From: Campylobacterales bacterium
GTDB taxonomy: Bacteria > Campylobacterota > Campylobacteria > Campylobacterales > Sulfurimonadaceae
Direction of reading: 5' to 3'
Length of the DNA: 64,000 bases
Assembly (NCBI GenBank): GCA_026390115.1
Contig: JAPLGO010000012.1
Span: 124,001-188,000 of the forward strand
Part shown: positions 1 to 64,000 of the stretch, in pieces
Layout of the letters: each line of letters starts with the position of its first letter
How positions within the stretch are numbered: the stretch's first letter is position 1
Program-made: the position numbers and the translations under genes
Notes under the pieces: model-generated
Databases searched by the model: none
What the model saw: only the letters and a program-made list of their open reading frames with translations
Told to the model about the DNA's origin: nothing

Positions 1-850
1 CAATATATGGACCATATGGAGTATCAAAGATACCTGCTACACGAGATGAACCGATGTTGCCATCTGGGTCAATTACACTTGAAGTAGGGTAAACTTTAAG
101 TGGTTCAAGTGTCATAGCATCCATTAAAACTGCACCGCCCGGTACATAGTTACCAGCCATGAGGAATCTACCGTCTGGAGAAACTGCAAGACCACGAGAA
201 TCAGAACCAACTTGACACTCTGCAATTTTTTGTTGTCCCGGAGTGTTAAGGTCGAACATAGTTACTAAACCTGAACGGGAGATTGAATACGCATAACGAG
301 GTTGTCTTTTATTTGTGACCGTAACATGCACAGCAAAACCAGCATCGTGTCTTGATAAAAGTTTACCTGTAGTACCATCTAAGAAAACAACTTTCGCTGC
401 ATCTCTTTCTGTTACAAACACGATATCTGTATTTTTCTTAACATCAACAGCTTGAGGGTATTTTGTAAAAAGCTCTACTCTATCATTAAGCTTTTTCCAA
501 CCACCTTTTACAGCTTCCATAGTTAGCTGATCAATCTTTTTACCTTTAAAGTGTTGTAGGTAATCAACCATTTTATCAGCATCAGTCTTATTGAATTTTT
601 CTTTAAACTGAGGCATTGCCGTACCTGCACGCCCATTAAGGATAGTTTCAGATAATGTATAAGCATTTTTCTTTTCAAGTACACTTGGACGAAGATCTGA
701 ACCAACACCACCTTCATGGTTTGGTCCGTGGCACCCCTGACACTCTTTTTCAAATACTTTTTCAACATCCATGTTTGATGTATCACCAAATAGACCTGAT
801 GAAACTACTGCTAAAGCGGCAACTGATAGTACTAATTTATTAAATTTCAT
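1..850 (-). CDS. nirS: Cytochrome cd1-type nitrite reductase, N-terminal part (runs off the window)
   Basis: Minus-strand reading MKFNKLVLSVAALAVVSSGLFGDTSNMDVEKVFEKECQGCHGPNHEGGVGSDLRPSV...; signal peptide, CxxCH haem c motif, then NirS beta-propeller-like sequence; next to norCB. Confidence 0.8.
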   Translation of the reverse strand, partial: MKFNKLVLSVAALAVVSSGLFGDTSNMDVEKVFEKECQGCHGPNHEGGVGSDLRPSVLEKKNAYTLSETILNGRAGTAMPQFKEKFNKTDADKMVDYLQHFKGKKIDQLTMEAVKGGWKKLNDRVELFTKYPQAVDVKKNTDIVFVTERDAAKVVFLDGTTGKLLSRHDAGFAVHVTVTNKRQPRYAYSISRSGLVTMFDLNTPGQQKIAECQVGSDSRGLAVSPDGRFLMAGNYVPGGAVLMDAMTLEPLKVYPTSSVIDPDGNIGSSRVAGIFDTPYGPYI

Positions 851-901
851 TTTTTCTCCCTTTTTTTAAATAAAGATTGAACGAACCCGAAGGTTCGTAA
901 A

Positions 902-1054
902 CTACTTTTCGTTCTCTAAACGATTTTTTTCTTGTTTATAAATCCAAAACATTGGAAGCACAATAAAACTGTGAAGAAAAATCGTTAGAGTCAAAGGACC
1001 CTGATTTAACCAACCAAAAAAGCTTGGTACAATATCTGTGAATGGTTCAAACAT
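902..1054 (-). CDS. Small membrane protein (50 aa) between norB and nirS
   Basis: ORF MFEPFTDIVPSFFGWLNQGPLTLTIFLHSFIVLPMFWIYKQEKNRLENEK*, one hydrophobic segment, in the operon gap. Confidence 0.6.
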   Translation of the reverse strand: MFEPFTDIVPSFFGWLNQGPLTLTIFLHSFIVLPMFWIYKQEKNRLENEK

Positions 1055-1065
1055 AATAACCCTCC

Positions 1066-2490
1066 TTATCTTATATGTACAGCATTTTTGCCGGTACTTA
1101 AAAAGTCTTTAATCAAGAATAGGAAACCTAAGAATGTTACTACGCCCATAATAAGTCTCCAGTCCATACCTTGTAGCATCCACATACCACTGTGACCATC
1201 AAAGTATCCAGCCCATGTAGCACCCATTTGTGCACGAGTAACAATTACATCTACATAACCAGCAATTGTAAGCGCTACCGTCATTCCCATAACTCCACCT
1301 GCAATCATCCAAGCAGCTGCAATTGATGATTTAGTGTGTTTAAGAACTTTAATACCGTTTGATCCCTGTATAGCAACATACATCATACCTATAAGAATAG
1401 TCGCATATGCACCAAAGAATGCTAAGTGACCATGCGCTGATGTAAATTGTGTACCATGCGTATAAAGGTTTACCTGTGGCAATGTATGGAAGAATCCCCA
1501 AACACCAGCACCTAAGAAGTTACCAAAAGCTTGAAGTATAAACCAAGTAAACGCAGGTTTGTTAGTTATAACTGAACCCTCTTCTCCTCTTTGATGTGCT
1601 GCACCTTGTTGTTTACCCCAGTCATAAAGTACATGGATAAACATCGCAACAAGTGGTAATGGTTCAAGCGCACTAAATAATGCTCCGATTTCCCACCAGT
1701 ATTCAGGAGTACCAATCCAAAAGTAGTGGTGACCCATACCAAGAATTCCTGAACCAAATAGCATCGCTACTTCAATCCATAACCACATTTCAACTACTTT
1801 ACGGTGTGCGCCAATCATAGTAATAAGACCGTATGCTGCAATAGCACCAACAAATACTTCCCATGTAGCTTCAACCCATAGGTGAATTACCCACCACCAC
1901 CAGAATTGATCAACAGAGATATTGTCAGTAAAAAACATACCTGCAAGATAAATACCGGCAAATGCTAGCATATCAGCCATAAGTACAGTTACAATTCCAG
2001 TTGGTTTGCCTTTCATCCCTGTTGCATAAAGATTACCAATAAATCCAAGAACTACTACAACGATACCAATATCTGCCCAACGAGGAGCTTCAATGTATTC
2101 ACGACCCTCTGTAATAAACCAGATTGTTGTTTCATCTGCTGGTCCAACTTGAACAAGTAAATATACCAAAACAACAACAACGATAGCCGCTGCAAATACC
2201 CAAAAGAGTAACTTGCCGATTTTAATTCCTACAGTCTCAATGCCTGTTTCATCAGGTAAAAGCCAATAAACAGAGCCAATCATTGCAAATACCATCCATA
2301 CAACAAGTGCATTAATGTGTAAAATTCTAGCAATAGAAAAGTCCACTATCTCAAATAAAAATCCGGGCATAACATATTGGATTGCCGCAATTAAACCAAA
2401 AAGTAGTTGAGCACCAAAAATAATAGCAGCAAAAGTGAAATACCATGTTGCTAGTTGTTTTGATTCCCATTTTAAATGATTACTTGCCAT
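1066..2490 (-). CDS. norB: Nitric oxide reductase large subunit (haem-copper oxidase family)
   Basis: 474 aa, multi-TM, conserved His motifs (HLWVEATWEVF, GMGHHYFWIG, HGHLAFFGAYA). Confidence 0.9.
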   Translation of the reverse strand: MASNHLKWESKQLATWYFTFAAIIFGAQLLFGLIAAIQYVMPGFLFEIVDFSIARILHINALVVWMVFAMIGSVYWLLPDETGIETVGIKIGKLLFWVFAAAIVVVVLVYLLVQVGPADETTIWFITEGREYIEAPRWADIGIVVVVLGFIGNLYATGMKGKPTGIVTVLMADMLAFAGIYLAGMFFTDNISVDQFWWWWVIHLWVEATWEVFVGAIAAYGLITMIGAHRKVVEMWLWIEVAMLFGSGILGMGHHYFWIGTPEYWWEIGALFSALEPLPLVAMFIHVLYDWGKQQGAAHQRGEEGSVITNKPAFTWFILQAFGNFLGAGVWGFFHTLPQVNLYTHGTQFTSAHGHLAFFGAYATILIGMMYVAIQGSNGIKVLKHTKSSIAAAWMIAGGVMGMTVALTIAGYVDVIVTRAQMGATWAGYFDGHSGMWMLQGMDWRLIMGVVTFLGFLFLIKDFLSTGKNAVHIR

Positions 2491-3133
2491 TTAATGCTCC
2501 TTGTATTTTTCCGAAGTTTCTTGGGAATCCATTTGTGTCAATAGATGACATATGTTTTAAGAAAGCGACTAACCCTTTAGCTTCTGCTGCTGTAATACCA
2601 AGGTTTGGCATCATACGAGCATGCGTAGGATATTTTGACGGAAATTGTAAAAATTCAGCCATTGCTTCTTCTTTTGTATTTTTGCCAGTCATAGCTTGCA
2701 TAGAACCAGTTGATTCCCATGCTGGGTCTAACCATGCTTTTGTTAAATCCGGTGCGTAATACGCTCCGTTTCCAAGAAGTGTATGACAATCCATACAATT
2801 TTTTGCTTGTGAACCTAATTTACCTAGGTGCAATAAATCACCTGCTTCTTTTTCTGAGTAATCATCTCTTCCAAAGAATTTTTCTTTTGCTCCAATCACC
2901 GGAACTTCATGTCCACGCTTTGTGTCCATTTCATAAGTGATTTTATAGTTGATAACTGTAGGTCCTGGAACTCTTTTAGTTACGCCATTTTTTAGATCTG
3001 CATCACTGCCCATAGAAATTTGCCCCGAAGTATCAAAGGTTAACCAAATTAATAATATCGCTGCAAATCCTGTAACCCACGCCGCTGATCGTTGCCAGAA
3101 GCGATTGTCACTCCATACGGATTTATTTGCCAC
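2480..3133 (-). CDS. norC: Nitric oxide reductase cytochrome c subunit
   Basis: 217 aa, N-terminal TM, NCMDCHTLLGNGAYYAPDLTKAW. Confidence 0.9.
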   Translation of the reverse strand: MANKSVWSDNRFWQRSAAWVTGFAAILLIWLTFDTSGQISMGSDADLKNGVTKRVPGPTVINYKITYEMDTKRGHEVPVIGAKEKFFGRDDYSEKEAGDLLHLGKLGSQAKNCMDCHTLLGNGAYYAPDLTKAWLDPAWESTGSMQAMTGKNTKEEAMAEFLQFPSKYPTHARMMPNLGITAAEAKGLVAFLKHMSSIDTNGFPRNFGKIQGALNGK

Positions 3134-3171
3134 TCTTTCCTCCTAAAATAATTGTTGAAAATATATACATC

Positions 3172-3498
3172 TTAGTGTTCATTTTGTTCATGAACCTGAT
3201 GTTGCATATAATAGACGGCATGCGGAAGCAACAGATAACCAATCATCGCTACCACCAAAGCTTTCGCCGTAGTGTCTCCTACATGCATTAAACTTCCCAT
3301 TACATATAAACAATAAGCAGTCAATAGCCAAAATAAGTATGCCAAAGGCATAGCCCATTTTTTAAGCATACCAACTTTTACTGCTGTATATATACCAACA
3401 TAGAATCCTCCAAAAACTATAACAAGTGCAGAAGAGACAAAAATAGGTAAAAAATCATTTAACGCTATTTCAGGTTGAACTGCTAATACTTCTACCAT
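3172..3498 (-). CDS. Small integral membrane protein upstream of norC
   Basis: 108 aa, several hydrophobic segments, same orientation as norCB. Confidence 0.6.
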   Translation of the reverse strand: MVEVLAVQPEIALNDFLPIFVSSALVIVFGGFYVGIYTAVKVGMLKKWAMPLAYLFWLLTAYCLYVMGSLMHVGDTTAKALVVAMIGYLLLPHAVYYMQHQVHEQNEH

Positions 3499-3570
3499 TT
3501 TTCACTCCTCTTAATTAGTAATAAGATTTCAGAATCATTTGAAGTTTATAGTCTTTTTACATCAAAGTAG

Positions 3571-3584
3571 TTGACTTATATCAA
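3571..3584. promoter_or_regulatory. Candidate Crp/FNR-family box upstream of the nor/nir operon
   Basis: TTGACTTATATCAA matches TTGAY-N4-RTCAA, about 75 bp upstream of the first gene. Confidence 0.5.
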
Positions 3585-3754
3585 TTGTTACAATTAATAA
3601 TATAGTTTTATAATTTTTTTATAAAGAATGTAACAATTTGATAGTAAGTAAATTATTTGCACAAGTTTGTAGCGTAACTCCCTATATGTAGGATAATATA
3701 TATGTTATATAAATTGATGTATAATTTTAGCAATAATAAACTTTGAGGCTTTTC

Positions 3755-4681
3755 GTGCAAAATATTCCACATGTTCCAGTTTTATACGCGCAGGTTATAG
3801 ATGCTTTTAAAGAGATAAAAGATGGAATAGTTATTGATTGCACAATGGGGTATGGCGGGCACTCTTCTATGATACTCGAAGCAAATTCGAATGTAACACT
3901 TATAGCAATAGACCAAGATCAAACAGCAATAGATTTCTCAACTTCAAGATTGGCAAAATATGGTGATAGAGTGACCATTAAAAAAGGTCGTTTTTCCTCT
4001 GTAATAAAAGATATTTTGCAAGAAGTAGATCCGAAAAATGTGAAGGGTATTTTGGCGGATATCGGCGTTTCTTCACTGCAATTGGATCAAAAAGAGAGAG
4101 GGTTTTCCTATGAGAGTGCCAATCTTGATATGAGAATGGATAAAAATGCACTATTAACGGCTTCAAATGTTGTAAATGATTATTCAATACAAGAGCTAGA
4201 GAGAGTGCTTTTAGAGTATGGAGAACTTAGAAATTATAAAAAACTGGCATCAGAAATAGTAAAAAATCGTCCTTTTACTTCTGCAAAAGAGTTGAGTGAC
4301 AGAGTTAAATCACACATGCCACACGGTAAAAAAATACATCCTGCAACGCTCTTAATGCAGGCAATTCGAATAGAAGTAAATAATGAGCTAGGGGAGTTGC
4401 AATCTCTTCTAAAAAGTTTCGAAGAGGCGAAATTTCCACAAGCTATAATTTCTATAATCTCATTTCATTCATTAGAAGATAGAATTGTAAAACAGGAGTT
4501 TAGCAGATGGAATAAGTCTTGTATTTGTCCGGATGAGGCGATGCGATGCACATGCTCAAACAATCATAAACTTGGAAGAATTTTAACAAAAAAACCGCTT
4601 ATGGCAGAAGATGATGAGCTAAAAGAGAATCCTAGAAGTAGAAGTGCAAAGATGAGAATTTTTAAAATGGACTCAAAATGA
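3755..4681 (+). CDS. rsmH: 16S rRNA (cytosine1402-N4)-methyltransferase
   Basis: HVPVLYAQVIDAF...DCTMGYGGHSSMIL...ADIGVSSLQLDQKERGFSY...SFHSLEDRIVKQ; GTG at 3755 is a likelier start than TTG 3743. Confidence 0.9.
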   Translation: MQNIPHVPVLYAQVIDAFKEIKDGIVIDCTMGYGGHSSMILEANSNVTLIAIDQDQTAIDFSTSRLAKYGDRVTIKKGRFSSVIKDILQEVDPKNVKGILADIGVSSLQLDQKERGFSYESANLDMRMDKNALLTASNVVNDYSIQELERVLLEYGELRNYKKLASEIVKNRPFTSAKELSDRVKSHMPHGKKIHPATLLMQAIRIEVNNELGELQSLLKSFEEAKFPQAIISIISFHSLEDRIVKQEFSRWNKSCICPDEAMRCTCSNNHKLGRILTKKPLMAEDDELKENPRSRSAKMRIFKMDSK

Positions 4682-5028
4682 GTAAAAATTTGAGCGATTT
4701 TATGAATGAAAATATGAAGCAGATAGTAATTGAACAAATTAGTGAAAAACCGAGTGAAAAGAGTGAGCTTTTAGATGAAATAGAATCAGTTATAAATTCA
4801 AATAAAAGTCTTAGTTTTGCCAATTTTGGATATGTCTTACTATCATTAATTTTTGCTTCAATGTTTATTTTTCCAAAAATTTATATTCAGCAACAGATTT
4901 ATTTTAAAAGTAGAGAAATATCAAAATTAAAAGATGAATATGATACTTTAAAAGAAGAGAATAGGCTGATAGGCACTTCCGTGGAATCAATAAGATTTAA
5001 AAACCAAATTCTTGATACTCTATTTTAG
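4678..5028 (+). CDS. FtsL-like bitopic membrane protein
   Basis: Overlaps rsmH by 4 nt; single TM followed by a short coiled coil; typical position of FtsL. Confidence 0.6.
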   Translation: MSKNLSDFMNENMKQIVIEQISEKPSEKSELLDEIESVINSNKSLSFANFGYVLLSLIFASMFIFPKIYIQQQIYFKSREISKLKDEYDTLKEENRLIGTSVESIRFKNQILDTLF

Positions 5029-5124
5029 CTTTAAAAATAACTTCGTTTTTTGTAAGTTAATAAAAATAGTTTAAGAATCAGAAAAAAATAAGGTGCCATT
5101 GAGTATAATTTCGCCCTACAAAGT

Positions 5125-5166
5125 GGGTTCTTAGCTCAGTTGGTTAGAGCCCTCCGCTCATAACGG
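5125..5166 (+). pseudogene. 5' half of host tRNA(CAU), disrupted by prophage insertion
   Basis: GGGTTCTTAGCTCAGTTGGTTAGAGCCCTCCGCTCATAACGG; acceptor 5' strand, D-arm and anticodon loop present, then phage sequence; TATAAT promoter element just upstream (~5104). Confidence 0.85.
5156..5166 (+). repeat. attL core
   Basis: GCTCATAACGG, identical to 53085-53095. Confidence 0.85.
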
Positions 5167-5184
5167 GTAGGTTTATTTATTTTG

Positions 5185-5202
5185 GGTACCGAGTTGGGTA
5201 CC
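5185..5202. promoter_or_regulatory. Candidate integrase arm-type site at attL
   Basis: GGTACCGAGTTGGGTACC (two GGTACC 12 bp apart); near-identical sequence at 52959-52976. Confidence 0.55.
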
Positions 5203-5220
5203 AATCTTATGTTTCAAAAT

Positions 5221-5297
5221 GGGCTTTTAACTCAGTTGGTTAGAGTCCCCCGCTCATAACGGGGTTGTCGCAGGTTCGAGTCCTGCAAAGCCCACCA
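5221..5297 (+). tRNA. Prophage-borne tRNA with CAU anticodon (Met or lysidine-modified Ile2 type)
   Basis: GGGCTTTTAACTCAGTTGGTTAGAGTCCCCCGCTCATAACGGGGTTGTCGCAGGTTCGAGTCCTGCAAAGCCCACCA; all four stems pair perfectly; CCA encoded. Confidence 0.92.
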
Positions 5298-5298
5298 T

Positions 5299-5979
5299 TT
5301 ATGGAACATTATCCTCTTTTACACTCATCTCAATCGCTTTATTCTGTTCCGCTTTCATTAACTGTTCCAGCTGTTCAACAGTCATATTGTTCAACTCATC
5401 CGCACTATAATTTCCATTCGCATTAAAGATAACCGTATCAGGACTTTTACCAAATCTTGCCTCTTTAGCGAGTTTATGGATTTCGCTACTTGCTTTGATG
5501 TCAGCTTGCTTCACTTTTGTAATATCTTTTTTCACTTGATTACTCAGAACGATACTAGAGAGCATCGAGTTCTTAAAGAGTTGTGCATCAAAGTAGTCAG
5601 CTTGTACAGATGCGAGAAGTGTCATATCAGTTTCTATCCGTGCCTGTAGCTGTGCGTTATCACTTCCTATGTCTAAGATACCATCTACTTCTAAATCTCC
5701 TTTCTTGCTCACACCATAGTATTGATTGAGCTTGTTTTTCATTTCGTCATAAACAGAGGTCGCTTCTAGTTCCTCTCGTAACTTCTTTGCAGTGAGAGCA
5801 ACCTTGCCAGATTTAGAGCCTTGAAACCAAAGACCTCCATACTCTTCTCTATCATCATTTTTCCAATCACTCAAAGTAGAGACACTTACCGCCTCATCTT
5901 TGCTTATGTCGGTAAGCGACTTGTTCATAACCTCGAACAAAGCCCTACAGCGAAAACGAATTTCTAAATCATGTGCCAT
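5299..5979 (-). CDS. Putative small terminase subunit / HTH protein (DUF1804-like)
   Basis: 226 aa, N-terminal HTH (ISKDEAVSVSTLSDWKNDD) then helical region; resembles TerS proteins. Confidence 0.45.
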   Translation of the reverse strand: MAHDLEIRFRCRALFEVMNKSLTDISKDEAVSVSTLSDWKNDDREEYGGLWFQGSKSGKVALTAKKLREELEATSVYDEMKNKLNQYYGVSKKGDLEVDGILDIGSDNAQLQARIETDMTLLASVQADYFDAQLFKNSMLSSIVLSNQVKKDITKVKQADIKASSEIHKLAKEARFGKSPDTVIFNANGNYSADELNNMTVEQLEQLMKAEQNKAIEMSVKEDNVP

Positions 5980-8900
5980 TTATTTATCCTCAAATTTTTT
6001 AAGCTCTTTTTCAATAGCCTCGGTTGCAGTCTTGAAACCCTCTGTTTTTTTTGTATAAATCTCATTAATCTTTTTCTCTTTTTCTGATTTACTTAAATCT
6101 TTAGAGTAGCTAATATGCTCAACACTATTTTTAGCTTCTGTGAGAGTTTTATTATAGTGACTCATCAATTTACTTAACTGAACATACGCACCTTTTTCTT
6201 GATTATTCATATAATTTTTTATATCTTGACCTTTATCTAAAAATGCTTTTTGTTTTTTAGATTCAAAGCTATTTTTAACTGCTCCAGCTTTTTGCATAAG
6301 TTCATAATATTTTTCACTATATTTTGTAGTGCTATCTTGCTCTTTACCTTTAAATCTATAAGTTAAAAACTCCGCAGGATTTTGAGAAAAAGGTCGCTCT
6401 CCCCAATCTTTAGAGTTCCAAAGCATACCCTCTGTAAAATGTTCTACCATCTTTGCAGTTAAGCCTAAATAACCATCCACATAATGCTGTGTCAAGATAG
6501 GACTTATACCTGTTTTTTTTCCAAACTCTTTATACATTAAAGGAGTTGCGTTAAGGTATTGGTCGCCTTTATCATCTAAATTATCTAAATAGGTAGGTAA
6601 AATAGGACTTCCTTTCCAGTTAGTATTCATAGCATGGTTAAGTATAGGCTGAAATAATCCGCTCACATTCCCAACACTAAACATTGTTTTTACACCCCAA
6701 ATAAAATCTTTTACAGCATCTTCTCCATGCTTTGTATAAATACCGTCTGCCACAATCTCAGGAACAGTTGCAAATGCAAAACCAATATCAAAAGGACGAG
6801 GTATTTTAATATGTGTATCGCCTATAAAGAAGTGCCAATACATTAGTTTTTGGTCTTTTGTAAGTCTTTTATATCTATCATCATCTCTATTTCTTATCCA
6901 AAGAGCAAGTGAAGCAGTAGCAATTAATCCACCCATTATATAAAGCTTTAATTTATGCCCTTGTAGCTCTCCAAGTTGATTTTTAAATTTTAAACTGTTG
7001 CTCAACTTCATCTCTCCGTTGAGAGAGAATATTCTTTTAGCAGTTTTATCTATACCATTTATCCCAGCTTTCATAAATGGAACAGTTGCTAAAAAACCAG
7101 TCCATGTACGATTGCTTCCTTTGATTGTAAAGTCTGTACTTACATCGTTTGCCTCAAATGAACTCTGCATATAGCTCTTACCTGCTTTTTGAGCAAGCGC
7201 AAAATCTCCAACTCTTGTACCGTATTCAAATATATCTGCACCATAAGCCATTCCAGCAAGTAACTTACTAACTACTTCTAAACCACGATTTACTTCTAGC
7301 ATCGCCATACTATCTACATCTCCACCAAGTGTAGTTCTGCGTGTTCCATAGCCACCGCCAGAAGCCATAAAAGCTTTAAAAGTTGGTGTTTTCATAATAA
7401 AGTGATACATACCAACAACGGAAGTGATTATAGGTATAAATTTATTTTTTGATAAAACAGATGCACTTGTCGTATCTCTAACAAAGTTTGTCAAGTAAAA
7501 GAGAGGATTATTCGTAATGTTCCAAGTCATTATGTTTTTAGCTATCATTAAGCCTTGCACTAAGCTGTTATAGTTTGCACCACTAAAAGAAGTAAGACTA
7601 TCAACAAGCCCAGCATCATGTACTTCAAAATAAACTTTTTTATCATCTATGATTACAGTCTCAATATATCCTGTTTGAGAAGTCGGCTTATGTCCATGTG
7701 TCCAAAATTCTAAAGCAGATGGATTGTCAAGTAAGTTTTGCTCTATCTCATTTACATCGACAATCACATCCGCATCTATGCTTCCGCTAAATATCATCCC
7801 ATCTTTTGCAACAGTCACACCAAGCTCTGCCATAAGTTGTGCTACTTTTTTCGCTTGTTGTGCTATGTCAGATTTTACAAGTTTGTTTTCTGCACTTACC
7901 TTTGTTGCAAACACTCCACCCATACCGCTATCATCAAGCATCTTGAAAAATACCGATTTCCCCCGTGAAATTAAAGCTTGTTTGATGTTACTCTCTAATC
8001 CGTTAATAATGTTTTCCATAATATTACCAAGAGAGTGCGTTCCACCTGTAAGTCTTTGTCCTATCTTCGCTGGCGGAACTACTCCGTTTTGTACACTCTC
8101 TGTAACTCTATGAAAAGGTACATAGTTTTTATTCATCTCTTGAAAGTTCTCTTTTTGTGAAGAGGTAATCAAATTCATAGCAACATAAAAGTCCAGCATT
8201 CCATCGTTAAATGTTTGGTACTCATTAAAGATTGCCTCAAATTCAGGGTATTTTTGTGCAAGTGCAAGTCCTGCTTTTATCTCATCTTTTGTGATAAGAT
8301 TCTCACGCCCTTGCCCCATAAGTTCATCCGCTCTCATAGCTACAAGATAATCCGATAAAAGTCTCACACGCTCCTCAGATACCTTTGTAGCAGGGGCAAA
8401 AATATCATTCAACGCTTTACCGCTATAAGTTAAATCTCCACTTTGGGTTACAGTAGGTATTCCAAAGTGCATCGCCGTGTGCATGATAGAGCTTGCATGT
8501 TCAGCAAGTTGTAAAATTTTATAAGCACTATCCATTGCATCTTTAGGATTATCTCCAAGTATTTCAGCTTCAATTCTCTTAATGCTATGTATCTTATCAA
8601 TCGCTGATTGTCTAATGTCCTTGCCTATTTCTTTTTGACCTCTTGCCAATTTCTTAGCTGTTGCATTTAGCTCTCCCCCTTGCTTACTTCTTAGACCTGC
8701 ATCCGCACCTTGATAATAAAATTGGTGCATCCCAGTTTGTAACATCTCCATTTTAGATTGAAGATTTTTATCTTTTGCTAGACGAGCTTCAAAATCTTTT
8801 ACCATTGTTGGTGCTACGAGAGTAAGAGTATTGTAGTTTGTAAGCCACAAACGAATAAACTCAGCAAATCCCTCGCTCAATACTTTTTTAGGGTCTGTAG

Positions 8901-11900
8901 TGTAGCTGAGAGCTTTTACTTCCACTTTGTTTTTTAGTATCACACTTCTAAAGAAACTATCTTTTGCAGTTTTGCTTTTGTTGTTAAGAAAGAAGTCTAA
9001 AAAGTGAGCCGTCTCATGCGCCATCACTTCAACATCACTGTAGTTTTTCAAACGGATTGCACTGTCTTTTCTTTGGTAAACACCCAAAGCACTTTTACCT
9101 TTTATCTTCCCATCATAAAGTCTATTGCCTATAATATCACTCAAATAGACACGCAAACTATCTGCGTTTATAGGCTTATCAAGCGTAGGAAGTTTTATCT
9201 CATTTTTACCAAGTAAAATAGTACCGCTTAAAGGACGATTGGGAATACCACTTACCGAGTAGTTAGGAACATAATTTACTCCAGCCTCATCATATCCATT
9301 TGCACGAGCATAAGCATCTGCATTTTCTTGACTTTCTTGTTCTTTTTCTGTTAAAATTTCAGAATAAGAGGAGCGACTATTATCGTTCGGGTTCGATACA
9401 GACTTAGGTTTAATAGAATCTAATATCTGAACAACCTCTGCTTTTGCAGTTGTAGATGGAACTTTTCCTCTTATGTATAAAACTTTGCCCTCATTAATTT
9501 TATTTCTCAAATTACTTATTGTTCTTACTCCATTTGAACTTATTATCCACTCCCCTGTTTGATAGTCTTTTGCCACACTATAAAAATGTTTATGATTTGC
9601 ACCATCAACAAAAGATTTAAAGAATACTAATGCACCATCATGCAAAGCTACAATAGAAGGCATTTCAAGGGTAGGCTTAATCTTTGTAAAAAATCTATGT
9701 CTTTCTTGATTTACAAGCTTAGTTAATGTACCAGATTTTATAACAAGAGGAACATTAGTTTTAAACTCACTGCTAACTAAATAATCCTCATCTTTACTAT
9801 TTAATCCAAACTCTCTAAACCACTCATCCTCATTAAATTCTATCTTATTAAACTCTTTTAAGTTGTTTTCATCAAGTATAATATGCTCTAAATCAAGATT
9901 AGTTATGTTTGAATTTTTACCATATTGTATTTTTGACTTATCTACGAAATATCCAAGTTTTGCAGGTGGTACTTTCATATAACTATTAGAAAAATCAGCA
10001 TCTCCAGCATCTTCCATATAGCTCTCTATCTCAGCTTTGCTCTTGCCCTCACTCTTTAATATCTGTTCAAGCGTATAAGCCTCTTTTATTTTTTCAATAT
10101 CTACATTCTTTCCATCATTTGTAAACTCATCCGTTATGAACTTTGTCTCAGCCTCATGGTCTGCTTGTTGTGTTTTACGCTCATCTGCTTTGGCTTCTAT
10201 CTCCGATATTTCTAAATCTATGCCTTGTATGGTATTCTCATACTTTGCTTTTCTCTCAACTAAAGCTTGAATATGTTTCTCTAATTTCTCTTTTTTCTCC
10301 GCTTCATCTTTGATGCCCTCATACTTTGGAAAATTTTGAGGCATAAGATTTTCATTTATTCCTTTGATTGCATCATTATAGTTTTTGATTGAGCCTTGTT
10401 TTGTTTTGATATCAGCATCGAGCTTAGTGATAATGTTTTTAAGATTATTCGCATCTATAACGGCATTTTCAATTACTCTCTGCTTTCTAAGTCTCTCTCT
10501 CTCAAAAGGGTCACGCTCTAAATCTATGACGGCTTGATAAGGGTCTGTAGTGTTTGAGTTGTCTATCATGGAGACACCATCAACTACAACCAAGTCCTCA
10601 TTTTCAGAAAATTTATACATATCATTGAAGCCTCTTTTTTTCATAACAATGTCATAACTTCTTTTGTCAAATGTTCCAAGTTGAAAAAATTGGTGTACTC
10701 TCACTTCTGCATTTTCATTCCCTTGACGAACCCCACGATTTGAACGCTGTTCTATCTCATCAGGGCGGAAAGGAATATCAAGTTGATAGATGTCAGTTGT
10801 TTTTCTATTTAAGTCCACACCAACACCTAACTTGCTCGTATTTCCAATAATTACTTTGATTGTACCAGCGTTGTACATATCCATAATCTTATTGAGCATA
10901 TCAGGCTTGATAGAACTCTTTGATACTTTACCTGTAGTTGGATTTACAAAAGCAGCACCATTTACAAAAACTACTTCCGTATCAGAAAACAATCCAGTTG
11001 CTAATATTTTATCTCGCATCTCAGCATGGGTAGAGGTTACACTTCCATCGCTATTTTTTACAGAGAGTCTATCCAAGAAGATAATCTGTCCACTATTGCT
11101 ATTTTCTTTATATTGCTTTGTAAGCAACTCTATAGTTTTTAAAATTTTGTTATTCTCATAGGTCGCAATATCATTTTCTATCACATCAAAAAGCTCATCA
11201 GGAGTAAAGCTAGACTTACCTTTTGTTCCAACATCATAAAGTCTTAAATCAATACTTGCACTTCGTCCTGCACCCATAGCAACAAGAGCTATTTCAACAT
11301 TGCCAGAACTATCTAAGCCACTTTTTACCTTTTTTGCATCTTCCATCGCAGTTAAAATTCTGTGCTGCACATCTTGAAAAATCTTCTCTCCAGCCTTTGA
11401 GAGCTTGAGATAGTGCTGCACATCTACTTGTTTTGGTCGTGGAAGCTCAGGCATATCTTTAAAGCCTTTATAATCCACAAATCTATCAAGTATTTTTCCC
11501 ATCCAATCAAGGTTTTTCATACTTGCTAAAGCTTCTCTTTTTACTATCTTACCTGTAGAGTCTGTTGTTTCAAACTCCTCTATGTAATAAAAAGTATCTA
11601 CGAAATCTTTAGAAGAGATAATCCCGTATTCATTCAGTATGTTTTCGTCTAAATGCTGTAAAAGTGTATAGAGTTCAAGCGGTTTATTCGGTGTTGGTGT
11701 ACCTGTAAGCAAGATGACATTATTACCATTATTGTTTTTAGAAACATATTTGCTTTTAAATCTAAAGTCATAACTTCGCATACTGCCAAGCGTTGCACTG
11801 TTAGGTTCTTTACCCTCAGCTATATCTTTTGCATTTAGTGCATTTCCCTCTTTATCTGTATAGCTTATAACTACACTTGCTCCAAGTCCACCTTTGATGT

Positions 11901-14900
11901 CTCTACCGCCAAGCCCTATATTTTTATAATACTGTACTTCATCGGCAATCAATCCATCAAAGCCCATCTTCGCAAAATCAAACTCAACATCGCTACCGTA
12001 TGCTTGTTTAAGTCCATTTTTCAAAGCTCTTTTTTTAGCCTCTGCGGACACACCTTTTTTCTTACTTTTACTATCTTCGGCTTCGGCTTCTTCTACTGCT
12101 TGTATCTGTTCCACCAAATCATCTACAAACTCACTCATGACATTACTAGGAAGTCCAAACTTTTGGAACATAGTATCGCCTATGATTGTAAAATCATAAC
12201 GGTTATTGGCAAGGTCAAAAGCCATCTGCTCTTTTTCTTCACGGCTTAGTTGTGTCCACTCTTTTGCATTTCCTTTATTTACACCGCTTTTTACTTTTGG
12301 AAATTCAAAAACTGAAGCATTCTGGTAGAGTTCTTTTACACTGTTTTCCCATTGAGCAATAGTATTTACTGGAACAACAAAAAGAGGCTTTTTCATAACA
12401 CCTTGCTGTACAAGGTTCATAACCGCAACTATTGCCGTGATTGTCTTACCACCCCCTGGGGCAAAAGCCAAAACACCTTTTTTATTAAATACCAATTTTT
12501 CAGCACCTTGCATTTGATGCGATTGCATAGTAAAAGGTTTGCCTCTGAATGTTTTAGGAAGTTCACGCAAAAGTACACCTGTCATTTCAGGACGGACATA
12601 AAAGTTTGAGTTTTTATTATACTCATCTGTAAGTATCTCAGCCAAACCCTGTTTTTCTATGTATCGCATTACTTGCGGAACTAAAACCTCACTCAGTAGC
12701 TTTGTAGCTTCCATAGTTCTTTGGATATTCTCTTGGTCACTCTCATCTTTACCTTTTGGAGCAAGGGCTTTTTTATTTAAGTATCTATCATAAAGCTCAG
12801 ACTTAAATCTGTCTCCATCAAATACTTCAGGATGAACATAAAGTTCTCCGCCTCTCTCTGTACTGATTGCATTGCGGATGGCATTCGGTAACCAACTCTC
12901 TCCACCCTTAACTGTTATATTTTTAAAAGGTATTTGCGTAGGAACAATCGCTTTTAGCTTTTTATATTGTTCATTGTAATCGTTTATATCCATATTGTGA
13001 TATTTTCGCATCCCATCAAGCGTATCTAGTTTTGAATAAACATTTCCGCTGTAATACATAAAGTCTAGTTGGATCTCATTCACACCGCTTCTTAAAAAGC
13101 TACGATTACTTTCAAGCTCTTTTATCTCCTCAGCACTCAAAAACTTATACTCTCTTGAAGTATCTATAACAGCATCGCCAGTTGAATAGTAAAGTGCTTT
13201 TTCTATGAGAGGACTTTTTTCGTTTATCTCTAAATTTCCACTATCTTTAAATCTTGTTTGCTCTCCATAAATAGGAGCAGGATTAAAATCTTTATCAAAG
13301 TAACTCATATACTCTTTAAGTGCTATATCTAATCGATACTCTTTCATAAATCTTTTAAGAGCTATGTCATTATGTGGAGATTTCTCAAACTGTTGTTTAT
13401 AGTTTTGTATCTCTGTCAGTGCTTTATTTAACATAGCTTTATCTTCAAGACGAACGCCATCTTCTGTAAGCATTTTTATATTTTCAAGCAAAAGTGCTTT
13501 TTTTGTATTTTCCCCTTTTAATACTTTTCCAAACATCCCTTTTTGTTCTGAGTTTTCATACGAAAATACTTTATCAAAGAAAACAATTTTACCCTCATCA
13601 ACAATACTATGAGACTTCAAATTTTTATCTATAAATGATTTTACCTCTAACCCATTCTCTTTAGCATAAGCAAATACGGCTGTGTCATCATAAAACAAAC
13701 TCTGTTCTTTCATCTCTTTTTTAACAGCTTTATACGGCTCATAACTAATCTTAATATTCTCAAATTTAGGTTCGCCTTTTACTATCCATCCCTCTTTGCC
13801 CATCTTTGTTTTGTCTTTACCTACAACAACTTCATCGCCTAATAAATTCTCAGGATGCTGTATAAGATATTCATTCATAGCAAAACCGTCTTTATTGCCA
13901 ATGTTTACAAATTGATTGTTCACATCTTCTTGACGGCTCTTTACACCCTCTGGTCTTTTTTGTATAAAGATAATATCTATCATGGTATCTGTGTGAGCAT
14001 TTTTAGCTTGTGATTTTTCAGGAAGTCTAAAAGCTCCTAGGATATCGCCTCTATCCATCAAATACTTTCTAAGCTGTCTTGCAGTTGTAGTTCCGTCCAT
14101 CATGCCTGTACTTGTCATAAATGCAATAACACCATTCTCTTTTACTTTATCCATAGAGTGAGCGAAATAGAAGTTATGTATTGCTTTAAACGCAGGTTTG
14201 ATTGTCATAGCGTGTTCACGCATAAGCATCTCTGCGCTTGCAAAAGGAACATTAGAAATTACAAGGTCGTAATTTTTCCCTTGAAAAGTCTCATAGGTAT
14301 CTGCATAGAAGTTTTTGATTTGTGGATAAAGTCTTTTTGTGATTTCAATGTTTGTCATATCTATATCCACAACATCCCAAGAAGCATTTGGCATAAATCC
14401 TACGAAGTTACCGCTACCCACAGCAGGTTCTAAAATTTTATCCATAGGAACATCTGCATCTACTAAAGCTTTGTAGATTGATTGTACAGTTTCGTAGTTT
14501 GTGTAATGTTGATTTACTGAGTTTTCGTTTGCCTCTCCAAGTCCACCCTCTCCAGTATAGTGGCGAAGCACCTCACGGTCTGCCCCTGTTATCTCTTCAA
14601 TCGGCTTTTTAATTATTTCAAGTGCAGCATCATTGAACTTTTTACGCTGACCTTTTGTAAGGGTAACAGGAGACTTACCCTCTAGTGAATAGTTCTCAGT
14701 GCTATTTGGTTCATCAGATTTTGGTAATACTCCGTTCGCATCAGTTGATTGTTGCTCAGACTGTTGATTTTTGCCAGTGGTTTTGTATCCGTCCACTCCG
14801 ACATATCCATTGGATATTTCATCTTGAGTGCTTCCATTCGTACCAAGTCCGTCAGGTCGTCTATTGCCCTCTGATATTGGCTTGTCACTTCCTTGCTTTG

Positions 14901-17900
14901 TGCCTGTGTTAGATGTGCTTTGTTGGTTAGTTGGTACTCCAAGTTCGCCACTTGCTTTGTTAGCATCTCTACCGCTTCTATCATCTCTTGTGTTTGCATT
15001 GTCTTGTACCTCTAGTTTAATTATATCACTTTTATTGCCACGAGTGAATAAATCGTTTATTTCCGCTTCACTCATATATTTATCAGGATTATTTTTCATA
15101 TCCTCTTCTTCTGCGAGTGAAGCTTTTTCGGAGCGCATATCTTGCAATATTTCTATATAAGTAACATCTTCTTTTTTAATATTATAAGATGAAGACTCTT
15201 CTGGATTCTCAAGTATATATCTATCTGTAGCACCTCTTTTTTGAGATGATATAACAGTGTATCCACTCTCAAAAGCTGTATCTAAAAACTCTTTTCTACT
15301 CATAGACTTATTTTCAAAGTTTACTTTTTGATTTTCAAGACTTCTTATAATTCGCTCACTATCGGCTTTTGCTGTTTCTACTTCTCTTTGTTTATTTCTA
15401 TCTTGTAAAAACTGCGAATATTTCCCATAAAAAAAAGTATCAAGGGCTTCTATGGTTGCTTTTTTTGTAGTCCCAAACTTTATATCTCGTATTTGTTCTA
15501 TCGCTTTTTTATAGCTTTCAAATCCAGAACCATTCACAAATCTATCGTGAATCCTTTGCATATTTGCACTATCAAAATCTTGTAACATACTCTCTGCGGT
15601 AGTATAGAAATGGTTTTGATAAAACTCATCTGATTTTTTCATTCTCTCTTTTGCTTCATTATATTGCTTTGACTCTACACCGTACTCTTCTTCTTTTTGC
15701 TTGAGATATTGAGTATCCTCTCTCACTCTCTTTTGTTTGTAATTTGCAAATACTCTTCTTATATTATCATTTTCTTGCATGTTACTTAAAATTGTCCGTT
15801 CAGGAGTGACAAGAGTATCTAAGAAGTTATTATCATCTTTATGTAAATTAGTAAGTGTATGAATAATAATATCAGCATCAGCAGCATCTCTTTTAACAAG
15901 CTCTTGTTTTGTGTCCTCATTCCAATAAGTACCCATCAGGTCACTGCGTTGTTGTTCAGTGGCACTATCCCAATATGTTGAAAATGTTTTTTTTCTATCT
16001 TCAAACGAAATAGGATTCTGAGGAACAGGACTCCACTTATCTTTAATATCTTCGGCATGTGGAACTGCATCTAACTTGCTTTCAAGTCTATCGCTAAAAA
16101 CATCTTGCAAATCATAATCCATAAGAGAAGTATTATCAGCATCTATCGCTTTTAATTTATTATTCTCATCATTTTTAAAATTCTCATAATCTCCAAGATA
16201 GTACCCTTTTGCCATTTTTTCATTATTAACATTTCCACCTGTTATAGTATTGTCTTTCGGATTTTCTCTATAAAGCCAATACCCTCTTTTATCAGCTTTT
16301 ATTTTATATGCGTCTTGAATATTATTGCTTTGCATGAAGTTATCAATGTATGTTTGCAACTCATCTTTTGAAGTAATTGAACTTGCATTATCAGTTGTTA
16401 AGCTATCCTTAACAACTGCCTCTGGCTCAGGCTCTCCGATAATAGGCTTTTCGATTATAGGTGTCTGTGTTGCAACAGGTGTTTCCTCAAACCCTTTAGG
16501 TTTCAACGCTTCACTCAGTTGTAAAGGATTACTTGACAACTGTTCGGGATTTCCGAATAGTTCATTTTGTAACTCAGTAAATCCTACATCTATCGCATTG
16601 AGTCCGTTATTATCACTTACATTTAAACCGTTCTGTTTTGCACTCTTTACAACTTCCGCTTGTATCTCTATGTTGTTTACAGCTTCAATCGGTACTTCAT
16701 GCTCAGGATGGTTAATCACTAAGTTTTGAAACTCATCTTGAATGGTTTTTACTTTATCGTTCAGATTGTTTGAAAAGTTTATATATCCTGCATCATCAGT
16801 GGTTGCTACTAATCCGCTTCCCATCATCTGCTTGTTGTACACATCTTGTATGTAGGCATCACGAGCTTTTTCTTTCTCAGCTTCAAAAGTATCTAGTTTT
16901 TGATTATTCATAGCTGTTTGCCCACCGCCTATGAGTCCACCCATAGCAAAACCACCAACACCACCAGCTACCATAGACTCAGCGACACCATCCATAAGGG
17001 CTTGTTTTTCATTTGCGTGTTGTTGCACAGCTAAGTTTCCACCTACTTGTTCTGCACCACTTTGTAAAACTTCTTGCCCTAACTCTTCTGCACCAGTTGT
17101 TAAAGCCTCTTGCCCTATACCTTTTCGTACCAACTCACTTGCTTCTTTTTTTGCACCTGCAAATAAAGGAGACATCACATAGCCAAAAGGAGCAGAGAGA
17201 AGTGTTGTAGTGACAAAATCATACATAGCAGCATCTCCGCCTGTTGCTTTTGCGATAGCTTGTTTTGCTAATTTCTCATCTCCTAGCTTTTTAAACATTG
17301 CACGGTACTCAGGATGTTGCATCAAATCATCATGTTTCATTCCCATAACTTTTTCTTCTGTTTGCACACCTTGTATTGGTGCGGCAGTTATTCCTTCTCC
17401 TAAACCATACCCAGCAGCAGCAGCTAGTTTTTCCCCGATAGACGGTATGAGAGTAAAGCCTTTTGCTAACATTCCACCGATACCCATTCCAAGACCCATA
17501 GCAGGGATTGATTCAGCAGACATTAACCCAACTTTTGCAGGGTTTGCGACAATATTTGCAAGTGTATCAGACACGCTAATATCTCCTTTATCATCACGCA
17601 CAGTAAAGTTTTCTTTTTGAGCTTTTAGTGCTTCAGGAGATAATCCATCTTTCCAATATTGCTTTGCTTCCTTACCTGTATCTCGTACCGCAGTTCCATA
17701 CTTTGTAAGTCCATCACTCCCTATTGCATCTCCAGCATGTTCTAAAGCCCAACCAGCACCCTCGTAAATTCCAGCCGCACCACTCGCAAGTGCATCTCCA
17801 TAATCAGATAGTTGTGTTTGAGGGGTAAATGTTTTTTTATTTTGTTCAACTGTAGCTAAGTCTTGCTCAAGCGGAGAAAGCATTTTTGCAGGTTCATTGT

Positions 17901-18336
17901 TAAATATTTCAGCTGGAGTTTGTTGTGCAGGTTTAAATTCTCTCGTAGCTGTTACATCATCGCTTTTGATAGTTCCTAAAGTATCTACAGGAAAAGGATT
18001 TGTAGGCTTAGTTATATTTACCACAGGCTCACTCACTAAAGGATGTTTTACTGTTGGCTCTGTAGCAGTTTTAAGAAATGCCTCTTGAAGTGTACTTACT
18101 ATACCTTGTCGAATATCCTCTTGAACAACTTTTGCTTTATCAAAAGTATCGCTCACATCAAAATCAAGCTGTGAATTTACAAAGTTTGCTTTAATAGCGG
18201 ATTGTTTAGTTGCATCAAGTTTAGCAAATTCTTCATCTGCCATCTCTTTATCAAAATAGTTATGTGCAATAGATTGTTTTTTTGTTAAATCTAGGTCTTG
18301 GAATTCTTTATCTAAAAAAATATCTAGCTGTTTCAA
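5980..18336 (-). CDS. Giant polyvalent phage protein (4118 aa): N6-adenine MTase, SNF2-type helicase, HExxH zincin, LPD38-like C-terminus
   Basis: ILEPAVGSGNF...DLVISNVPF; APGGGKT, ADEVQYYKN, LLTGTPTP, RSNRGVRQGN; MAHETAHFLDFF...EGFAEF; membrane segments; IPRPFDIGFAFATVPEIV near C-terminus. Confidence 0.85.
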   Translation of the reverse strand: MKQLDIFLDKEFQDLDLTKKQSIAHNYFDKEMADEEFAKLDATKQSAIKANFVNSQLDFDVSDTFDKAKVVQEDIRQGIVSTLQEAFLKTATEPTVKHPLVSEPVVNITKPTNPFPVDTLGTIKSDDVTATREFKPAQQTPAEIFNNEPAKMLSPLEQDLATVEQNKKTFTPQTQLSDYGDALASGAAGIYEGAGWALEHAGDAIGSDGLTKYGTAVRDTGKEAKQYWKDGLSPEALKAQKENFTVRDDKGDISVSDTLANIVANPAKVGLMSAESIPAMGLGMGIGGMLAKGFTLIPSIGEKLAAAAGYGLGEGITAAPIQGVQTEEKVMGMKHDDLMQHPEYRAMFKKLGDEKLAKQAIAKATGGDAAMYDFVTTTLLSAPFGYVMSPLFAGAKKEASELVRKGIGQEALTTGAEELGQEVLQSGAEQVGGNLAVQQHANEKQALMDGVAESMVAGGVGGFAMGGLIGGGQTAMNNQKLDTFEAEKEKARDAYIQDVYNKQMMGSGLVATTDDAGYINFSNNLNDKVKTIQDEFQNLVINHPEHEVPIEAVNNIEIQAEVVKSAKQNGLNVSDNNGLNAIDVGFTELQNELFGNPEQLSSNPLQLSEALKPKGFEETPVATQTPIIEKPIIGEPEPEAVVKDSLTTDNASSITSKDELQTYIDNFMQSNNIQDAYKIKADKRGYWLYRENPKDNTITGGNVNNEKMAKGYYLGDYENFKNDENNKLKAIDADNTSLMDYDLQDVFSDRLESKLDAVPHAEDIKDKWSPVPQNPISFEDRKKTFSTYWDSATEQQRSDLMGTYWNEDTKQELVKRDAADADIIIHTLTNLHKDDNNFLDTLVTPERTILSNMQENDNIRRVFANYKQKRVREDTQYLKQKEEEYGVESKQYNEAKERMKKSDEFYQNHFYTTAESMLQDFDSANMQRIHDRFVNGSGFESYKKAIEQIRDIKFGTTKKATIEALDTFFYGKYSQFLQDRNKQREVETAKADSERIIRSLENQKVNFENKSMSRKEFLDTAFESGYTVISSQKRGATDRYILENPEESSSYNIKKEDVTYIEILQDMRSEKASLAEEEDMKNNPDKYMSEAEINDLFTRGNKSDIIKLEVQDNANTRDDRSGRDANKASGELGVPTNQQSTSNTGTKQGSDKPISEGNRRPDGLGTNGSTQDEISNGYVGVDGYKTTGKNQQSEQQSTDANGVLPKSDEPNSTENYSLEGKSPVTLTKGQRKKFNDAALEIIKKPIEEITGADREVLRHYTGEGGLGEANENSVNQHYTNYETVQSIYKALVDADVPMDKILEPAVGSGNFVGFMPNASWDVVDIDMTNIEITKRLYPQIKNFYADTYETFQGKNYDLVISNVPFASAEMLMREHAMTIKPAFKAIHNFYFAHSMDKVKENGVIAFMTSTGMMDGTTTARQLRKYLMDRGDILGAFRLPEKSQAKNAHTDTMIDIIFIQKRPEGVKSRQEDVNNQFVNIGNKDGFAMNEYLIQHPENLLGDEVVVGKDKTKMGKEGWIVKGEPKFENIKISYEPYKAVKKEMKEQSLFYDDTAVFAYAKENGLEVKSFIDKNLKSHSIVDEGKIVFFDKVFSYENSEQKGMFGKVLKGENTKKALLLENIKMLTEDGVRLEDKAMLNKALTEIQNYKQQFEKSPHNDIALKRFMKEYRLDIALKEYMSYFDKDFNPAPIYGEQTRFKDSGNLEINEKSPLIEKALYYSTGDAVIDTSREYKFLSAEEIKELESNRSFLRSGVNEIQLDFMYYSGNVYSKLDTLDGMRKYHNMDINDYNEQYKKLKAIVPTQIPFKNITVKGGESWLPNAIRNAISTERGGELYVHPEVFDGDRFKSELYDRYLNKKALAPKGKDESDQENIQRTMEATKLLSEVLVPQVMRYIEKQGLAEILTDEYNKNSNFYVRPEMTGVLLRELPKTFRGKPFTMQSHQMQGAEKLVFNKKGVLAFAPGGGKTITAIVAVMNLVQQGVMKKPLFVVPVNTIAQWENSVKELYQNASVFEFPKVKSGVNKGNAKEWTQLSREEKEQMAFDLANNRYDFTIIGDTMFQKFGLPSNVMSEFVDDLVEQIQAVEEAEAEDSKSKKKGVSAEAKKRALKNGLKQAYGSDVEFDFAKMGFDGLIADEVQYYKNIGLGGRDIKGGLGASVVISYTDKEGNALNAKDIAEGKEPNSATLGSMRSYDFRFKSKYVSKNNNGNNVILLTGTPTPNKPLELYTLLQHLDENILNEYGIISSKDFVDTFYYIEEFETTDSTGKIVKREALASMKNLDWMGKILDRFVDYKGFKDMPELPRPKQVDVQHYLKLSKAGEKIFQDVQHRILTAMEDAKKVKSGLDSSGNVEIALVAMGAGRSASIDLRLYDVGTKGKSSFTPDELFDVIENDIATYENNKILKTIELLTKQYKENSNSGQIIFLDRLSVKNSDGSVTSTHAEMRDKILATGLFSDTEVVFVNGAAFVNPTTGKVSKSSIKPDMLNKIMDMYNAGTIKVIIGNTSKLGVGVDLNRKTTDIYQLDIPFRPDEIEQRSNRGVRQGNENAEVRVHQFFQLGTFDKRSYDIVMKKRGFNDMYKFSENEDLVVVDGVSMIDNSNTTDPYQAVIDLERDPFERERLRKQRVIENAVIDANNLKNIITKLDADIKTKQGSIKNYNDAIKGINENLMPQNFPKYEGIKDEAEKKEKLEKHIQALVERKAKYENTIQGIDLEISEIEAKADERKTQQADHEAETKFITDEFTNDGKNVDIEKIKEAYTLEQILKSEGKSKAEIESYMEDAGDADFSNSYMKVPPAKLGYFVDKSKIQYGKNSNITNLDLEHIILDENNLKEFNKIEFNEDEWFREFGLNSKDEDYLVSSEFKTNVPLVIKSGTLTKLVNQERHRFFTKIKPTLEMPSIVALHDGALVFFKSFVDGANHKHFYSVAKDYQTGEWIISSNGVRTISNLRNKINEGKVLYIRGKVPSTTAKAEVVQILDSIKPKSVSNPNDNSRSSYSEILTEKEQESQENADAYARANGYDEAGVNYVPNYSVSGIPNRPLSGTILLGKNEIKLPTLDKPINADSLRVYLSDIIGNRLYDGKIKGKSALGVYQRKDSAIRLKNYSDVEVMAHETAHFLDFFLNNKSKTAKDSFFRSVILKNKVEVKALSYTTDPKKVLSEGFAEFIRLWLTNYNTLTLVAPTMVKDFEARLAKDKNLQSKMEMLQTGMHQFYYQGADAGLRSKQGGELNATAKKLARGQKEIGKDIRQSAIDKIHSIKRIEAEILGDNPKDAMDSAYKILQLAEHASSIMHTAMHFGIPTVTQSGDLTYSGKALNDIFAPATKVSEERVRLLSDYLVAMRADELMGQGRENLITKDEIKAGLALAQKYPEFEAIFNEYQTFNDGMLDFYVAMNLITSSQKENFQEMNKNYVPFHRVTESVQNGVVPPAKIGQRLTGGTHSLGNIMENIINGLESNIKQALISRGKSVFFKMLDDSGMGGVFATKVSAENKLVKSDIAQQAKKVAQLMAELGVTVAKDGMIFSGSIDADVIVDVNEIEQNLLDNPSALEFWTHGHKPTSQTGYIETVIIDDKKVYFEVHDAGLVDSLTSFSGANYNSLVQGLMIAKNIMTWNITNNPLFYLTNFVRDTTSASVLSKNKFIPIITSVVGMYHFIMKTPTFKAFMASGGGYGTRRTTLGGDVDSMAMLEVNRGLEVVSKLLAGMAYGADIFEYGTRVGDFALAQKAGKSYMQSSFEANDVSTDFTIKGSNRTWTGFLATVPFMKAGINGIDKTAKRIFSLNGEMKLSNSLKFKNQLGELQGHKLKLYIMGGLIATASLALWIRNRDDDRYKRLTKDQKLMYWHFFIGDTHIKIPRPFDIGFAFATVPEIVADGIYTKHGEDAVKDFIWGVKTMFSVGNVSGLFQPILNHAMNTNWKGSPILPTYLDNLDDKGDQYLNATPLMYKEFGKKTGISPILTQHYVDGYLGLTAKMVEHFTEGMLWNSKDWGERPFSQNPAEFLTYRFKGKEQDSTTKYSEKYYELMQKAGAVKNSFESKKQKAFLDKGQDIKNYMNNQEKGAYVQLSKLMSHYNKTLTEAKNSVEHISYSKDLSKSEKEKKINEIYTKKTEGFKTATEAIEKELKKFEDK
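14682..14999 (-). CDS. Candidate overprinted gene in an alternative frame of the giant ORF (105 aa, coiled-coil-like)
   Basis: MQTQEMIEAVEMLTKQVANLEYQLTNKAHLTQAQSKEVTSQYQ...; AGAGG ~10 nt upstream of ATG; host frame here is low-complexity linker. Confidence 0.4.
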   Translation of the reverse strand: MQTQEMIEAVEMLTKQVANLEYQLTNKAHLTQAQSKEVTSQYQRAIDDLTDLVRMEALKMKYPMDMSEWTDTKPLAKINSLSNNQLMRTEYYQNLMNQIALRTIH

Positions 18337-18365
18337 GGGAAGCCTTTATTGTTATATAAAGGCTT

Positions 18366-18409
18366 ATAATAGCAAATCAAAAAGAGTTAAGTGGTATCTC
18401 AATTTGGTA
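18366..18409 (-). promoter_or_regulatory. Phage promoter, copy 1 (upstream of giant gene)
   Basis: Minus strand TACCAAATTGAGATACCACTTAA-N15-TATTAT. Confidence 0.7.
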
Positions 18410-18417
18410 TGGTTAGT

Positions 18418-19341
18418 TTACTCGTAATCTTTCCAATTACTTTTTTTAGTATCTGTGGGTACTTCTGTTTTTTTAGCCTGAAGCTTACTGTACATATCAA
18501 TAGCTATGAGAGGAGTAACATTATATTGCTTTGCTATCTGTGCAACTCCTGTAGTTGTTGTCAAATATTCCGCTTGTTTATCCTTGCTCCAACTATCAAT
18601 ACTATTAGCATCAAGCCCCATTCCTTTTGCAACAATATTTGCTATTTTAGTATCGGTTTCTTGTGAATACTTATTAGACTTATCAGCTTCAGTTTTTAAT
18701 TGATTCTTCTCAGCATTAATATTATTCATCTCTCGTTTCACATCCAATAGTGCAGAAGCATTTTCCATTTTTGACTGTGCTGTTGCTAATTTACTTGCTT
18801 GAGTATCTTTAGTATCATAGTGTGCATCAAGTTTTGCCATGGTTAAACCGTCTGCATTTTTTACAAGAGCAGGATTTGCAGCTTCAAACTCTTTCATATT
18901 TTTATAGCTTCCATTTACGGCTGTTTTAGTAGCTTCATCATTAAATTTAACCTGTGCTAAATCATCTTGTGTTTTCCAAGCATCTTTTAATTTATCTCTT
19001 GCCGTGGTCGTAGGATTGTAAAAACTCTCTAGTGCATCTGTCGCATTTTTCTGTGCCTCTTTTGGTACAGTTCTATCAAGTGAGTATGCATCTTTGAGAA
19101 AGCTCTTATCTACTTTCGCCTCAGTATCCGAAGTTTTTGCAGTATCAAGCTTAAACTGTTCGTTTTGTAGTTGGAGTGCTGTAAGTTCATCTTTTTTGGC
19201 TTGAGTATTTGCATCACGCATATCCTTACCTATACTCACAAACGCATCGCCAAAGTTTTTAGCAGCACTTCCAGTATCGCTTGTAACACTATTCATATTT
19301 ATAGCGGCTGTATTTCCCTTAAAAGCATCATACCATCCCAT
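18418..19341 (-). CDS. Virion-module protein (307 aa), possible internal/ejection protein
   Basis: Ala/Lys/Asp-rich helical protein between portal and giant protein. Confidence 0.5.
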   Translation of the reverse strand: MGWYDAFKGNTAAINMNSVTSDTGSAAKNFGDAFVSIGKDMRDANTQAKKDELTALQLQNEQFKLDTAKTSDTEAKVDKSFLKDAYSLDRTVPKEAQKNATDALESFYNPTTTARDKLKDAWKTQDDLAQVKFNDEATKTAVNGSYKNMKEFEAANPALVKNADGLTMAKLDAHYDTKDTQASKLATAQSKMENASALLDVKREMNNINAEKNQLKTEADKSNKYSQETDTKIANIVAKGMGLDANSIDSWSKDKQAEYLTTTTGVAQIAKQYNVTPLIAIDMYSKLQAKKTEVPTDTKKSNWKDYE

Positions 19342-21212
19342 TATCTTACTCCTCTCATACTATCTAGTTGATTTTTATCTTGTTTTGCCTGTACCATCTG
19401 CTTACCGATAAGAGAGTTGCTAAAAGCTTTTTGTAAATCTATCTGATTTTTGTCAAGCATCGCTTTAGATTTTGTGTTATTAAGATTTGCTTGAGACTGC
19501 TTTAACATCATGTCAATATTTACATTTTTTGCTTTAAGCTGTGCGTTTTGCTGTGCCTCTGGTGAGTTTTGTTGCTGTGCGTCTCGTTGCTCTATTATCT
19601 GTCTTATTTTATTTGCACTAGGACTTTCACTATCTTTAAGTATATCAGGGATGAGATACTTCACAAGCTCAGGGTCGGTGCTTTGTAACACTTTTAGGAG
19701 TTCTACATTTTGGCGTAGTCGTTCACTGCTCATAGAGTTTGACTTTGGTTTAGCACTAAAAATCAAATCATACTTTCCAACATTTATACCATTGGAAACT
19801 TTTGGTTTCATAGAACCATCCGCAAGATACTCAAACTCTGTACCGCCATTTTCATTGCGTACCGCTTCATTCATAGTGATATAGTCTTGCATGTAATCTT
19901 CATCTATCACGCTGATAACTCTTTGCGTGTCGTAATACTGCTCTATAAATTTAACCATCTTCTGAACGATTTTCTTTTGCAGATTGTCACTCGAACCAAA
20001 GAACCTACTAAGACCGACTAGCCCTGTTTGTATTCTCTGCTCTTGTCCTACACCACTCATACGATTGTTTGCAGTTCCTAACATCTCTTTGTTTGAGTTG
20101 AGGAGTTCACTAATTTGCTGTCGTCCATCTATGATGATATTTAATATCTGTTGTATTTGAACATTTTGTTTTATGTCTTTTATCCCGTTTATATCTTCAA
20201 CCATAACTGTTGAGTTATCAAGGCTATACTCTTCGTTAAAAGCTTCAATGTTCTCATCTACAAGAGCCGTTCTGTTGATAAGTGTCTTATTATTTGCCAT
20301 CATATTTTGAAGTCGAAGTTTTGCATAGTTTATATGATCTTGTATAGGCATGATGTCACGATACAATCCCCAGTATTTTATCTTCCCGATAAAGTCTCTA
20401 TTTAAAAACTCTATCTCATAAGGAAAACCATCAAAGTTAAAAGGGCTTTCATCTTGCAGAAGTATCGTTGTGTTACTCCAAAAACAGTAGAAGTATTTAT
20501 CTTTACTGCTTGCTTCATCAAACTCTCTGTACCATGTGTAAGCAAGTAAAACTCTTTTGCGAATAATTCTATCTGCATACAAATCATCATCAATAATACT
20601 AGACATAAAGTTCATATTATTTAATTCTGCTACTTTCTCTTTAGGAAAACCAAGCCCTAATAAATCATCTCTGTCTATCCAAAAACAGCGAGTGATATAT
20701 CTTGCATCATCATTATAGTTTTTCCCGCGGGAAAATGGGTCAAGATACATCTCTATAGAGGGAACTTGTTTTATCTCAACATCTTTATGCTCTCGCTCAA
20801 ACTCATCTTTATCTCCATTTACACCAATACTTAGTTCCGCTATAGCCACGCCCTCTATGCTTAACTCATTGTCAAGTGCATCTACTTCTATTTCATAGTC
20901 GCTCACTTGTGTGATTGCTTTTATAAGTGCATTGAGCATATCTGCACCTGTACGGTCACGCTGTTGTCGTCCAAAAAGGCGGATGTCTATCTCTCTCTCT
21001 TTTTTAAATCCTAAAATAGCATTGTTATGTTTAGAGATATTATTTTCATACTGCTCAGGTTGTCCACGATTTGCAAGGATTTGTTTAATGGTGCTGTCGA
21101 GCTGGTCACCATTATAATACTCTCTTACTTTTTTGCTAAAAAGTTTAGTTTCTTTAAAATGGAGAGAGGACTCTTTGAGCCAATCTATAAGGATTCGAGT
21201 ATTAGTAATCAT
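19341..21212 (-). CDS. Portal protein (P22-like)
   Basis: 623 aa; REIDIRLFGRQQRDRTGADMLNALIKAI...VPSIEMYLDPFSRGKNYNDDARYITRCFWID; typical of podoviral portals. Confidence 0.8.
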   Translation of the reverse strand: MITNTRILIDWLKESSLHFKETKLFSKKVREYYNGDQLDSTIKQILANRGQPEQYENNISKHNNAILGFKKEREIDIRLFGRQQRDRTGADMLNALIKAITQVSDYEIEVDALDNELSIEGVAIAELSIGVNGDKDEFEREHKDVEIKQVPSIEMYLDPFSRGKNYNDDARYITRCFWIDRDDLLGLGFPKEKVAELNNMNFMSSIIDDDLYADRIIRKRVLLAYTWYREFDEASSKDKYFYCFWSNTTILLQDESPFNFDGFPYEIEFLNRDFIGKIKYWGLYRDIMPIQDHINYAKLRLQNMMANNKTLINRTALVDENIEAFNEEYSLDNSTVMVEDINGIKDIKQNVQIQQILNIIIDGRQQISELLNSNKEMLGTANNRMSGVGQEQRIQTGLVGLSRFFGSSDNLQKKIVQKMVKFIEQYYDTQRVISVIDEDYMQDYITMNEAVRNENGGTEFEYLADGSMKPKVSNGINVGKYDLIFSAKPKSNSMSSERLRQNVELLKVLQSTDPELVKYLIPDILKDSESPSANKIRQIIEQRDAQQQNSPEAQQNAQLKAKNVNIDMMLKQSQANLNNTKSKAMLDKNQIDLQKAFSNSLIGKQMVQAKQDKNQLDSMRGVR

Positions 21213-21220
21213 TTAAGTAC

Positions 21221-21511
21221 TTATGCAGTTAAAGCTGTAGTATCTATCGTATCTGTACCATCAGCATTTTTCTTTTTAGGCACAATAGTTGGAGTGAGTG
21301 GAGTCCAAGCATCATCTAAACTTTTTTGCTGTTTATCAAAGAGAGTATTTGCTCTATTATCTTTATTTACCTCATAATCAAACTGTTGCTTTTTTAGCTT
21401 ATTATTTTCTTTTGAATTTTCATAACTTCCCCATGCTCCAGCCAATGCACCAACTCCGCCTAAAATTCCACCTATACCGCCAGTGCCTAAGTTCTCATAC
21501 CATTCAGCCAT
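21221..21511 (-). CDS. Small virion-module protein (Gly-rich N-terminus)
   Basis: 96 aa, GTGGIGGILGGVGALAGAWGSYENS, between portal and adaptor. Confidence 0.5.
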   Translation of the reverse strand: MAEWYENLGTGGIGGILGGVGALAGAWGSYENSKENNKLKKQQFDYEVNKDNRANTLFDKQQKSLDDAWTPLTPTIVPKKKNADGTDTIDTTALTA

Positions 21512-21513
21512 TA

Positions 21514-22101
21514 TTAAATCCTTTGATAATTTGATGTTATATTTTTTGCTCTCATTTTCTGCTCTGTTTTTAGCTTATTTTTCTCAGCGTCATAGAGCTT
21601 TATATAGTGAACACTCAAAACCCTCTCTTTTGTATTACGAGTAGGTTTTTCATGTATCTCACTTAAAAATAGAAGTCGTAAAGCTTTAAAATAAACTGTT
21701 GGTATCTCAATATCACAATTACTATTTGCTAACTCTTTTTGATACTTCAACACTAAAGTAGCACTACAATCTTTTGTAGGAAGTGGATGTATAAGTAACT
21801 TATCTTCACTAAATGTATATGTTTTATTTTTAACATTGCTATAAAAGTTTTCTATATCTACAAAATTGTAGTGGATATTTTCTACTCGTAAAGCCATATT
21901 TTTCAAAGGTGTCAAATCTAAGTAGTACGCATCAATACCCTCTTTTATAGCTATCACACGGCTAGTTATAAAATAAGGTAAATCAAATTGCAAAGCTATA
22001 TAAGCTCTTTGCAATTTTATAAGCAACTCTTCATCTTTCCAATGCTCACTCTTCTCTTGTAAATCAGAACGAGTTTGTAAGATAAAGTCGCTTGTTTTCA
22101 T
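21514..22101 (-). CDS. Head-tail adaptor-like protein
   Basis: 195 aa, position next to portal; DFILQTRSDLQEKSEHWKDEELLIKLQRAY. Confidence 0.45.
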   Translation of the reverse strand: MKTSDFILQTRSDLQEKSEHWKDEELLIKLQRAYIALQFDLPYFITSRVIAIKEGIDAYYLDLTPLKNMALRVENIHYNFVDIENFYSNVKNKTYTFSEDKLLIHPLPTKDCSATLVLKYQKELANSNCDIEIPTVYFKALRLLFLSEIHEKPTRNTKERVLSVHYIKLYDAEKNKLKTEQKMRAKNITSNYQRI

Positions 22102-22103
22102 TT

Positions 22104-22535
22104 TTACTCACTCACTTCAGGTATTAAAGTCTCAGGTGTAACTTCAGGTATAACTCCGAAAGCTTCATCTACTTTTAGATCTTCAACAGGTGCAGTCTCT
22201 TTAATAGATACATCAGTGTCAGCTAAAGATGCTAAAGCAACTAAAAGCTCTTGATTAAGTCTTTCATTGTCAGCTTTCAGATTTATAATTTCATCTTCAA
22301 GTTCATTATGATTATCATCATTTTTAACATCTTCTTTTTTAAAAGCGATAGTATCTACCATAACAAACTCGCCAAAACCTTTTTTTACAAGATTAAAAGC
22401 AGTGACTTTATCTACGATAACAATATCTCCTTTTTTAAGAGTAGGCTTTGGACGAGCTAAGGAGGTATTAAATACCTTAGCCTTAGCTCCAACATATTTG
22501 ATAGCACTAAAGGGCGCATAATGTACAGTAGCCAT
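22104..22535 (-). CDS. Phage structural-module protein
   Basis: MATVHYAPFSAIKYVGAKAKVF... is a likelier start than 22634, which overlaps the upstream gene. Confidence 0.5.
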   Translation of the reverse strand: MATVHYAPFSAIKYVGAKAKVFNTSLARPKPTLKKGDIVIVDKVTAFNLVKKGFGEFVMVDTIAFKKEDVKNDDNHNELEDEIINLKADNERLNQELLVALASLADTDVSIKETAPVEDLKVDEAFGVIPEVTPETLIPEVSE

Positions 22536-22545
22536 CCCAATAGAC

Positions 22546-22935
22546 CTAGTTGTATTCTTGCTTAGAAACAGCAAGTTTTGCATACTCAACGGTAACAGTT
22601 GCACTTCCAGTTGCACTAGCAGAACCAACCACATCTATAACAATAGCCATAGATTGCGTAGCAGTAAGTTGACGGCTATTAAAACCGATACCTTTTACTG
22701 CATTTACAGTCGTTTGAGGAACAAAGCGAACTAAATCCCCCTCGATGCCAACGCTGATTTTATTATCAGCATTCGCAAAAGCAGTATCAACAGTAACATT
22801 TACATCCGTTACACGAAATCCCTCTGCAATACCCATAAAATCATAAGTCTTACCAACATCCGCACCAGTAACTACAAAAGATATAGTTCCACGATTTCTA
22901 ATTTCACGATTTTTTCTTTTAACTGTAACAGCCAT
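22546..22935 (-). CDS. Putative capsid decoration / head protein (129 aa)
   Basis: Beta-rich Ala/Thr/Val protein directly downstream of coat gene. Confidence 0.45.
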   Translation of the reverse strand: MAVTVKRKNREIRNRGTISFVVTGADVGKTYDFMGIAEGFRVTDVNVTVDTAFANADNKISVGIEGDLVRFVPQTTVNAVKGIGFNSRQLTATQSMAIVIDVVGSASATGSATVTVEYAKLAVSKQEYN

Positions 22936-22945
22936 AACTTACTCC

Positions 22946-24109
22946 CTACTTACCAGTTGATGCAACAACAGCGATAACACCATAGTCTTTACCATCAAAG
23001 ATACTATCAGCGAGTATCCCATCATTCATACTTGCATCATATTTTGTTTTAGCAAAACCATATACTCTGTCAATACCCGCATTCATTCTACGAGGATCAT
23101 CTTTATCCGCCCAGTCATAATACGCTATCCCTTGGTCAACAACTATGTAACCAGCACCAGCACCTACTAAAAGGTTAATCTCTGTTTCTTGCCCTGCAGC
23201 ACCTGCATATTGAGTTAAATCACAAGACTTCACATTTCCAAAACCATTAAATTTTGATTTAGATGTTAAGATACCTGATTCACGGTCTGTTTGAGTTCCT
23301 ATATCTAGTAAAAGAACACCATCCCAAAGTCCTAATGCACCATTGAAAATCGGGTTTGTTTTACCACGCTCCGCAGCTTCTAAACGAGCCGCCGCCCAGT
23401 TCGCATCATTTTTAATATGTTTCGCTGTATTTGTACCAACGAACATAGCAAAATATTTAACTTCATCGTAAAAACCTATATTTTCATTTTGAGTTGTCAT
23501 AACTGGAATGATAGGTGGAACAGTTGGATTACCTGAAGCATCTAAACCTAGTAAAGCTCTGCTTTTTGCTTCCTCAACATCCGCAGTTGTAAGAACATCC
23601 AATTTTGTTAAATTTGCAGTGGTAGCATCACTATGATGTCCAGCAACAACAATATTTGTACAGTTGGCAGACCATGCTGAAAAAGCAATTTTGTCAAACT
23701 TTACAGTTCCCCAGTTCGTTAATTTTGTTTTTGAACGAGTTTTAAAAGTGCTTGCACTTCTTTGATTTACGATACTTTCAGTAGATGGAACAGCATGCTG
23801 AAATCTATCAATTTTTATAAACTGTTTAATAGACTTCATCTCTTCACTGCTTGCAGAAAAATCCACATTTCCAACAGCTCCACTCTCAATAAGTGCATCT
23901 TCCATCGCTACGCCAACAACACTCCCAAGTTCACATGTTTTTAAAACACTACGAATAACACTTGTTACATCATCCTCACTTGCAGCGATAAACGGCTGTA
24001 ACTTACTTTTTTTAGTAATATCCTTTGTAATACTACTGCTATACGCTACTCTTGTATCAGCATCAGATAAAAAATCTCCCGCTGACAATCCACTAAAAAC
24101 ATTTGGCAT
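22946..24109 (-). CDS. Major capsid (coat) protein, N4 gp56/P22-like
   Basis: MPNVFSGLSAGDFLSDADTRVAYSSSITKDITKKSKLQPFIAASEDD...; AAGGAAAAG RBS favours this start over 24148. Confidence 0.7.
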   Translation of the reverse strand: MPNVFSGLSAGDFLSDADTRVAYSSSITKDITKKSKLQPFIAASEDDVTSVIRSVLKTCELGSVVGVAMEDALIESGAVGNVDFSASSEEMKSIKQFIKIDRFQHAVPSTESIVNQRSASTFKTRSKTKLTNWGTVKFDKIAFSAWSANCTNIVVAGHHSDATTANLTKLDVLTTADVEEAKSRALLGLDASGNPTVPPIIPVMTTQNENIGFYDEVKYFAMFVGTNTAKHIKNDANWAAARLEAAERGKTNPIFNGALGLWDGVLLLDIGTQTDRESGILTSKSKFNGFGNVKSCDLTQYAGAAGQETEINLLVGAGAGYIVVDQGIAYYDWADKDDPRRMNAGIDRVYGFAKTKYDASMNDGILADSIFDGKDYGVIAVVASTGK

Positions 24110-24162
24110 ATCTTTTCCTTGTTTTTTTTTGTAATGTCGTAAAGACACTCCTTAAATTTTGC

Positions 24163-24245
24163 CTACCCCAGTATAGATAGTACATAGTAAAGCGACACAT
24201 TGGGGTGGGCTTCTTTACTATTACTACCTATATTGAAGTAGGGTA
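24163..24245 (-). promoter_or_regulatory. Long imperfect inverted repeat upstream of the coat gene
   Basis: CTTTACTATGTACTATCTATACTGGGGTAGGC (RC of 24163-24194) versus CTTTACTATTACTACCTATATTGAAGTAGGGT (24214-24245). Confidence 0.55.
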
Positions 24246-24250
24246 AAACC

Positions 24251-24469
24251 CTACAATCCTAAAGCTAGTTTTAAATTTCCATCTCCAAGTATCTCCATAC
24301 TTTTGGCAGCATCTTTATTTGACTTAATCATCTCCTGCACCTCTTCAAGACGCTGTTTATCTTTAAGTATTTTAAACGCACTTTCTATAGTGCGAACATC
24401 GTTTTGAATTTCCCACTCGCTTCTTTTACCTTTTTCACTCTTCTCTTCAGTTACTACATTATCATCCAT
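24251..24469 (-). CDS. Small protein upstream of coat
   Basis: 72 aa, charged helical. Confidence 0.5.
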   Translation of the reverse strand: MDDNVVTEEKSEKGKRSEWEIQNDVRTIESAFKILKDKQRLEEVQEMIKSNKDAAKSMEILGDGNLKLALGL

Positions 24470-24488
24470 TTTATTCTCCTTTATTTAG

Positions 24489-25223
24489 TTACAGCCCTAA
24501 AGCTTTCTTTAATTGTTCGTCATGGGATGTTAATCCATGGTCAATATTTGCACTGTTAACACTCTGTTTTCTTGCATTGTTTACATTTGGAATATTTGGA
24601 GCTTTTTGTGTAGTGATATTTGTAGGGTTTGCAGATAAAAACTTTTTATAAGTGTTTTCATAAACATCTTGATAGGATTTAGAACCTTGAATTATTTTAT
24701 CTTGTTCAGATTTACTTAAATCATTTGTATAATAACTCAACATCTTTTCATGATTGTAATCAGGATATTTACTACTTACTTCCATAATCGCACTTTGACG
24801 CTCATAAACAAGCTCAAGCTCTTTTTTCTCTTCTTGAAGAGAAGTAATTTCTGTAGCCTTAGAGTGCTTTGTCACATACGCATTCGCTTTTGTAGCGACT
24901 AACTTCATATAAGCAGGTTTATCGCTGAACTCTAGCTCTTGTTCTGATTCGCTTAGTTCTGTTTCTAAGTTATCATAAAAAGCACTTGCATCTACAGTCT
25001 GAGACTCAAGTGCTTCAATTTGTGAGTCAATCTTTGCAATATCTTTATTAATAGAAAGTTGCTCTTGTGTTACAAGGATAGCAGTAGGCTTAACAACTTC
25101 AGCAGGTATTTCTTTATTTTCATCTGTAATAAGTTCAGCAGAAATCTCTGCGCTTTCATTCAGTCCTAAAATCTCTTGCATAGTATCTATAATACTCTCT
25201 TCTGTTTCGTTCCCCATAGTCAT
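24489..25223 (-). CDS. Putative scaffolding protein
   Basis: 244 aa, acidic/coiled, directly upstream of coat. Confidence 0.55.
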   Translation of the reverse strand: MTMGNETEESIIDTMQEILGLNESAEISAELITDENKEIPAEVVKPTAILVTQEQLSINKDIAKIDSQIEALESQTVDASAFYDNLETELSESEQELEFSDKPAYMKLVATKANAYVTKHSKATEITSLQEEKKELELVYERQSAIMEVSSKYPDYNHEKMLSYYTNDLSKSEQDKIIQGSKSYQDVYENTYKKFLSANPTNITTQKAPNIPNVNNARKQSVNSANIDHGLTSHDEQLKKALGL

Positions 25224-25252
25224 GCCTTTAAATATAAATATTATTTAAAGGT

Positions 25253-25296
25253 ATTGTATAGAGAAAAAAAGAGTTAAGTGGTATCTCAATTTGGTA
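25253..25296 (-). promoter_or_regulatory. Phage promoter, copy 2 (upstream of scaffold/coat)
   Basis: TACCAAATTGAGATACCACTTAA-N15-TACAAT on minus strand. Confidence 0.75.
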
Positions 25297-25303
25297 GTTT
25301 TAA

Positions 25304-27244
25304 TTAATATTCATAAACTTTATAAACTTCATTATAAAAACTATAGCTTGAATTCATTGCATAAATAGCTTTATCTTTGGTTACTATATTACTAGTATCT
25401 TGTGATAATAAATCAGGTGGAATAGGTGCATTTAGTAAACTATAAATACTATTTAAACTACCTGCAAGTTTCAAAAAGCTACTAAAAGATATATTACTTA
25501 TAGTTTCAGAAAACCCTATCTGCTCCGCTGCCGCCCATCCAGTCGCACCCTCTCCGTTTGCTATATAGGTAACATCCCAAGCACTTTCATAGGCGATATC
25601 ATAAACTTGTGATATACCAACGATGATGCCAGCAAGAGTTAAAGCCTGAGTTCCAAGTCCAGCAAACATTTGACCTTGAATACTCATACCGCCATATTTT
25701 GAAGTTACCGTTAGAGCAGCCATAGTAAGAGCTATCGGCAAAGGATTCCAAAAAAGTATAGAAAAGATAATTCCAGCTGCTACAATAACAACAATAAAAA
25801 CAGCTTCCAGCAGTTGTCCTAAGAGAGAACCACCTAGCCAACCACCACTTTTTTTAGCTTCTGAACCAAGATATACAGACATAAAAAGTAAATCCGAAAA
25901 AGCTTTTTTTGGCATACTTACAGCTACATTATATTTTAGATAACTCTTTTGAAATTTTGCAAAAAGTGATGAGTTTCCTGTTGTATAAAAAATATCATGT
26001 ACTGCTGAAAAACTCCCAAGATAAGTTACAAGAGAGGTAAAAATAAGCATCTCTCTTGTTGGCTCTATTGGTATGATACTTCCGCCAACCATCCCTTGAA
26101 ACGCTTCATTTTCTCTAGCAGCCGCATAAGAAGCTTTCACTCCTGCATATTGTGATGCAAAGGTGGATGCAAAAGCAGAAGAGGAGAGATATGCATAGTT
26201 TATTTTATTTATCAAAAGTGGAGTTATAAGAAGCGTTACTGGATTTGGTGTATAATCCCACTGACTCCCAAAGTTAAAATGAATGATATACTGATATCTC
26301 TTATAGATAACATCTTGCATCCCACCGCCTATTTCATCCCAAACATAATTTTGTTCTACTCTATCGGGAAGTGGAAGTATCTCTAGCGTTATACTGTTAA
26401 AACAAGCATCCAAATAGTTTGTATATACACCAAGCGTTTTAAATACTGCATGTAAGTTCTCGTTACCTATACCAACTTCTATACCATCTACTTGCTCATA
26501 AGTAATCGTAGTCGTATCAATTATCGGCTTTCCATCTGCATCCAAAACATTCTCTTTTATAAAAACAGGGTTTCCATCTGCATCCACAGTATGCGTATCT
26601 ACTAAATGCGTAATATAGGTATAGGTTCTTATCTCTTTGTTCGTTGGCAGTGCCGTAAATTTTAGAGTTGGAGCATAAGAGCCTATATCGCTTGAGATAT
26701 AATCCGCTGTATCTACATCAATATTTGGCTTAAGTTGGCGAAGTTGTGCAAGAGAGAGATTTGAAATAGATACTCCATCATGTTTTGCATCCACGATAAG
26801 AGAGAGAGCTATGCTATCTACTCCGTAGGGGGTTATGGAGTTTTGTATATTTTGCATCGCATTTTGTACAACAGTAGTATTACTAAAATCTAAGCTATTT
26901 TTAACACCTGATAAATCAACATAAAAATAGCTTACATTATCAAAGTTTGATACTAAATAATCATAATCCGCACCAATGGTTTTACAGAAGAGTTTTGTAT
27001 ATTTAAAATTTACAGAAGCATCACTAAAAAGTATAATCCTTTCATTTCCAAAAACTTCAACACCGTTGATATTTTTTTTAGCCATCAAGTCATTCCAGCT
27101 ATCACCAAAATAATTTATGCTTAGTCGTCCCCAGCACTCTTTAAAAGTTCTATAAAACTTAGAGTATTGTAAGTTTTCACTCATTATAGCAATCTTCATA
27201 GACTGATAAGGACTATTATTAACTAAGTATCTTATCTTTGCCAT
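25304..27244 (-). CDS. Large tail/virion protein with C-terminal hydrophobic region
   Basis: 646 aa in structural cluster; FIVVIVAAGIIFSILFWNPLPIALTMAALT. Confidence 0.45.
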   Translation of the reverse strand: MAKIRYLVNNSPYQSMKIAIMSENLQYSKFYRTFKECWGRLSINYFGDSWNDLMAKKNINGVEVFGNERIILFSDASVNFKYTKLFCKTIGADYDYLVSNFDNVSYFYVDLSGVKNSLDFSNTTVVQNAMQNIQNSITPYGVDSIALSLIVDAKHDGVSISNLSLAQLRQLKPNIDVDTADYISSDIGSYAPTLKFTALPTNKEIRTYTYITHLVDTHTVDADGNPVFIKENVLDADGKPIIDTTTITYEQVDGIEVGIGNENLHAVFKTLGVYTNYLDACFNSITLEILPLPDRVEQNYVWDEIGGGMQDVIYKRYQYIIHFNFGSQWDYTPNPVTLLITPLLINKINYAYLSSSAFASTFASQYAGVKASYAAARENEAFQGMVGGSIIPIEPTREMLIFTSLVTYLGSFSAVHDIFYTTGNSSLFAKFQKSYLKYNVAVSMPKKAFSDLLFMSVYLGSEAKKSGGWLGGSLLGQLLEAVFIVVIVAAGIIFSILFWNPLPIALTMAALTVTSKYGGMSIQGQMFAGLGTQALTLAGIIVGISQVYDIAYESAWDVTYIANGEGATGWAAAEQIGFSETISNISFSSFLKLAGSLNSIYSLLNAPIPPDLLSQDTSNIVTKDKAIYAMNSSYSFYNEVYKVYEY

Positions 27245-27247
27245 TTT

Positions 27248-27925
27248 TTAAATAGATGTAATAGAATCATTAAAAGCTTTTGACATATCTAAAGGAGGTG
27301 TTAGTCCTCCACTATATATCATAGAGAGAGTATTGCCTAATACTTCTGCTTTTTTAACATGTTTTGCATCATCTAAAGCAGTATTTTGTCTAGCTATAAG
27401 AGATATGTTGCCATCTTTCACAAGTAAGTCTTTTGCATTTTGAGCATTTTTTATAGCTGTATTTGCTGTACTCTCAGTTATCTGTACATTTCTTAAACTT
27501 ATTTCAGAATCTTTCACAAGCAAGTCTTTTGTACTTTGCACATTTTTTATAGCTGTACTTGCTATACTCTCAGTTATCTGTGCATTTCTTAAACTTATTT
27601 CAGAATCTTTCACAAGCAAGTCTTTTGTACTTTGCACATTTTTTATAGCTGTACTTGCTATACTCTCAGTTATCTGTGCATTTCTTAAACTTATTTCAGA
27701 ATCTTTCAAGTCTTTTTCACTTTGAGCATTTTTTATAGAAACACCTGTAAGAACATCTATTGCCTGTATTGAATTAGTCATACAGCTTGATATAATTGTT
27801 GCGACTGCGGTTGCTAAAAATTCATCTTCCATCTGTGTTTGAGCTTGAACTTCTAAAAGAGCATCTTTAGAAGATTTAAGAAATTCAGTATATATCTCTT
27901 TTAAATCTGTTAAATCCAAGCTCAT
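27248..27925 (-). CDS. Repeat-containing phage protein (225 aa)
   Basis: Tandem KDSEISLRNAQITESIASTAIKNVQSTKDLLV units. Confidence 0.6.
   Translation of the reverse strand: MSLDLTDLKEIYTEFLKSSKDALLEVQAQTQMEDEFLATAVATIISSCMTNSIQAIDVLTGVSIKNAQSEKDLKDSEISLRNAQITESIASTAIKNVQSTKDLLVKDSEISLRNAQITESIASTAIKNVQSTKDLLVKDSEISLRNVQITESTANTAIKNAQNAKDLLVKDGNISLIARQNTALDDAKHVKKAEVLGNTLSMIYSGGLTPPLDMSKAFNDSITSI
27491..27686 (-). repeat. 96-bp coding tandem repeat
   Basis: TCTTAAACTTATTTCAGAATCTTTCA... recurs at 27491, 27587, 27683. Confidence 0.9.
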
Positions 27926-28353
27926 TTTTTCTCTCTCCCCTTACTCTCATAAATAAACTGAAACATCTCTGCGTTTGTTTGCTTTTGAGTAGTTTGTTCT
28001 TCTTTTATGATCGCAGTGATATTTTCAATTTGTGTATTACTTGCTTCAATATTTTTGCTTTGTTCTTTAAACATAACCATGGTGTCCGTATGCGCATTGT
28101 ATGCCCAGATTAGATATCCTAAAGCACTTGGCGCAACTGCTGCTAACCCCCACATCATTATTTTTTGGAATAATTCTTCCCATGTCATATGACTCGTAAG
28201 AGTAGTATTCATTGTTATAAATCCATTATCAAGACTATCGAGTCGATGGTGCATAGATTTTAAACTAACAGTCTGTTCCGTATCTGTTCTTTTAATAGTA
28301 TCCATCTCTCCTGCAATCTTTTTACAAATTTCAAAATTACGACATTTTTCCAT
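27922..28353 (-). CDS. Phage membrane protein, single TM
   Basis: 143 aa; IMMWGLAAVAPSALGYLIWAY. Confidence 0.5.
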   Translation of the reverse strand: MEKCRNFEICKKIAGEMDTIKRTDTEQTVSLKSMHHRLDSLDNGFITMNTTLTSHMTWEELFQKIMMWGLAAVAPSALGYLIWAYNAHTDTMVMFKEQSKNIEASNTQIENITAIIKEEQTTQKQTNAEMFQFIYESKGREKK

Positions 28354-28601
28354 TACCTACACCCCGCACTGTTTACTACAAGTTTTTCTGCATATTCTTT
28401 ATAAGTAATATAATTTTTTAATGCTTTTACGCTCTTACATGTAAAATCAGTTATAGCACATTTAGTATTATCAACAATAGGTTCTGGAGTATATTTAACT
28501 ACACATTTTTGAGGTATAGGGAGCGGTTTGCACTCTTTATCCGCACACCCACTAATAAATATAATTGTTAAGATACTCAGAAGCACTTTCACATGTTGCA
28601 T
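28353..28601 (-). CDS. Rz1-like outer-membrane spanin lipoprotein
   Basis: MQHVKVLLSILTIIFISGCADKECKPLPIPQ; lipobox and Pro/Cys. Confidence 0.6.
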   Translation of the reverse strand: MQHVKVLLSILTIIFISGCADKECKPLPIPQKCVVKYTPEPIVDNTKCAITDFTCKSVKALKNYITYKEYAEKLVVNSAGCR

Positions 28602-28911
28602 TTGTCTCTATCCTTTTTTCAATGATTTGTATTTGAGTCTTATACTTTATTTGAATAATTGCTTTTTTTTGCTCTATAACTTTTAGATTTTCTTCATCAT
28701 TTACACGATTTAACTCTATAAGAGACGATTGAAGTGCTAAAGCATTTTCTATTTCTCTTCGTTCTGACTGCTCAACTTTTATGTCTGCTTTTAGCAGATA
28801 CACCCAACTCCACATGCCGATAAGTGCAGCTATTAAAGCAGCTATAATCCAAGTTGTAAGACTACCAAAAGCGGAACTGATTAGATTGAACATTGCTATA
28901 CTCCTTTGCAT
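28552..28911 (-). CDS. Rz-like inner-membrane spanin
   Basis: N-terminal TM then coiled coil, overlaps Rz1-like gene; start MQRSIAMFNL preferred. Confidence 0.55.
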   Translation of the reverse strand: MQRSIAMFNLISSAFGSLTTWIIAALIAALIGMWSWVYLLKADIKVEQSERREIENALALQSSLIELNRVNDEENLKVIEQKKAIIQIKYKTQIQIIEKRIETNATCESASEYLNNYIY

Positions 28912-29464
28912 ATTTAAAAATGTTTTGCGAGTACTCGTAATTGATGTCACAATTACTACGGTCACCACTTTTATATTTCGTTACCCCTCTTCTACATTGC
29001 GCTTTGGCTTTTTCCCAATCCGCAACACCAGCACTTTTTATCTCTGTGTTTACAACTCCACCACCGTTATATATTTGAAACATCACCCACAACTTTTTTA
29101 CTTTTGCTTGATTCATAGAATCTTTATTTGCATACGCTTGAGCACGCATATTTCCGTCCACACTCCAAAAATCTACATCAGGTAAACGCTTTTGCCATAC
29201 TGATATTGTTATCTGCGCTGCTCCTACGCTTCCGTATCCATCTTTAGACTTAACAAACTTGCAGTTAGATTCTTGTTTTAACTGTCCTATTCCATATTGA
29301 TACGGAAACTCCATACCAAAATAGTTTTTATGCCAGTACGCCACCGATGAAGCATACTGAGCACACTTATCCGAGTCTGACTGAGAAGCTATTAGCAATG
29401 ATGGCATAGCCGAAAATAGCCCCAAGAATAAGAGCCATACGGAAATAAACTTTTGTGTCTTCAT
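28862..29464 (-). CDS. Endolysin, SLT/lysozyme-like with signal sequence
   Basis: YQYGIGQLKQESNCKFVKSKDGYGSVGAAQITISVWQKRLP. Confidence 0.7.
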   Translation of the reverse strand: MKTQKFISVWLLFLGLFSAMPSLLIASQSDSDKCAQYASSVAYWHKNYFGMEFPYQYGIGQLKQESNCKFVKSKDGYGSVGAAQITISVWQKRLPDVDFWSVDGNMRAQAYANKDSMNQAKVKKLWVMFQIYNGGGVVNTEIKSAGVADWEKAKAQCRRGVTKYKSGDRSNCDINYEYSQNIFKYAKEYSNVQSNQFRFW

Positions 29465-29660
29465 TGACTTTCTCCCAATTTATCTCGTTTGCACCGAGTT
29501 TTTTTGAAGCTATGAAGCCCAACACCATCGCAATTGCTACAGTTACTGCAGTACTAATTAATTTCTCAATCTGACCTATAGCTCCCATATACCAAAGAAA
29601 CACTAACCCAATTACAATAATTGTAAACTCAATCCATAATCTCATTTTTTTATTTAGCAT
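29367..29660 (-). CDS. Holin-like membrane protein
   Basis: 97 aa, three hydrophobic segments, upstream of endolysin. Confidence 0.55.
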   Translation of the reverse strand: MLNKKMRLWIEFTIIVIGLVFLWYMGAIGQIEKLISTAVTVAIAMVLGFIASKKLGANEINWEKVNEDTKVYFRMALILGAIFGYAIIANSFSVRLG

Positions 29661-29940
29661 CTTTTTTCATCTCCTTAATCCTATTCCACGAAGTCTTATA
29701 CCCACCAACTCTCACACCAACCCACATCAAACCAGCCACAAAAAACCCAGCTTTGTGAAGTGGTACTTTTGCATGTACACACTTCGCCAACTTCTCATCG
29801 CCTACTTCTTTGGACTCTATTTGTGTCTCATACGCTTCGTCATGCTTTTTGCAACACTCGCTGATATCTACACCAAACCACTTGTCAGGGAAGCATGTGC
29901 AGAAGCCTCTGTTACAGATGTCTTTTAATTTCGATATCAC
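29650..29940 (-). CDS. Small phospholipase A2-like Cys-rich protein
   Basis: ICNRGFCTCFPDKWFGVDISECCKKHDEAYE; CC-x2-HD motif of PLA2 catalytic helix. Confidence 0.5.
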   Translation of the reverse strand: MISKLKDICNRGFCTCFPDKWFGVDISECCKKHDEAYETQIESKEVGDEKLAKCVHAKVPLHKAGFFVAGLMWVGVRVGGYKTSWNRIKEMKKDAK

Positions 29941-30278
29941 AATTTATTCGCTTCAATGAAAAAGTTATCTAGGTCTATACTAAGCAATGGTGCAAGTTCC
30001 AATAGCATAGGATTATCAATCTTTACAATCGTTTCGTATTCCCACCCATTTCTATATATTTTCTGTTTCACTAAATCAGGAATGGCATTCAATATAGCTT
30101 CAACTTCATCATCTAAGCCGATGCAAATTAATTGTTCCCTGCATTGAGCCATAGTTATAGTTTTTGGTACTTGTATTACCGATAGTGATGCTAAGTATTC
30201 AGCCTCTAAAATATCTGCTTCCAATTCTTCCTCTGGCGTGTATTCAACATTACCTTCAAATGTAGCATGTACTCTCAT
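29937..30278 (-). CDS. Phage hypothetical / tail-fibre-associated protein
   Basis: 113 aa downstream of fibre genes. Confidence 0.4.
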   Translation of the reverse strand: MRVHATFEGNVEYTPEEELEADILEAEYLASLSVIQVPKTITMAQCREQLICIGLDDEVEAILNAIPDLVKQKIYRNGWEYETIVKIDNPMLLELAPLLSIDLDNFFIEANKL

Positions 30279-30280
30279 CT

Positions 30281-31081
30281 TTAACCCCTCATCCCATAAA
30301 TAATAAATGTACCAGTAACCATGTTATTACTCTGAAAATTAAATTTTACTGCATTTATATTTGTTGAAACTGCTATCGTTCCGTTTGCCATTTGCAATAC
30401 ATTATTAGACGCTCCCTCTTTAAATGACCCAAATGATAAGAAGCTAGCTTTTCCATTTAAATTTCTATTAAATAAAGTCATATCAAATGCTCCTGAATAT
30501 CCATAGCTATTCATTGATATATTGGCACTATTAGCAGTTGCATATGTAGCAGTTTTTATAGTGCCATCATAATTTCCTGCAGCTACCCATGTAGCACCAT
30601 TATCAGTTGAAACTGTCATCATAAGTGCTTCATAATTAGTTGATTGATTTATGTTACTAGCAAAAATTTTATAAGCTTTATAGTAAGGTAAATTAGCCAT
30701 AACAGAAAAAACATTTGCTGCCGTTACTGTACCAATGTAAGTCAAGTCTTCTGCTACTCCAGCATATTTGATTATACTAAGCTTAAACTGTGTCGTCGAA
30801 ATAGCTCTAACAATAACTGTGTCATTAATAGCGCAAGTGGTAGTTGTTCCACTTGCTACGCCATCAATAAGCATATTTGTGCCAGCAATAAAACTGCAAG
30901 CACCTGCACAAATTAAAGTTCTCTCTGCTCCAGCTTGAGGGGCATTTGGGAATATTGTTGTAGTTGCAGTTCCCGTCCAGTCTATTTGATTTCCAAGTAC
31001 TGTCCAAATCTGCGCTGTTGTTGCATGGGAAGCAACTGTGGCTCTTGCTGTATTTATAGCACCAGCTAACCTTCTACTCAT
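30281..31081 (-). CDS. Tail fibre/tip-like protein
   Basis: 266 aa Ala/Thr/Asn-rich beta protein. Confidence 0.45.
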   Translation of the reverse strand: MSRRLAGAINTARATVASHATTAQIWTVLGNQIDWTGTATTTIFPNAPQAGAERTLICAGACSFIAGTNMLIDGVASGTTTTCAINDTVIVRAISTTQFKLSIIKYAGVAEDLTYIGTVTAANVFSVMANLPYYKAYKIFASNINQSTNYEALMMTVSTDNGATWVAAGNYDGTIKTATYATANSANISMNSYGYSGAFDMTLFNRNLNGKASFLSFGSFKEGASNNVLQMANGTIAVSTNINAVKFNFQSNNMVTGTFIIYGMRG

Positions 31082-31083
31082 AG

Positions 31084-31395
31084 TTATTCCTCTATTCCAT
31101 GTAATCTAAATGCCACATTTGTAGCACTTGCATAAATAACTACATTTTCAGCAGTCTGTAAAGCTAATGCACCTCTCTCTAATACACCATTTGCAGGGAT
31201 GCTTACATCATACTCAATGTACTCGCCTATCGTTGGTGTAGCAGTTGCACTTATTGCAACTCGTACCGTTACAGCTGTTGTGTTTGTATTGCATATATTT
31301 AACACAGCCACTGCACTTTTGAGTGCTGGTACTGTGTAGAGTGTTGTGTTTGTATTTATAGCTGGTGTTGCTACGCCTAGTTTTTTTGTTGCCAT
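31084..31395 (-). CDS. Tail-associated protein
   Basis: 103 aa beta-rich. Confidence 0.4.
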   Translation of the reverse strand: MATKKLGVATPAINTNTTLYTVPALKSAVAVLNICNTNTTAVTVRVAISATATPTIGEYIEYDVSIPANGVLERGALALQTAENVVIYASATNVAFRLHGIEE

Positions 31396-31396
31396 T

Positions 31397-33205
31397 TTAC
31401 ATGCCTCCGATAAAGTAAATTTTAGAGTTTAAAGTGAGAAGTGACGCGTCACTTTCTGTTTTTGTGTAGGTTGTGGATTTGTCGGCTTTTAAGTCTAACG
31501 CTGCTTGCTGTGCTATAGAAACTGGCTTATTTATATCGCTTGTATTATCAACATTAGATAAATTAACATCACTTTTAGTAAGAACAATATCCCCCACTCT
31601 TCCTGCTACTGTTGCAACTTGGCTATCAAGCCCATTATAAACATTAAAGTTACTTGTAGTCGTATCTGTAAAAGTAATTTTATAAGTATCTACTCCGCCA
31701 CTATGAGCGGCAAAACCACTTATATGTGTAGTTGATAAAAAAGTAATATTTGCAATTCCGTTTCCAGTTGCACCCGTATCTCCTATTTCGCCTTTGCCAA
31801 AAAGCGAACCAAGCGACCAGTCACCACTCGTATCACTAAGTTTAAAATAGATAGTTGAACTATCAAGTGCTAAAAAACTAAAACCTCTAAGCTGTGCATT
31901 ATATAAACTTCTTTGTGCAAAAAGACCTACTGAATTAACATTAAAGTTATCCCCTTTGTCTCCCTTATTTCCTTGCGGAATACCAAAAGTAAATTTTCCA
32001 TCTATAGGATTATAAGAAACTGTGACATTCTGCCCAGCTATTAAAGTTTGCGCTTGAGCTGTGATTCCTTTTATTTCATTTGATTTATTTGTTGCAGTTT
32101 GAGCAGAAGAAGCAGCAGACTGAGCAGAGTTTGCACTTTGAGTTGCCGAAGAAGCAGAAGACTGAGCAGAATTTGCACTTGCTTGTGCAGAAATAGCAGA
32201 AGTAAGAGCTTGCGTATGTGCATCCAATATTGCAGTAATATTTGTATGTAAATCAGTAAGCAGAACCATATTTGTATCTAAGTTTTGTATTTTAGCTATA
32301 TTTGTATTGACTGTATTTACCGCATTAATACTTCCACTTACGGTAGCTATCTTAGCCATGTTTGTATCTACAGCTGCTATCTTAGTCATGTTTGTATCTA
32401 AATTTTGTAGCTTAGTCATATTTGTATTGACTGTATTTACTGTATCAATACTTCCTGCTACTGCATCCACTTCGTTGAGATTATCATAAACTACTAAAAG
32501 CTTTGTAATCTCATTTTTTATAGCTAAAAGTTCATTGATTTTTTGAGAAAGAACAACTATATCGTTTATATTAGTACCTATCTCGATAATATCAGAGGCT
32601 CTCATAGCTAAAGTTTGAAGTGAAGAGGTAGTTCTCGCCCAATAGTAAGAGGGATTTAACTCTACAGGAGATGCACCTGCAACATTAAAAAGCTGTAATC
32701 TCTCTATGTTTGAACTTGTACCAACGATATCACTTACTCTCACGATAGAGCCAATCAAACCACCCACATCATTTGTGATAGAAGTATTAACCATCTTGTC
32801 CGTAAATGCTACATGCTTGTACAGCTGTAAAACTAAGTCCCCAGCCGTAGATATGTTTATAGGCTGATTATCATCATTCGTAAATAAAATCTCTATATGT
32901 ACACCATCCACGAAAGTTGCTAAAACTTTGTTGTAATAAACAGTGTTAGAAGTAGTATTCCAAACTAAAAGAGCATCAGTTGCACCGATAACCCCCGTCT
33001 TATTCGCTGCTAAGTCGATGTCAATTTTTCTATTTCCAAAAAAGTTTCCTTTTAGGAAGTCATCCGTCACCATTCTTAAATCAAGAGATGCTATTTCTTG
33101 CAATATTGGTAAAACATTAGGCGTAAAGTATTTTGAAGATGCTTCTATTACTGAAAAATTATCTGATAAATGATTTACATTTTCTATAAAACTATTTTCT
33201 TTCAT
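31397..33205 (-). CDS. Tail fibre protein with coiled-coil repeats and collagen-like segments
   Basis: NTNMTKLQNLDTNMTKIAAVDTNMAKIATV repeats; GNKGDKGD; GEIGDTGATG. Confidence 0.7.
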   Translation of the reverse strand: MKENSFIENVNHLSDNFSVIEASSKYFTPNVLPILQEIASLDLRMVTDDFLKGNFFGNRKIDIDLAANKTGVIGATDALLVWNTTSNTVYYNKVLATFVDGVHIEILFTNDDNQPINISTAGDLVLQLYKHVAFTDKMVNTSITNDVGGLIGSIVRVSDIVGTSSNIERLQLFNVAGASPVELNPSYYWARTTSSLQTLAMRASDIIEIGTNINDIVVLSQKINELLAIKNEITKLLVVYDNLNEVDAVAGSIDTVNTVNTNMTKLQNLDTNMTKIAAVDTNMAKIATVSGSINAVNTVNTNIAKIQNLDTNMVLLTDLHTNITAILDAHTQALTSAISAQASANSAQSSASSATQSANSAQSAASSAQTATNKSNEIKGITAQAQTLIAGQNVTVSYNPIDGKFTFGIPQGNKGDKGDNFNVNSVGLFAQRSLYNAQLRGFSFLALDSSTIYFKLSDTSGDWSLGSLFGKGEIGDTGATGNGIANITFLSTTHISGFAAHSGGVDTYKITFTDTTTSNFNVYNGLDSQVATVAGRVGDIVLTKSDVNLSNVDNTSDINKPVSIAQQAALDLKADKSTTYTKTESDASLLTLNSKIYFIGGM

Positions 33206-33721
33206 CTATATTATTCCTTTTTTTGATAAGTACATATCCATCATCTGCATAATATCTATGGTTGATTGAGTATTAAGTATTTCATCTGCATAATAAGAGT
33301 AAAGCTCTACTACATCTTTTTGAGCTTTTGTAAAGTATGGATTTTCCCCAGAGAAATAAATGTCTAATTTTTCTACAAAAGAACTATCTAATGTTTTTGT
33401 ATCTATATCTATAATATTTTTAGTACATCCAATTCTCATTAAGGAGAGCATGTCATGAGATATATTTTCAAAGGATGAAGGAACTTTAAAAAGAAAGTTA
33501 AGATTATTAGGAAGAGTAAGTTTATAATTTGAAAGGGTATCTATGTGTTCATTTTCTAAAAGAGGTATTTCAAATATTTTAGAATCCAAAATAGTTGTGC
33601 TATCAAGCATGTATCCACTATTGCTTAGAAGAAGTCCGCCAACACTATTTATTAGCTGTAGTTTAATAGTATTACCAATAACTAATCCAAACTTTGCAAT
33701 ATTTAGCGTAACTGTTCTCAT
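33206..33721 (-). CDS. Phage structural-module protein
   Basis: 171 aa, preceded by promoter copy 3. Confidence 0.4.
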   Translation of the reverse strand: MRTVTLNIAKFGLVIGNTIKLQLINSVGGLLLSNSGYMLDSTTILDSKIFEIPLLENEHIDTLSNYKLTLPNNLNFLFKVPSSFENISHDMLSLMRIGCTKNIIDIDTKTLDSSFVEKLDIYFSGENPYFTKAQKDVVELYSYYADEILNTQSTIDIMQMMDMYLSKKGII

Positions 33722-33744
33722 AACCTACCTTTTAATTATGAGAA

Positions 33745-33788
33745 ATATTAGCTATTTATTTTTGCTTAAGTGGTATCCCAATTTGGTA
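33745..33788 (-). promoter_or_regulatory. Phage promoter, copy 3
   Basis: TACCAAATTGGGATACCACTTAA-N15-TAATAT on minus strand. Confidence 0.75.
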
Positions 33789-33791
33789 GTT

Positions 33792-35348
33792 TTATATTCT
33801 CCAAGATTTTGTTTGTCTATTTCTTTGGAGTGCAGTGTCGCCCATACTGATAGTCGTATTTTTCTTAGGACTCTTTGCCACCACAAACCCATTCACAACA
33901 ACATTTGCAATGCTCTCCATGCAGTCATCTTGTTTTGAGTCTTTTTCAGGATGAAAACCACGGTATTCTATCTTCACTTGTTCTTGCCCAGCACCACCCA
34001 CCACGAAACGGATTTGATGATTTTTAAGACAAGTGATACTTTGGTCTATTTTTTGATTTTTAGATATTTTTGTCTTAGGATTAAACAACACAACTCTATT
34101 GGTAAGTATCGCTTTACCCTCTAGTTTAAGCTGATAGTTCACTCTCTGTATCTCTTTTTTAAGATACTGCTCAGTTATAATACCGCCGCCACTGCTCTCC
34201 ATAAAAACAGGAACACCAGCATTATTTATCATTACTTCTATAATCTGCTTTATAAACTCTTCATTGCTCCACTTCCCAAACCAAGTTCCATATACATTAA
34301 AAAGCTCTATCTTCTCACTGCTAAGACATACTCCCACTAAGCTAATTGCTCGATTATCCGAAGTCTCTTTAGTGCTTTGAGCGGGGTCTATGCTGATACA
34401 CTTGTTATCTTCACTCAGCTCCCAAGTTGCAATACTCACAAAGTCCTCATCACGCACATATCCAGTCTCAACAGTCCGAGGGTCTTGCATATACTGAGAG
34501 TACCAATCCTCTTTCATAACCTTTTTTTGTCTCTCAAGTTGTTCTACATTTTCAAAGTGAATATTCAAAGGCTCATTCGCTGCTCTCTCATAGTGATAGT
34601 CAAAAAAGTCATATAATCTAGGCTCATCTTCAATCCCTGTAAGATTTATATGCGTCCAAATATCCTCTTCCTCTTCAAGCAAATATCCCACCAAATCATC
34701 TTCATGTAACCGCTGCATAATAACAATTATCGCACTATTAGGGTCATCCTTACGAAGTCGTGAAGTGATAGAACCTTTGTAGAAGTTCTTTACCAAATCC
34801 CTCGTAGCCTTAGAGTTTTTCTCAATCGCTTTCATAGGGTCGTCAATAATGACTATATTTCCATGAAACCCTGTAATACCACCGCCAACAGTCGTACTAA
34901 ACATACCGCCATTACTCTCTAAGTACCACTCTTTATCAGATGTTTTTCTACCAAGTGACATATTTGGAAATACTTTATTGTAAGCTTTTGATACTATCAA
35001 ACCCTTAACTTCCGCAGGTGTTTTTGTTGCCAAATCATCGGAGTAAGAGGTATAGATAACTCTTTTTTTAGGAGCATTGCCAAGAAACCAAGAGACAAAG
35101 AGCCGCACTGCAAACTCGGTCTTTCCATACGCAGGGGGAATATTTATAATGAGTCTAGTCACTTCACCACTTGCAACACGCATAAGAGCGTTGCAAAGTA
35201 GCTCGTGATACCAAGCTTCAAGCAAAGGAGTTTCGTACTCCTCTTCAAAGATATATCTCGCATACGAGAGTAAATCTTTTCTGCACAAAGCCAAACGAAT
35301 TGGCTCTGCTTTTTTCTTAGCAAGTAACTCTTCTATATCTTTTTTCAT
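33792..35348 (-). CDS. Terminase large subunit
   Basis: IINIPPAYGKTEFAVRLFVSWFLG; NIVIIDDPMK; CISIDPAQSTKETSDNRA nuclease motif. Confidence 0.9.
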   Translation of the reverse strand: MKKDIEELLAKKKAEPIRLALCRKDLLSYARYIFEEEYETPLLEAWYHELLCNALMRVASGEVTRLIINIPPAYGKTEFAVRLFVSWFLGNAPKKRVIYTSYSDDLATKTPAEVKGLIVSKAYNKVFPNMSLGRKTSDKEWYLESNGGMFSTTVGGGITGFHGNIVIIDDPMKAIEKNSKATRDLVKNFYKGSITSRLRKDDPNSAIIVIMQRLHEDDLVGYLLEEEEDIWTHINLTGIEDEPRLYDFFDYHYERAANEPLNIHFENVEQLERQKKVMKEDWYSQYMQDPRTVETGYVRDEDFVSIATWELSEDNKCISIDPAQSTKETSDNRAISLVGVCLSSEKIELFNVYGTWFGKWSNEEFIKQIIEVMINNAGVPVFMESSGGGIITEQYLKKEIQRVNYQLKLEGKAILTNRVVLFNPKTKISKNQKIDQSITCLKNHQIRFVVGGAGQEQVKIEYRGFHPEKDSKQDDCMESIANVVVNGFVVAKSPKKNTTISMGDTALQRNRQTKSWRI

Positions 35349-35351
35349 AGG

Positions 35352-35927
35352 CTAAAATGGTATCTCATCTTCATCTACATCAATAGGAGCAGGAAGCGAC
35401 TTATCATACACTGGCACTTGTGTACCATCCGCTCTTGCATAAGTAGCAGAGTGTTCATAACTAGGCTGTGCGGAATGTGTATTTTGAGAGTTATTGTCAT
35501 GGCTCATATTTCTAAAAGGCTGTGCTACAACATTGTAGAGATGAGTTTCATCCACTTTCTTTTCAGGTTCTACACTAAAGAGCGTAAAGTAAATATTCTC
35601 TTTTGACAAAAATGGGTCAAACAAAACTGCTCTTTTATACGCCAAACCGCTATCACTTACAGCATTGCGAACATTCCCGACAATCTCACTCCAGCCACTC
35701 TCACCACGCTTCGCCAAATTCGCCCAAATATGATAATCAGGATGTTCCTCTTTACCAGCAACAATATTTCCATTAATCACACCATCAGGATATTTCAGCT
35801 TATTCACACTAATGCTAAAAGTATGCTTCGCACTAATAGTTCTAATGTCAAGCATAACAGTCTTTACAACTTCTTTAGTTACCTTATTTACATAACTATC
35901 TCTATAAACTCTTCCTATATTCGCCAT
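35352..35927 (-). CDS. SSB-like ssDNA-binding protein
   Basis: 191 aa; acidic C-terminal tip DVDEDEIPF. Confidence 0.6.
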   Translation of the reverse strand: MANIGRVYRDSYVNKVTKEVVKTVMLDIRTISAKHTFSISVNKLKYPDGVINGNIVAGKEEHPDYHIWANLAKRGESGWSEIVGNVRNAVSDSGLAYKRAVLFDPFLSKENIYFTLFSVEPEKKVDETHLYNVVAQPFRNMSHDNNSQNTHSAQPSYEHSATYARADGTQVPVYDKSLPAPIDVDEDEIPF

Positions 35928-35957
35928 TTTTTACTCTCCTTTTTTTTGGTATAAATT

Positions 35958-37307
35958 TTAAAACTCTGGCATACTGTAGTGCTGTAGTTCTTTTATACTA
36001 TCTGTATTAGGGATATCCTCATAAGCAGTCTCTATCACTTTTGCAGGTGGTCTTCTAAACTTATCAAGTGCCTTTCCTACATACCCATTTGCATCTAGCT
36101 CCACTCTATAAAAGTCACTTGTTTGAGGTACAAACATCAAGTGCTGTATAGGGTGTTTATGTGTATCTTTATTTTTAACCCAAATCACATGTCTAAGCTC
36201 ACTCTCCTCATCTTTTGATTTTACTTTTGTAATATGAAACCAAACATATCCCTCATGGTCTGCATCCATAGAACCCTTTACGCTTACCATAGATGATTTT
36301 AAATCCTCTTTTGAACTTTGTACAATGATAATAATAGGGATTTGTAACTCTTTGCTCAAAATTCCAAGCTTTACAAATTTTTCAGATATGCGTCTTTCAT
36401 CCGTTTTTAGTAGAGGATTATTATTGGATACACGCATAGCACTATCAATACAAACTAGCTGTATGCCATAGAGTTTATGTTGCAAGCGTATCTCTGCACA
36501 TATTGCATTGATGTCATAAATATTGTCAAAGGTATGTATATTGTCTATATTTCCGCTAAATGTTCCGTCCTCTTGTTGCGACTCTACATTTTCATCGTAC
36601 ATATCCTCGCCAAACTCTAAACTTCCAAACATTACAGGATGAGTTTTTGAAACATTTTCTATAATGCGTGTCAATATGTATGTTTTACCGCTCTGTTTTA
36701 AACCGCTTATATAAAATAATCCCTCATTTCTTATACCGCTATTGCCATGCTTATCAGTCAAAACTGTATCAATAAACGGCACACCTGTTTCTATCCTAAC
36801 CGCAGGAGGCTTCAACTTTCTAAGTTTACGAACTTCGCTCAATCTTTTTGTAGATGAGCCTTTGTTAAGACTTGCATAGCCGTCAATTTGATTCTGCATC
36901 ATTTGACTGATTGCCGCACTTGATATATTTTCATCTGCCAAAGCTTTTGTGATGTCAGCATTGAGCTTATGTAACATCTGCTTGTGGTAGTTCTCTTTTA
37001 AAGATGCGATGTGTTCCATGAGAATATTTTGAGGCACTTGCTTTTGAGCCATGATGTCAAGCAGCATCTCTTCGGCATGTGGAACTGCCGCTTTTTTCAT
37101 GTAAGGAAGTATCACACCATCATCAAACGCACGCCCACCCTCATAGCAAACACTCATCACTTCAAATATAGAGCGATGTGCATCATTCACAAACCAATCT
37201 TTACTTATGCCTGTGTTCATTACCACCGACAAATCAACTCCGCCAAACTCATTTGCTGAGAGCATCGTTCCTAAAATCAAACCTCTTACATTGTCTAAAT
37301 CATTCAT
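35958..37307 (-). CDS. DnaB-like replicative helicase
   Basis: N-terminal DnaB-like domain, P-loop LKQSGKT, LVCIDSAMRV, IIIIVQSSKE. Confidence 0.75.
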   Translation of the reverse strand: MNDLDNVRGLILGTMLSANEFGGVDLSVVMNTGISKDWFVNDAHRSIFEVMSVCYEGGRAFDDGVILPYMKKAAVPHAEEMLLDIMAQKQVPQNILMEHIASLKENYHKQMLHKLNADITKALADENISSAAISQMMQNQIDGYASLNKGSSTKRLSEVRKLRKLKPPAVRIETGVPFIDTVLTDKHGNSGIRNEGLFYISGLKQSGKTYILTRIIENVSKTHPVMFGSLEFGEDMYDENVESQQEDGTFSGNIDNIHTFDNIYDINAICAEIRLQHKLYGIQLVCIDSAMRVSNNNPLLKTDERRISEKFVKLGILSKELQIPIIIIVQSSKEDLKSSMVSVKGSMDADHEGYVWFHITKVKSKDEESELRHVIWVKNKDTHKHPIQHLMFVPQTSDFYRVELDANGYVGKALDKFRRPPAKVIETAYEDIPNTDSIKELQHYSMPEF

Positions 37308-37316
37308 TTTTTACCC

Positions 37317-37502
37317 CTAAGCCATTATGTTCATTTCGTGTTGCGAGAGCCAAGCATCTATTTTGGCACGACTATAGTAGATAAAACCACCGATTTTTGA
37401 ATAGGGTATCTTTTTTTTAGAGCGATAAGTCGCTTGTGTACTAAGCGACATACCAAACTCTTTCTCGAAATTTTTTGGATTTAACCACTCGTTATTTTTC
37501 AT
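37317..37502 (-). CDS. Excisionase/MerR-type HTH protein
   Basis: 61 aa; YSKIGGFIYYSRAKIDAWL. Confidence 0.6.
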   Translation of the reverse strand: MKNNEWLNPKNFEKEFGMSLSTQATYRSKKKIPYSKIGGFIYYSRAKIDAWLSQHEMNIMA

Positions 37503-37948
37503 TAGTAAAACCCCACTATCAAATCACCAAGTAGTTTTACTCGTATTTCTGGGTTCGATATAGATTTTAAACCTGCATAAAATGGCTGATAATTTTGCAG
37601 TAAAAACTTAAATTCATTATCAATTTTAATAAATTGAACATCTCCTATTTCTAAAAAATCAAATAATTTACTATGCGGATTTTTTTTCATAATATCTATG
37701 CGGTCACGGATATTTGATTTATTTATTGACATCCTATCTGCTAGTTCACCTACTTGAATATAATCATCCAAAACAGTAGTATTTTTTTGAGCTATATTAC
37801 ATAAACACTCTCTGTAAATATATGCTGTATGTCTAATAATTACTATTTTATCATGATACATTTTTTTAAGTTCACTCACGGTATATGATAAATCTCTTAA
37901 TTCTTCAATCTCTTTTATTAAAACTAAACCATCAAGAAATCGTATCAT
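37502..37948 (-). CDS. Hypothetical phage protein
   Basis: 148 aa, 4-nt-type overlaps with neighbours. Confidence 0.5.
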   Translation of the reverse strand: MIRFLDGLVLIKEIEELRDLSYTVSELKKMYHDKIVIIRHTAYIYRECLCNIAQKNTTVLDDYIQVGELADRMSINKSNIRDRIDIMKKNPHSKLFDFLEIGDVQFIKIDNEFKFLLQNYQPFYAGLKSISNPEIRVKLLGDLIVGFY

Positions 37949-38577
37949 TACACATACATCCCATTTTTATCTTCGCCGACATTTGGATTAAATTTTTTAT
38001 AATTTCTAACCCAATTTCTAAATGCGCTTAACCAATTTTTGAAGCCATTTCCTTTGCTGTTATGATGATCAACAAATTTGTCAAACTCTTCACTTGATAT
38101 GCTATCTTTAACACATATATCTATAGCATACTGTTTCAGTAAAGCATAATATTCAGGAGTAAGAGCTGTAACTTTAGTAATTTTATTCAAATCAAAAAGT
38201 GGTTTTTTCTTATTTTTTATATCAGGAACTTGTATATTAGAGTTATTAGTACTTGAAATATATTTATCAGCGAGTGGAGTAAAAGCATAAGCAGGCGTAG
38301 AATGGTTATCATTCCATACAAGTAAACCAACATCAAGAAGTTCCGTAAGTATCTTACTTAGAGTTCTTGTACTTATTGGGGCATGTGGAATTTGTTGCAA
38401 TATCATATTTCTATATAAGACCGTATAAGTTAGGTTATTTATCTCTATCTTTTTGATATAAGAAAGAACCATAAGCTTTTTCATAACTCCAAAAATAGTA
38501 GAAGCATTCCAGCTAATACCAAGTTCTTCACATAGAGTTTGGTCAGTCGTTACATAAAACATAAATCCAACAGCCAT
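37948..38577 (-). CDS. Phage replication initiator / replisome-organizer-like protein
   Basis: Winged-helix N-terminus and C-terminal GFKNWLSAFRNWVRNYKK motif. Confidence 0.55.
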   Translation of the reverse strand: MAVGFMFYVTTDQTLCEELGISWNASTIFGVMKKLMVLSYIKKIEINNLTYTVLYRNMILQQIPHAPISTRTLSKILTELLDVGLLVWNDNHSTPAYAFTPLADKYISSTNNSNIQVPDIKNKKKPLFDLNKITKVTALTPEYYALLKQYAIDICVKDSISSEEFDKFVDHHNSKGNGFKNWLSAFRNWVRNYKKFNPNVGEDKNGMYV

Positions 38578-38578
38578 A

Positions 38579-38779
38579 CTAATTCGCCGCCATTTGATTT
38601 TTTAAAGGTGGTAATCCAGTTAGCTTAAAGAAGTCATTTAAATTTTCTTCACTTACTCTTATCTTGCCATGAATTCTAAAATATTTAAGTCTTTTTGACT
38701 TGAAGAGATATTTTAATGATTTTGTATTTTTTTTCAGTATAGATTCAACTTCTTTTTCTGTAAAATAATTTTCACACAT
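38579..38779 (-). CDS. Small HTH protein
   Basis: 66 aa; EKEVESILKKNTKSLKYLFKSKRLKYFRIHGKIRVSEENLNDFF. Confidence 0.55.
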   Translation of the reverse strand: MCENYFTEKEVESILKKNTKSLKYLFKSKRLKYFRIHGKIRVSEENLNDFFKLTGLPPLKNQMAAN

Positions 38780-38822
38780 AAGCTTTAATACTCCATATAT
38801 TTGATATAATATACTAATTCTA

Positions 38823-38836
38823 GGATAATGTTATCC
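38823..38836. promoter_or_regulatory. Candidate repressor operator
   Basis: Perfect palindrome GGATAATGTTATCC in the divergent region upstream of the CI-like gene. Confidence 0.5.
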
Positions 38837-38895
38837 GACAGTCTATATAGTTTATACTTAAATATGTATTAAAAAAAATTAAAAAAAGGATATTT

Positions 38896-39573
38896 ATGCA
38901 AGATTTATCAGATAGAATAAAAATGGTACGAAAAGTAATTGGTGTCTCTCAACAAGGTCTAGCCGATATAATAGGCTGTACTGACGGTAAAATAAAAGCA
39001 TGGGAACAAAAAACCACCCTTGTTATGAAACCAAAGGATATTTTAGTTTTAGTCAACAAATATGGCTTTAACTATGAATGGTTAGAAGATGGAACAGGAG
39101 ACATGCTCCAAGTAGATGGAGATATAACACTTAAAGATATTGCGACTATAACATCTATGCTCAACAAAAGTATTTCTATCCCATACTACAAAGACATACA
39201 CGCCTCTGCTGGATATGGATGTACGAATGGTAATTGTAAACCGTCCTATATATCTCTCTCTCCTGATATGATGCCTAATAAAAGCAGTGATGCTATGGAT
39301 GCAATCAGAGTAACTGGCAATTCTATGAGTCCAACGATAGAAGATGAAGATGTTATTTTTATTGATAAAAGTGATATTACACCTAAAGATGGAAAGATTT
39401 TTGTAGTTTATTTATGTGATGAAGTTTATGTAAAAAGGCTCTTTATAGAACCTAAAACAAAAGAGATATTTTTACACTCAGATAACCCACTTTTTCCAAA
39501 GATGGAAACTGATTGTGAAGACTTTAAAATAATAGGAAGAGTTATAGCAAATATGCAGATAACAAAGCTCTAA
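38896..39573 (+). CDS. CI/LexA-type repressor with S24 peptidase domain
   Basis: HTH plus DIHASAGYGC..., GNSMSPTIEDEDVIFID, VYVKRLF. Confidence 0.88.
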   Translation: MQDLSDRIKMVRKVIGVSQQGLADIIGCTDGKIKAWEQKTTLVMKPKDILVLVNKYGFNYEWLEDGTGDMLQVDGDITLKDIATITSMLNKSISIPYYKDIHASAGYGCTNGNCKPSYISLSPDMMPNKSSDAMDAIRVTGNSMSPTIEDEDVIFIDKSDITPKDGKIFVVYLCDEVYVKRLFIEPKTKEIFLHSDNPLFPKMETDCEDFKIIGRVIANMQITKL

Positions 39574-39609
39574 TTTATGGCTTTTAAAGAGGGAAAAAGA
39601 GGGTCTATA

Positions 39610-39634
39610 TATATCTTTTAGAATAAAAGATATA
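39610..39634. terminator. Perfect inverted repeat downstream of CI-like gene
   Basis: TATATCTTTTA-GAA-TAAAAGATATA, 11-bp arms. Confidence 0.45.
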
Positions 39635-39652
39635 GGTTAAGTATATATGTGG

Positions 39653-39710
39653 GCAAAATTTGCACGGGTCGGAGTTGACAATCGGTGCAAATTTTGCACG
39701 GGTCGGAGTT
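39653..39710 (+). repeat. Two 24-bp direct repeats, 34-bp period
   Basis: GCAAAATTTGCACGGGTCGGAGTT (39653-39676) and GCAAATTTTGCACGGGTCGGAGTT (39687-39710). Confidence 0.85.
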
Positions 39711-39935
39711 ATTAAAATAGAGTCTATAATTTCGCCGCCATTTGATTTTTTTTAAGTACTTTTTTGAGTCTATTTCAAATAGTCATAGGGCAATTCTCTC
39801 ATAGGTAGTTCAGAGGAAGTGGGGCTTGGGGAATGGGGCTACCCCCTAAAAACTGAGAAACTAAAAACTGAAAAAGTGGGAGTTTTTGAGTAGATGTGTG
39901 AGTGGTAGTTCTGCACAAGATGAGAGCTGCAAACA

Positions 39936-40020
39936 CTCTAACCTTAAGCCGTTTTGGCTCAAAAATGCTCTCTAACCTTAAACGATGCAGTAAACTTAAA
40001 TAATTACACTCTAAACTTAA
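39936..40020 (+). repeat. Three CTCTAA(C/A)CTTAA iterons
   Basis: 39936-39947, 39970-39981, 40009-40020. Confidence 0.7.
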
Positions 40021-40124
40021 TTAAAACATATTAAAATAAATAAATTAATATCTTTTTGCACATTTTCCCTGATTTTCTCCCCCTTGCTCTCATTGACCAC
40101 TTCTCACACAAATCTATGTAATGT

Positions 40125-40175
40125 ACACATAAATATGTGTGATTTACACATAAATATGTGTGATTTACACATAAA
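40125..40175 (+). repeat. 21-bp iterons containing a palindrome
   Basis: ACACATAAATATGTGTGATTT x2 plus partial ACACATAAA; core CACATAAATATGTG. Confidence 0.85.
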
Positions 40176-40691
40176 AGTGATGCAGTTCTGCTCCAACTCT
40201 TCCAAACTTTCCCCAGAGAAAGTGCATCCAAGACCAAACATAACAACCGAAAACCTCCGTAATTTCCGAAAATTCCCACACCACCGCACTCACCCACCAT
40301 TTCCCTCCGTAAATCTGCCTCAGTTCCCATGTCAAAACAACTCTTTCACCTTTTTATATTAAAGGCTACTCTCTTACAATTCTTTTATCTTCAAAAAAAT
40401 CGGAAACTCTCAAAAAACAGAAAAAAAAATCGCAAATGGCGGCGAATTGTTGAAGTTGGAGATTTTGGGGAGATTTTGGCGAAGTGGTGGAAAAGTGGCG
40501 GTTTTAGGTGTTTTGTGTAGAAAAAAGAGGCTCATATCTGCTCCGTGAGCCACGATAATAGTTTTGCGTGTACATTTACAAGGACAAAGAGTTTTTGAGA
40601 GAGAGGCTATGAAGATTTATGATTTGACCATATTCCTGACATCAGGAAAATGGTTTCGGCATGTGGAAGTTCTGGCATGTGGAAAGATTGT

Positions 40692-41066
40692 TTAATATTT
40701 TGTATCAAACTCTTTAAGCTCTTTTATTCTAATAAAATCATTCAAATCAAGCCATATAAAATCATCTTCATATTTAAACTCTAAATTAATATATCTTTTT
40801 TTTACCTTATCAAGAAAGACATTATAATCCATATCTGTATAACCCTCTTTATAAATATTTCTGAGCATGTTATCTGTAAACTTTTTACTATGCAGATTTG
40901 AATAAACCTCTACGCTTCCATTTTTTAGTTTCATTCTTGATGTTGGAATGCCTCTTTTATCAAAGTTATATTTATATTCTTCTTTCGTGTAATATAAATA
41001 TGCTAATAAAAAAACGAACAACATCCCAACGGCAAATACTACTTTTAAAATATACTCTTTGCCCAT
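40692..41066 (-). CDS. Single-TM protein of unknown function
   Basis: 124 aa, N-terminal TM, charged C-terminal domain; paired with HTH gene. Confidence 0.5.
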   Translation of the reverse strand: MGKEYILKVVFAVGMLFVFLLAYLYYTKEEYKYNFDKRGIPTSRMKLKNGSVEVYSNLHSKKFTDNMLRNIYKEGYTDMDYNVFLDKVKKRYINLEFKYEDDFIWLDLNDFIRIKELKEFDTKY

Positions 41067-41070
41067 ACTC

Positions 41071-41292
41071 TCAACCCTCTCTATTCCTTAAAATAGGTGC
41101 TACAGCATCCGCAACTCTGTCTAAATCTTTTGCTTTGATGTAGTTTTCTAGCCATGAAGTTACCCAAAGTGGAATATTTTGTGTACTGCTCCAATTTGCA
41201 ACTGTACTATAGGCAAGACCTGTTATTTCTACAAATTCTTTCTTATTTAATCGAGCTTCTTTCAATTTTATTATAAATTCTTCATTATTCAT
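41071..41292 (-). CDS. Small Cro/CI-type HTH regulator
   Basis: 73 aa; LNKKEFVEITGLAYSTVANWSSTQNIPLW. Confidence 0.6.
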   Translation of the reverse strand: MNNEEFIIKLKEARLNKKEFVEITGLAYSTVANWSSTQNIPLWVTSWLENYIKAKDLDRVADAVAPILRNREG

Positions 41293-41332
41293 TATTTTAC
41301 ACCTACTTTTTAAGTATCAAATTATACCTAAA

Positions 41333-41349
41333 TATACTAAATAAGTATA
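41333..41349. promoter_or_regulatory. Candidate operator of early promoter
   Basis: TATACT-AAATA-AGTATA palindrome next to TTGACA (41356)-17-TATAGT promoter. Confidence 0.5.
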
Positions 41350-41549
41350 AAGTGCTTGACATAGTTATAATTTTAGTATATAGTTTTGAATATATATACT
41401 TTTAAGGTATATATAAAAAATCTTAAAAATGTTGAAAATCGTAAGTCCTCATCGCAGGTCTATCGGATAGTCCCCGAACAAATCAGCTAAAAAAATACTT
41501 CATTGAGCGGTTTTAGAACTGCTCATAAATTATTTAAGGAAACATAAAA

Positions 41550-41939
41550 ATGAAATACTACCAACATAAAGAAGCAAGACAACAAGAAATGACGGCTCTA
41601 TTTGATAAACACGGTGTAATTTTTGCATTTGGTAAAGAACAACTTGACAATGCTAAAAAAGATGGAATTCAATACTACTCATCAGGCTTTGGGATGTTTA
41701 TACCAACAAACAACTATAAACTATTTAACGAAGAGTGTGCAGCACAACAAGAGAACTTTATTATAAAGGCTAAAGAGCTTTTTACAGCAAATCAAATCAT
41801 CACTTATGAGCTAGGAAACTATGAGTATTGCATCAATGAAGATTTAAGAGATACGAGAGGAGCTTTAGAAGAGTTCAACTTTAGTGATGAAGAGTACAAA
41901 GTAGCAATTAAAGAGTATATGCAAAACTGTGATTACTAA
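41550..41939 (+). CDS. Early phage protein (129 aa)
   Basis: First early rightward ORF, AAGGAAA RBS. Confidence 0.5.
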   Translation: MKYYQHKEARQQEMTALFDKHGVIFAFGKEQLDNAKKDGIQYYSSGFGMFIPTNNYKLFNEECAAQQENFIIKAKELFTANQIITYELGNYEYCINEDLRDTRGALEEFNFSDEEYKVAIKEYMQNCDY

Positions 41940-42175
41940 AAGAACATTAAAAATAAAAAAAGGAGGAACAAAAAATGTCTAAGCTCATAAAAAAAGCGGA
42001 CTCTCTCTTCGTCAGATTTGAAAACATGATAGAGAGAGCAGCGAACAAACTTTTCTAATAAAAAAGAATTTTTCATCAAGTTACACACCGCAAATGTGTA
42101 GCTGATTGAGAAATTATACTCAAACAAAGTTTATTAAAAGCTTCAAAAAAACACACCAAAAAGGAGAATAAAAAA

Positions 42176-42331
42176 ATGCGTTTTTCAACTATGAGAGAGA
42201 TTAAGAAGATGTTTGCATGTGAACATGTAAAAGTTGTAGATGGATTGCTACATGTAGAGTATTACGATGCACACACAGGCAAACGAATGAGCAAAGCAAA
42301 AGCTATGAGAATTTTGGACGGAGATTACTAA
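42176..42331 (+). CDS. Small early protein (51 aa)
   Basis: MRFSTMREIKKMFACEHVKVVDGLLHVEYYDAHTGKRMSKAKAMRILDGDY*, AAGGAG upstream. Confidence 0.45.
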   Translation: MRFSTMREIKKMFACEHVKVVDGLLHVEYYDAHTGKRMSKAKAMRILDGDY

Positions 42332-42332
42332 A

Positions 42333-42980
42333 ATGAAAAAAAAAGAACTCAAAAATAAAATAAGGCTTGAGAACGGAGAGGCACAAGTAGGCAGACACAT
42401 TGGAACTGCTAGAGCCAAAAAACCAATCCTAAAAAAAGAGTTTGACCACCTCATAAACGCTACCAACCGTAGCCTAGAGTTGCAGTCACAAACGAAGATG
42501 AAGTTCATACGAGCTTTTACACTTCTCTATCTTACAGGATGCCGTATCAGCGAGATAGCAAAACTCACAAGCATAGACATAGAGCAGATGATACAAGCAA
42601 ACGAATACTCTTTGACGAACTCCACCAAAACAAAAAGTGCAAGACTTATCAGTTTTAGTGAGAACCTAGAGCAAATCGAGTTCTTAAAAAAGATACTTCC
42701 ACATGCCAACGGCTATCTGTTCCCACGCAACAACTCAAAAGAGCCGATGCACACGCAGAGCTTAAAACTCATGATGAACAAATACATTCAAAAAGTTCTA
42801 GGCACTCTCTACTCTACACACAGTTTCAGAGCAGGATACATCACAACCGCCCATCAAATCGGGCTAAGTCTCGAACATATCCGTCAAGACATAGGACACG
42901 CAAGTATCGCTACAACAGCAAGATACGCAACAGTTACACATACAGAAATCGCAGCAGCGAAGAACCAAAGAGTTTGGTAA
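42333..42980 (+). CDS. Compact tyrosine recombinase (second recombinase of the element)
   Basis: TGCRISEIAKL ... HSFRAGYI ... IGHASIATTARYA. Confidence 0.8.
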   Translation: MKKKELKNKIRLENGEAQVGRHIGTARAKKPILKKEFDHLINATNRSLELQSQTKMKFIRAFTLLYLTGCRISEIAKLTSIDIEQMIQANEYSLTNSTKTKSARLISFSENLEQIEFLKKILPHANGYLFPRNNSKEPMHTQSLKLMMNKYIQKVLGTLYSTHSFRAGYITTAHQIGLSLEHIRQDIGHASIATTARYATVTHTEIAAAKNQRVW

Positions 42981-42991
42981 ATAAATTAACT

Positions 42992-43035
42992 GCACCAAAT
43001 TGAGATACCACTTAATCCAATCCAACATATTAAAA
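42992..43035 (+). promoter_or_regulatory. Phage promoter, copy 4 (upstream of parA)
   Basis: CACCAAATTGAGATACCACTTAA-N15-TAAAAT. Confidence 0.7.
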
Positions 43036-43060
43036 TTACAGCAGACAAAGGGGTCGGCAC

Positions 43061-43690
43061 ATGATATACACAATCGCACACACAAAAGGTGGAAGCAAAA
43101 AAAGCACAACTGCTTGGCATCTACTACATGGAATAATTAAAAAATACCAAACAAAAGATACAAAAGTTATCTTAGTTGATATTGATGCGCAAAAGACTTT
43201 AACTATAGTTAATAAGTTAAGAGTATCAGAATCAAATCTTGAAGCTGTTACAGCATATCAACCACAAAATATTGCTGAACTGTTAGAGATATTTGAGAAA
43301 CATAGCAAAGATATTATCATTTGCGATACAGGTGGGTTTGACAAAGATATAAATAGAGTTGCTATATCAAAAGCAGACAAAGTCATAGTTCCGTTAATGG
43401 CTACTATCCACGATATGCTCGGTCTCTCTATGTTTCAATCTATCATAAAAGGTATGAATGAAAATATAAAGATAAATGTACTTTTAACAGGAGTACATCA
43501 CAAAACATCTAACTTTGAAAATATCAAAGAAATTATCCAAGACAATCCCAACGCAACACTCTTAAATAGCAAGATACTCTCTAAAAATTCTAACTTCAAA
43601 ACGATGGAAAAAGGGTTAAGTGTCTATGACACAAAAGATGAACTTTGTGAACGATATGATGGAGTCATAGATGAAATTATCAAGCCTTAA
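43061..43690 (+). CDS. parA: ParA-family partition ATPase
   Basis: MIYTIAHTKGGSKKSTTAWHLL ... VILVDIDAQKT ... IIICDTGGFD; upstream of parB. Confidence 0.8.
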   Translation: MIYTIAHTKGGSKKSTTAWHLLHGIIKKYQTKDTKVILVDIDAQKTLTIVNKLRVSESNLEAVTAYQPQNIAELLEIFEKHSKDIIICDTGGFDKDINRVAISKADKVIVPLMATIHDMLGLSMFQSIIKGMNENIKINVLLTGVHHKTSNFENIKEIIQDNPNATLLNSKILSKNSNFKTMEKGLSVYDTKDELCERYDGVIDEIIKP

Positions 43691-44564
43691 TGCAGTAACT
43701 GCTAATCAGTTTGAAAACTTACAAAATGGTTCATTTAACGAACTAGAACTCTCTAGAGTTTATCCGAACCCAGAACAACCTAGAAAACAGTTTAAAAATA
43801 TAGATGAACTTGCTACTTCTATAAAAAAGCATGGTCTGCTTCAACCTATCGTAGTTGAAAAAACAGACATCGGATACATGATAATTAACGGAGAAAGAAG
43901 ATTTAAAGCACATCAACTCAATAACTCAACTACTATCAAAGCTCATATTATCGAAGCAGATGAGCATAAAGTTTTGGAAATGACTCTTATTGAAAACATC
44001 CAAAGAGAAGATTTAACAGACTTTGAAATAGCACAGTTTATTATAAAACTTTGGGATAGTGGAAAATATGCGCAAAAACAAGACCTAGCAGCAGCTCTGG
44101 GTAAAAGCCAAAGCTACATAAGCAAAGCTCTCGGCATGTGGAAACTTGATGAGATTATCATCACAGACATGCAAGAACAAAAGCACGATATCGGCTTAAG
44201 TGTCTTAGAAGAGATAAGCAGAGTTCCTGATAAAAAGATACAAAAAGAAGTTTATGACTTAGTTGTAAATAAAAAGATGACAAGAGAGCAGATAAAAAAC
44301 TTCAAAGCCTTAAAGGGTTGGGATGAGAGCAAAGTTACAGAAGTGCCTCAGAAGAAAATTTCTCTGGGGAAAAAAGGAAACGGACAAAGTCAAGTTTGGG
44401 AAACTGTTCCTGACGACAAAATAGACAAGAAAAAGAGCATTACAGAGATAGTTGTGCAACAAGGCTTTGGCGGAATGTTATTTAATGGAAACTCTATAAG
44501 CGATTTCATAAATAAAAACTTTGAAATAGATAAACGGTACAAAATTACGGTAGAGGAGATATAA
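43671..44564 (+). CDS. parB: ParB-family partition protein
   Basis: VYPNPEQPRKQF, INGERRFKA, LIENIQREDLTDFE, HTH. Confidence 0.88.
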   Translation: MKLSSLNAVTANQFENLQNGSFNELELSRVYPNPEQPRKQFKNIDELATSIKKHGLLQPIVVEKTDIGYMIINGERRFKAHQLNNSTTIKAHIIEADEHKVLEMTLIENIQREDLTDFEIAQFIIKLWDSGKYAQKQDLAAALGKSQSYISKALGMWKLDEIIITDMQEQKHDIGLSVLEEISRVPDKKIQKEVYDLVVNKKMTREQIKNFKALKGWDESKVTEVPQKKISLGKKGNGQSQVWETVPDDKIDKKKSITEIVVQQGFGGMLFNGNSISDFINKNFEIDKRYKITVEEI

Positions 44565-44566
44565 AA

Positions 44567-44731
44567 ATGAATGAATTCCCAACATGGATAATAATGGTCT
44601 GGATTATATGTATTTTTGCACTTGCAATCATCACATACAAAATCTACAAAGACTCAAAACGAAATGATGACTATTTTAAAAGAAATGACCGAATGATAGA
44701 TGATTTTTTTACGCCTTGGAGTAAGTCATGA
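44567..44731 (+). CDS. Small single-TM protein (54 aa)
   Basis: MNEFPTWIIMVWIICIFALAIITYKIYKDSKRND... Confidence 0.5.
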   Translation: MNEFPTWIIMVWIICIFALAIITYKIYKDSKRNDDYFKRNDRMIDDFFTPWSKS

Positions 44732-45003
44732 CTTACGGCGAACAATGGTTTTTGCAAAAACAAGCCATTGATTTGAAATCAGATGTTGAGGGGTGTGGAA
44801 GTCCATCGAATAACCTTCCACCAAAAATGTCACGAGATGAGGCATCAAAATACTACAACACAAAGTTCTTTAATTACTGGCTCACACAGTTCGATGAAGA
44901 TATCGACACTAAGAAGCACATTGCTTTTTTAAAGTTCCTAATGTTTGGAAGAACTGAGAATGTAAAACTACTGTTAGAGGAGATTACGGCATGTGGAAAT
45001 TGA
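44728..45003 (+). CDS. Hypothetical early phage protein
   Basis: 91 aa, overlapping start/stop. Confidence 0.45.
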   Translation: MTYGEQWFLQKQAIDLKSDVEGCGSPSNNLPPKMSRDEASKYYNTKFFNYWLTQFDEDIDTKKHIAFLKFLMFGRTENVKLLLEEITACGN

Positions 45004-45087
45004 AACTGCATAAACATGGCATGGTTTTTAATCACAATTCTAATGATTTAGAATTATTGAAAGAATATCTAACTTTTAAAAGAAAAG

Positions 45088-45750
45088 ATGGTTATGACGG
45101 AATTATCTTTTATGACAAATAGCCATAGCACGAAACACTCAAGAGAATTTATAATCAACACCATGTATATGGATTTTGGCGAAAAGATAGATGATGAAGT
45201 GATAGAAGCCTCTCTTATAAAGCTCGGCATCATATCTGCAATATCGTATGTTTGGCTAAAAGAGCATTTTATAGAGAAACAATTATCTGCTAAAGAGTGC
45301 GCAGAACTTTTAGGATGTAGTGTAGGACATGTACAAGCTACAGTACAAAAGTTTAAGCTCTCCAAAAAGAAATTTGGAATTACAACAGGTAATAATGAAG
45401 CGCAGAGAAGAAAGCTTTGGAAGCAAAAGATACAAAATGCACAGCCAAACAGAAAAGAGGTTGTGGTGTTCCACGAACATAGTGAAACACCAATTTTTGA
45501 GTGTCCTAGCATTACTGCAGCAGCAAAAAAGTTAAAACTATCAAGAGAGCATGTGCGAGACTGTTTAAATCCAAACAGACAGCGTAAGACAGCAGGCGGT
45601 TTTAAATTTATGTTTCAAAAACCTTGGGAAGAGCAAAAAGCTTTTAACAAAGCAAAAGAGTTGGAAAAAATACCAAAAATCACCGCACACACTTCTTATG
45701 AAGAGATGATTGCAATAGCTAAAGAAGATATAAAAAGGAATTACAGATGA
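45088..45750 (+). CDS. HTH/NUMOD1-like DNA-binding protein
   Basis: HTH AKECAELLGCSVGHVQATVQKFKL; NUMOD1-like SITAAAKKLKLSREHVRDCLNPNRQRKTAGGFKF. Confidence 0.55.
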   Translation: MVMTELSFMTNSHSTKHSREFIINTMYMDFGEKIDDEVIEASLIKLGIISAISYVWLKEHFIEKQLSAKECAELLGCSVGHVQATVQKFKLSKKKFGITTGNNEAQRRKLWKQKIQNAQPNRKEVVVFHEHSETPIFECPSITAAAKKLKLSREHVRDCLNPNRQRKTAGGFKFMFQKPWEEQKAFNKAKELEKIPKITAHTSYEEMIAIAKEDIKRNYR

Positions 45751-45884
45751 AAGCCTTTGAAAAAGTCCTAGAACAAATAAAAAACGCACCACTGAACGGT
45801 CATGCTCTTGGGAATGTTCAAAACAGAGAGAGTTTGGCTAAGGCTAAGATAGAGATTAAAAAGATGTTAGGAGTTGGGAAATGA
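45747..45884 (+). CDS. Small early protein (45 aa)
   Basis: MKAFEKVLEQIKNAPLNGHALGNVQNRESLAKAKIEIKKMLGVGK*. Confidence 0.4.
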   Translation: MKAFEKVLEQIKNAPLNGHALGNVQNRESLAKAKIEIKKMLGVGK

Positions 45885-46156
45885 TACACAAAAACCAAAT
45901 AAAGCCAAGGGTATATAAAAAAATGTTAGCCGTATTTATTCTTGCAAATAATTACCATTCTATAGAAGGCTTAGATATTCGAGATGAAATTAAAGATGAC
46001 TTGAAAATACAATTAATTACTGAATTTCATAAAAAACATCTCTATTCATATTTGAAAAATGGACATAATAAATATGGAGAAATTTTAAATATTACAAGTG
46101 TTAATGATTCTCATGAATTTGCGGAATGTTGTTTTATTAAAGCTTGGCGTGTATAA
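45881..46156 (+). CDS. Hypothetical early phage protein (91 aa)
   Basis: 4-nt overlap with upstream ORF. Confidence 0.45.
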   Translation: MIHKNQIKPRVYKKMLAVFILANNYHSIEGLDIRDEIKDDLKIQLITEFHKKHLYSYLKNGHNKYGEILNITSVNDSHEFAECCFIKAWRV

Positions 46157-46158
46157 AA

Positions 46159-46266
46159 ATGCCTAGTACAAATACAAGCAACTGCTGTAACGCACTACTT
46201 ATTGAAAATACAGACTTATGTAGTGATTGTAAAGAGCATTGTGATATTCAAGAAACAGGGGAGTAA
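46159..46266 (+). CDS. Small Cys-rich protein (35 aa)
   Basis: MPSTNTSNCCNALLIENTDLCSDCKEHCDIQETGE*. Confidence 0.4.
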   Translation: MPSTNTSNCCNALLIENTDLCSDCKEHCDIQETGE

Positions 46267-46269
46267 GTA

Positions 46270-46363
46270 ATGTTAATAGACACAAAAATACCAAATAGGG
46301 CAAACAGTAGAAGTTTTCAATGAAGAGTATGAGTATATAGAGTGTGAGTATTGTAAAAAATAA
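46270..46363 (+). pseudogene. Frameshifted small phage ORF
   Basis: MLIDTK then frame shift; downstream frame KYQIGQTVEVFNEEYEYIECEYCKK*. Confidence 0.4.
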
Positions 46364-46390
46364 TCTCTACAGAATTTAAAAGGAGAGTAA

Positions 46391-46498
46391 ATGTTTAAAA
46401 CAGTAAACGGTAGCACGATGCCAACAAGAGGTACGGAGTTTTCGGCATGTGTAGATTTGTACGCAAATGCAGATGTGACGATAGGAGCTGGGAAATGA
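46391..46498 (+). pseudogene. Truncated dUTPase N-terminal fragment
   Basis: MFKTVNGSTMPTRGTEFSACVDLYANADVTIGAGK*; matches dUTPase motif-1 region. Confidence 0.5.
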
Positions 46499-46773
46499 AT
46501 GTAAATATGCGAAATTTATGCAATAGAAGTATAAATATTATTAAAGGTGCACGACAAAATATATTTGAACTTGATTATAAAAATGAATCACATGAAAATA
46601 TAAGAGAATGTATTGATGAATATACAGAAGAAATTAATTCTGCAATTATAGATATTGAATGGATGCATGAGCAACTTCAAGATTTTCTTCAAGAACTTAA
46701 AACTAGAAAAGCTGAGGGTGAAGTTGTAATTGATGAATTGATTAAAGTTTTATCTATAGGTGAGCAGGAATGA
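46496..46773 (+). CDS. Hypothetical early phage protein
   Basis: MNVNMRNLCNRSINIIKGARQNIF..., coiled-coil like. Confidence 0.45.
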
Positions 46774-46922
46774 GTGAAGCACTAAAACAACTTGAAGAAT
46801 GTTTCTACAACTTCAAAAAACAAATGAAAGACAAACAGTGTAGCCAAAAAGTCAGTATGGCTATGAGTGAGGCAGAGAATGCACTTGAGAGATTTATTAG
46901 TGCGGTGGAGGTTGAGAAATGA
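46770..46922 (+). CDS. Small early protein (50 aa)
   Basis: MSEALKQLEECFYNFKKQMKDKQCSQKVSMAMSEAENALERFISAVEVEK*. Confidence 0.45.
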   Translation: MSEALKQLEECFYNFKKQMKDKQCSQKVSMAMSEAENALERFISAVEVEK

Positions 46923-47407
46923 CAACCCCACTCCAAAACGCGATGATGCTCAGTTCTATTATCGGGTCGATTATGGCGAACTATGACCCAACTAAGGCAA
47001 AAGAACGCTTACGACCTATTACTGAACTCAAAGCAAGACTTAAAAAGTTTATGTGGACTAGAAGCCGCTCAAACAAAAATGAGTTTTTTGAAGCGATACA
47101 GTTTGCGGATAGAGCTTGGCAAAAATCTATAAATCATTTTGCAGATAAAAAGTTAAGTATCGAAGCTATTTCTACCATCGTGAGACTCTACGACCTCTAT
47201 GAAGAGCCTCTTACAAAGTACGCGAATATAAGAAGTAAACAAATCGAAGCATTTGCAAGAGGGGTAACAGATGCAACCTCACTCCAACACGAGATGAACA
47301 GCTATGAAGTTGCGGATTATATTATTGAGCAGTTGAGCGTATTTACAGGCATAAAACGAGTAAATAAATTTAAGGTAGGTAGGGTTAAGCAACATGATAA
47401 CAAATGA
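46919..47407 (+). CDS. Hypothetical phage protein (162 aa)
   Basis: Overlapping start/stop, early operon. Confidence 0.5.
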   Translation: MTTPLQNAMMLSSIIGSIMANYDPTKAKERLRPITELKARLKKFMWTRSRSNKNEFFEAIQFADRAWQKSINHFADKKLSIEAISTIVRLYDLYEEPLTKYANIRSKQIEAFARGVTDATSLQHEMNSYEVADYIIEQLSVFTGIKRVNKFKVGRVKQHDNK

Positions 47408-47657
47408 ATTCGCGCAGATAGCAGCTGTAAGTGTATCGCAAATGGCACTTATATTTTTTAAACATTTAACGGTTCGAACAGTTGTAGTACATCAGATAGT
47501 TAAGTCTATGTTTTTCACATTTGCTATACAAGCATCTTGGCTTGTTAGCAGTGCTATAGGCATAAAAGCTTTTTTAGATGGAAATATAGTAGTAGTTGCT
47601 TTTTACCTCCTAGGCGGAGTGATTGGAGCTTGGTTAAATTTTAAAATAAAGGTATGA
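47394..47657 (+). CDS. Small membrane protein
   Basis: 87 aa, hydrophobic segments. Confidence 0.5.
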   Translation: MITNEFAQIAAVSVSQMALIFFKHLTVRTVVVHQIVKSMFFTFAIQASWLVSSAIGIKAFLDGNIVVVAFYLLGGVIGAWLNFKIKV

Positions 47658-47658
47658 G

Positions 47659-47928
47659 ATGCAAAAAAATATAAGAAAGCTTGAAAAACAAGCCGCTGAA
47701 AAAGAGTATTCAAACAAGCAGAAGTTAGAGCAGTATATACAAGAGGGGTTAGCTGTTGCAAAAGCACATGATAAAATTTCTATGGATTTTAAAGAGAAAG
47801 CTAAGGATATGTTTTTAGATGAAATACTAAGTGGAAAAGGAGCTATAGATAATCATTTTTTACTTTTAAAAACAGCAGCACAAAAAATAAAGTTGAATGG
47901 GGGGGGAACATATCTCCAGACGACTTGA
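47659..47928 (+). CDS. Hypothetical protein with G8 tract near its 3' end (candidate phase-variable)
   Basis: 89 aa in current frame; +1 G extends it to 47966. Confidence 0.5.
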   Translation: MQKNIRKLEKQAAEKEYSNKQKLEQYIQEGLAVAKAHDKISMDFKEKAKDMFLDEILSGKGAIDNHFLLLKTAAQKIKLNGGGTYLQTT

Positions 47929-47958
47929 TGGTAATGTATAAGAAAACATTGCAAAACA

Positions 47959-48147
47959 ATGCGTAGAAACACTTGTGTGATTTGTAAGAAAAAACGCTAT
48001 GCAAATAAAATGCAGTTAGTTTTTACAAATAGTTATGCTTGTATTGAAAAGTGTACAACAGACCCAGAGGTTGAGACTTCTATCAAAATAATAGAACTCT
48101 ATAAAAATCTAAAAAAAATAAATAAAGTACACCTTTTCGGCAAGTAA
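47959..48147 (+). CDS. Small Cys-containing protein (62 aa)
   Basis: MRRNTCVICKKKRYANKMQLVFTNSYACIEKC. Confidence 0.45.
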   Translation: MRRNTCVICKKKRYANKMQLVFTNSYACIEKCTTDPEVETSIKIIELYKNLKKINKVHLFGK

Positions 48148-48187
48148 AATTGTCCGTTCAGGAGTGACAAAAAAGGGAGAGTAGAAG

Positions 48188-48340
48188 ATGATACACGCAT
48201 ATTTTTCAGAAAGTCAAATGTATATTAAAAGCGATAAAAATACCAGAGAAGTAACTTCCTTATTTAATGATTACAAGAAAAAAAATAAACGCTTTTCTAT
48301 TCACAGAGCGGATGATATCAGAGATATGAGGAACAAATGA
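48188..48340 (+). CDS. Small early protein (50 aa)
   Basis: MIHAYFSESQMYIKSDKNTREVTSLFNDYKKKNKRFSIHRADDIRDMRNK*. Confidence 0.4.
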   Translation: MIHAYFSESQMYIKSDKNTREVTSLFNDYKKKNKRFSIHRADDIRDMRNK

Positions 48341-48564
48341 TAAAACAAAATCAAGTTGCACCAGACAACATAAACCCGACACACTACACACAAATGACTA
48401 TACCGCCCAATGTCTATATTACAGAAAACAACCTAGAGTGGGAAGTCGCAAACTGTGTGAAATATGTATCAAGATATAAAAACAAAAACGGAATAGAAGA
48501 TTTGCGAAAAGCCAAAAAGTATTTGGAACTTTTGGCTATGCGAGTTTATGCAGAGGAGTTGTGA
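48337..48564 (+). CDS. DUF3310-family phage protein
   Basis: NPTHYTQM...WEVANCVKYVSRYKNKNGIEDLRKAKKYLELL. Confidence 0.7.
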   Translation: MIKQNQVAPDNINPTHYTQMTIPPNVYITENNLEWEVANCVKYVSRYKNKNGIEDLRKAKKYLELLAMRVYAEEL

Positions 48565-48565
48565 G

Positions 48566-50182
48566 ATGATAAAACAATCCTCACTTGAAAACCTCAAGGC
48601 TCAAATAGATATTTTTGACATTATAAGCACACATATAGAACTCAAAAAGTCGGGGGCAAACTATAAAGCTCCTTGCCCTTTTCATGGCGAAAAGTCAGCG
48701 AGTTTTGTAGTGAGTCCTCAAAAGCAGATATATCATTGTTTTGGGTGTGGGGCTGGTGGCGATGCGATTAAATATGTGCAAGAGTATAAAAAACTAACCT
48801 ACCCAGAAGCTATAGAAGAGATTGCAGCTTACTACAACTTCAACCTTGAGTATGACAATACAAATACAAACGAAAAAGACTACTCAAGAGTGATGGAACA
48901 CGCAAACAATTACTACATCAACCGCCTCGATAGAGAAACAGGCGAATATTTGCAAAGTAGAGGATTAACCCTAGAGAGCATTAAAGAGTTTGAAATAGGT
49001 TTTACCACTTCATCCAAGGAGCAGATAGACTCTTTTAAAGCACACTTTTTTGAGGTGCAAGAGGCTATTGATTGCGGTATTTTAGCAACAGACGATAGTG
49101 GTAAAACTTTTGCAAGGCTCACGAACCGAATAAGCTTCCCAATCCGCAACCATACAGGTAAACTCATGGGTTTTGGTGGGCGTATCACAAAAGGAGATGG
49201 GGCAAAGTATATTAACAGCCCTCAAACCAAACTCTTTGACAAGTCTCGTAATCTCTACGGATACAATCTTGCAAAAGCACATATACACAAAAAAGGTACT
49301 TTTACTATTACAGAAGGCTACTTAGATGTAGTGATGTTTCATCAAGCAGGGATTAAAACAGCAGTTGCAACGATGGGAACAGCACTTACAGAACAGCATT
49401 GCGTACTCATAAAAAAGGTCGGTGCAAAAGTATTGCTTTGCTACGATGGAGACAAAGCAGGAGTTGCAGCGGCTTTCAAAGCGAGTAAGCTTTTAAGCTC
49501 TCACGGTATCTTTGGCGGTGTAGTATTATTTCCCGAGGGAAAAGACCCAGCCGACATGGTGGCATGTGGAAATGTGGAAGAGTTGCATACACTCATGAAA
49601 CAAAACAGACCGCTTATCAAGTTTGCTATAGAACATATCGGATCTCTTTACAATCTCACTTCTCCACAACAAAAAGAGGAAGCACTAAAAGAGACACAGC
49701 TATTCTTACAAACTCTAAGCCCAATCATCCAAGATGAGTACAAGCCCTATGTAGCGAAAATTTTACAGATAAACCAAGCTCACATTATGACAAAACAGAC
49801 TCAAAACACTCACGAAGTTCCGCTAGAACGCATCAACATTGCAGAGATGAACATCATCAAAACAGCAAACGAGCATGAATCACTCTTTTTTCTTATGCTT
49901 GATTTTGTGGATGAAGAGGTATTTGAGTTCCATAAAAAAGAGTTTGGTATGCTCATGCGAAACGAGAAACAGCTCCAAGGCTTACTCCTACGAGAAGAGT
50001 TAAGTATCTACACAGAGGAAGAGTTCGTAAGTGAACTCAAAAAAATGCTCATATCCTTCAACAACAAAAAGCTACAAACCATAGTTCACTCGTCAGATAG
50101 CTTCGAGAGAAAAAGTTTTGAGATAAAAAAGATAAAAGGCATTATCCACTCACTTATGAAAACAACAAAGGTAAGTGCATGA
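48566..50182 (+). CDS. dnaG: DnaG-type primase
   Basis: CPFHGEKSASFVVSPQKQIYHCFGCGAGGDAIKY zinc finger; TEGYLDVVMFHQAG toprim; start at MIKQSS preferred. Confidence 0.9.
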   Translation: MIKQSSLENLKAQIDIFDIISTHIELKKSGANYKAPCPFHGEKSASFVVSPQKQIYHCFGCGAGGDAIKYVQEYKKLTYPEAIEEIAAYYNFNLEYDNTNTNEKDYSRVMEHANNYYINRLDRETGEYLQSRGLTLESIKEFEIGFTTSSKEQIDSFKAHFFEVQEAIDCGILATDDSGKTFARLTNRISFPIRNHTGKLMGFGGRITKGDGAKYINSPQTKLFDKSRNLYGYNLAKAHIHKKGTFTITEGYLDVVMFHQAGIKTAVATMGTALTEQHCVLIKKVGAKVLLCYDGDKAGVAAAFKASKLLSSHGIFGGVVLFPEGKDPADMVACGNVEELHTLMKQNRPLIKFAIEHIGSLYNLTSPQQKEEALKETQLFLQTLSPIIQDEYKPYVAKILQINQAHIMTKQTQNTHEVPLERINIAEMNIIKTANEHESLFFLMLDFVDEEVFEFHKKEFGMLMRNEKQLQGLLLREELSIYTEEEFVSELKKMLISFNNKKLQTIVHSSDSFERKSFEIKKIKGIIHSLMKTTKVSA

Positions 50183-50790
50183 AAATATTAAATTTATATG
50201 CAGGTATAGGTGGAAATAGAAAGTTATGGGGGGGGGAACATCAAGTGACAGCAGTAGAATTTGATTCAGAAATTGCAAAAGCTTATAAAGATAGATTTCC
50301 CGATGATATAGTTATAGTTGGTGATGCTATGAAGTATTTACTTGAACATTATAAAGAATTTGATTTTATTTGGGCAAGTCCACCATGCCAATCACATTCA
50401 ACTATTATCAATAGTCAATATACGCGAGAGAGCTATAAAGCAAAATTCCCAGACATGAGCTTATATCAAATAATTTTATTTTTAAAATTTCATATTAAGA
50501 GTGGAAAGTTTGTCGTTGAAAATGTGAAACCGTATTATAAACCTCTTATTCAACCTAACGCAACTATTGATAGACATCATTATTGGAGCAATTTTGATAT
50601 AAAAGAAATAGAAGTTAAGAAGGAATATATTATAAAATTTGTAAAAATTTCAACGCTTACAGATTTTGATATTAGTATATACAAAGGTATAAAGAATAAG
50701 CGTCAAGTCATACGAAACCAAGTGAATTATAATATAGGAAAGCATATTTTAGAACAAGCAGTTAAGCAAACATCAAAGGCAAGTGCATGA
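50179..50790 (+). CDS. DNA cytosine-C5 methyltransferase-like protein with G9 tract
   Basis: LNLYAGIGGNRKLW, AVEFDSEIAKAY, IWASPPCQSHS, VVENVKPYYKPLI. Confidence 0.7.
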   Translation: MKILNLYAGIGGNRKLWGGEHQVTAVEFDSEIAKAYKDRFPDDIVIVGDAMKYLLEHYKEFDFIWASPPCQSHSTIINSQYTRESYKAKFPDMSLYQIILFLKFHIKSGKFVVENVKPYYKPLIQPNATIDRHHYWSNFDIKEIEVKKEYIIKFVKISTLTDFDISIYKGIKNKRQVIRNQVNYNIGKHILEQAVKQTSKASA

Positions 50791-50990
50791 GTGAGCTAGA
50801 ATATCTCTACGACACCAAAATAGCACTGTGGCGAGACATGCCATACTTAAAAGCTTTGGAGTTCAAAAACTCTTTAGCCGATAAAGTAGTCACAAAAATT
50901 CTAGTCCAGCACTACACGCAAAGAGACGAACCACGATTAAGAGCGGTTTTAAAAGCGATAAAATTTAATGAGAATAGGATGAGAGAATGA
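50787..50990 (+). CDS. Small phage protein (67 aa)
   Basis: Overlapping start/stop. Confidence 0.4.
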   Translation: MSELEYLYDTKIALWRDMPYLKALEFKNSLADKVVTKILVQHYTQRDEPRLRAVLKAIKFNENRMRE

Positions 50991-51379
50991 GAACAAAAAA
51001 AACAAAAAAGAAAAAACAAAGAGTATTTAAAGATATACAGTGCAGATATCGTAATGAGTTAGGAGCGGCAATATTATATAGAGCAGCTATAAAAGAGCTA
51101 GAAGAGGAAAAGAGAATAAAAAAACAAACTGCAGTTCAAATTTTAGAAGATGCAGGGTATGCAATAGACCAAATCTACGACAAAGCAGTACGAGTTGTAA
51201 TTGCATTTGATGCAGATGGAGAGATTTATGCAGAGAGTGAGCTTATCAATAATTCCATACAATCAGCAAGAAGGTTTTTAATACGACATGGAAAGCCAAG
51301 CGAAGCACATAAAGAGTTTTTAAAATCATATAATAAGCATAAGGGAATAAGCTATGAGCAAACAAACCCTATGCGATAA
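50987..51379 (+). CDS. Hypothetical phage protein (130 aa)
   Basis: Operon context. Confidence 0.4.
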   Translation: MRTKKTKKKKQRVFKDIQCRYRNELGAAILYRAAIKELEEEKRIKKQTAVQILEDAGYAIDQIYDKAVRVVIAFDADGEIYAESELINNSIQSARRFLIRHGKPSEAHKEFLKSYNKHKGISYEQTNPMR

Positions 51380-51599
51380 ATATGAAATTCCGCTCTATTC
51401 AGAGTGGAAACATAAAGACGGTGGTATCTACCATGTTATCCTTGTTTTGCATATCACGACAAGCAAAATTCCAACGGTAGTGTATATTAAAGAGCTAGAC
51501 GAAGTAGAACGAAAATATTTTGCAGATAATGGTATAATTAACCATTTTGTAAGAACTGTTAACCACTTCAAGAGAAGCTTTACGCAAGTGAAGTTTTAA
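51354..51599 (+). CDS. Hypothetical phage protein (81 aa)
   Basis: Operon context. Confidence 0.4.
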   Translation: MSKQTLCDKYEIPLYSEWKHKDGGIYHVILVLHITTSKIPTVVYIKELDEVERKYFADNGIINHFVRTVNHFKRSFTQVKF

Positions 51600-51616
51600 A
51601 AATAAAGGAGAATAGC

Positions 51617-51883
51617 ATGATAAAGAATAGGACAGACAAAGAAATATATAAACTTTGTGAAACTGAACAAGGAACAATGGAGTATATTATAACTACCATA
51701 GCAGATAACTATGGCTATGATTGGGCATATCTTAACAAAGAACATGCACCAACAGTTGATGCTCTAATAAAAAAAAAGTATCTCATAGAAAGAAAAAGCC
51801 ATGTCGGAGTGCTTGAATTTGGAGTTACACAAAAAGGTATAGATTTTTTTAAATCCTCTACTTCCCCACAACCCCATCAATAA
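51617..51883 (+). CDS. Winged-helix-like small protein
   Basis: 88 aa; ..LIKKKYLIERKSHVGVLEFGVTQKGIDFF. Confidence 0.5.
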   Translation: MIKNRTDKEIYKLCETEQGTMEYIITTIADNYGYDWAYLNKEHAPTVDALIKKKYLIERKSHVGVLEFGVTQKGIDFFKSSTSPQPHQ

Positions 51884-52931
51884 CCCCAGAAGCCATCTCG
51901 CTAGACTTTAAATAGTTCATAGTGAGATACTTCTTAATCGTGTTCGGGTCATTATGCCCTAAAGCACCGCTCAGATAAATGCTATCCAAACCTTGCTCCG
52001 CCATAGTCGAAACAATCACATTGCGTAAATAGTGGATGCCAAAAGCACTATTGTCAAGCCTCACTTTGAGCTTGTCAGTCGCTTTGCGAATATCTACCAC
52101 ATGCCCACCTGTAATGCGAGAAGTAAAAACCCACTCACTAATCTTAGGTATCAGAAGCAAATTATCTTTTATAGTTTGTGGTAAAAATATCTTCTGCTCC
52201 TCGTTGTTCTTCGTATCCCTCAAAACATAGTAGCTTTTATCAAAGTTCACATCCTCCCACTTCAATGTCATAATCTCCCCACGCCTACGCCCTTGCAAAG
52301 CAAAAAGAAAAAACGCAAGATAAAAAGGGTCATGCCCATACTCAGCATATATCGCAGTATGAATTTTTACAAGTTCCTCCGAAGCATGAGATACTATCTT
52401 CTTTGTTTTTGGAAGTTTTATTTTTATGCCATCGAGCGGATTAAATGCTATGAGCCTGTTTGCAATGGCATTTTTAAATGCAGGAGCAAGAACTTCGAGT
52501 GTTTGCTTTACTGTTCTTGGAGAGAGTCCTTTTTCCTCTTGAAATGCAATCGAGTTTCTTATATGCAACTGCCTCAGTTCTACAACTTTTTTACTCCCAC
52601 AAATCGGACTCACATATCGCTCATAATGACTCTTTCGAGTTTTCACATAGTTTGTCTTTGGAAGTTGCACAAAATATTCTTGCATCAAATTATCAAGCGT
52701 GATGTTCTCGTTCTGTACACTATCTTTTTTCTTATTCTTGATGCTATTCATTTCGCTTTTAGCATGAGATATTTTATCCTTTTTGCTCCAGCTACTTTTA
52801 GAACTTAAATCAATAAGTCCACTATATTCTTTTTTCTCATAATTAAATCTATATAAAAAAATTACAAACAAATTATTTGCCCACAAACCCACATCTACTT
52901 TATGCGGATAGTCACTTCTATTTATCGCCAT
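51858..52931 (-). CDS. int: Prophage tyrosine integrase
   Basis: GRRRGEIMTLKWEDVNF ... FGIHYLRNVIVSTMAEQGLDSIYLSGALGHNDPNTIKKYLTM; adjacent to attR; MAINRSDYPHKVDVGLW start preferred. Confidence 0.88.
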   Translation of the reverse strand: MAINRSDYPHKVDVGLWANNLFVIFLYRFNYEKKEYSGLIDLSSKSSWSKKDKISHAKSEMNSIKNKKKDSVQNENITLDNLMQEYFVQLPKTNYVKTRKSHYERYVSPICGSKKVVELRQLHIRNSIAFQEEKGLSPRTVKQTLEVLAPAFKNAIANRLIAFNPLDGIKIKLPKTKKIVSHASEELVKIHTAIYAEYGHDPFYLAFFLFALQGRRRGEIMTLKWEDVNFDKSYYVLRDTKNNEEQKIFLPQTIKDNLLLIPKISEWVFTSRITGGHVVDIRKATDKLKVRLDNSAFGIHYLRNVIVSTMAEQGLDSIYLSGALGHNDPNTIKKYLTMNYLKSSEMASGVIDGVVGK

Positions 52932-52958
52932 TGATATAATCCCCACTTCATAACAATA

Positions 52959-52976
52959 GGTACCGAGATAGGTACC
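52959..52976. promoter_or_regulatory. Candidate integrase arm-type site at attR
   Basis: GGTACCGAGATAGGTACC, 16/18 to attL copy, same orientation. Confidence 0.55.
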
Positions 52977-53084
52977 GACTTTCAAAGCAATAGTATATAA
53001 TACTTAGCATTAATCAACAATTATAAGCCCACAAAAAAGGCTTATCTATAGGCATTTGCAAAGATTAATAAAATAGTACACTTG

Positions 53085-53130
53085 GCTCATAACGGAGTGG
53101 TCGAGTGTTCGAGTCACTCAGAACCCACCA
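53085..53130 (+). pseudogene. attR core plus 3' half of the disrupted host tRNA
   Basis: GCTCATAACGG-AGTGGTCGAGTGTTCGAGTCACTCAGAACCCACCA; completes anticodon, T and acceptor stems with 5125-5166. Confidence 0.85.
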
Positions 53131-53210
53131 CTTACAAGGGCATTTCAAGCCTTTTTCAAATTCTTATTCTTAAAGTGTCGCTAGAAGTGTCGCTAACATC
53201 TTTGAATAAA

Positions 53211-53570
53211 TCAATGCTTGTATTGTTTTAAATGACTATCTTTAATAAAACCTGCATAGTTTTTCATAATCATCTCTGGCGAGGTGTGCCCAACGATGGC
53301 AGCAATCTCCATAATCTTGAATTTTTCACTATTTAACATAGCAGTAATAAAAGTGTGCCTTGTAGTATAGAGCTTCCTGTATTCCATATTACAATCTGTC
53401 ACAAGCTGATGCCATCTTCTTTTGAAGAAGGATGCATCTTGTATAAAGACCTTATTGTAGTCAAACAGATAAAGAGACTGACTCAGCTTCTTTTGACTCT
53501 CTATAAATGGCTTAACAGCTTCAAACATAGGAATATCTCGGATACTTCCAAGTGTTTCTGAATTTTTTTA
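53211..53570 (-). pseudogene. C-terminal remnant of another tyrosine integrase
   Basis: KNSETLGSIRDIPMFEAVKPFIES...YTTRHTFITAMLNSEKFKIMEIAAIVGHTSPEMIMKNYAGF; N-terminal part missing. Confidence 0.75.
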
Positions 53571-54193
53571 GCATTATGCTTTTGAGCATAAAGCGGCTTA
53601 GATATTTTTTCGTTATGCCATAATGACTCTTCAAAAGTTTTGTGCTCATGTTGATAAAATATTCCCAAGGCAAAGGGATGTGTTTGCATGGCTTTTTCCA
53701 TTGCCGGCATAAGGTCAGACGTATCAAACAGCGTCGCAGAGAAAAAAGCATAGTAAGTACCTTGCTCAAACTTTTCAAGAGGTAAAGAGAGAAAAGTGAT
53801 GTCCATGTCTGCGGCAAAAAAATGCAAGACAATTGAAAAGTGCACTGTATTTGGATGGGGATGATATATTTGATACCATTGACGCCACTTCTCTTTGGAG
53901 TTTATCTGTCTTTTGTGTTTTGGTATTGAAATTTGCGGATTATGGAGCATTGTAACTTTTTTAAACCCATTAAAAATATTCTCATCATGCGGAGCATACT
54001 GCAAAGCTTCACTCAAATCTACTCCAGCTACATGTTCTCCTTGATGCTCACCATTTTTCCCCATGTCACTCTCGCTTACACCCTTGTATGCGATATAAGC
54101 AGGCCGCCGTTTTTTAGCATTGTAGTGATTCAATTCTTCAAGTGTCATGATATCTTTCACTTTTTTATTTAAGGGATTCAAGGCTGTTTGCAA
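53501..54193 (-). CDS. Cytochrome b5-like (haem/steroid-binding) domain protein, probably degenerate
   Basis: MTLEELNHYNAKKRRPAYIAYKGVSESDMGKNGEHQGEHVAGVDLSEALQYAPHDENIFNGFKKV; C-terminus runs into integrase remnant. Confidence 0.5.
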   Translation of the reverse strand: MQTALNPLNKKVKDIMTLEELNHYNAKKRRPAYIAYKGVSESDMGKNGEHQGEHVAGVDLSEALQYAPHDENIFNGFKKVTMLHNPQISIPKHKRQINSKEKWRQWYQIYHPHPNTVHFSIVLHFFAADMDITFLSLPLEKFEQGTYYAFFSATLFDTSDLMPAMEKAMQTHPFALGIFYQHEHKTFEESLWHNEKISKPLYAQKHNAKKIQKHLEVSEIFLCLKLLSHL

Positions 54194-54346
54194 TTATTTC
54201 TAAACGATATTCTGTAATCATATTGCTTACAATCTCAAACTATCCTTAGTCATGTAAGTTATCTTAATTTCTAATTGATAATGAGTTAATAACCATCCAT
54301 AATTAATAATATTTTTTAATTTGCCCATAATTAATTCTAAGGGATA

Positions 54347-55444
54347 ATGGTTTTAATTATTTTAAGGAGGTTTATTGTGGATCTATTTTCACCTATCAAA
54401 ATTGGAAACTATAATTTAAACAATAGGCTTTTCATGGCTCCGATGACGCGATGCAGAAGTATTGAGAACAATGTACCAAATGATTTGATGGTTACCTATT
54501 ATACTCAAAGAGCCTCTGCAGGTTTGATTATATCCGAGGGAACCCAAATCTCAACTCAGGGCATTGGTTACCCGGCTACTCCGGGAATCCATACAGCCGA
54601 ACAGGTTCAAGGCTGGAAAAAAGTGGCTGACGCCGTACATGACAAAGAAGGTAAAATCTTCTTGCAACTGTGGCATGTAGGAAGAATCTCGCACTCTTCC
54701 TACCATGGGGGAGAACTTCCTGTAGCTCCTTCTGCTATTAAACCATCCGGTCAGATTTATACTTATGAAGGTATGAAAGATTTTGAGACTCCAAGAGCAT
54801 TAAGTGTTGATGAGATAAAAAGGATTGTTCAAGATTATGCAGATGGTGCAAAAAATGCTATAGAAGCCGGTTTTGACGGTGTTGAGATACATGCTGCAAA
54901 CGGTTACCTGTTAGATCAGTTCTTGCGTGACGGCACCAACATAAGAGAAGATGAATATGGCTCAAGCATAGAAAACAGAAGCCGTTTTCTTTTTGAGGTG
55001 ATACAAGCTGTAAGCGATAAAATCGGCTCAGACAAAACCGGTGTCAGACTCTCTCCTAGCGGCACTTTTAATGATATGAAAGATACTGACCCGCAAAAAC
55101 ATTTTACTTACGTCTGTGAAAAGCTAAATGCATTTAATCTTGCATATGTTCATATCATAGATGCTCTTGAGGGCGATATAAGACATGGTGCAAATGTAGT
55201 GGAACTCTCCATTTTAAGAAATGCCTACAAAGGGGTTTTGATTGCCAATGGAGGTTATACTAAGATTAGAGGAAATGATGTTATTGAAAAACATCTGGCT
55301 AATGCCGTATCTTTTGGAGCACTCTTTCTTGCCAACCCGGATTTACCTGAGCGTTTTAAAGCAAACTCGGCTTTAAATAAAGCAGATACAAATACTTTTT
55401 ATACACAAGATGCAAAAGGATATACCGACTATTCTTTTATGTGA
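54347..55444 (+). CDS. Old yellow enzyme-family NADH:flavin oxidoreductase
   Basis: LFSPIKIGNYNLNNRLFMAPMTRCR ... LQLWHVGRISHSSY ... GVEIHAANGYLLDQFL. Confidence 0.9.
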   Translation: MVLIILRRFIVDLFSPIKIGNYNLNNRLFMAPMTRCRSIENNVPNDLMVTYYTQRASAGLIISEGTQISTQGIGYPATPGIHTAEQVQGWKKVADAVHDKEGKIFLQLWHVGRISHSSYHGGELPVAPSAIKPSGQIYTYEGMKDFETPRALSVDEIKRIVQDYADGAKNAIEAGFDGVEIHAANGYLLDQFLRDGTNIREDEYGSSIENRSRFLFEVIQAVSDKIGSDKTGVRLSPSGTFNDMKDTDPQKHFTYVCEKLNAFNLAYVHIIDALEGDIRHGANVVELSILRNAYKGVLIANGGYTKIRGNDVIEKHLANAVSFGALFLANPDLPERFKANSALNKADTNTFYTQDAKGYTDYSFM

Positions 55445-55489
55445 AAGTATAGAAAACTAGATTTTACTCCAACGCCAGCAACCAGTGAT

Positions 55490-55837
55490 CTAGAACTCTT
55501 TGGTGTCTTTGTTGGGAGTATTATATCGGTGAGGATTCAAGTGCAGGGCAAGCCACATGGCGTCGTCTGATGTTTTTAAAACTCTGTGTTTTTTTAGTTT
55601 TGGAATATAAAGATAATCTCCACATTCCAACTCCTGGGTGTGATTTTCAAATTCCAAAACAGCATTTCCGCAAAGCAGAATCACCCATTCATCGTTGTTT
55701 TGTTCATACCATTCACCCTCTATCAGCTCATTTGAGAGAATTTTTTCTATTTCTATTTTATCATTCTTAAAAATTGTTTCAAAGTTTTCGGTACCTTTTG
55801 CAGGAACTCCTGAGCAGTTTTTAAATATATTGTCCAT
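55490..55837 (-). CDS. Cupin-domain protein
   Basis: EWVILLCGNAVLEFENHTQELECGDYLYIPKLKKHRV. Confidence 0.75.
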   Translation of the reverse strand: MDNIFKNCSGVPAKGTENFETIFKNDKIEIEKILSNELIEGEWYEQNNDEWVILLCGNAVLEFENHTQELECGDYLYIPKLKKHRVLKTSDDAMWLALHLNPHRYNTPNKDTKEF

Positions 55838-55963
55838 TCTCTTTTCTCACTATAAAATTTTTTTGCTGTTCAAATATGATAACACAATATTCAAAGATTT
55901 ATACATGCCGGATGTTTGGCATTTTGTATTATGTTATAATCTAAAAAACTAAAGGATTCCTTT

Positions 55964-56443
55964 ATGAAAATTTCTAAGAACTTGCTTGTATATCTTAATT
56001 ATCGACTCAGCGACGCCGATGGGGTGCATCTCAATCCGGGGGAAGAAGAGCTTATCTATCTTCACGGAGGCTATGACCATATATTTAAAGAGCTTGAAAA
56101 TGTTCTTGAAGGCAAAGAGGAGAATGAGTCGTTTAAGGTAACACTCCCTCCAGAGAAAGCTTTTGGAGAATACAAAGAAGAGCTGATATTTCAAGAGTCG
56201 ATTGATGAACTTCCTGAAGATATTTTTATCGGCATGGAGCTTGACGGGTATATAGATGAGTCTCCGGAAGAGGGGGTTATTTATGTGGTAACAAATATTG
56301 AAGATGAATTTGCAACTCTTAATGCCAACCATCCTCTTGCTGGACGCACGCTCACATTTGAGGGGACTATCACAGAAATTCAAGAGCTGAGTGAAAAAGA
56401 GATTGAAGAAATTTTGCATCATGGGCATCATCACCACGATTAA
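55964..56443 (+). CDS. slyD: SlyD-type FKBP peptidyl-prolyl isomerase
   Basis: NPGEEELIYLHGGYDHIFKELENVLEGK...NHPLAGRTLTFEGTITEI; His-rich tail HHGHHHHD. Confidence 0.85.
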   Translation: MKISKNLLVYLNYRLSDADGVHLNPGEEELIYLHGGYDHIFKELENVLEGKEENESFKVTLPPEKAFGEYKEELIFQESIDELPEDIFIGMELDGYIDESPEEGVIYVVTNIEDEFATLNANHPLAGRTLTFEGTITEIQELSEKEIEEILHHGHHHHD

Positions 56444-56510
56444 GCTATCCATTTATAGAGTTAAATCTACATGCCGATAAAAACTCGGCATGCAAAGAGC
56501 AACTCTTAAA

Positions 56511-56957
56511 TTACCCGCAACACTTTTTATATTTTTTGCCGCTTTTGCATGGACAGGGTTCGTTGCGCACAATTATGGAGTTAAAAAGCATGCCGTCTTT
56601 GTAAAGCCACATGCCGTCTTCTCTGACAAAACTGCTCTTTTCATGCAGAACATTTATGATGTTTCCCTCTTTGTAAAAGGCTTTAAACTCGACTTGACTT
56701 TCGCTCTCACCTAAAACTTCAAGCCCAAGCCAGAGAGCACTTTTGGCGAACTCTTTTATAATTTCTATATCATCTTCATAACGGTTCTCTTTCGTAGTCG
56801 TTTTTACAAGATACTCTCCGTCGCCAAGCACAAAAGCACTATATCTGCTTCGCATAAGTTGCAAAGGAGTGGACGGTTTTTGCATACTTATTAAAAACGG
56901 CTCGCAACATTCACTAAACTCTTTTTTGCTATCGCAGTAACATGGACGCAAAGGCAT
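56511..56957 (-). CDS. YchJ-like SEC-C motif protein
   Basis: CYCDSKKEFSECCEPFL...LMRSRYSAFVLGDGEYL...PCPCKSGKKYKKCCG. Confidence 0.85.
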   Translation of the reverse strand: MPLRPCYCDSKKEFSECCEPFLISMQKPSTPLQLMRSRYSAFVLGDGEYLVKTTTKENRYEDDIEIIKEFAKSALWLGLEVLGESESQVEFKAFYKEGNIINVLHEKSSFVREDGMWLYKDGMLFNSIIVRNEPCPCKSGKKYKKCCG

Positions 56958-56972
56958 CTCCTTTAAAAATAT

Positions 56973-57878
56973 TTAGACTATAAGTCTATAAACAACCCAA
57001 GTAGTAAAAAACGATAAAAGCGTTCCATAGCCGATGATGGATGAACTTAGTTTTGGAGCTAATCCTGACATGGTTGCTACCGCTCCGGCTGTTATCATCG
57101 GTCCCATGCTCGCTTCCATGATTGAGATTTGCGAGGCACTGTTTTGCCATGAAAACAAAAGTGAGATGCCATAGGCGATGAGCGGAGCTACAATCAGTGT
57201 CACAAAAAGTGCGACGCTAAAGGGTTTTATCTCATGCGGAGGAAGTTTAAATCTCAGTTGCAGACCAACGGAGACAAGAGCAAGCGGAACTATCGTGCTT
57301 GCGAGAGAAGAGAGCACACTTGTTACAAGAGGGTGAAATGTTGTGCCTATAAAAAAAAGTGCCACAAGCAGAGATAAAAATGGCGGGAATTTTATTATTT
57401 TTAAGAGTATCGCTTTTTTGTCAATTTTTTTGTGGCTTGAGTAGTAAACAGAGATAAAAGTTCCATAAGTAGAGAGTGCTATAAAGGAGCCTAATTGGTC
57501 ATACATTAAAACATAGCCTAATGCTTTCTCTCCAAAGTATGCCGAAATTATGGGAATACCCAGAAATGAGGTGTTTCCAAGAACTCCGACAAGCATCAAG
57601 GCACCCGTCTCTTCTCTGGAGAATGAGAGAAATTTAGAAATTTGAAAAATAAGCAGAGCACTCACACTCATGACAACCCATGCTATAAAAACAGGAATAA
57701 TAACCTCGTAGGTGAGGGTAAGTTTTGGAATTTGAAGGAGTGCCATCGCCGGAAGTGAGATGTAGAGTATAAACTGGTTTAAAATAAGAGGTGCATCTTT
57801 GGAGAAGACCTCTCTTTTATTTAGGATATAGCCGATAAATAGAGCTGCAAAAATAAGTGCAAAATTTTCCATTGCCAT
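56973..57878 (-). CDS. AEC (auxin efflux carrier)-family transporter
   Basis: ~10 TM; LMLVGVLGNTSFLGIPIISAYFG. Confidence 0.8.
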   Translation of the reverse strand: MAMENFALIFAALFIGYILNKREVFSKDAPLILNQFILYISLPAMALLQIPKLTLTYEVIIPVFIAWVVMSVSALLIFQISKFLSFSREETGALMLVGVLGNTSFLGIPIISAYFGEKALGYVLMYDQLGSFIALSTYGTFISVYYSSHKKIDKKAILLKIIKFPPFLSLLVALFFIGTTFHPLVTSVLSSLASTIVPLALVSVGLQLRFKLPPHEIKPFSVALFVTLIVAPLIAYGISLLFSWQNSASQISIMEASMGPMITAGAVATMSGLAPKLSSSIIGYGTLLSFFTTWVVYRLIV

Positions 57879-57951
57879 GTTTCCTTGTAATTAAGTTTGG
57901 AAGTATATAATTTTTTACTATTTTAGACTATTTTTGAGGGAGATTTTAAAG

Positions 57952-58581
57952 ATGAATAACGATTTTTCAAAGGCAATGGATTTTAGACATGCCTGCAAAC
58001 TTTTTGATGAGAGCAAAAAAATATCGGATAATGAGATAAAGTTTATACTTGAGGCGGGACGAAAGTCTCCATCCTCTTTTGGTATGGAGCCATGGAAGTT
58101 TTTGGTTATAACGAATGAGGAGTTAAGAGCCAAACTGAGACCCTCTTGTTGGAATCAGGTGCAGATTACTTCATGTTCGCATTTAGTTGTCGTATTGGCC
58201 GCTATTGAGAGTGCAAAACCTGAGTCGGGCGTGCCAAAAGCGAGATTTGCAAGACGAGATATGTCACAAGAGAAACTTGACTTCTACCTTGCTTTATATG
58301 CTTCGCATCTAAAATATACCCTCAGCAGTGATGAAAACATCTATGCTTGGACATCCAAACAATCCTATATAGCATCTGCAAATATGATGAGTGCCGCGGC
58401 ATTCATAGGGATAGATTCATGTCCGATTGAGGGTTTTGAGAAGGAGAAGGTTGAAGAGATTTTGGGTCTTGATACAAAAAAATATCAGCTCTCGATGCTG
58501 CTTCCATTAGGGTATAGAGTGAACGAACAGTCAACGCAACTCAGGCTCTCTTATGAAGAGGTTTTTGAGTTTATTGACTGA
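57952..58581 (+). CDS. Nitroreductase-family protein
   Basis: DFRHACKLFDESKKISDNEIKFILEAGRKSPSSFGMEPWKF. Confidence 0.85.
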   Translation: MNNDFSKAMDFRHACKLFDESKKISDNEIKFILEAGRKSPSSFGMEPWKFLVITNEELRAKLRPSCWNQVQITSCSHLVVVLAAIESAKPESGVPKARFARRDMSQEKLDFYLALYASHLKYTLSSDENIYAWTSKQSYIASANMMSAAAFIGIDSCPIEGFEKEKVEEILGLDTKKYQLSMLLPLGYRVNEQSTQLRLSYEEVFEFID

Positions 58582-58590
58582 AAATACGCG

Positions 58591-60381
58591 CTATCTATTT
58601 AGCTGTTTTAAAAATTCGGTTGGTTCCATAAACCCTGTAACAGTTTTGGTTTTTGCAACTTCACCTTTTTCATCAAAGAATAGTATAACAGGAGGACCAA
58701 AAACACCATATTTGCTACTGAGAGCTTTTTGCTCCGCACTGTTGGCTGTAATATCTGCTTGAATAAGTACAAACTCTTTCATCTTTTCTCTTACTTCTGC
58801 ATTCGCGAATGTAACCTCTTCAAGTTCTTTGCATGAGGTGCACCAGTCAGCATAAAAATCGAGCATGATTTTTTTACCGCTGTTTTTGGCTAAAAGAGTG
58901 TCTAACTCCTTTATGGTGCTGACTTTTGCAAATGTAAGATGTTTGGCTGTATCAGATGCGATAGCTCCATGTTGTTTTAAAAATTCCAGTGGTTTGTTCA
59001 TACTCGTTGAGCCGCCGAGTGCCCCTACGAGCAGAGATACTGAGTAGATGAGAGTTATTAAAGCTATGCTTTTTCTGATAAAATGTATCTCTTTCTCAAA
59101 CGCGCCAAGATAGAGGGCAAAACTAACGAGCAATATAGACCATAAAATCATAGTATAGTAAACATCAATTACTTTTTCAAGCATCCAGATGGCAACGCCC
59201 AGCATCATCACACCAAAGGTATTGTTTACTATAACCATCCAATGCCCCGGTTTTGGCATAAACTTTCCTGCACTCACTCCGACAACGATAAGAGGCAGTC
59301 CCATTCCTAAACTCATGGTAAAAAGTGCCATGCCTCCAAGAAGTGCATCGCCTGTTTGCCCTATGTAAACCAATGCTCCTGCGAGCGGAGCCGCAACACA
59401 TGGACCAACAATAAGAGCCGATAAAAAGCCCATAACCGCAACGCCCAAAATACCTCTATGTCTTCTTGATTCACTTACGGATGAGAGTAAAAAAGAGGGC
59501 GGTTTTAACTCATAAAAACCAAACATGCTTAGCGCAAGTGCTACAAAGATAGCCGAAAAGGAGAAGATAACCCAAGAATTTTGCATGGTTGCTTGAAGAT
59601 TTGAGCCAAAAAGACCGGCTAAAACACCTGCAATTGTGTAGGCTAGAGCCATCGCAAGCACATAAATAACCGATAGAAAAAGGGCTTTTTTTGTAGTTAA
59701 ACCCTCTCCCTGACTTATAATAATTCCAGAAATTATAGGAATCATAGGAAAGGTGCATGGTGTGAGAGCCAGAAGAAGTCCAAAGCCAAAAAATGTTAAA
59801 AGAATCAGACCTATATTTCCTGAACCAATTGTATTTGCGATAGCATCAGTTTCAGAAATTTCTTGCTTTACTGTATCTGTCTGTGAGGTTTTTTGAATTG
59901 GAATATCTAGTTTTTTTATTTGAGAAGATTCACTTGCAGCACTTAATTTTGAGCTATCCACATCAAAACTATATGTTTTACTCAAAGGCTCATAACAGAG
60001 ACCCTGCGTTGAACACCCTTGATAAGAGAGTTTGAACTCTACTTTTTTTATCTCTTTCGCATCACTCTTCTTTTCTAAAGTTATTACAAATAATGGAGAG
60101 CTTAAATAGACCATATCACTATCGTGCTTGACACTCTTTGGTGATGTAATCTCTTTTATAGTTATAGAATTTGTTGCATCAACAACTTCTAGTTTTACTT
60201 TATCTTCGTACAAATATATATCTTTAGCAATTTCAACGCCAGCTTCAATTTGCATCTGCTCATTGAGCTTGGCATGTGGAATAAAAGCTTCGTTAGGCAT
60301 TAAAAATTTGGGTGTTGCACCAAATAAAAAAACACTTAGAAATAGAAATAGAATACTTTTTGAGATCATTAATTTATCCAT
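58591..60381 (-). CDS. dsbD: Thiol:disulfide interchange protein DsbD
   Basis: Cytochrome c-biogenesis-type TM domain (TPCTFPMIPIISG) and C-terminal thioredoxin DFYADWCTSCKELE. Confidence 0.88.
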   Translation of the reverse strand: MDKLMISKSILFLFLSVFLFGATPKFLMPNEAFIPHAKLNEQMQIEAGVEIAKDIYLYEDKVKLEVVDATNSITIKEITSPKSVKHDSDMVYLSSPLFVITLEKKSDAKEIKKVEFKLSYQGCSTQGLCYEPLSKTYSFDVDSSKLSAASESSQIKKLDIPIQKTSQTDTVKQEISETDAIANTIGSGNIGLILLTFFGFGLLLALTPCTFPMIPIISGIIISQGEGLTTKKALFLSVIYVLAMALAYTIAGVLAGLFGSNLQATMQNSWVIFSFSAIFVALALSMFGFYELKPPSFLLSSVSESRRHRGILGVAVMGFLSALIVGPCVAAPLAGALVYIGQTGDALLGGMALFTMSLGMGLPLIVVGVSAGKFMPKPGHWMVIVNNTFGVMMLGVAIWMLEKVIDVYYTMILWSILLVSFALYLGAFEKEIHFIRKSIALITLIYSVSLLVGALGGSTSMNKPLEFLKQHGAIASDTAKHLTFAKVSTIKELDTLLAKNSGKKIMLDFYADWCTSCKELEEVTFANAEVREKMKEFVLIQADITANSAEQKALSSKYGVFGPPVILFFDEKGEVAKTKTVTGFMEPTEFLKQLNR

Positions 60382-60447
60382 TAAAAAAATTTGTTCGATT
60401 ATAGCTACTCTTAAATAATAACTATCTTTTAATTTCATTATTAGTGA

Positions 60448-60801
60448 TTAAAATGTGATGATTTGTTTACTATTTATAATCCAGCTTGAAAGTACTTCCA
60501 TAGTAGAAGATACTTTTTCATCAAAATAGGGTTCATGTTTGAATATACCGCATCGCGCATTGCAAGTTCCACATGCCTGTAATTTTATACCGCTTGCATA
60601 CATTTTTTTGAGCATTTCAACTAAATCATTATCGTAATAATCAGGTTTAGCAGTTTTATCACGCGCAAGGTCAACGGCATCATTCATCAAAAAAATGTTC
60701 ACTTCCTCCCCATTTTTGTGTAGTGTTTTTGCCAATCGTAGGGCATTCCATGTTACATCCGTCCCGTCATAAGGCTGATGATTGAGTATTATTGTTATCA
60801 T
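60448..60801 (-). CDS. DsrE-family protein
   Basis: HQPYDGTDVTWNALRLAKTLHKNGEEVNIFLMNDAVDLA. Confidence 0.8.
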   Translation of the reverse strand: MITIILNHQPYDGTDVTWNALRLAKTLHKNGEEVNIFLMNDAVDLARDKTAKPDYYDNDLVEMLKKMYASGIKLQACGTCNARCGIFKHEPYFDEKVSSTMEVLSSWIINSKQIITF

Positions 60802-61268
60802 TTTTCTTCCTCCGTTAGTTTTGTTACTCCAAGACCCGTTTCAATTGGATAGCCCAATGTTGCCCATCCTTTGAGTCCGCCTTTGAGGTTCGTAGCATTT
60901 TTATAGCCAAGATGTCTGAGTGTTTGAGCAGCCAAGACACCGCGACTGCCGCCACGACAATAAGTTACGATGAGAGCATCTTTGTCTTTAATTTTATTCA
61001 TAACTTCAAACTCTAAATTGCCGCGAGTGATAGCAAAAAACTTATCTGTATAAATCTGCCCCTCCGCTCTTTGCTCTGATTCTCTCACATCCAAAACTAT
61101 TACAGCTTCTTCTTTGTCTATCATCTGTTTAAGTTTTTGAGGCTCCATCTCACCCACTTCTTTTACGGCTTCCACCAATAACTTGTCCATTTCTACAGAC
61201 CCTGCAAAAAGAGCCGTTGTTGAAGATAGTGTTGTTACCAACAGTATGTTTATAAATTTTTTTTTCAT
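60798..61268 (-). CDS. Periplasmic rhodanese-like protein
   Basis: Signal peptide; VIVLDVRESEQRAEG ... LIVTYCRGGSRGVLAAQTLRHLGY. Confidence 0.85.
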   Translation of the reverse strand: MKKKFINILLVTTLSSTTALFAGSVEMDKLLVEAVKEVGEMEPQKLKQMIDKEEAVIVLDVRESEQRAEGQIYTDKFFAITRGNLEFEVMNKIKDKDALIVTYCRGGSRGVLAAQTLRHLGYKNATNLKGGLKGWATLGYPIETGLGVTKLTEEEK

Positions 61269-61289
61269 CTTCTCTCCTAGTTTTATAGT

Positions 61290-61309
61290 AAATGCCTAAT
61301 TAGGCATTT
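61290..61309. promoter_or_regulatory. Candidate ArsR-family operator
   Basis: 20-bp perfect palindrome AAATGCCTAATTAGGCATTT in the divergent intergenic region. Confidence 0.6.
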
Positions 61310-61363
61310 AACTAAATAGATTTAAGTATGGTATAATTTTTCAATAACAATGTCAAGGACTAC

Positions 61364-61739
61364 AATGCTGGATATGAAGCAAAAAATAAAAATTTTCAAA
61401 GCACTTGGGAATGAGACTCGTTTTTTAATTTTCAAAAATGTATTTACAGGTGGATATACATGTTCTTTAGATAAAAAAGATAAGAATGTAAAAGTAAGCC
61501 CACTTGCAACTTGTGTAAGTACAATTGCAGAGCATTTTGATTTTGCTCTTCCTACTATTTCGAAGCATCTTAAAGAACTCAGAGAAGCGGATATTATTAC
61601 AATGGAGAAAAAAGGGAATAAAATATATATTGAGCCAAATATAGAAACTATCCGTGAACTTGGCGGATGTTTTACTACACTTGTAGAAAACTTTGAAACC
61701 AATAGAGAACTTTTTTTTGGAGATGTTGCCGTAAGTTGA
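61364..61739 (+). CDS. ArsR-family transcriptional regulator
   Basis: KIFKALGNETRFLIFKNVF ... FDFALPTISKHLKELREADIITMEKKGNKIYIEPN. Confidence 0.85.
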
Positions 61740-61798
61740 AAATAGTAAAATAAATGATATTATCTCTCATTGTAAATTATTTATTTTTGGAATAAAAA

Positions 61799-62932
61799 TT
61801 GAAAAATGATAAAAAAAATGATGTAGAAACAAGACTATCTGCGCAGGCTGAAGAGTTTTTAAAACAGTCACAAATTGTAAAAGCCGAGTTAGAAGATTTG
61901 GTAAACGCATTTGAAAAAAATGTTATATTCTCAAAAACAGATTTAAATGGAAAAATAACACATGTGAGTAAAGCTTTTTGTGATATAAGCGGATATGAAG
62001 CTATTGAACTTGTTGGTAAACCACATAGCATTGTAAGACATCCGGATATGTCTAAAGAAGTTTTTAAAGGGTTGTGGGAGAGCTTGCACAAAACGCTCCA
62101 CTGGTCTGGAGAAGTTAAAAACAGACGAAAAGATGGCAGCTTTTATTGGGTACTTAGTAAAATTGAGCCAGATTATAATGCTCGTGGTGAGCATATTGGA
62201 TATTACTCGGTTCGTGAAAATATTACCTCTAAAAAAGAGGTTGAAGAGCTAAGTAAAGAGCTTGAAAACTGGAATGCACATCTTGAAGAAATGATGACTG
62301 AGAGAATAAAAGATATTATTCTTTTAAACAAAGATATAAAAGAGACTCAAAAAGAGGTTATATTCACCATGGGTGCTATTGCAGAGAGCAGAAGCAAAGA
62401 AACCGGAAATCATGTAAAAAGAGTTGCAGAATATACAAAAATTTTAGCTATTCATTGTGGGCTGCCTGAAGAGGAAGCAGAGATGCTAAAGCTGGCGAGC
62501 CCGATGCATGACATAGGCAAAGTGGCAATTCCTGATGCAGTATTAAATAAGCCTGCTGCGTTTAACGAAGATGAGCGAAAAATCATGAATTCGCATCCGC
62601 AATTAGGTTATGAGATGTTAAAACATTCTGAGAGAGAGCTTTTAAAAATGGCGGCAATAGTTGCCCATGAACACCATGAAAAGTGGGATGGTTCAGGCTA
62701 TCCAAATGCTCTCAAAGGTGAAAATATTCATATTTATGGAAGAATCACTGCCCTTGCGGATGTATTTGATGCACTCGCCAGTGACAGGGTTTACAAAAAA
62801 GCTTGGGATTTAGAGCATATTATGGCTCTTTTTAAAGAGGAGAGAGGCAAGCACTTTGACCCTCGACTGGTCGATATATTTTTTGAAAGAGTGGATGAGT
62901 TTTTAGTAGTAAGAGATATGTTTGTGGATTAA
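61799..62932 (+). CDS. PAS + HD-GYP domain protein (putative c-di-GMP phosphodiesterase)
   Basis: PAS region; MHDIGKVAIPDAVLNKP...HEHHEKWDGSGYPNALKGENIHIYGRITALADVFDALASDR. Confidence 0.88.
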   Translation: MKNDKKNDVETRLSAQAEEFLKQSQIVKAELEDLVNAFEKNVIFSKTDLNGKITHVSKAFCDISGYEAIELVGKPHSIVRHPDMSKEVFKGLWESLHKTLHWSGEVKNRRKDGSFYWVLSKIEPDYNARGEHIGYYSVRENITSKKEVEELSKELENWNAHLEEMMTERIKDIILLNKDIKETQKEVIFTMGAIAESRSKETGNHVKRVAEYTKILAIHCGLPEEEAEMLKLASPMHDIGKVAIPDAVLNKPAAFNEDERKIMNSHPQLGYEMLKHSERELLKMAAIVAHEHHEKWDGSGYPNALKGENIHIYGRITALADVFDALASDRVYKKAWDLEHIMALFKEERGKHFDPRLVDIFFERVDEFLVVRDMFVD

Positions 62933-63020
62933 GATGATATTTTTTTAAGTAAAATTACCCTAATGGTTTATATGCCCTCTAATTTACAAAAAAAATTAGA
63001 ACAATTAAAAGGATTTTTAT

Positions 63021-63482
63021 ATGCTTGACGAAATAATAATTAAATTAAGAAACTCCTATACAGACGAGGATTATTTAACAGTAATTGAAAATTTGTATGA
63101 AGATATTTATGATGAAGTAACAGAAAATGATATGTATGTGTTAATTTTTGAAGAGAACAGTTCTTTTGAAGTAAAAGAGTTAATTGCGCAGTATCTCAAC
63201 CACGATAATTTTCGAGAGATTGAAAAAGAGACAAAAGAGAAGATTAATAAGAAAATTATGGATGCTTTAGAACTTTTGCAGATGTATAAAACGCCTGAAT
63301 ATCAATGCTTAGTGGATAATGGATTTTGTAATCCACTGAATGAGCGTCTGCCTTATGAGGGGCACATGGACAAACAATGGCATGTTGAGCATAAACAGCG
63401 GTTTGTAGATAAAGCACAAGGACTTGGCATGGAAGAGCATTTAGCAAAAAAAATAATTATAGGATTAGAAAGTATTATCTAG
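63021..63482 (+). CDS. Hypothetical protein
   Basis: 153 aa ORF with AAGGAT RBS. Confidence 0.6.
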   Translation: MLDEIIIKLRNSYTDEDYLTVIENLYEDIYDEVTENDMYVLIFEENSSFEVKELIAQYLNHDNFREIEKETKEKINKKIMDALELLQMYKTPEYQCLVDNGFCNPLNERLPYEGHMDKQWHVEHKQRFVDKAQGLGMEEHLAKKIIIGLESII

Positions 63483-63497
63483 TCCACCATTAATCAT

Positions 63498-64000
63498 ATG
63501 GAGCAGAATATGTATAACTTTAAAGAAATAATAAAAATCACTTCTCAAATAGAGAGTGATAAAACGGCTATTTGCAGAGAGTGGGTAAATGCCCAAACAG
63601 CATCGGAGGTTTTTAAAAGAACCGGATTAGATAAGAAAAAATTTGAAACGCTCTTTGCTCCACGCATTATAAACTATTTTTTGGATGTTGCCAACGATAA
63701 AGAGGAGATTGGCAATTGTCCTGTAATCGGCGTAATGTTGGCAGTTTTTCATAAATTAAATTTGCAAATTGATGATGTTTTTTTGATATGTGTTGCTCTG
63801 AAAAATATTTTAAATAAAAGAGCCGTAACTTCATCAAACGAAATACTCTTTGATGAAATAAACTATATTTTCGACAATAATTTAAAAGGCGTAATTCAAG
63901 AGTATATTCAGATTCATTATCCTACATTACGACCTAGAGCGAAAGTACATACAATTAAACATGAAGATTTTTATACAAATAAGATAAGCGCTGAAAGCTT
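63498..64000 (+). CDS. Hypothetical/signalling protein N-terminus (runs off the window)
   Basis: Open frame MEQNMYNFKEIIKITSQIESDKTAICREWVNAQ... to window end. Confidence 0.55.
   Translation, partial: MEQNMYNFKEIIKITSQIESDKTAICREWVNAQTASEVFKRTGLDKKKFETLFAPRIINYFLDVANDKEEIGNCPVIGVMLAVFHKLNLQIDDVFLICVALKNILNKRAVTSSNEILFDEINYIFDNNLKGVIQEYIQIHYPTLRPRAKVHTIKHEDFYTNKISAES

What the first reader, a model, noticed from the sequence alone, without database searches (positions are those of the whole stretch)
18366..43035. Four-copy conserved promoter: (T/C)ACCAAATTG(A/G)GATACCACTTAA - exactly 15 nt - TAnnAT
Copies at 18409-18366 (-), 25296-25253 (-), 33788-33745 (-) and 42992-43035 (+) each sit upstream of a gene start in the gene's orientation. 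Each 23-bp box is followed after exactly 15 nt by a -10-like hexamer (TATTAT, TACAAT, TAATAT, TAAAAT). The box contains two ACCA elements 13 bp apart. This looks like a dedicated activator-dependent phage promoter controlling the giant protein, scaffold/coat, structural gene 33206-33721 and, unexpectedly, parA.
Basis: partly seen in the sequence, partly recalled or inferred. Interest (0 to 1): 0.82.

Follow-up and report, generated by a model that had tools for sequence, protein, structure and literature searches.

The report
Phage late promoters with coevolving operator
A virus integrated in a Sulfurimonas chromosome switches on its three late gene blocks and its partition/primase block through four copies of one control sequence; about 30 related viruses keep the same four promoters but each has its own version of the sequence, probably read by a viral relative of the bacterial regulator CheQ.

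Summary
Four 23-bp boxes, each followed after exactly 15 nt by TAnnAT, are the only copies in the 2.64-Mb genome. They lie in a prophage (5156-53095) that splits a tRNA-Met gene. In 30 related phages, 59 homologous sites hold the same places: before gene 33206, the scaffold-like gene, the giant gene and parA. The 15-nt spacing is kept, but half-sites are alike within a phage (1.2/10 mismatches) and differ between phages (3.7/10; 0/5000 permutations). At parA the site is a ~30-bp inverted repeat, centred near -42 if transcription starts ~7 nt past the -10. CI is also unlikely: phages with the same half-site carry unrelated repressors. Best candidate: the 148-aa early-operon protein 37502-37948, related to CheQ by fold (PDB 6a51, E 3e-6) and by profile to Sulfurimonas CheQ homologues. 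Its recognition helix is hypervariable. Binding and direction of regulation are untested; covariation favours it only modestly.

The parts
18387..18409 (-). box G (operator) upstream of the giant gene 5980-18336
18366..18371 (-). -10 hexamer TATTAT, 15 nt after box G
25274..25296 (-). box S (operator) upstream of the scaffold-like gene and head operon
25253..25258 (-). -10 hexamer TACAAT, 15 nt after box S
33766..33788 (-). box T (operator) between the terminase gene and gene 33206
33745..33750 (-). -10 hexamer TAATAT, 15 nt after box T
42993..43015 (+). box P (operator) upstream of parA; in several relatives a near-perfect ~30-bp inverted repeat
43031..43036 (+). -10 hexamer TAAAAT, 15 nt after box P (TATAAT in several relatives)
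37502..37948 (-). 148-aa CheQ-like protein with winged-helix domains: best candidate for the regulator that reads the boxes
   Evidence: present in every relative that covers the locus; AF2 pLDDT 95.5; Foldseek PDB 6a51 CheQ E 3e-6; profile match to chromosomal CheQ homologues
37948..38577 (-). 209-aa replication-initiator or helicase-loader-like protein in the same operon; rival regulator candidate
   Evidence: PHROGs replication initiation; Foldseek top hit DnaD, E 1.6e-3
38896..39573 (+). CI-like S24 repressor, divergent from the early leftward operon
5980..18336 (-). giant 4118-aa polyvalent protein (SNF2/ResIII helicase and LPD38 domains), downstream of box G
24489..25223 (-). scaffold-like gene heading the head operon (major head protein 22946-24148, portal 19341-21212)
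   Evidence: scaffold role inferred from position
33206..33721 (-). 171-aa conserved gene heading the tail operon; no family hit
43061..43690 (+). parA, first gene of the box P block
43671..44564 (+). parB (ParB_N and HTH_ParB)
48548..50182 (+). DnaG-type primase on the same strand downstream of parAB

Best explanation
The four boxes are operators of one phage-specific, DNA-binding dimer and form part of sigma-70-type promoters. The dimer sits on a ~30-bp inverted repeat: two 10-bp half-sites with a 10-bp gap. Its promoter-proximal half lies where the -35 would be, and the dyad is centred at about -42, the class II activator position. It turns on the three late operons (giant protein, head, tail) and the parA-parB-to-primase block. 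The regulator is most likely the 148-aa CheQ-like protein at 37502-37948, made from the CI-controlled early leftward operon. Each phage lineage has drifted to its own operator-regulator pair while keeping promoter positions and spacing. Shown by sequence: the sites, spacing, conservation, within-phage identity and dyad. Inferred: activation rather than repression, control of the early operon by CI, and the identity of the regulator.
For: Unique four-copy box in the genome. 59 sites in 30 phages; 33 of 36 non-T sites have TANNNT at exactly +15 against 0-6 at other offsets, and after re-placing four mis-picked sites all 36 do. Half-sites differ by 1.17/10 within a phage and 3.71/10 between phages, 0/5000 permutations. 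Inverted-repeat score 7.3/10 at parA against 3.0 shuffled. The 148-aa protein is present in every relative that covers the locus, is confidently modelled as a winged-helix protein, matches CheQ by fold, and its profile reaches chromosomal homologues of CheQ. Its recognition-helix entropy is 1.82 bits against a mean of 1.44, while ParB has 0.52 against 1.12 and the 61-aa HTH protein 0.86 against 1.19. Mantel partial r 0.35, p 0.006 for the 148-aa protein.
Against: No expression or binding data. Covariation is modest: column-level and window-level scans do not single out the 148-aa recognition helix, and windows of the 209-aa replication protein, helicase and terminase score similarly. The left half of T and S sites is only weakly palindromic (4.2 and 3.7 of 10). 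The 148-aa protein could be a replication or accessory factor. The CheQ link is remote (profile E about 1e-4 to 6e-5; hhalign probability 78%), and it is not known here which CheQ residues contact DNA.
Confidence: 0.6

Rival explanations
1. The boxes are ParB-binding sites (dispersed parS), as in the linear phage-plasmid N15, and ParB itself assists late transcription.
For: Four dispersed sites, one next to parA; parB is in the same phage; N15 has a precedent for partition genes assisting late expression (Ravin, Rech and Lane 2008, listed in the references of PMC11652158; the paper itself is not held).
Against: The ParB recognition helix is nearly invariant (0.52 bits) while the boxes vary widely. 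ParB distance does not track box distance (r 0.08, p 0.36). A different palindrome, TTTCCCNNGGGAAA, is invariant in the family, sits in portal, primase and recombinase coding sequence in different frames, and occurs only twice in the genome, both in the prophage.
Confidence: 0.06
2. Another DNA-binding protein of the same early operon reads the boxes (209-aa replication-initiator-like protein, 61-aa or 66-aa HTH_17 proteins).
For: The 209-aa and 61-aa proteins are present in all relatives that cover the locus; the 209-aa protein has an N-terminal winged helix and also correlates with the boxes (Mantel r 0.24, p 0.001).
Against: The 209-aa protein looks like a replication initiator or DnaD-type loader. 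The 61-aa recognition helix is conserved and shows no correlation. The 66-aa gene was found by sequence in only part of the phages (n=7).
Confidence: 0.2
3. The CI-like repressor, or another lysogeny repressor, binds the boxes and keeps late and par promoters silent.
For: A dimeric repressor would bind a dyad overlapping -35; for phages with a CI homologue the partial Mantel r is 0.44 (n=11, p 0.034).
Against: G241 has the same half-site TACCACTTAA as the window but an unrelated 119-aa repressor in that place; that repressor resembles the one in G235, whose box is quite different. The window CI-early operon intergenic region carries no box.
Confidence: 0.07
4. The boxes are core sites of the small tyrosine recombinase 42333-42980 encoded just before parA.
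For: A ~30-bp inverted repeat with ~10-bp arms resembles a tyrosine recombinase site and lies 12 nt after that gene.
Against: Recombinase distances do not track box distances (r -0.21). T and S copies are near single half-sites, all copies keep a fixed distance to a -10, and recombination between them would delete essential genes.
Confidence: 0.02

Closest known systems
CheQ of Campylobacter jejuni (PDB 6a51; Cha et al. 2019, doi 10.1111/mmi.14144, cited in PMC9665402)
   Same: Same overall fold as the 148-aa protein (Foldseek E 3e-6, TM 0.65/0.62 over nearly the full length); a small transcriptional regulator of Campylobacterota; Sulfurimonas chromosomes carry a CheQ homologue that the phage profile reaches.
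   Different: CheQ acts with CheP on the chromosomal cheVAW operon; the phage protein lies in a phage early operon beside replication genes, shares low sequence identity, and would control four phage promoters.
Activator-dependent phage late promoters (for example Mu C-dependent and P2 Ogr-dependent promoters; own knowledge)
   Same: A few separated late promoters without a good -35, sharing an operator near or overlapping -35, apparently switched on by one early or middle phage protein.
   Different: Different regulator fold, different operator (~30-bp dyad), and the regulon also includes parA-parB-primase.
N15 Sop system with dispersed centromeres (Ravin et al. 2008, listed in PMC11652158)
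   Same: Phage with partition genes and several dispersed partition-like sites.
   Different: Here the promoter boxes appear not to be the centromere; a separate palindrome TTTCCCNNGGGAAA is the parS candidate, and this prophage is integrated.
Sulfurimonas prophage SNW-1 (PMC11290706)
   Same: Temperate tailed phage of Sulfurimonas.
   Different: 37 kb, TerL of the 5-prime cos (lambda-like) group by that paper, and annotated with a CII protein; no parB or promoter mention found in the text.

Membership tests
Activator-dependent (class II) sigma-70 phage promoter | Operator overlapping the -35 region at a fixed distance from a -10 hexamer | tested here: met
   Box-N15-TAnnAT at all four window sites; 33/36 non-T sites in the phage family automatically, 36/36 after re-placing four sites
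Activator-dependent (class II) sigma-70 phage promoter | Operator shared by all promoters of the regulon of one phage | tested here: met
   Within-phage 1.17/10 versus between-phage 3.71/10 mismatches, 0/5000 permutations
Activator-dependent (class II) sigma-70 phage promoter | Transcription depends on a phage activator | not testable with these tools
   No transcription data
CheQ family | Overall CheQ fold | tested here: met
   AF2 pLDDT 95.5 and Foldseek to 6a51 E 3e-6, TM 0.65
CheQ family | Significant sequence relationship to CheQ | tested here: inconclusive
   Phage profile finds chromosomal homologues at E 6e-5 to 1e-3; one of these matches CheQ at 2.4e-10; hhalign E 1.8e-5 but probability 78%; no direct match of the phage profile to 6a51
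CheQ family | Binds promoter DNA | not testable with these tools
   No binding data
ParB-parS site | Site specificity follows the cognate ParB recognition helix | tested here: not met
   Recognition helix nearly invariant, boxes highly variable; Mantel r 0.08
Tyrosine recombinase core site | Full inverted repeat of recombinase half-sites at each copy | tested here: not met
   Only P and partly G sites are palindromic; T and S are near single half-sites

The most novel reading that the evidence does not exclude
A whole phage family uses a viral branch of the CheQ regulator family as its late-gene activator. The operator-regulator pair has diversified into about 20 different operators among 30 phages while the four promoter positions and the 15-nt spacing stayed fixed, and the same regulator couples partition and primase genes to late gene expression.
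Probability: 0.5. Interest if true: 0.72.

Novelty: new variant of a known kind. Interest (0 to 1): 0.62.

Why it matters
Late gene control appears not to have been described for phages of Campylobacterota (my one literature search on this found nothing; only open-licence papers are held). The finding gives a concrete regulon and a candidate regulator family with a host-chromosome relative (CheQ), and offers about 20 natural operator variants with their cognate candidate regulators, so the DNA recognition code of this poorly known winged-helix family can be tested directly by swapping pairs. It also separates two things that look alike in the sequence, the promoter box and a likely parS.

Tried and rejected
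Exact box search in IMG/VR found nothing, because the box diverges between phages; homologous promoters were found through terminase, capsid and 148-aa protein relatives instead. Box as parS, as CI operator and as tyrosine recombinase site: considered and disfavoured. Three-mismatch hits in other Sulfurimonas genomes (G014, G033, G130) were isolated single hits and not pursued. Column-wise and window-wise covariation did not pin down specificity residues. Pfam, PHROGs and NCBIfam give no family for the 148-aa protein; none of the phage records held matches it. The distant relatives G195/G198 have a different repeated late box, [CG]CCTATTTTAT-N15-TAnnnT; G195 has no 148-aa homologue and G198 only a chromosomal CheQ-like gene at E 0.01; their regulator was not sought further. 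The distant homologue-bearing G454 showed no clear repeated box.
Full report
The observation. The 23-bp box is present exactly four times in the window and nowhere else in the 2.64-Mb genome at up to three mismatches (expected 0 in shuffles of the window). In all four copies a TAnnAT hexamer follows after exactly 15 nt and a gene starts shortly downstream in the same direction. Each box lies 3-12 nt past the stop codon of the preceding gene. Only the fourth coordinate is off by one.

Where it is. The boxes lie in a prophage. The core GCTCATAACGG occurs at 5156-5166 and 53085-53095, and joining the flanks restores an intact tRNA-Met(cat) gene, while the prophage carries its own complete tRNA-Met at 5221-5297. 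The integrase is 51858-52985. A genome of the same genus (G128) is the Sulfurimonas MAG JAUZRZ010000050.1 (49,904 bp contig), so the host is most likely a Sulfurimonas. The leftward early operon starts next to a CI-like S24 repressor and runs 66 aa, 209 aa, 148 aa, 61 aa, DnaB-like helicase, 191 aa, terminase. Late genes follow leftward: tail genes from 33206, head genes from 24489, then a 4118-aa polyvalent protein. Rightward lie the small tyrosine recombinase, parA, parB and, further on, a DnaG-type primase. Operon extents are inferred from gene order and strand.

Relatives. Terminase, capsid, recombinase and 148-aa protein searches gave about 30 related phages, mostly IMG/VR contigs plus two contigs of related genomes, G142 and G128. 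Gene order is conserved. The homologous promoter places carry the same architecture: 59 sites in 30 phages, the window's included. Seed half-sites came from the 33206-type (T) site wherever a phage had one, so T sites are not counted; for a few contigs without a T site the seed was read by eye from another site. Of 36 remaining sites found by matching the half-site, 33 have TANNNT at exactly +15; other offsets have 0-6. Four sites had been placed wrongly by the script; re-placed by hand, all 36 fit. That correction is post hoc, but the automatic figure alone is far above the background.

Operator structure. Half-sites agree within a phage and differ between phages (1.17 versus 3.71 mismatches of 10, 0/5000 permutations). 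Examples: TACCACTTAA (window, G241), CCCCACTTAA (G230, L016), ACCCACTTAA (G142), GTATAGTTAA (G235, L070), CACTAGCTAG (L022). At parA the site is a ~30-bp inverted repeat (G241 TTAAGTGGTA-N10-TACCACTTAA); palindrome scores fall from P 7.3 to G 5.7, T 4.2 and S 3.7 of 10, with shuffled values 2.5-3.0. With a start about 7 nt past the hexamer the dyad centre is near -42, the class II activator position (own knowledge of CRP-type promoters). Full-length relatives show these same four sites; the few extra hits lie at places that are not conserved.

Who reads it. ParB: recognition helix entropy 0.52 bits versus protein mean 1.12, no correlation with boxes. An invariant palindrome TTTCCC-NN-GGGAAA is found in 2-5 copies in most of the longer relatives, in the portal, primase, recombinase, giant and other genes; in primase and recombinase it is the most conserved 12-nt window and in portal rank 5 of 1788, in different reading frames. 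In the host genome it occurs only at 20721-20734 and 49529-49542 of the window, both in the prophage. This is the better parS candidate. CI: G241 shares the window half-site but has an unrelated repressor, similar to that of G235 whose box differs. Recombinase: no correlation. The 148-aa protein is in every relative that covers the locus (its G128 copy is interrupted by a stop); its model is confident (pLDDT 95.5) and its best PDB match by fold is CheQ of C. jejuni (E 3e-6). Its profile finds a ~155-aa chromosomal protein in about 30 genomes of the family (E about 1e-4), one of which matches CheQ at 2.4e-10. Its putative recognition helix is hypervariable (1.82 bits versus 1.44). Whole-protein covariation is the strongest for this protein among those present in all phages (partial r 0.35, p 0.006, n=22; 0.23 in a second set-up) but not exclusive: the 209-aa protein also correlates, and finer scans do not isolate the helix. 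The 209-aa protein looks like a replication initiator or DnaD-type loader.

Mechanism. Induction releases the early operon; the 148-aa protein accumulates, binds the four operators, and recruits RNA polymerase at promoters that lack a consensus -35, turning on three late operons and the parA-parB-primase block. Repression at the parA site, which has the strongest dyad and in several relatives a consensus TATAAT, is not excluded. Confidence: regulator-dependent promoter operator 0.93; activation 0.8; 148-aa protein as reader about 0.65.

Known or new. Activator-dependent late promoters are a known kind. The operator, the candidate regulator family and the extent of operator drift appear new; one literature search on Campylobacterota phage late promoters found nothing, within an open-licence library.

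Noticed in passing
20721-20734 and 49529-49542: Palindrome TTTCCCNNGGGAAA, invariant across the phage family inside coding genes (portal, primase; recombinase and giant gene in relatives), absent from the rest of the host genome: probable dispersed parS of the phage ParB.
   Followed up: partly
5156-5166, 5221-5297, 53085-53095: The prophage is integrated within the anticodon region of a host tRNA-Met gene (core GCTCATAACGG) and brings a complete replacement tRNA-Met.
   Followed up: yes
L033/L034 and L035/L036 (G198, G195): More distant prophages have their own repeated late box, [CG]CCTATTTTAT-N15-TAnnnT in 3-4 copies, with no phage 148-aa homologue found: possibly the same architecture with a different regulator.
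   Followed up: partly
5980-18336: 4118-aa polyvalent protein with SNF2/ResIII helicase domains and LPD38.
   Followed up: no
42333-42980: Small 215-aa tyrosine recombinase with only the catalytic domain, conserved next to parA in relatives that cover the locus, in addition to the integrase 51858-52985; role unknown (possibly dimer resolution).
   Followed up: no
L132:1480-2160: In a Sulfurimonas genome (G129) an ORF next to a CI-like gene fuses an HTH_17 domain to a CheQ-like 148-aa domain.
   Followed up: no
15787-15812 and 48145-48170: 26-nt exact direct repeat TAAAATTGTCCGTTCAGGAGTGACAA, one copy inside the giant gene, one in the rightward early region.
   Followed up: no
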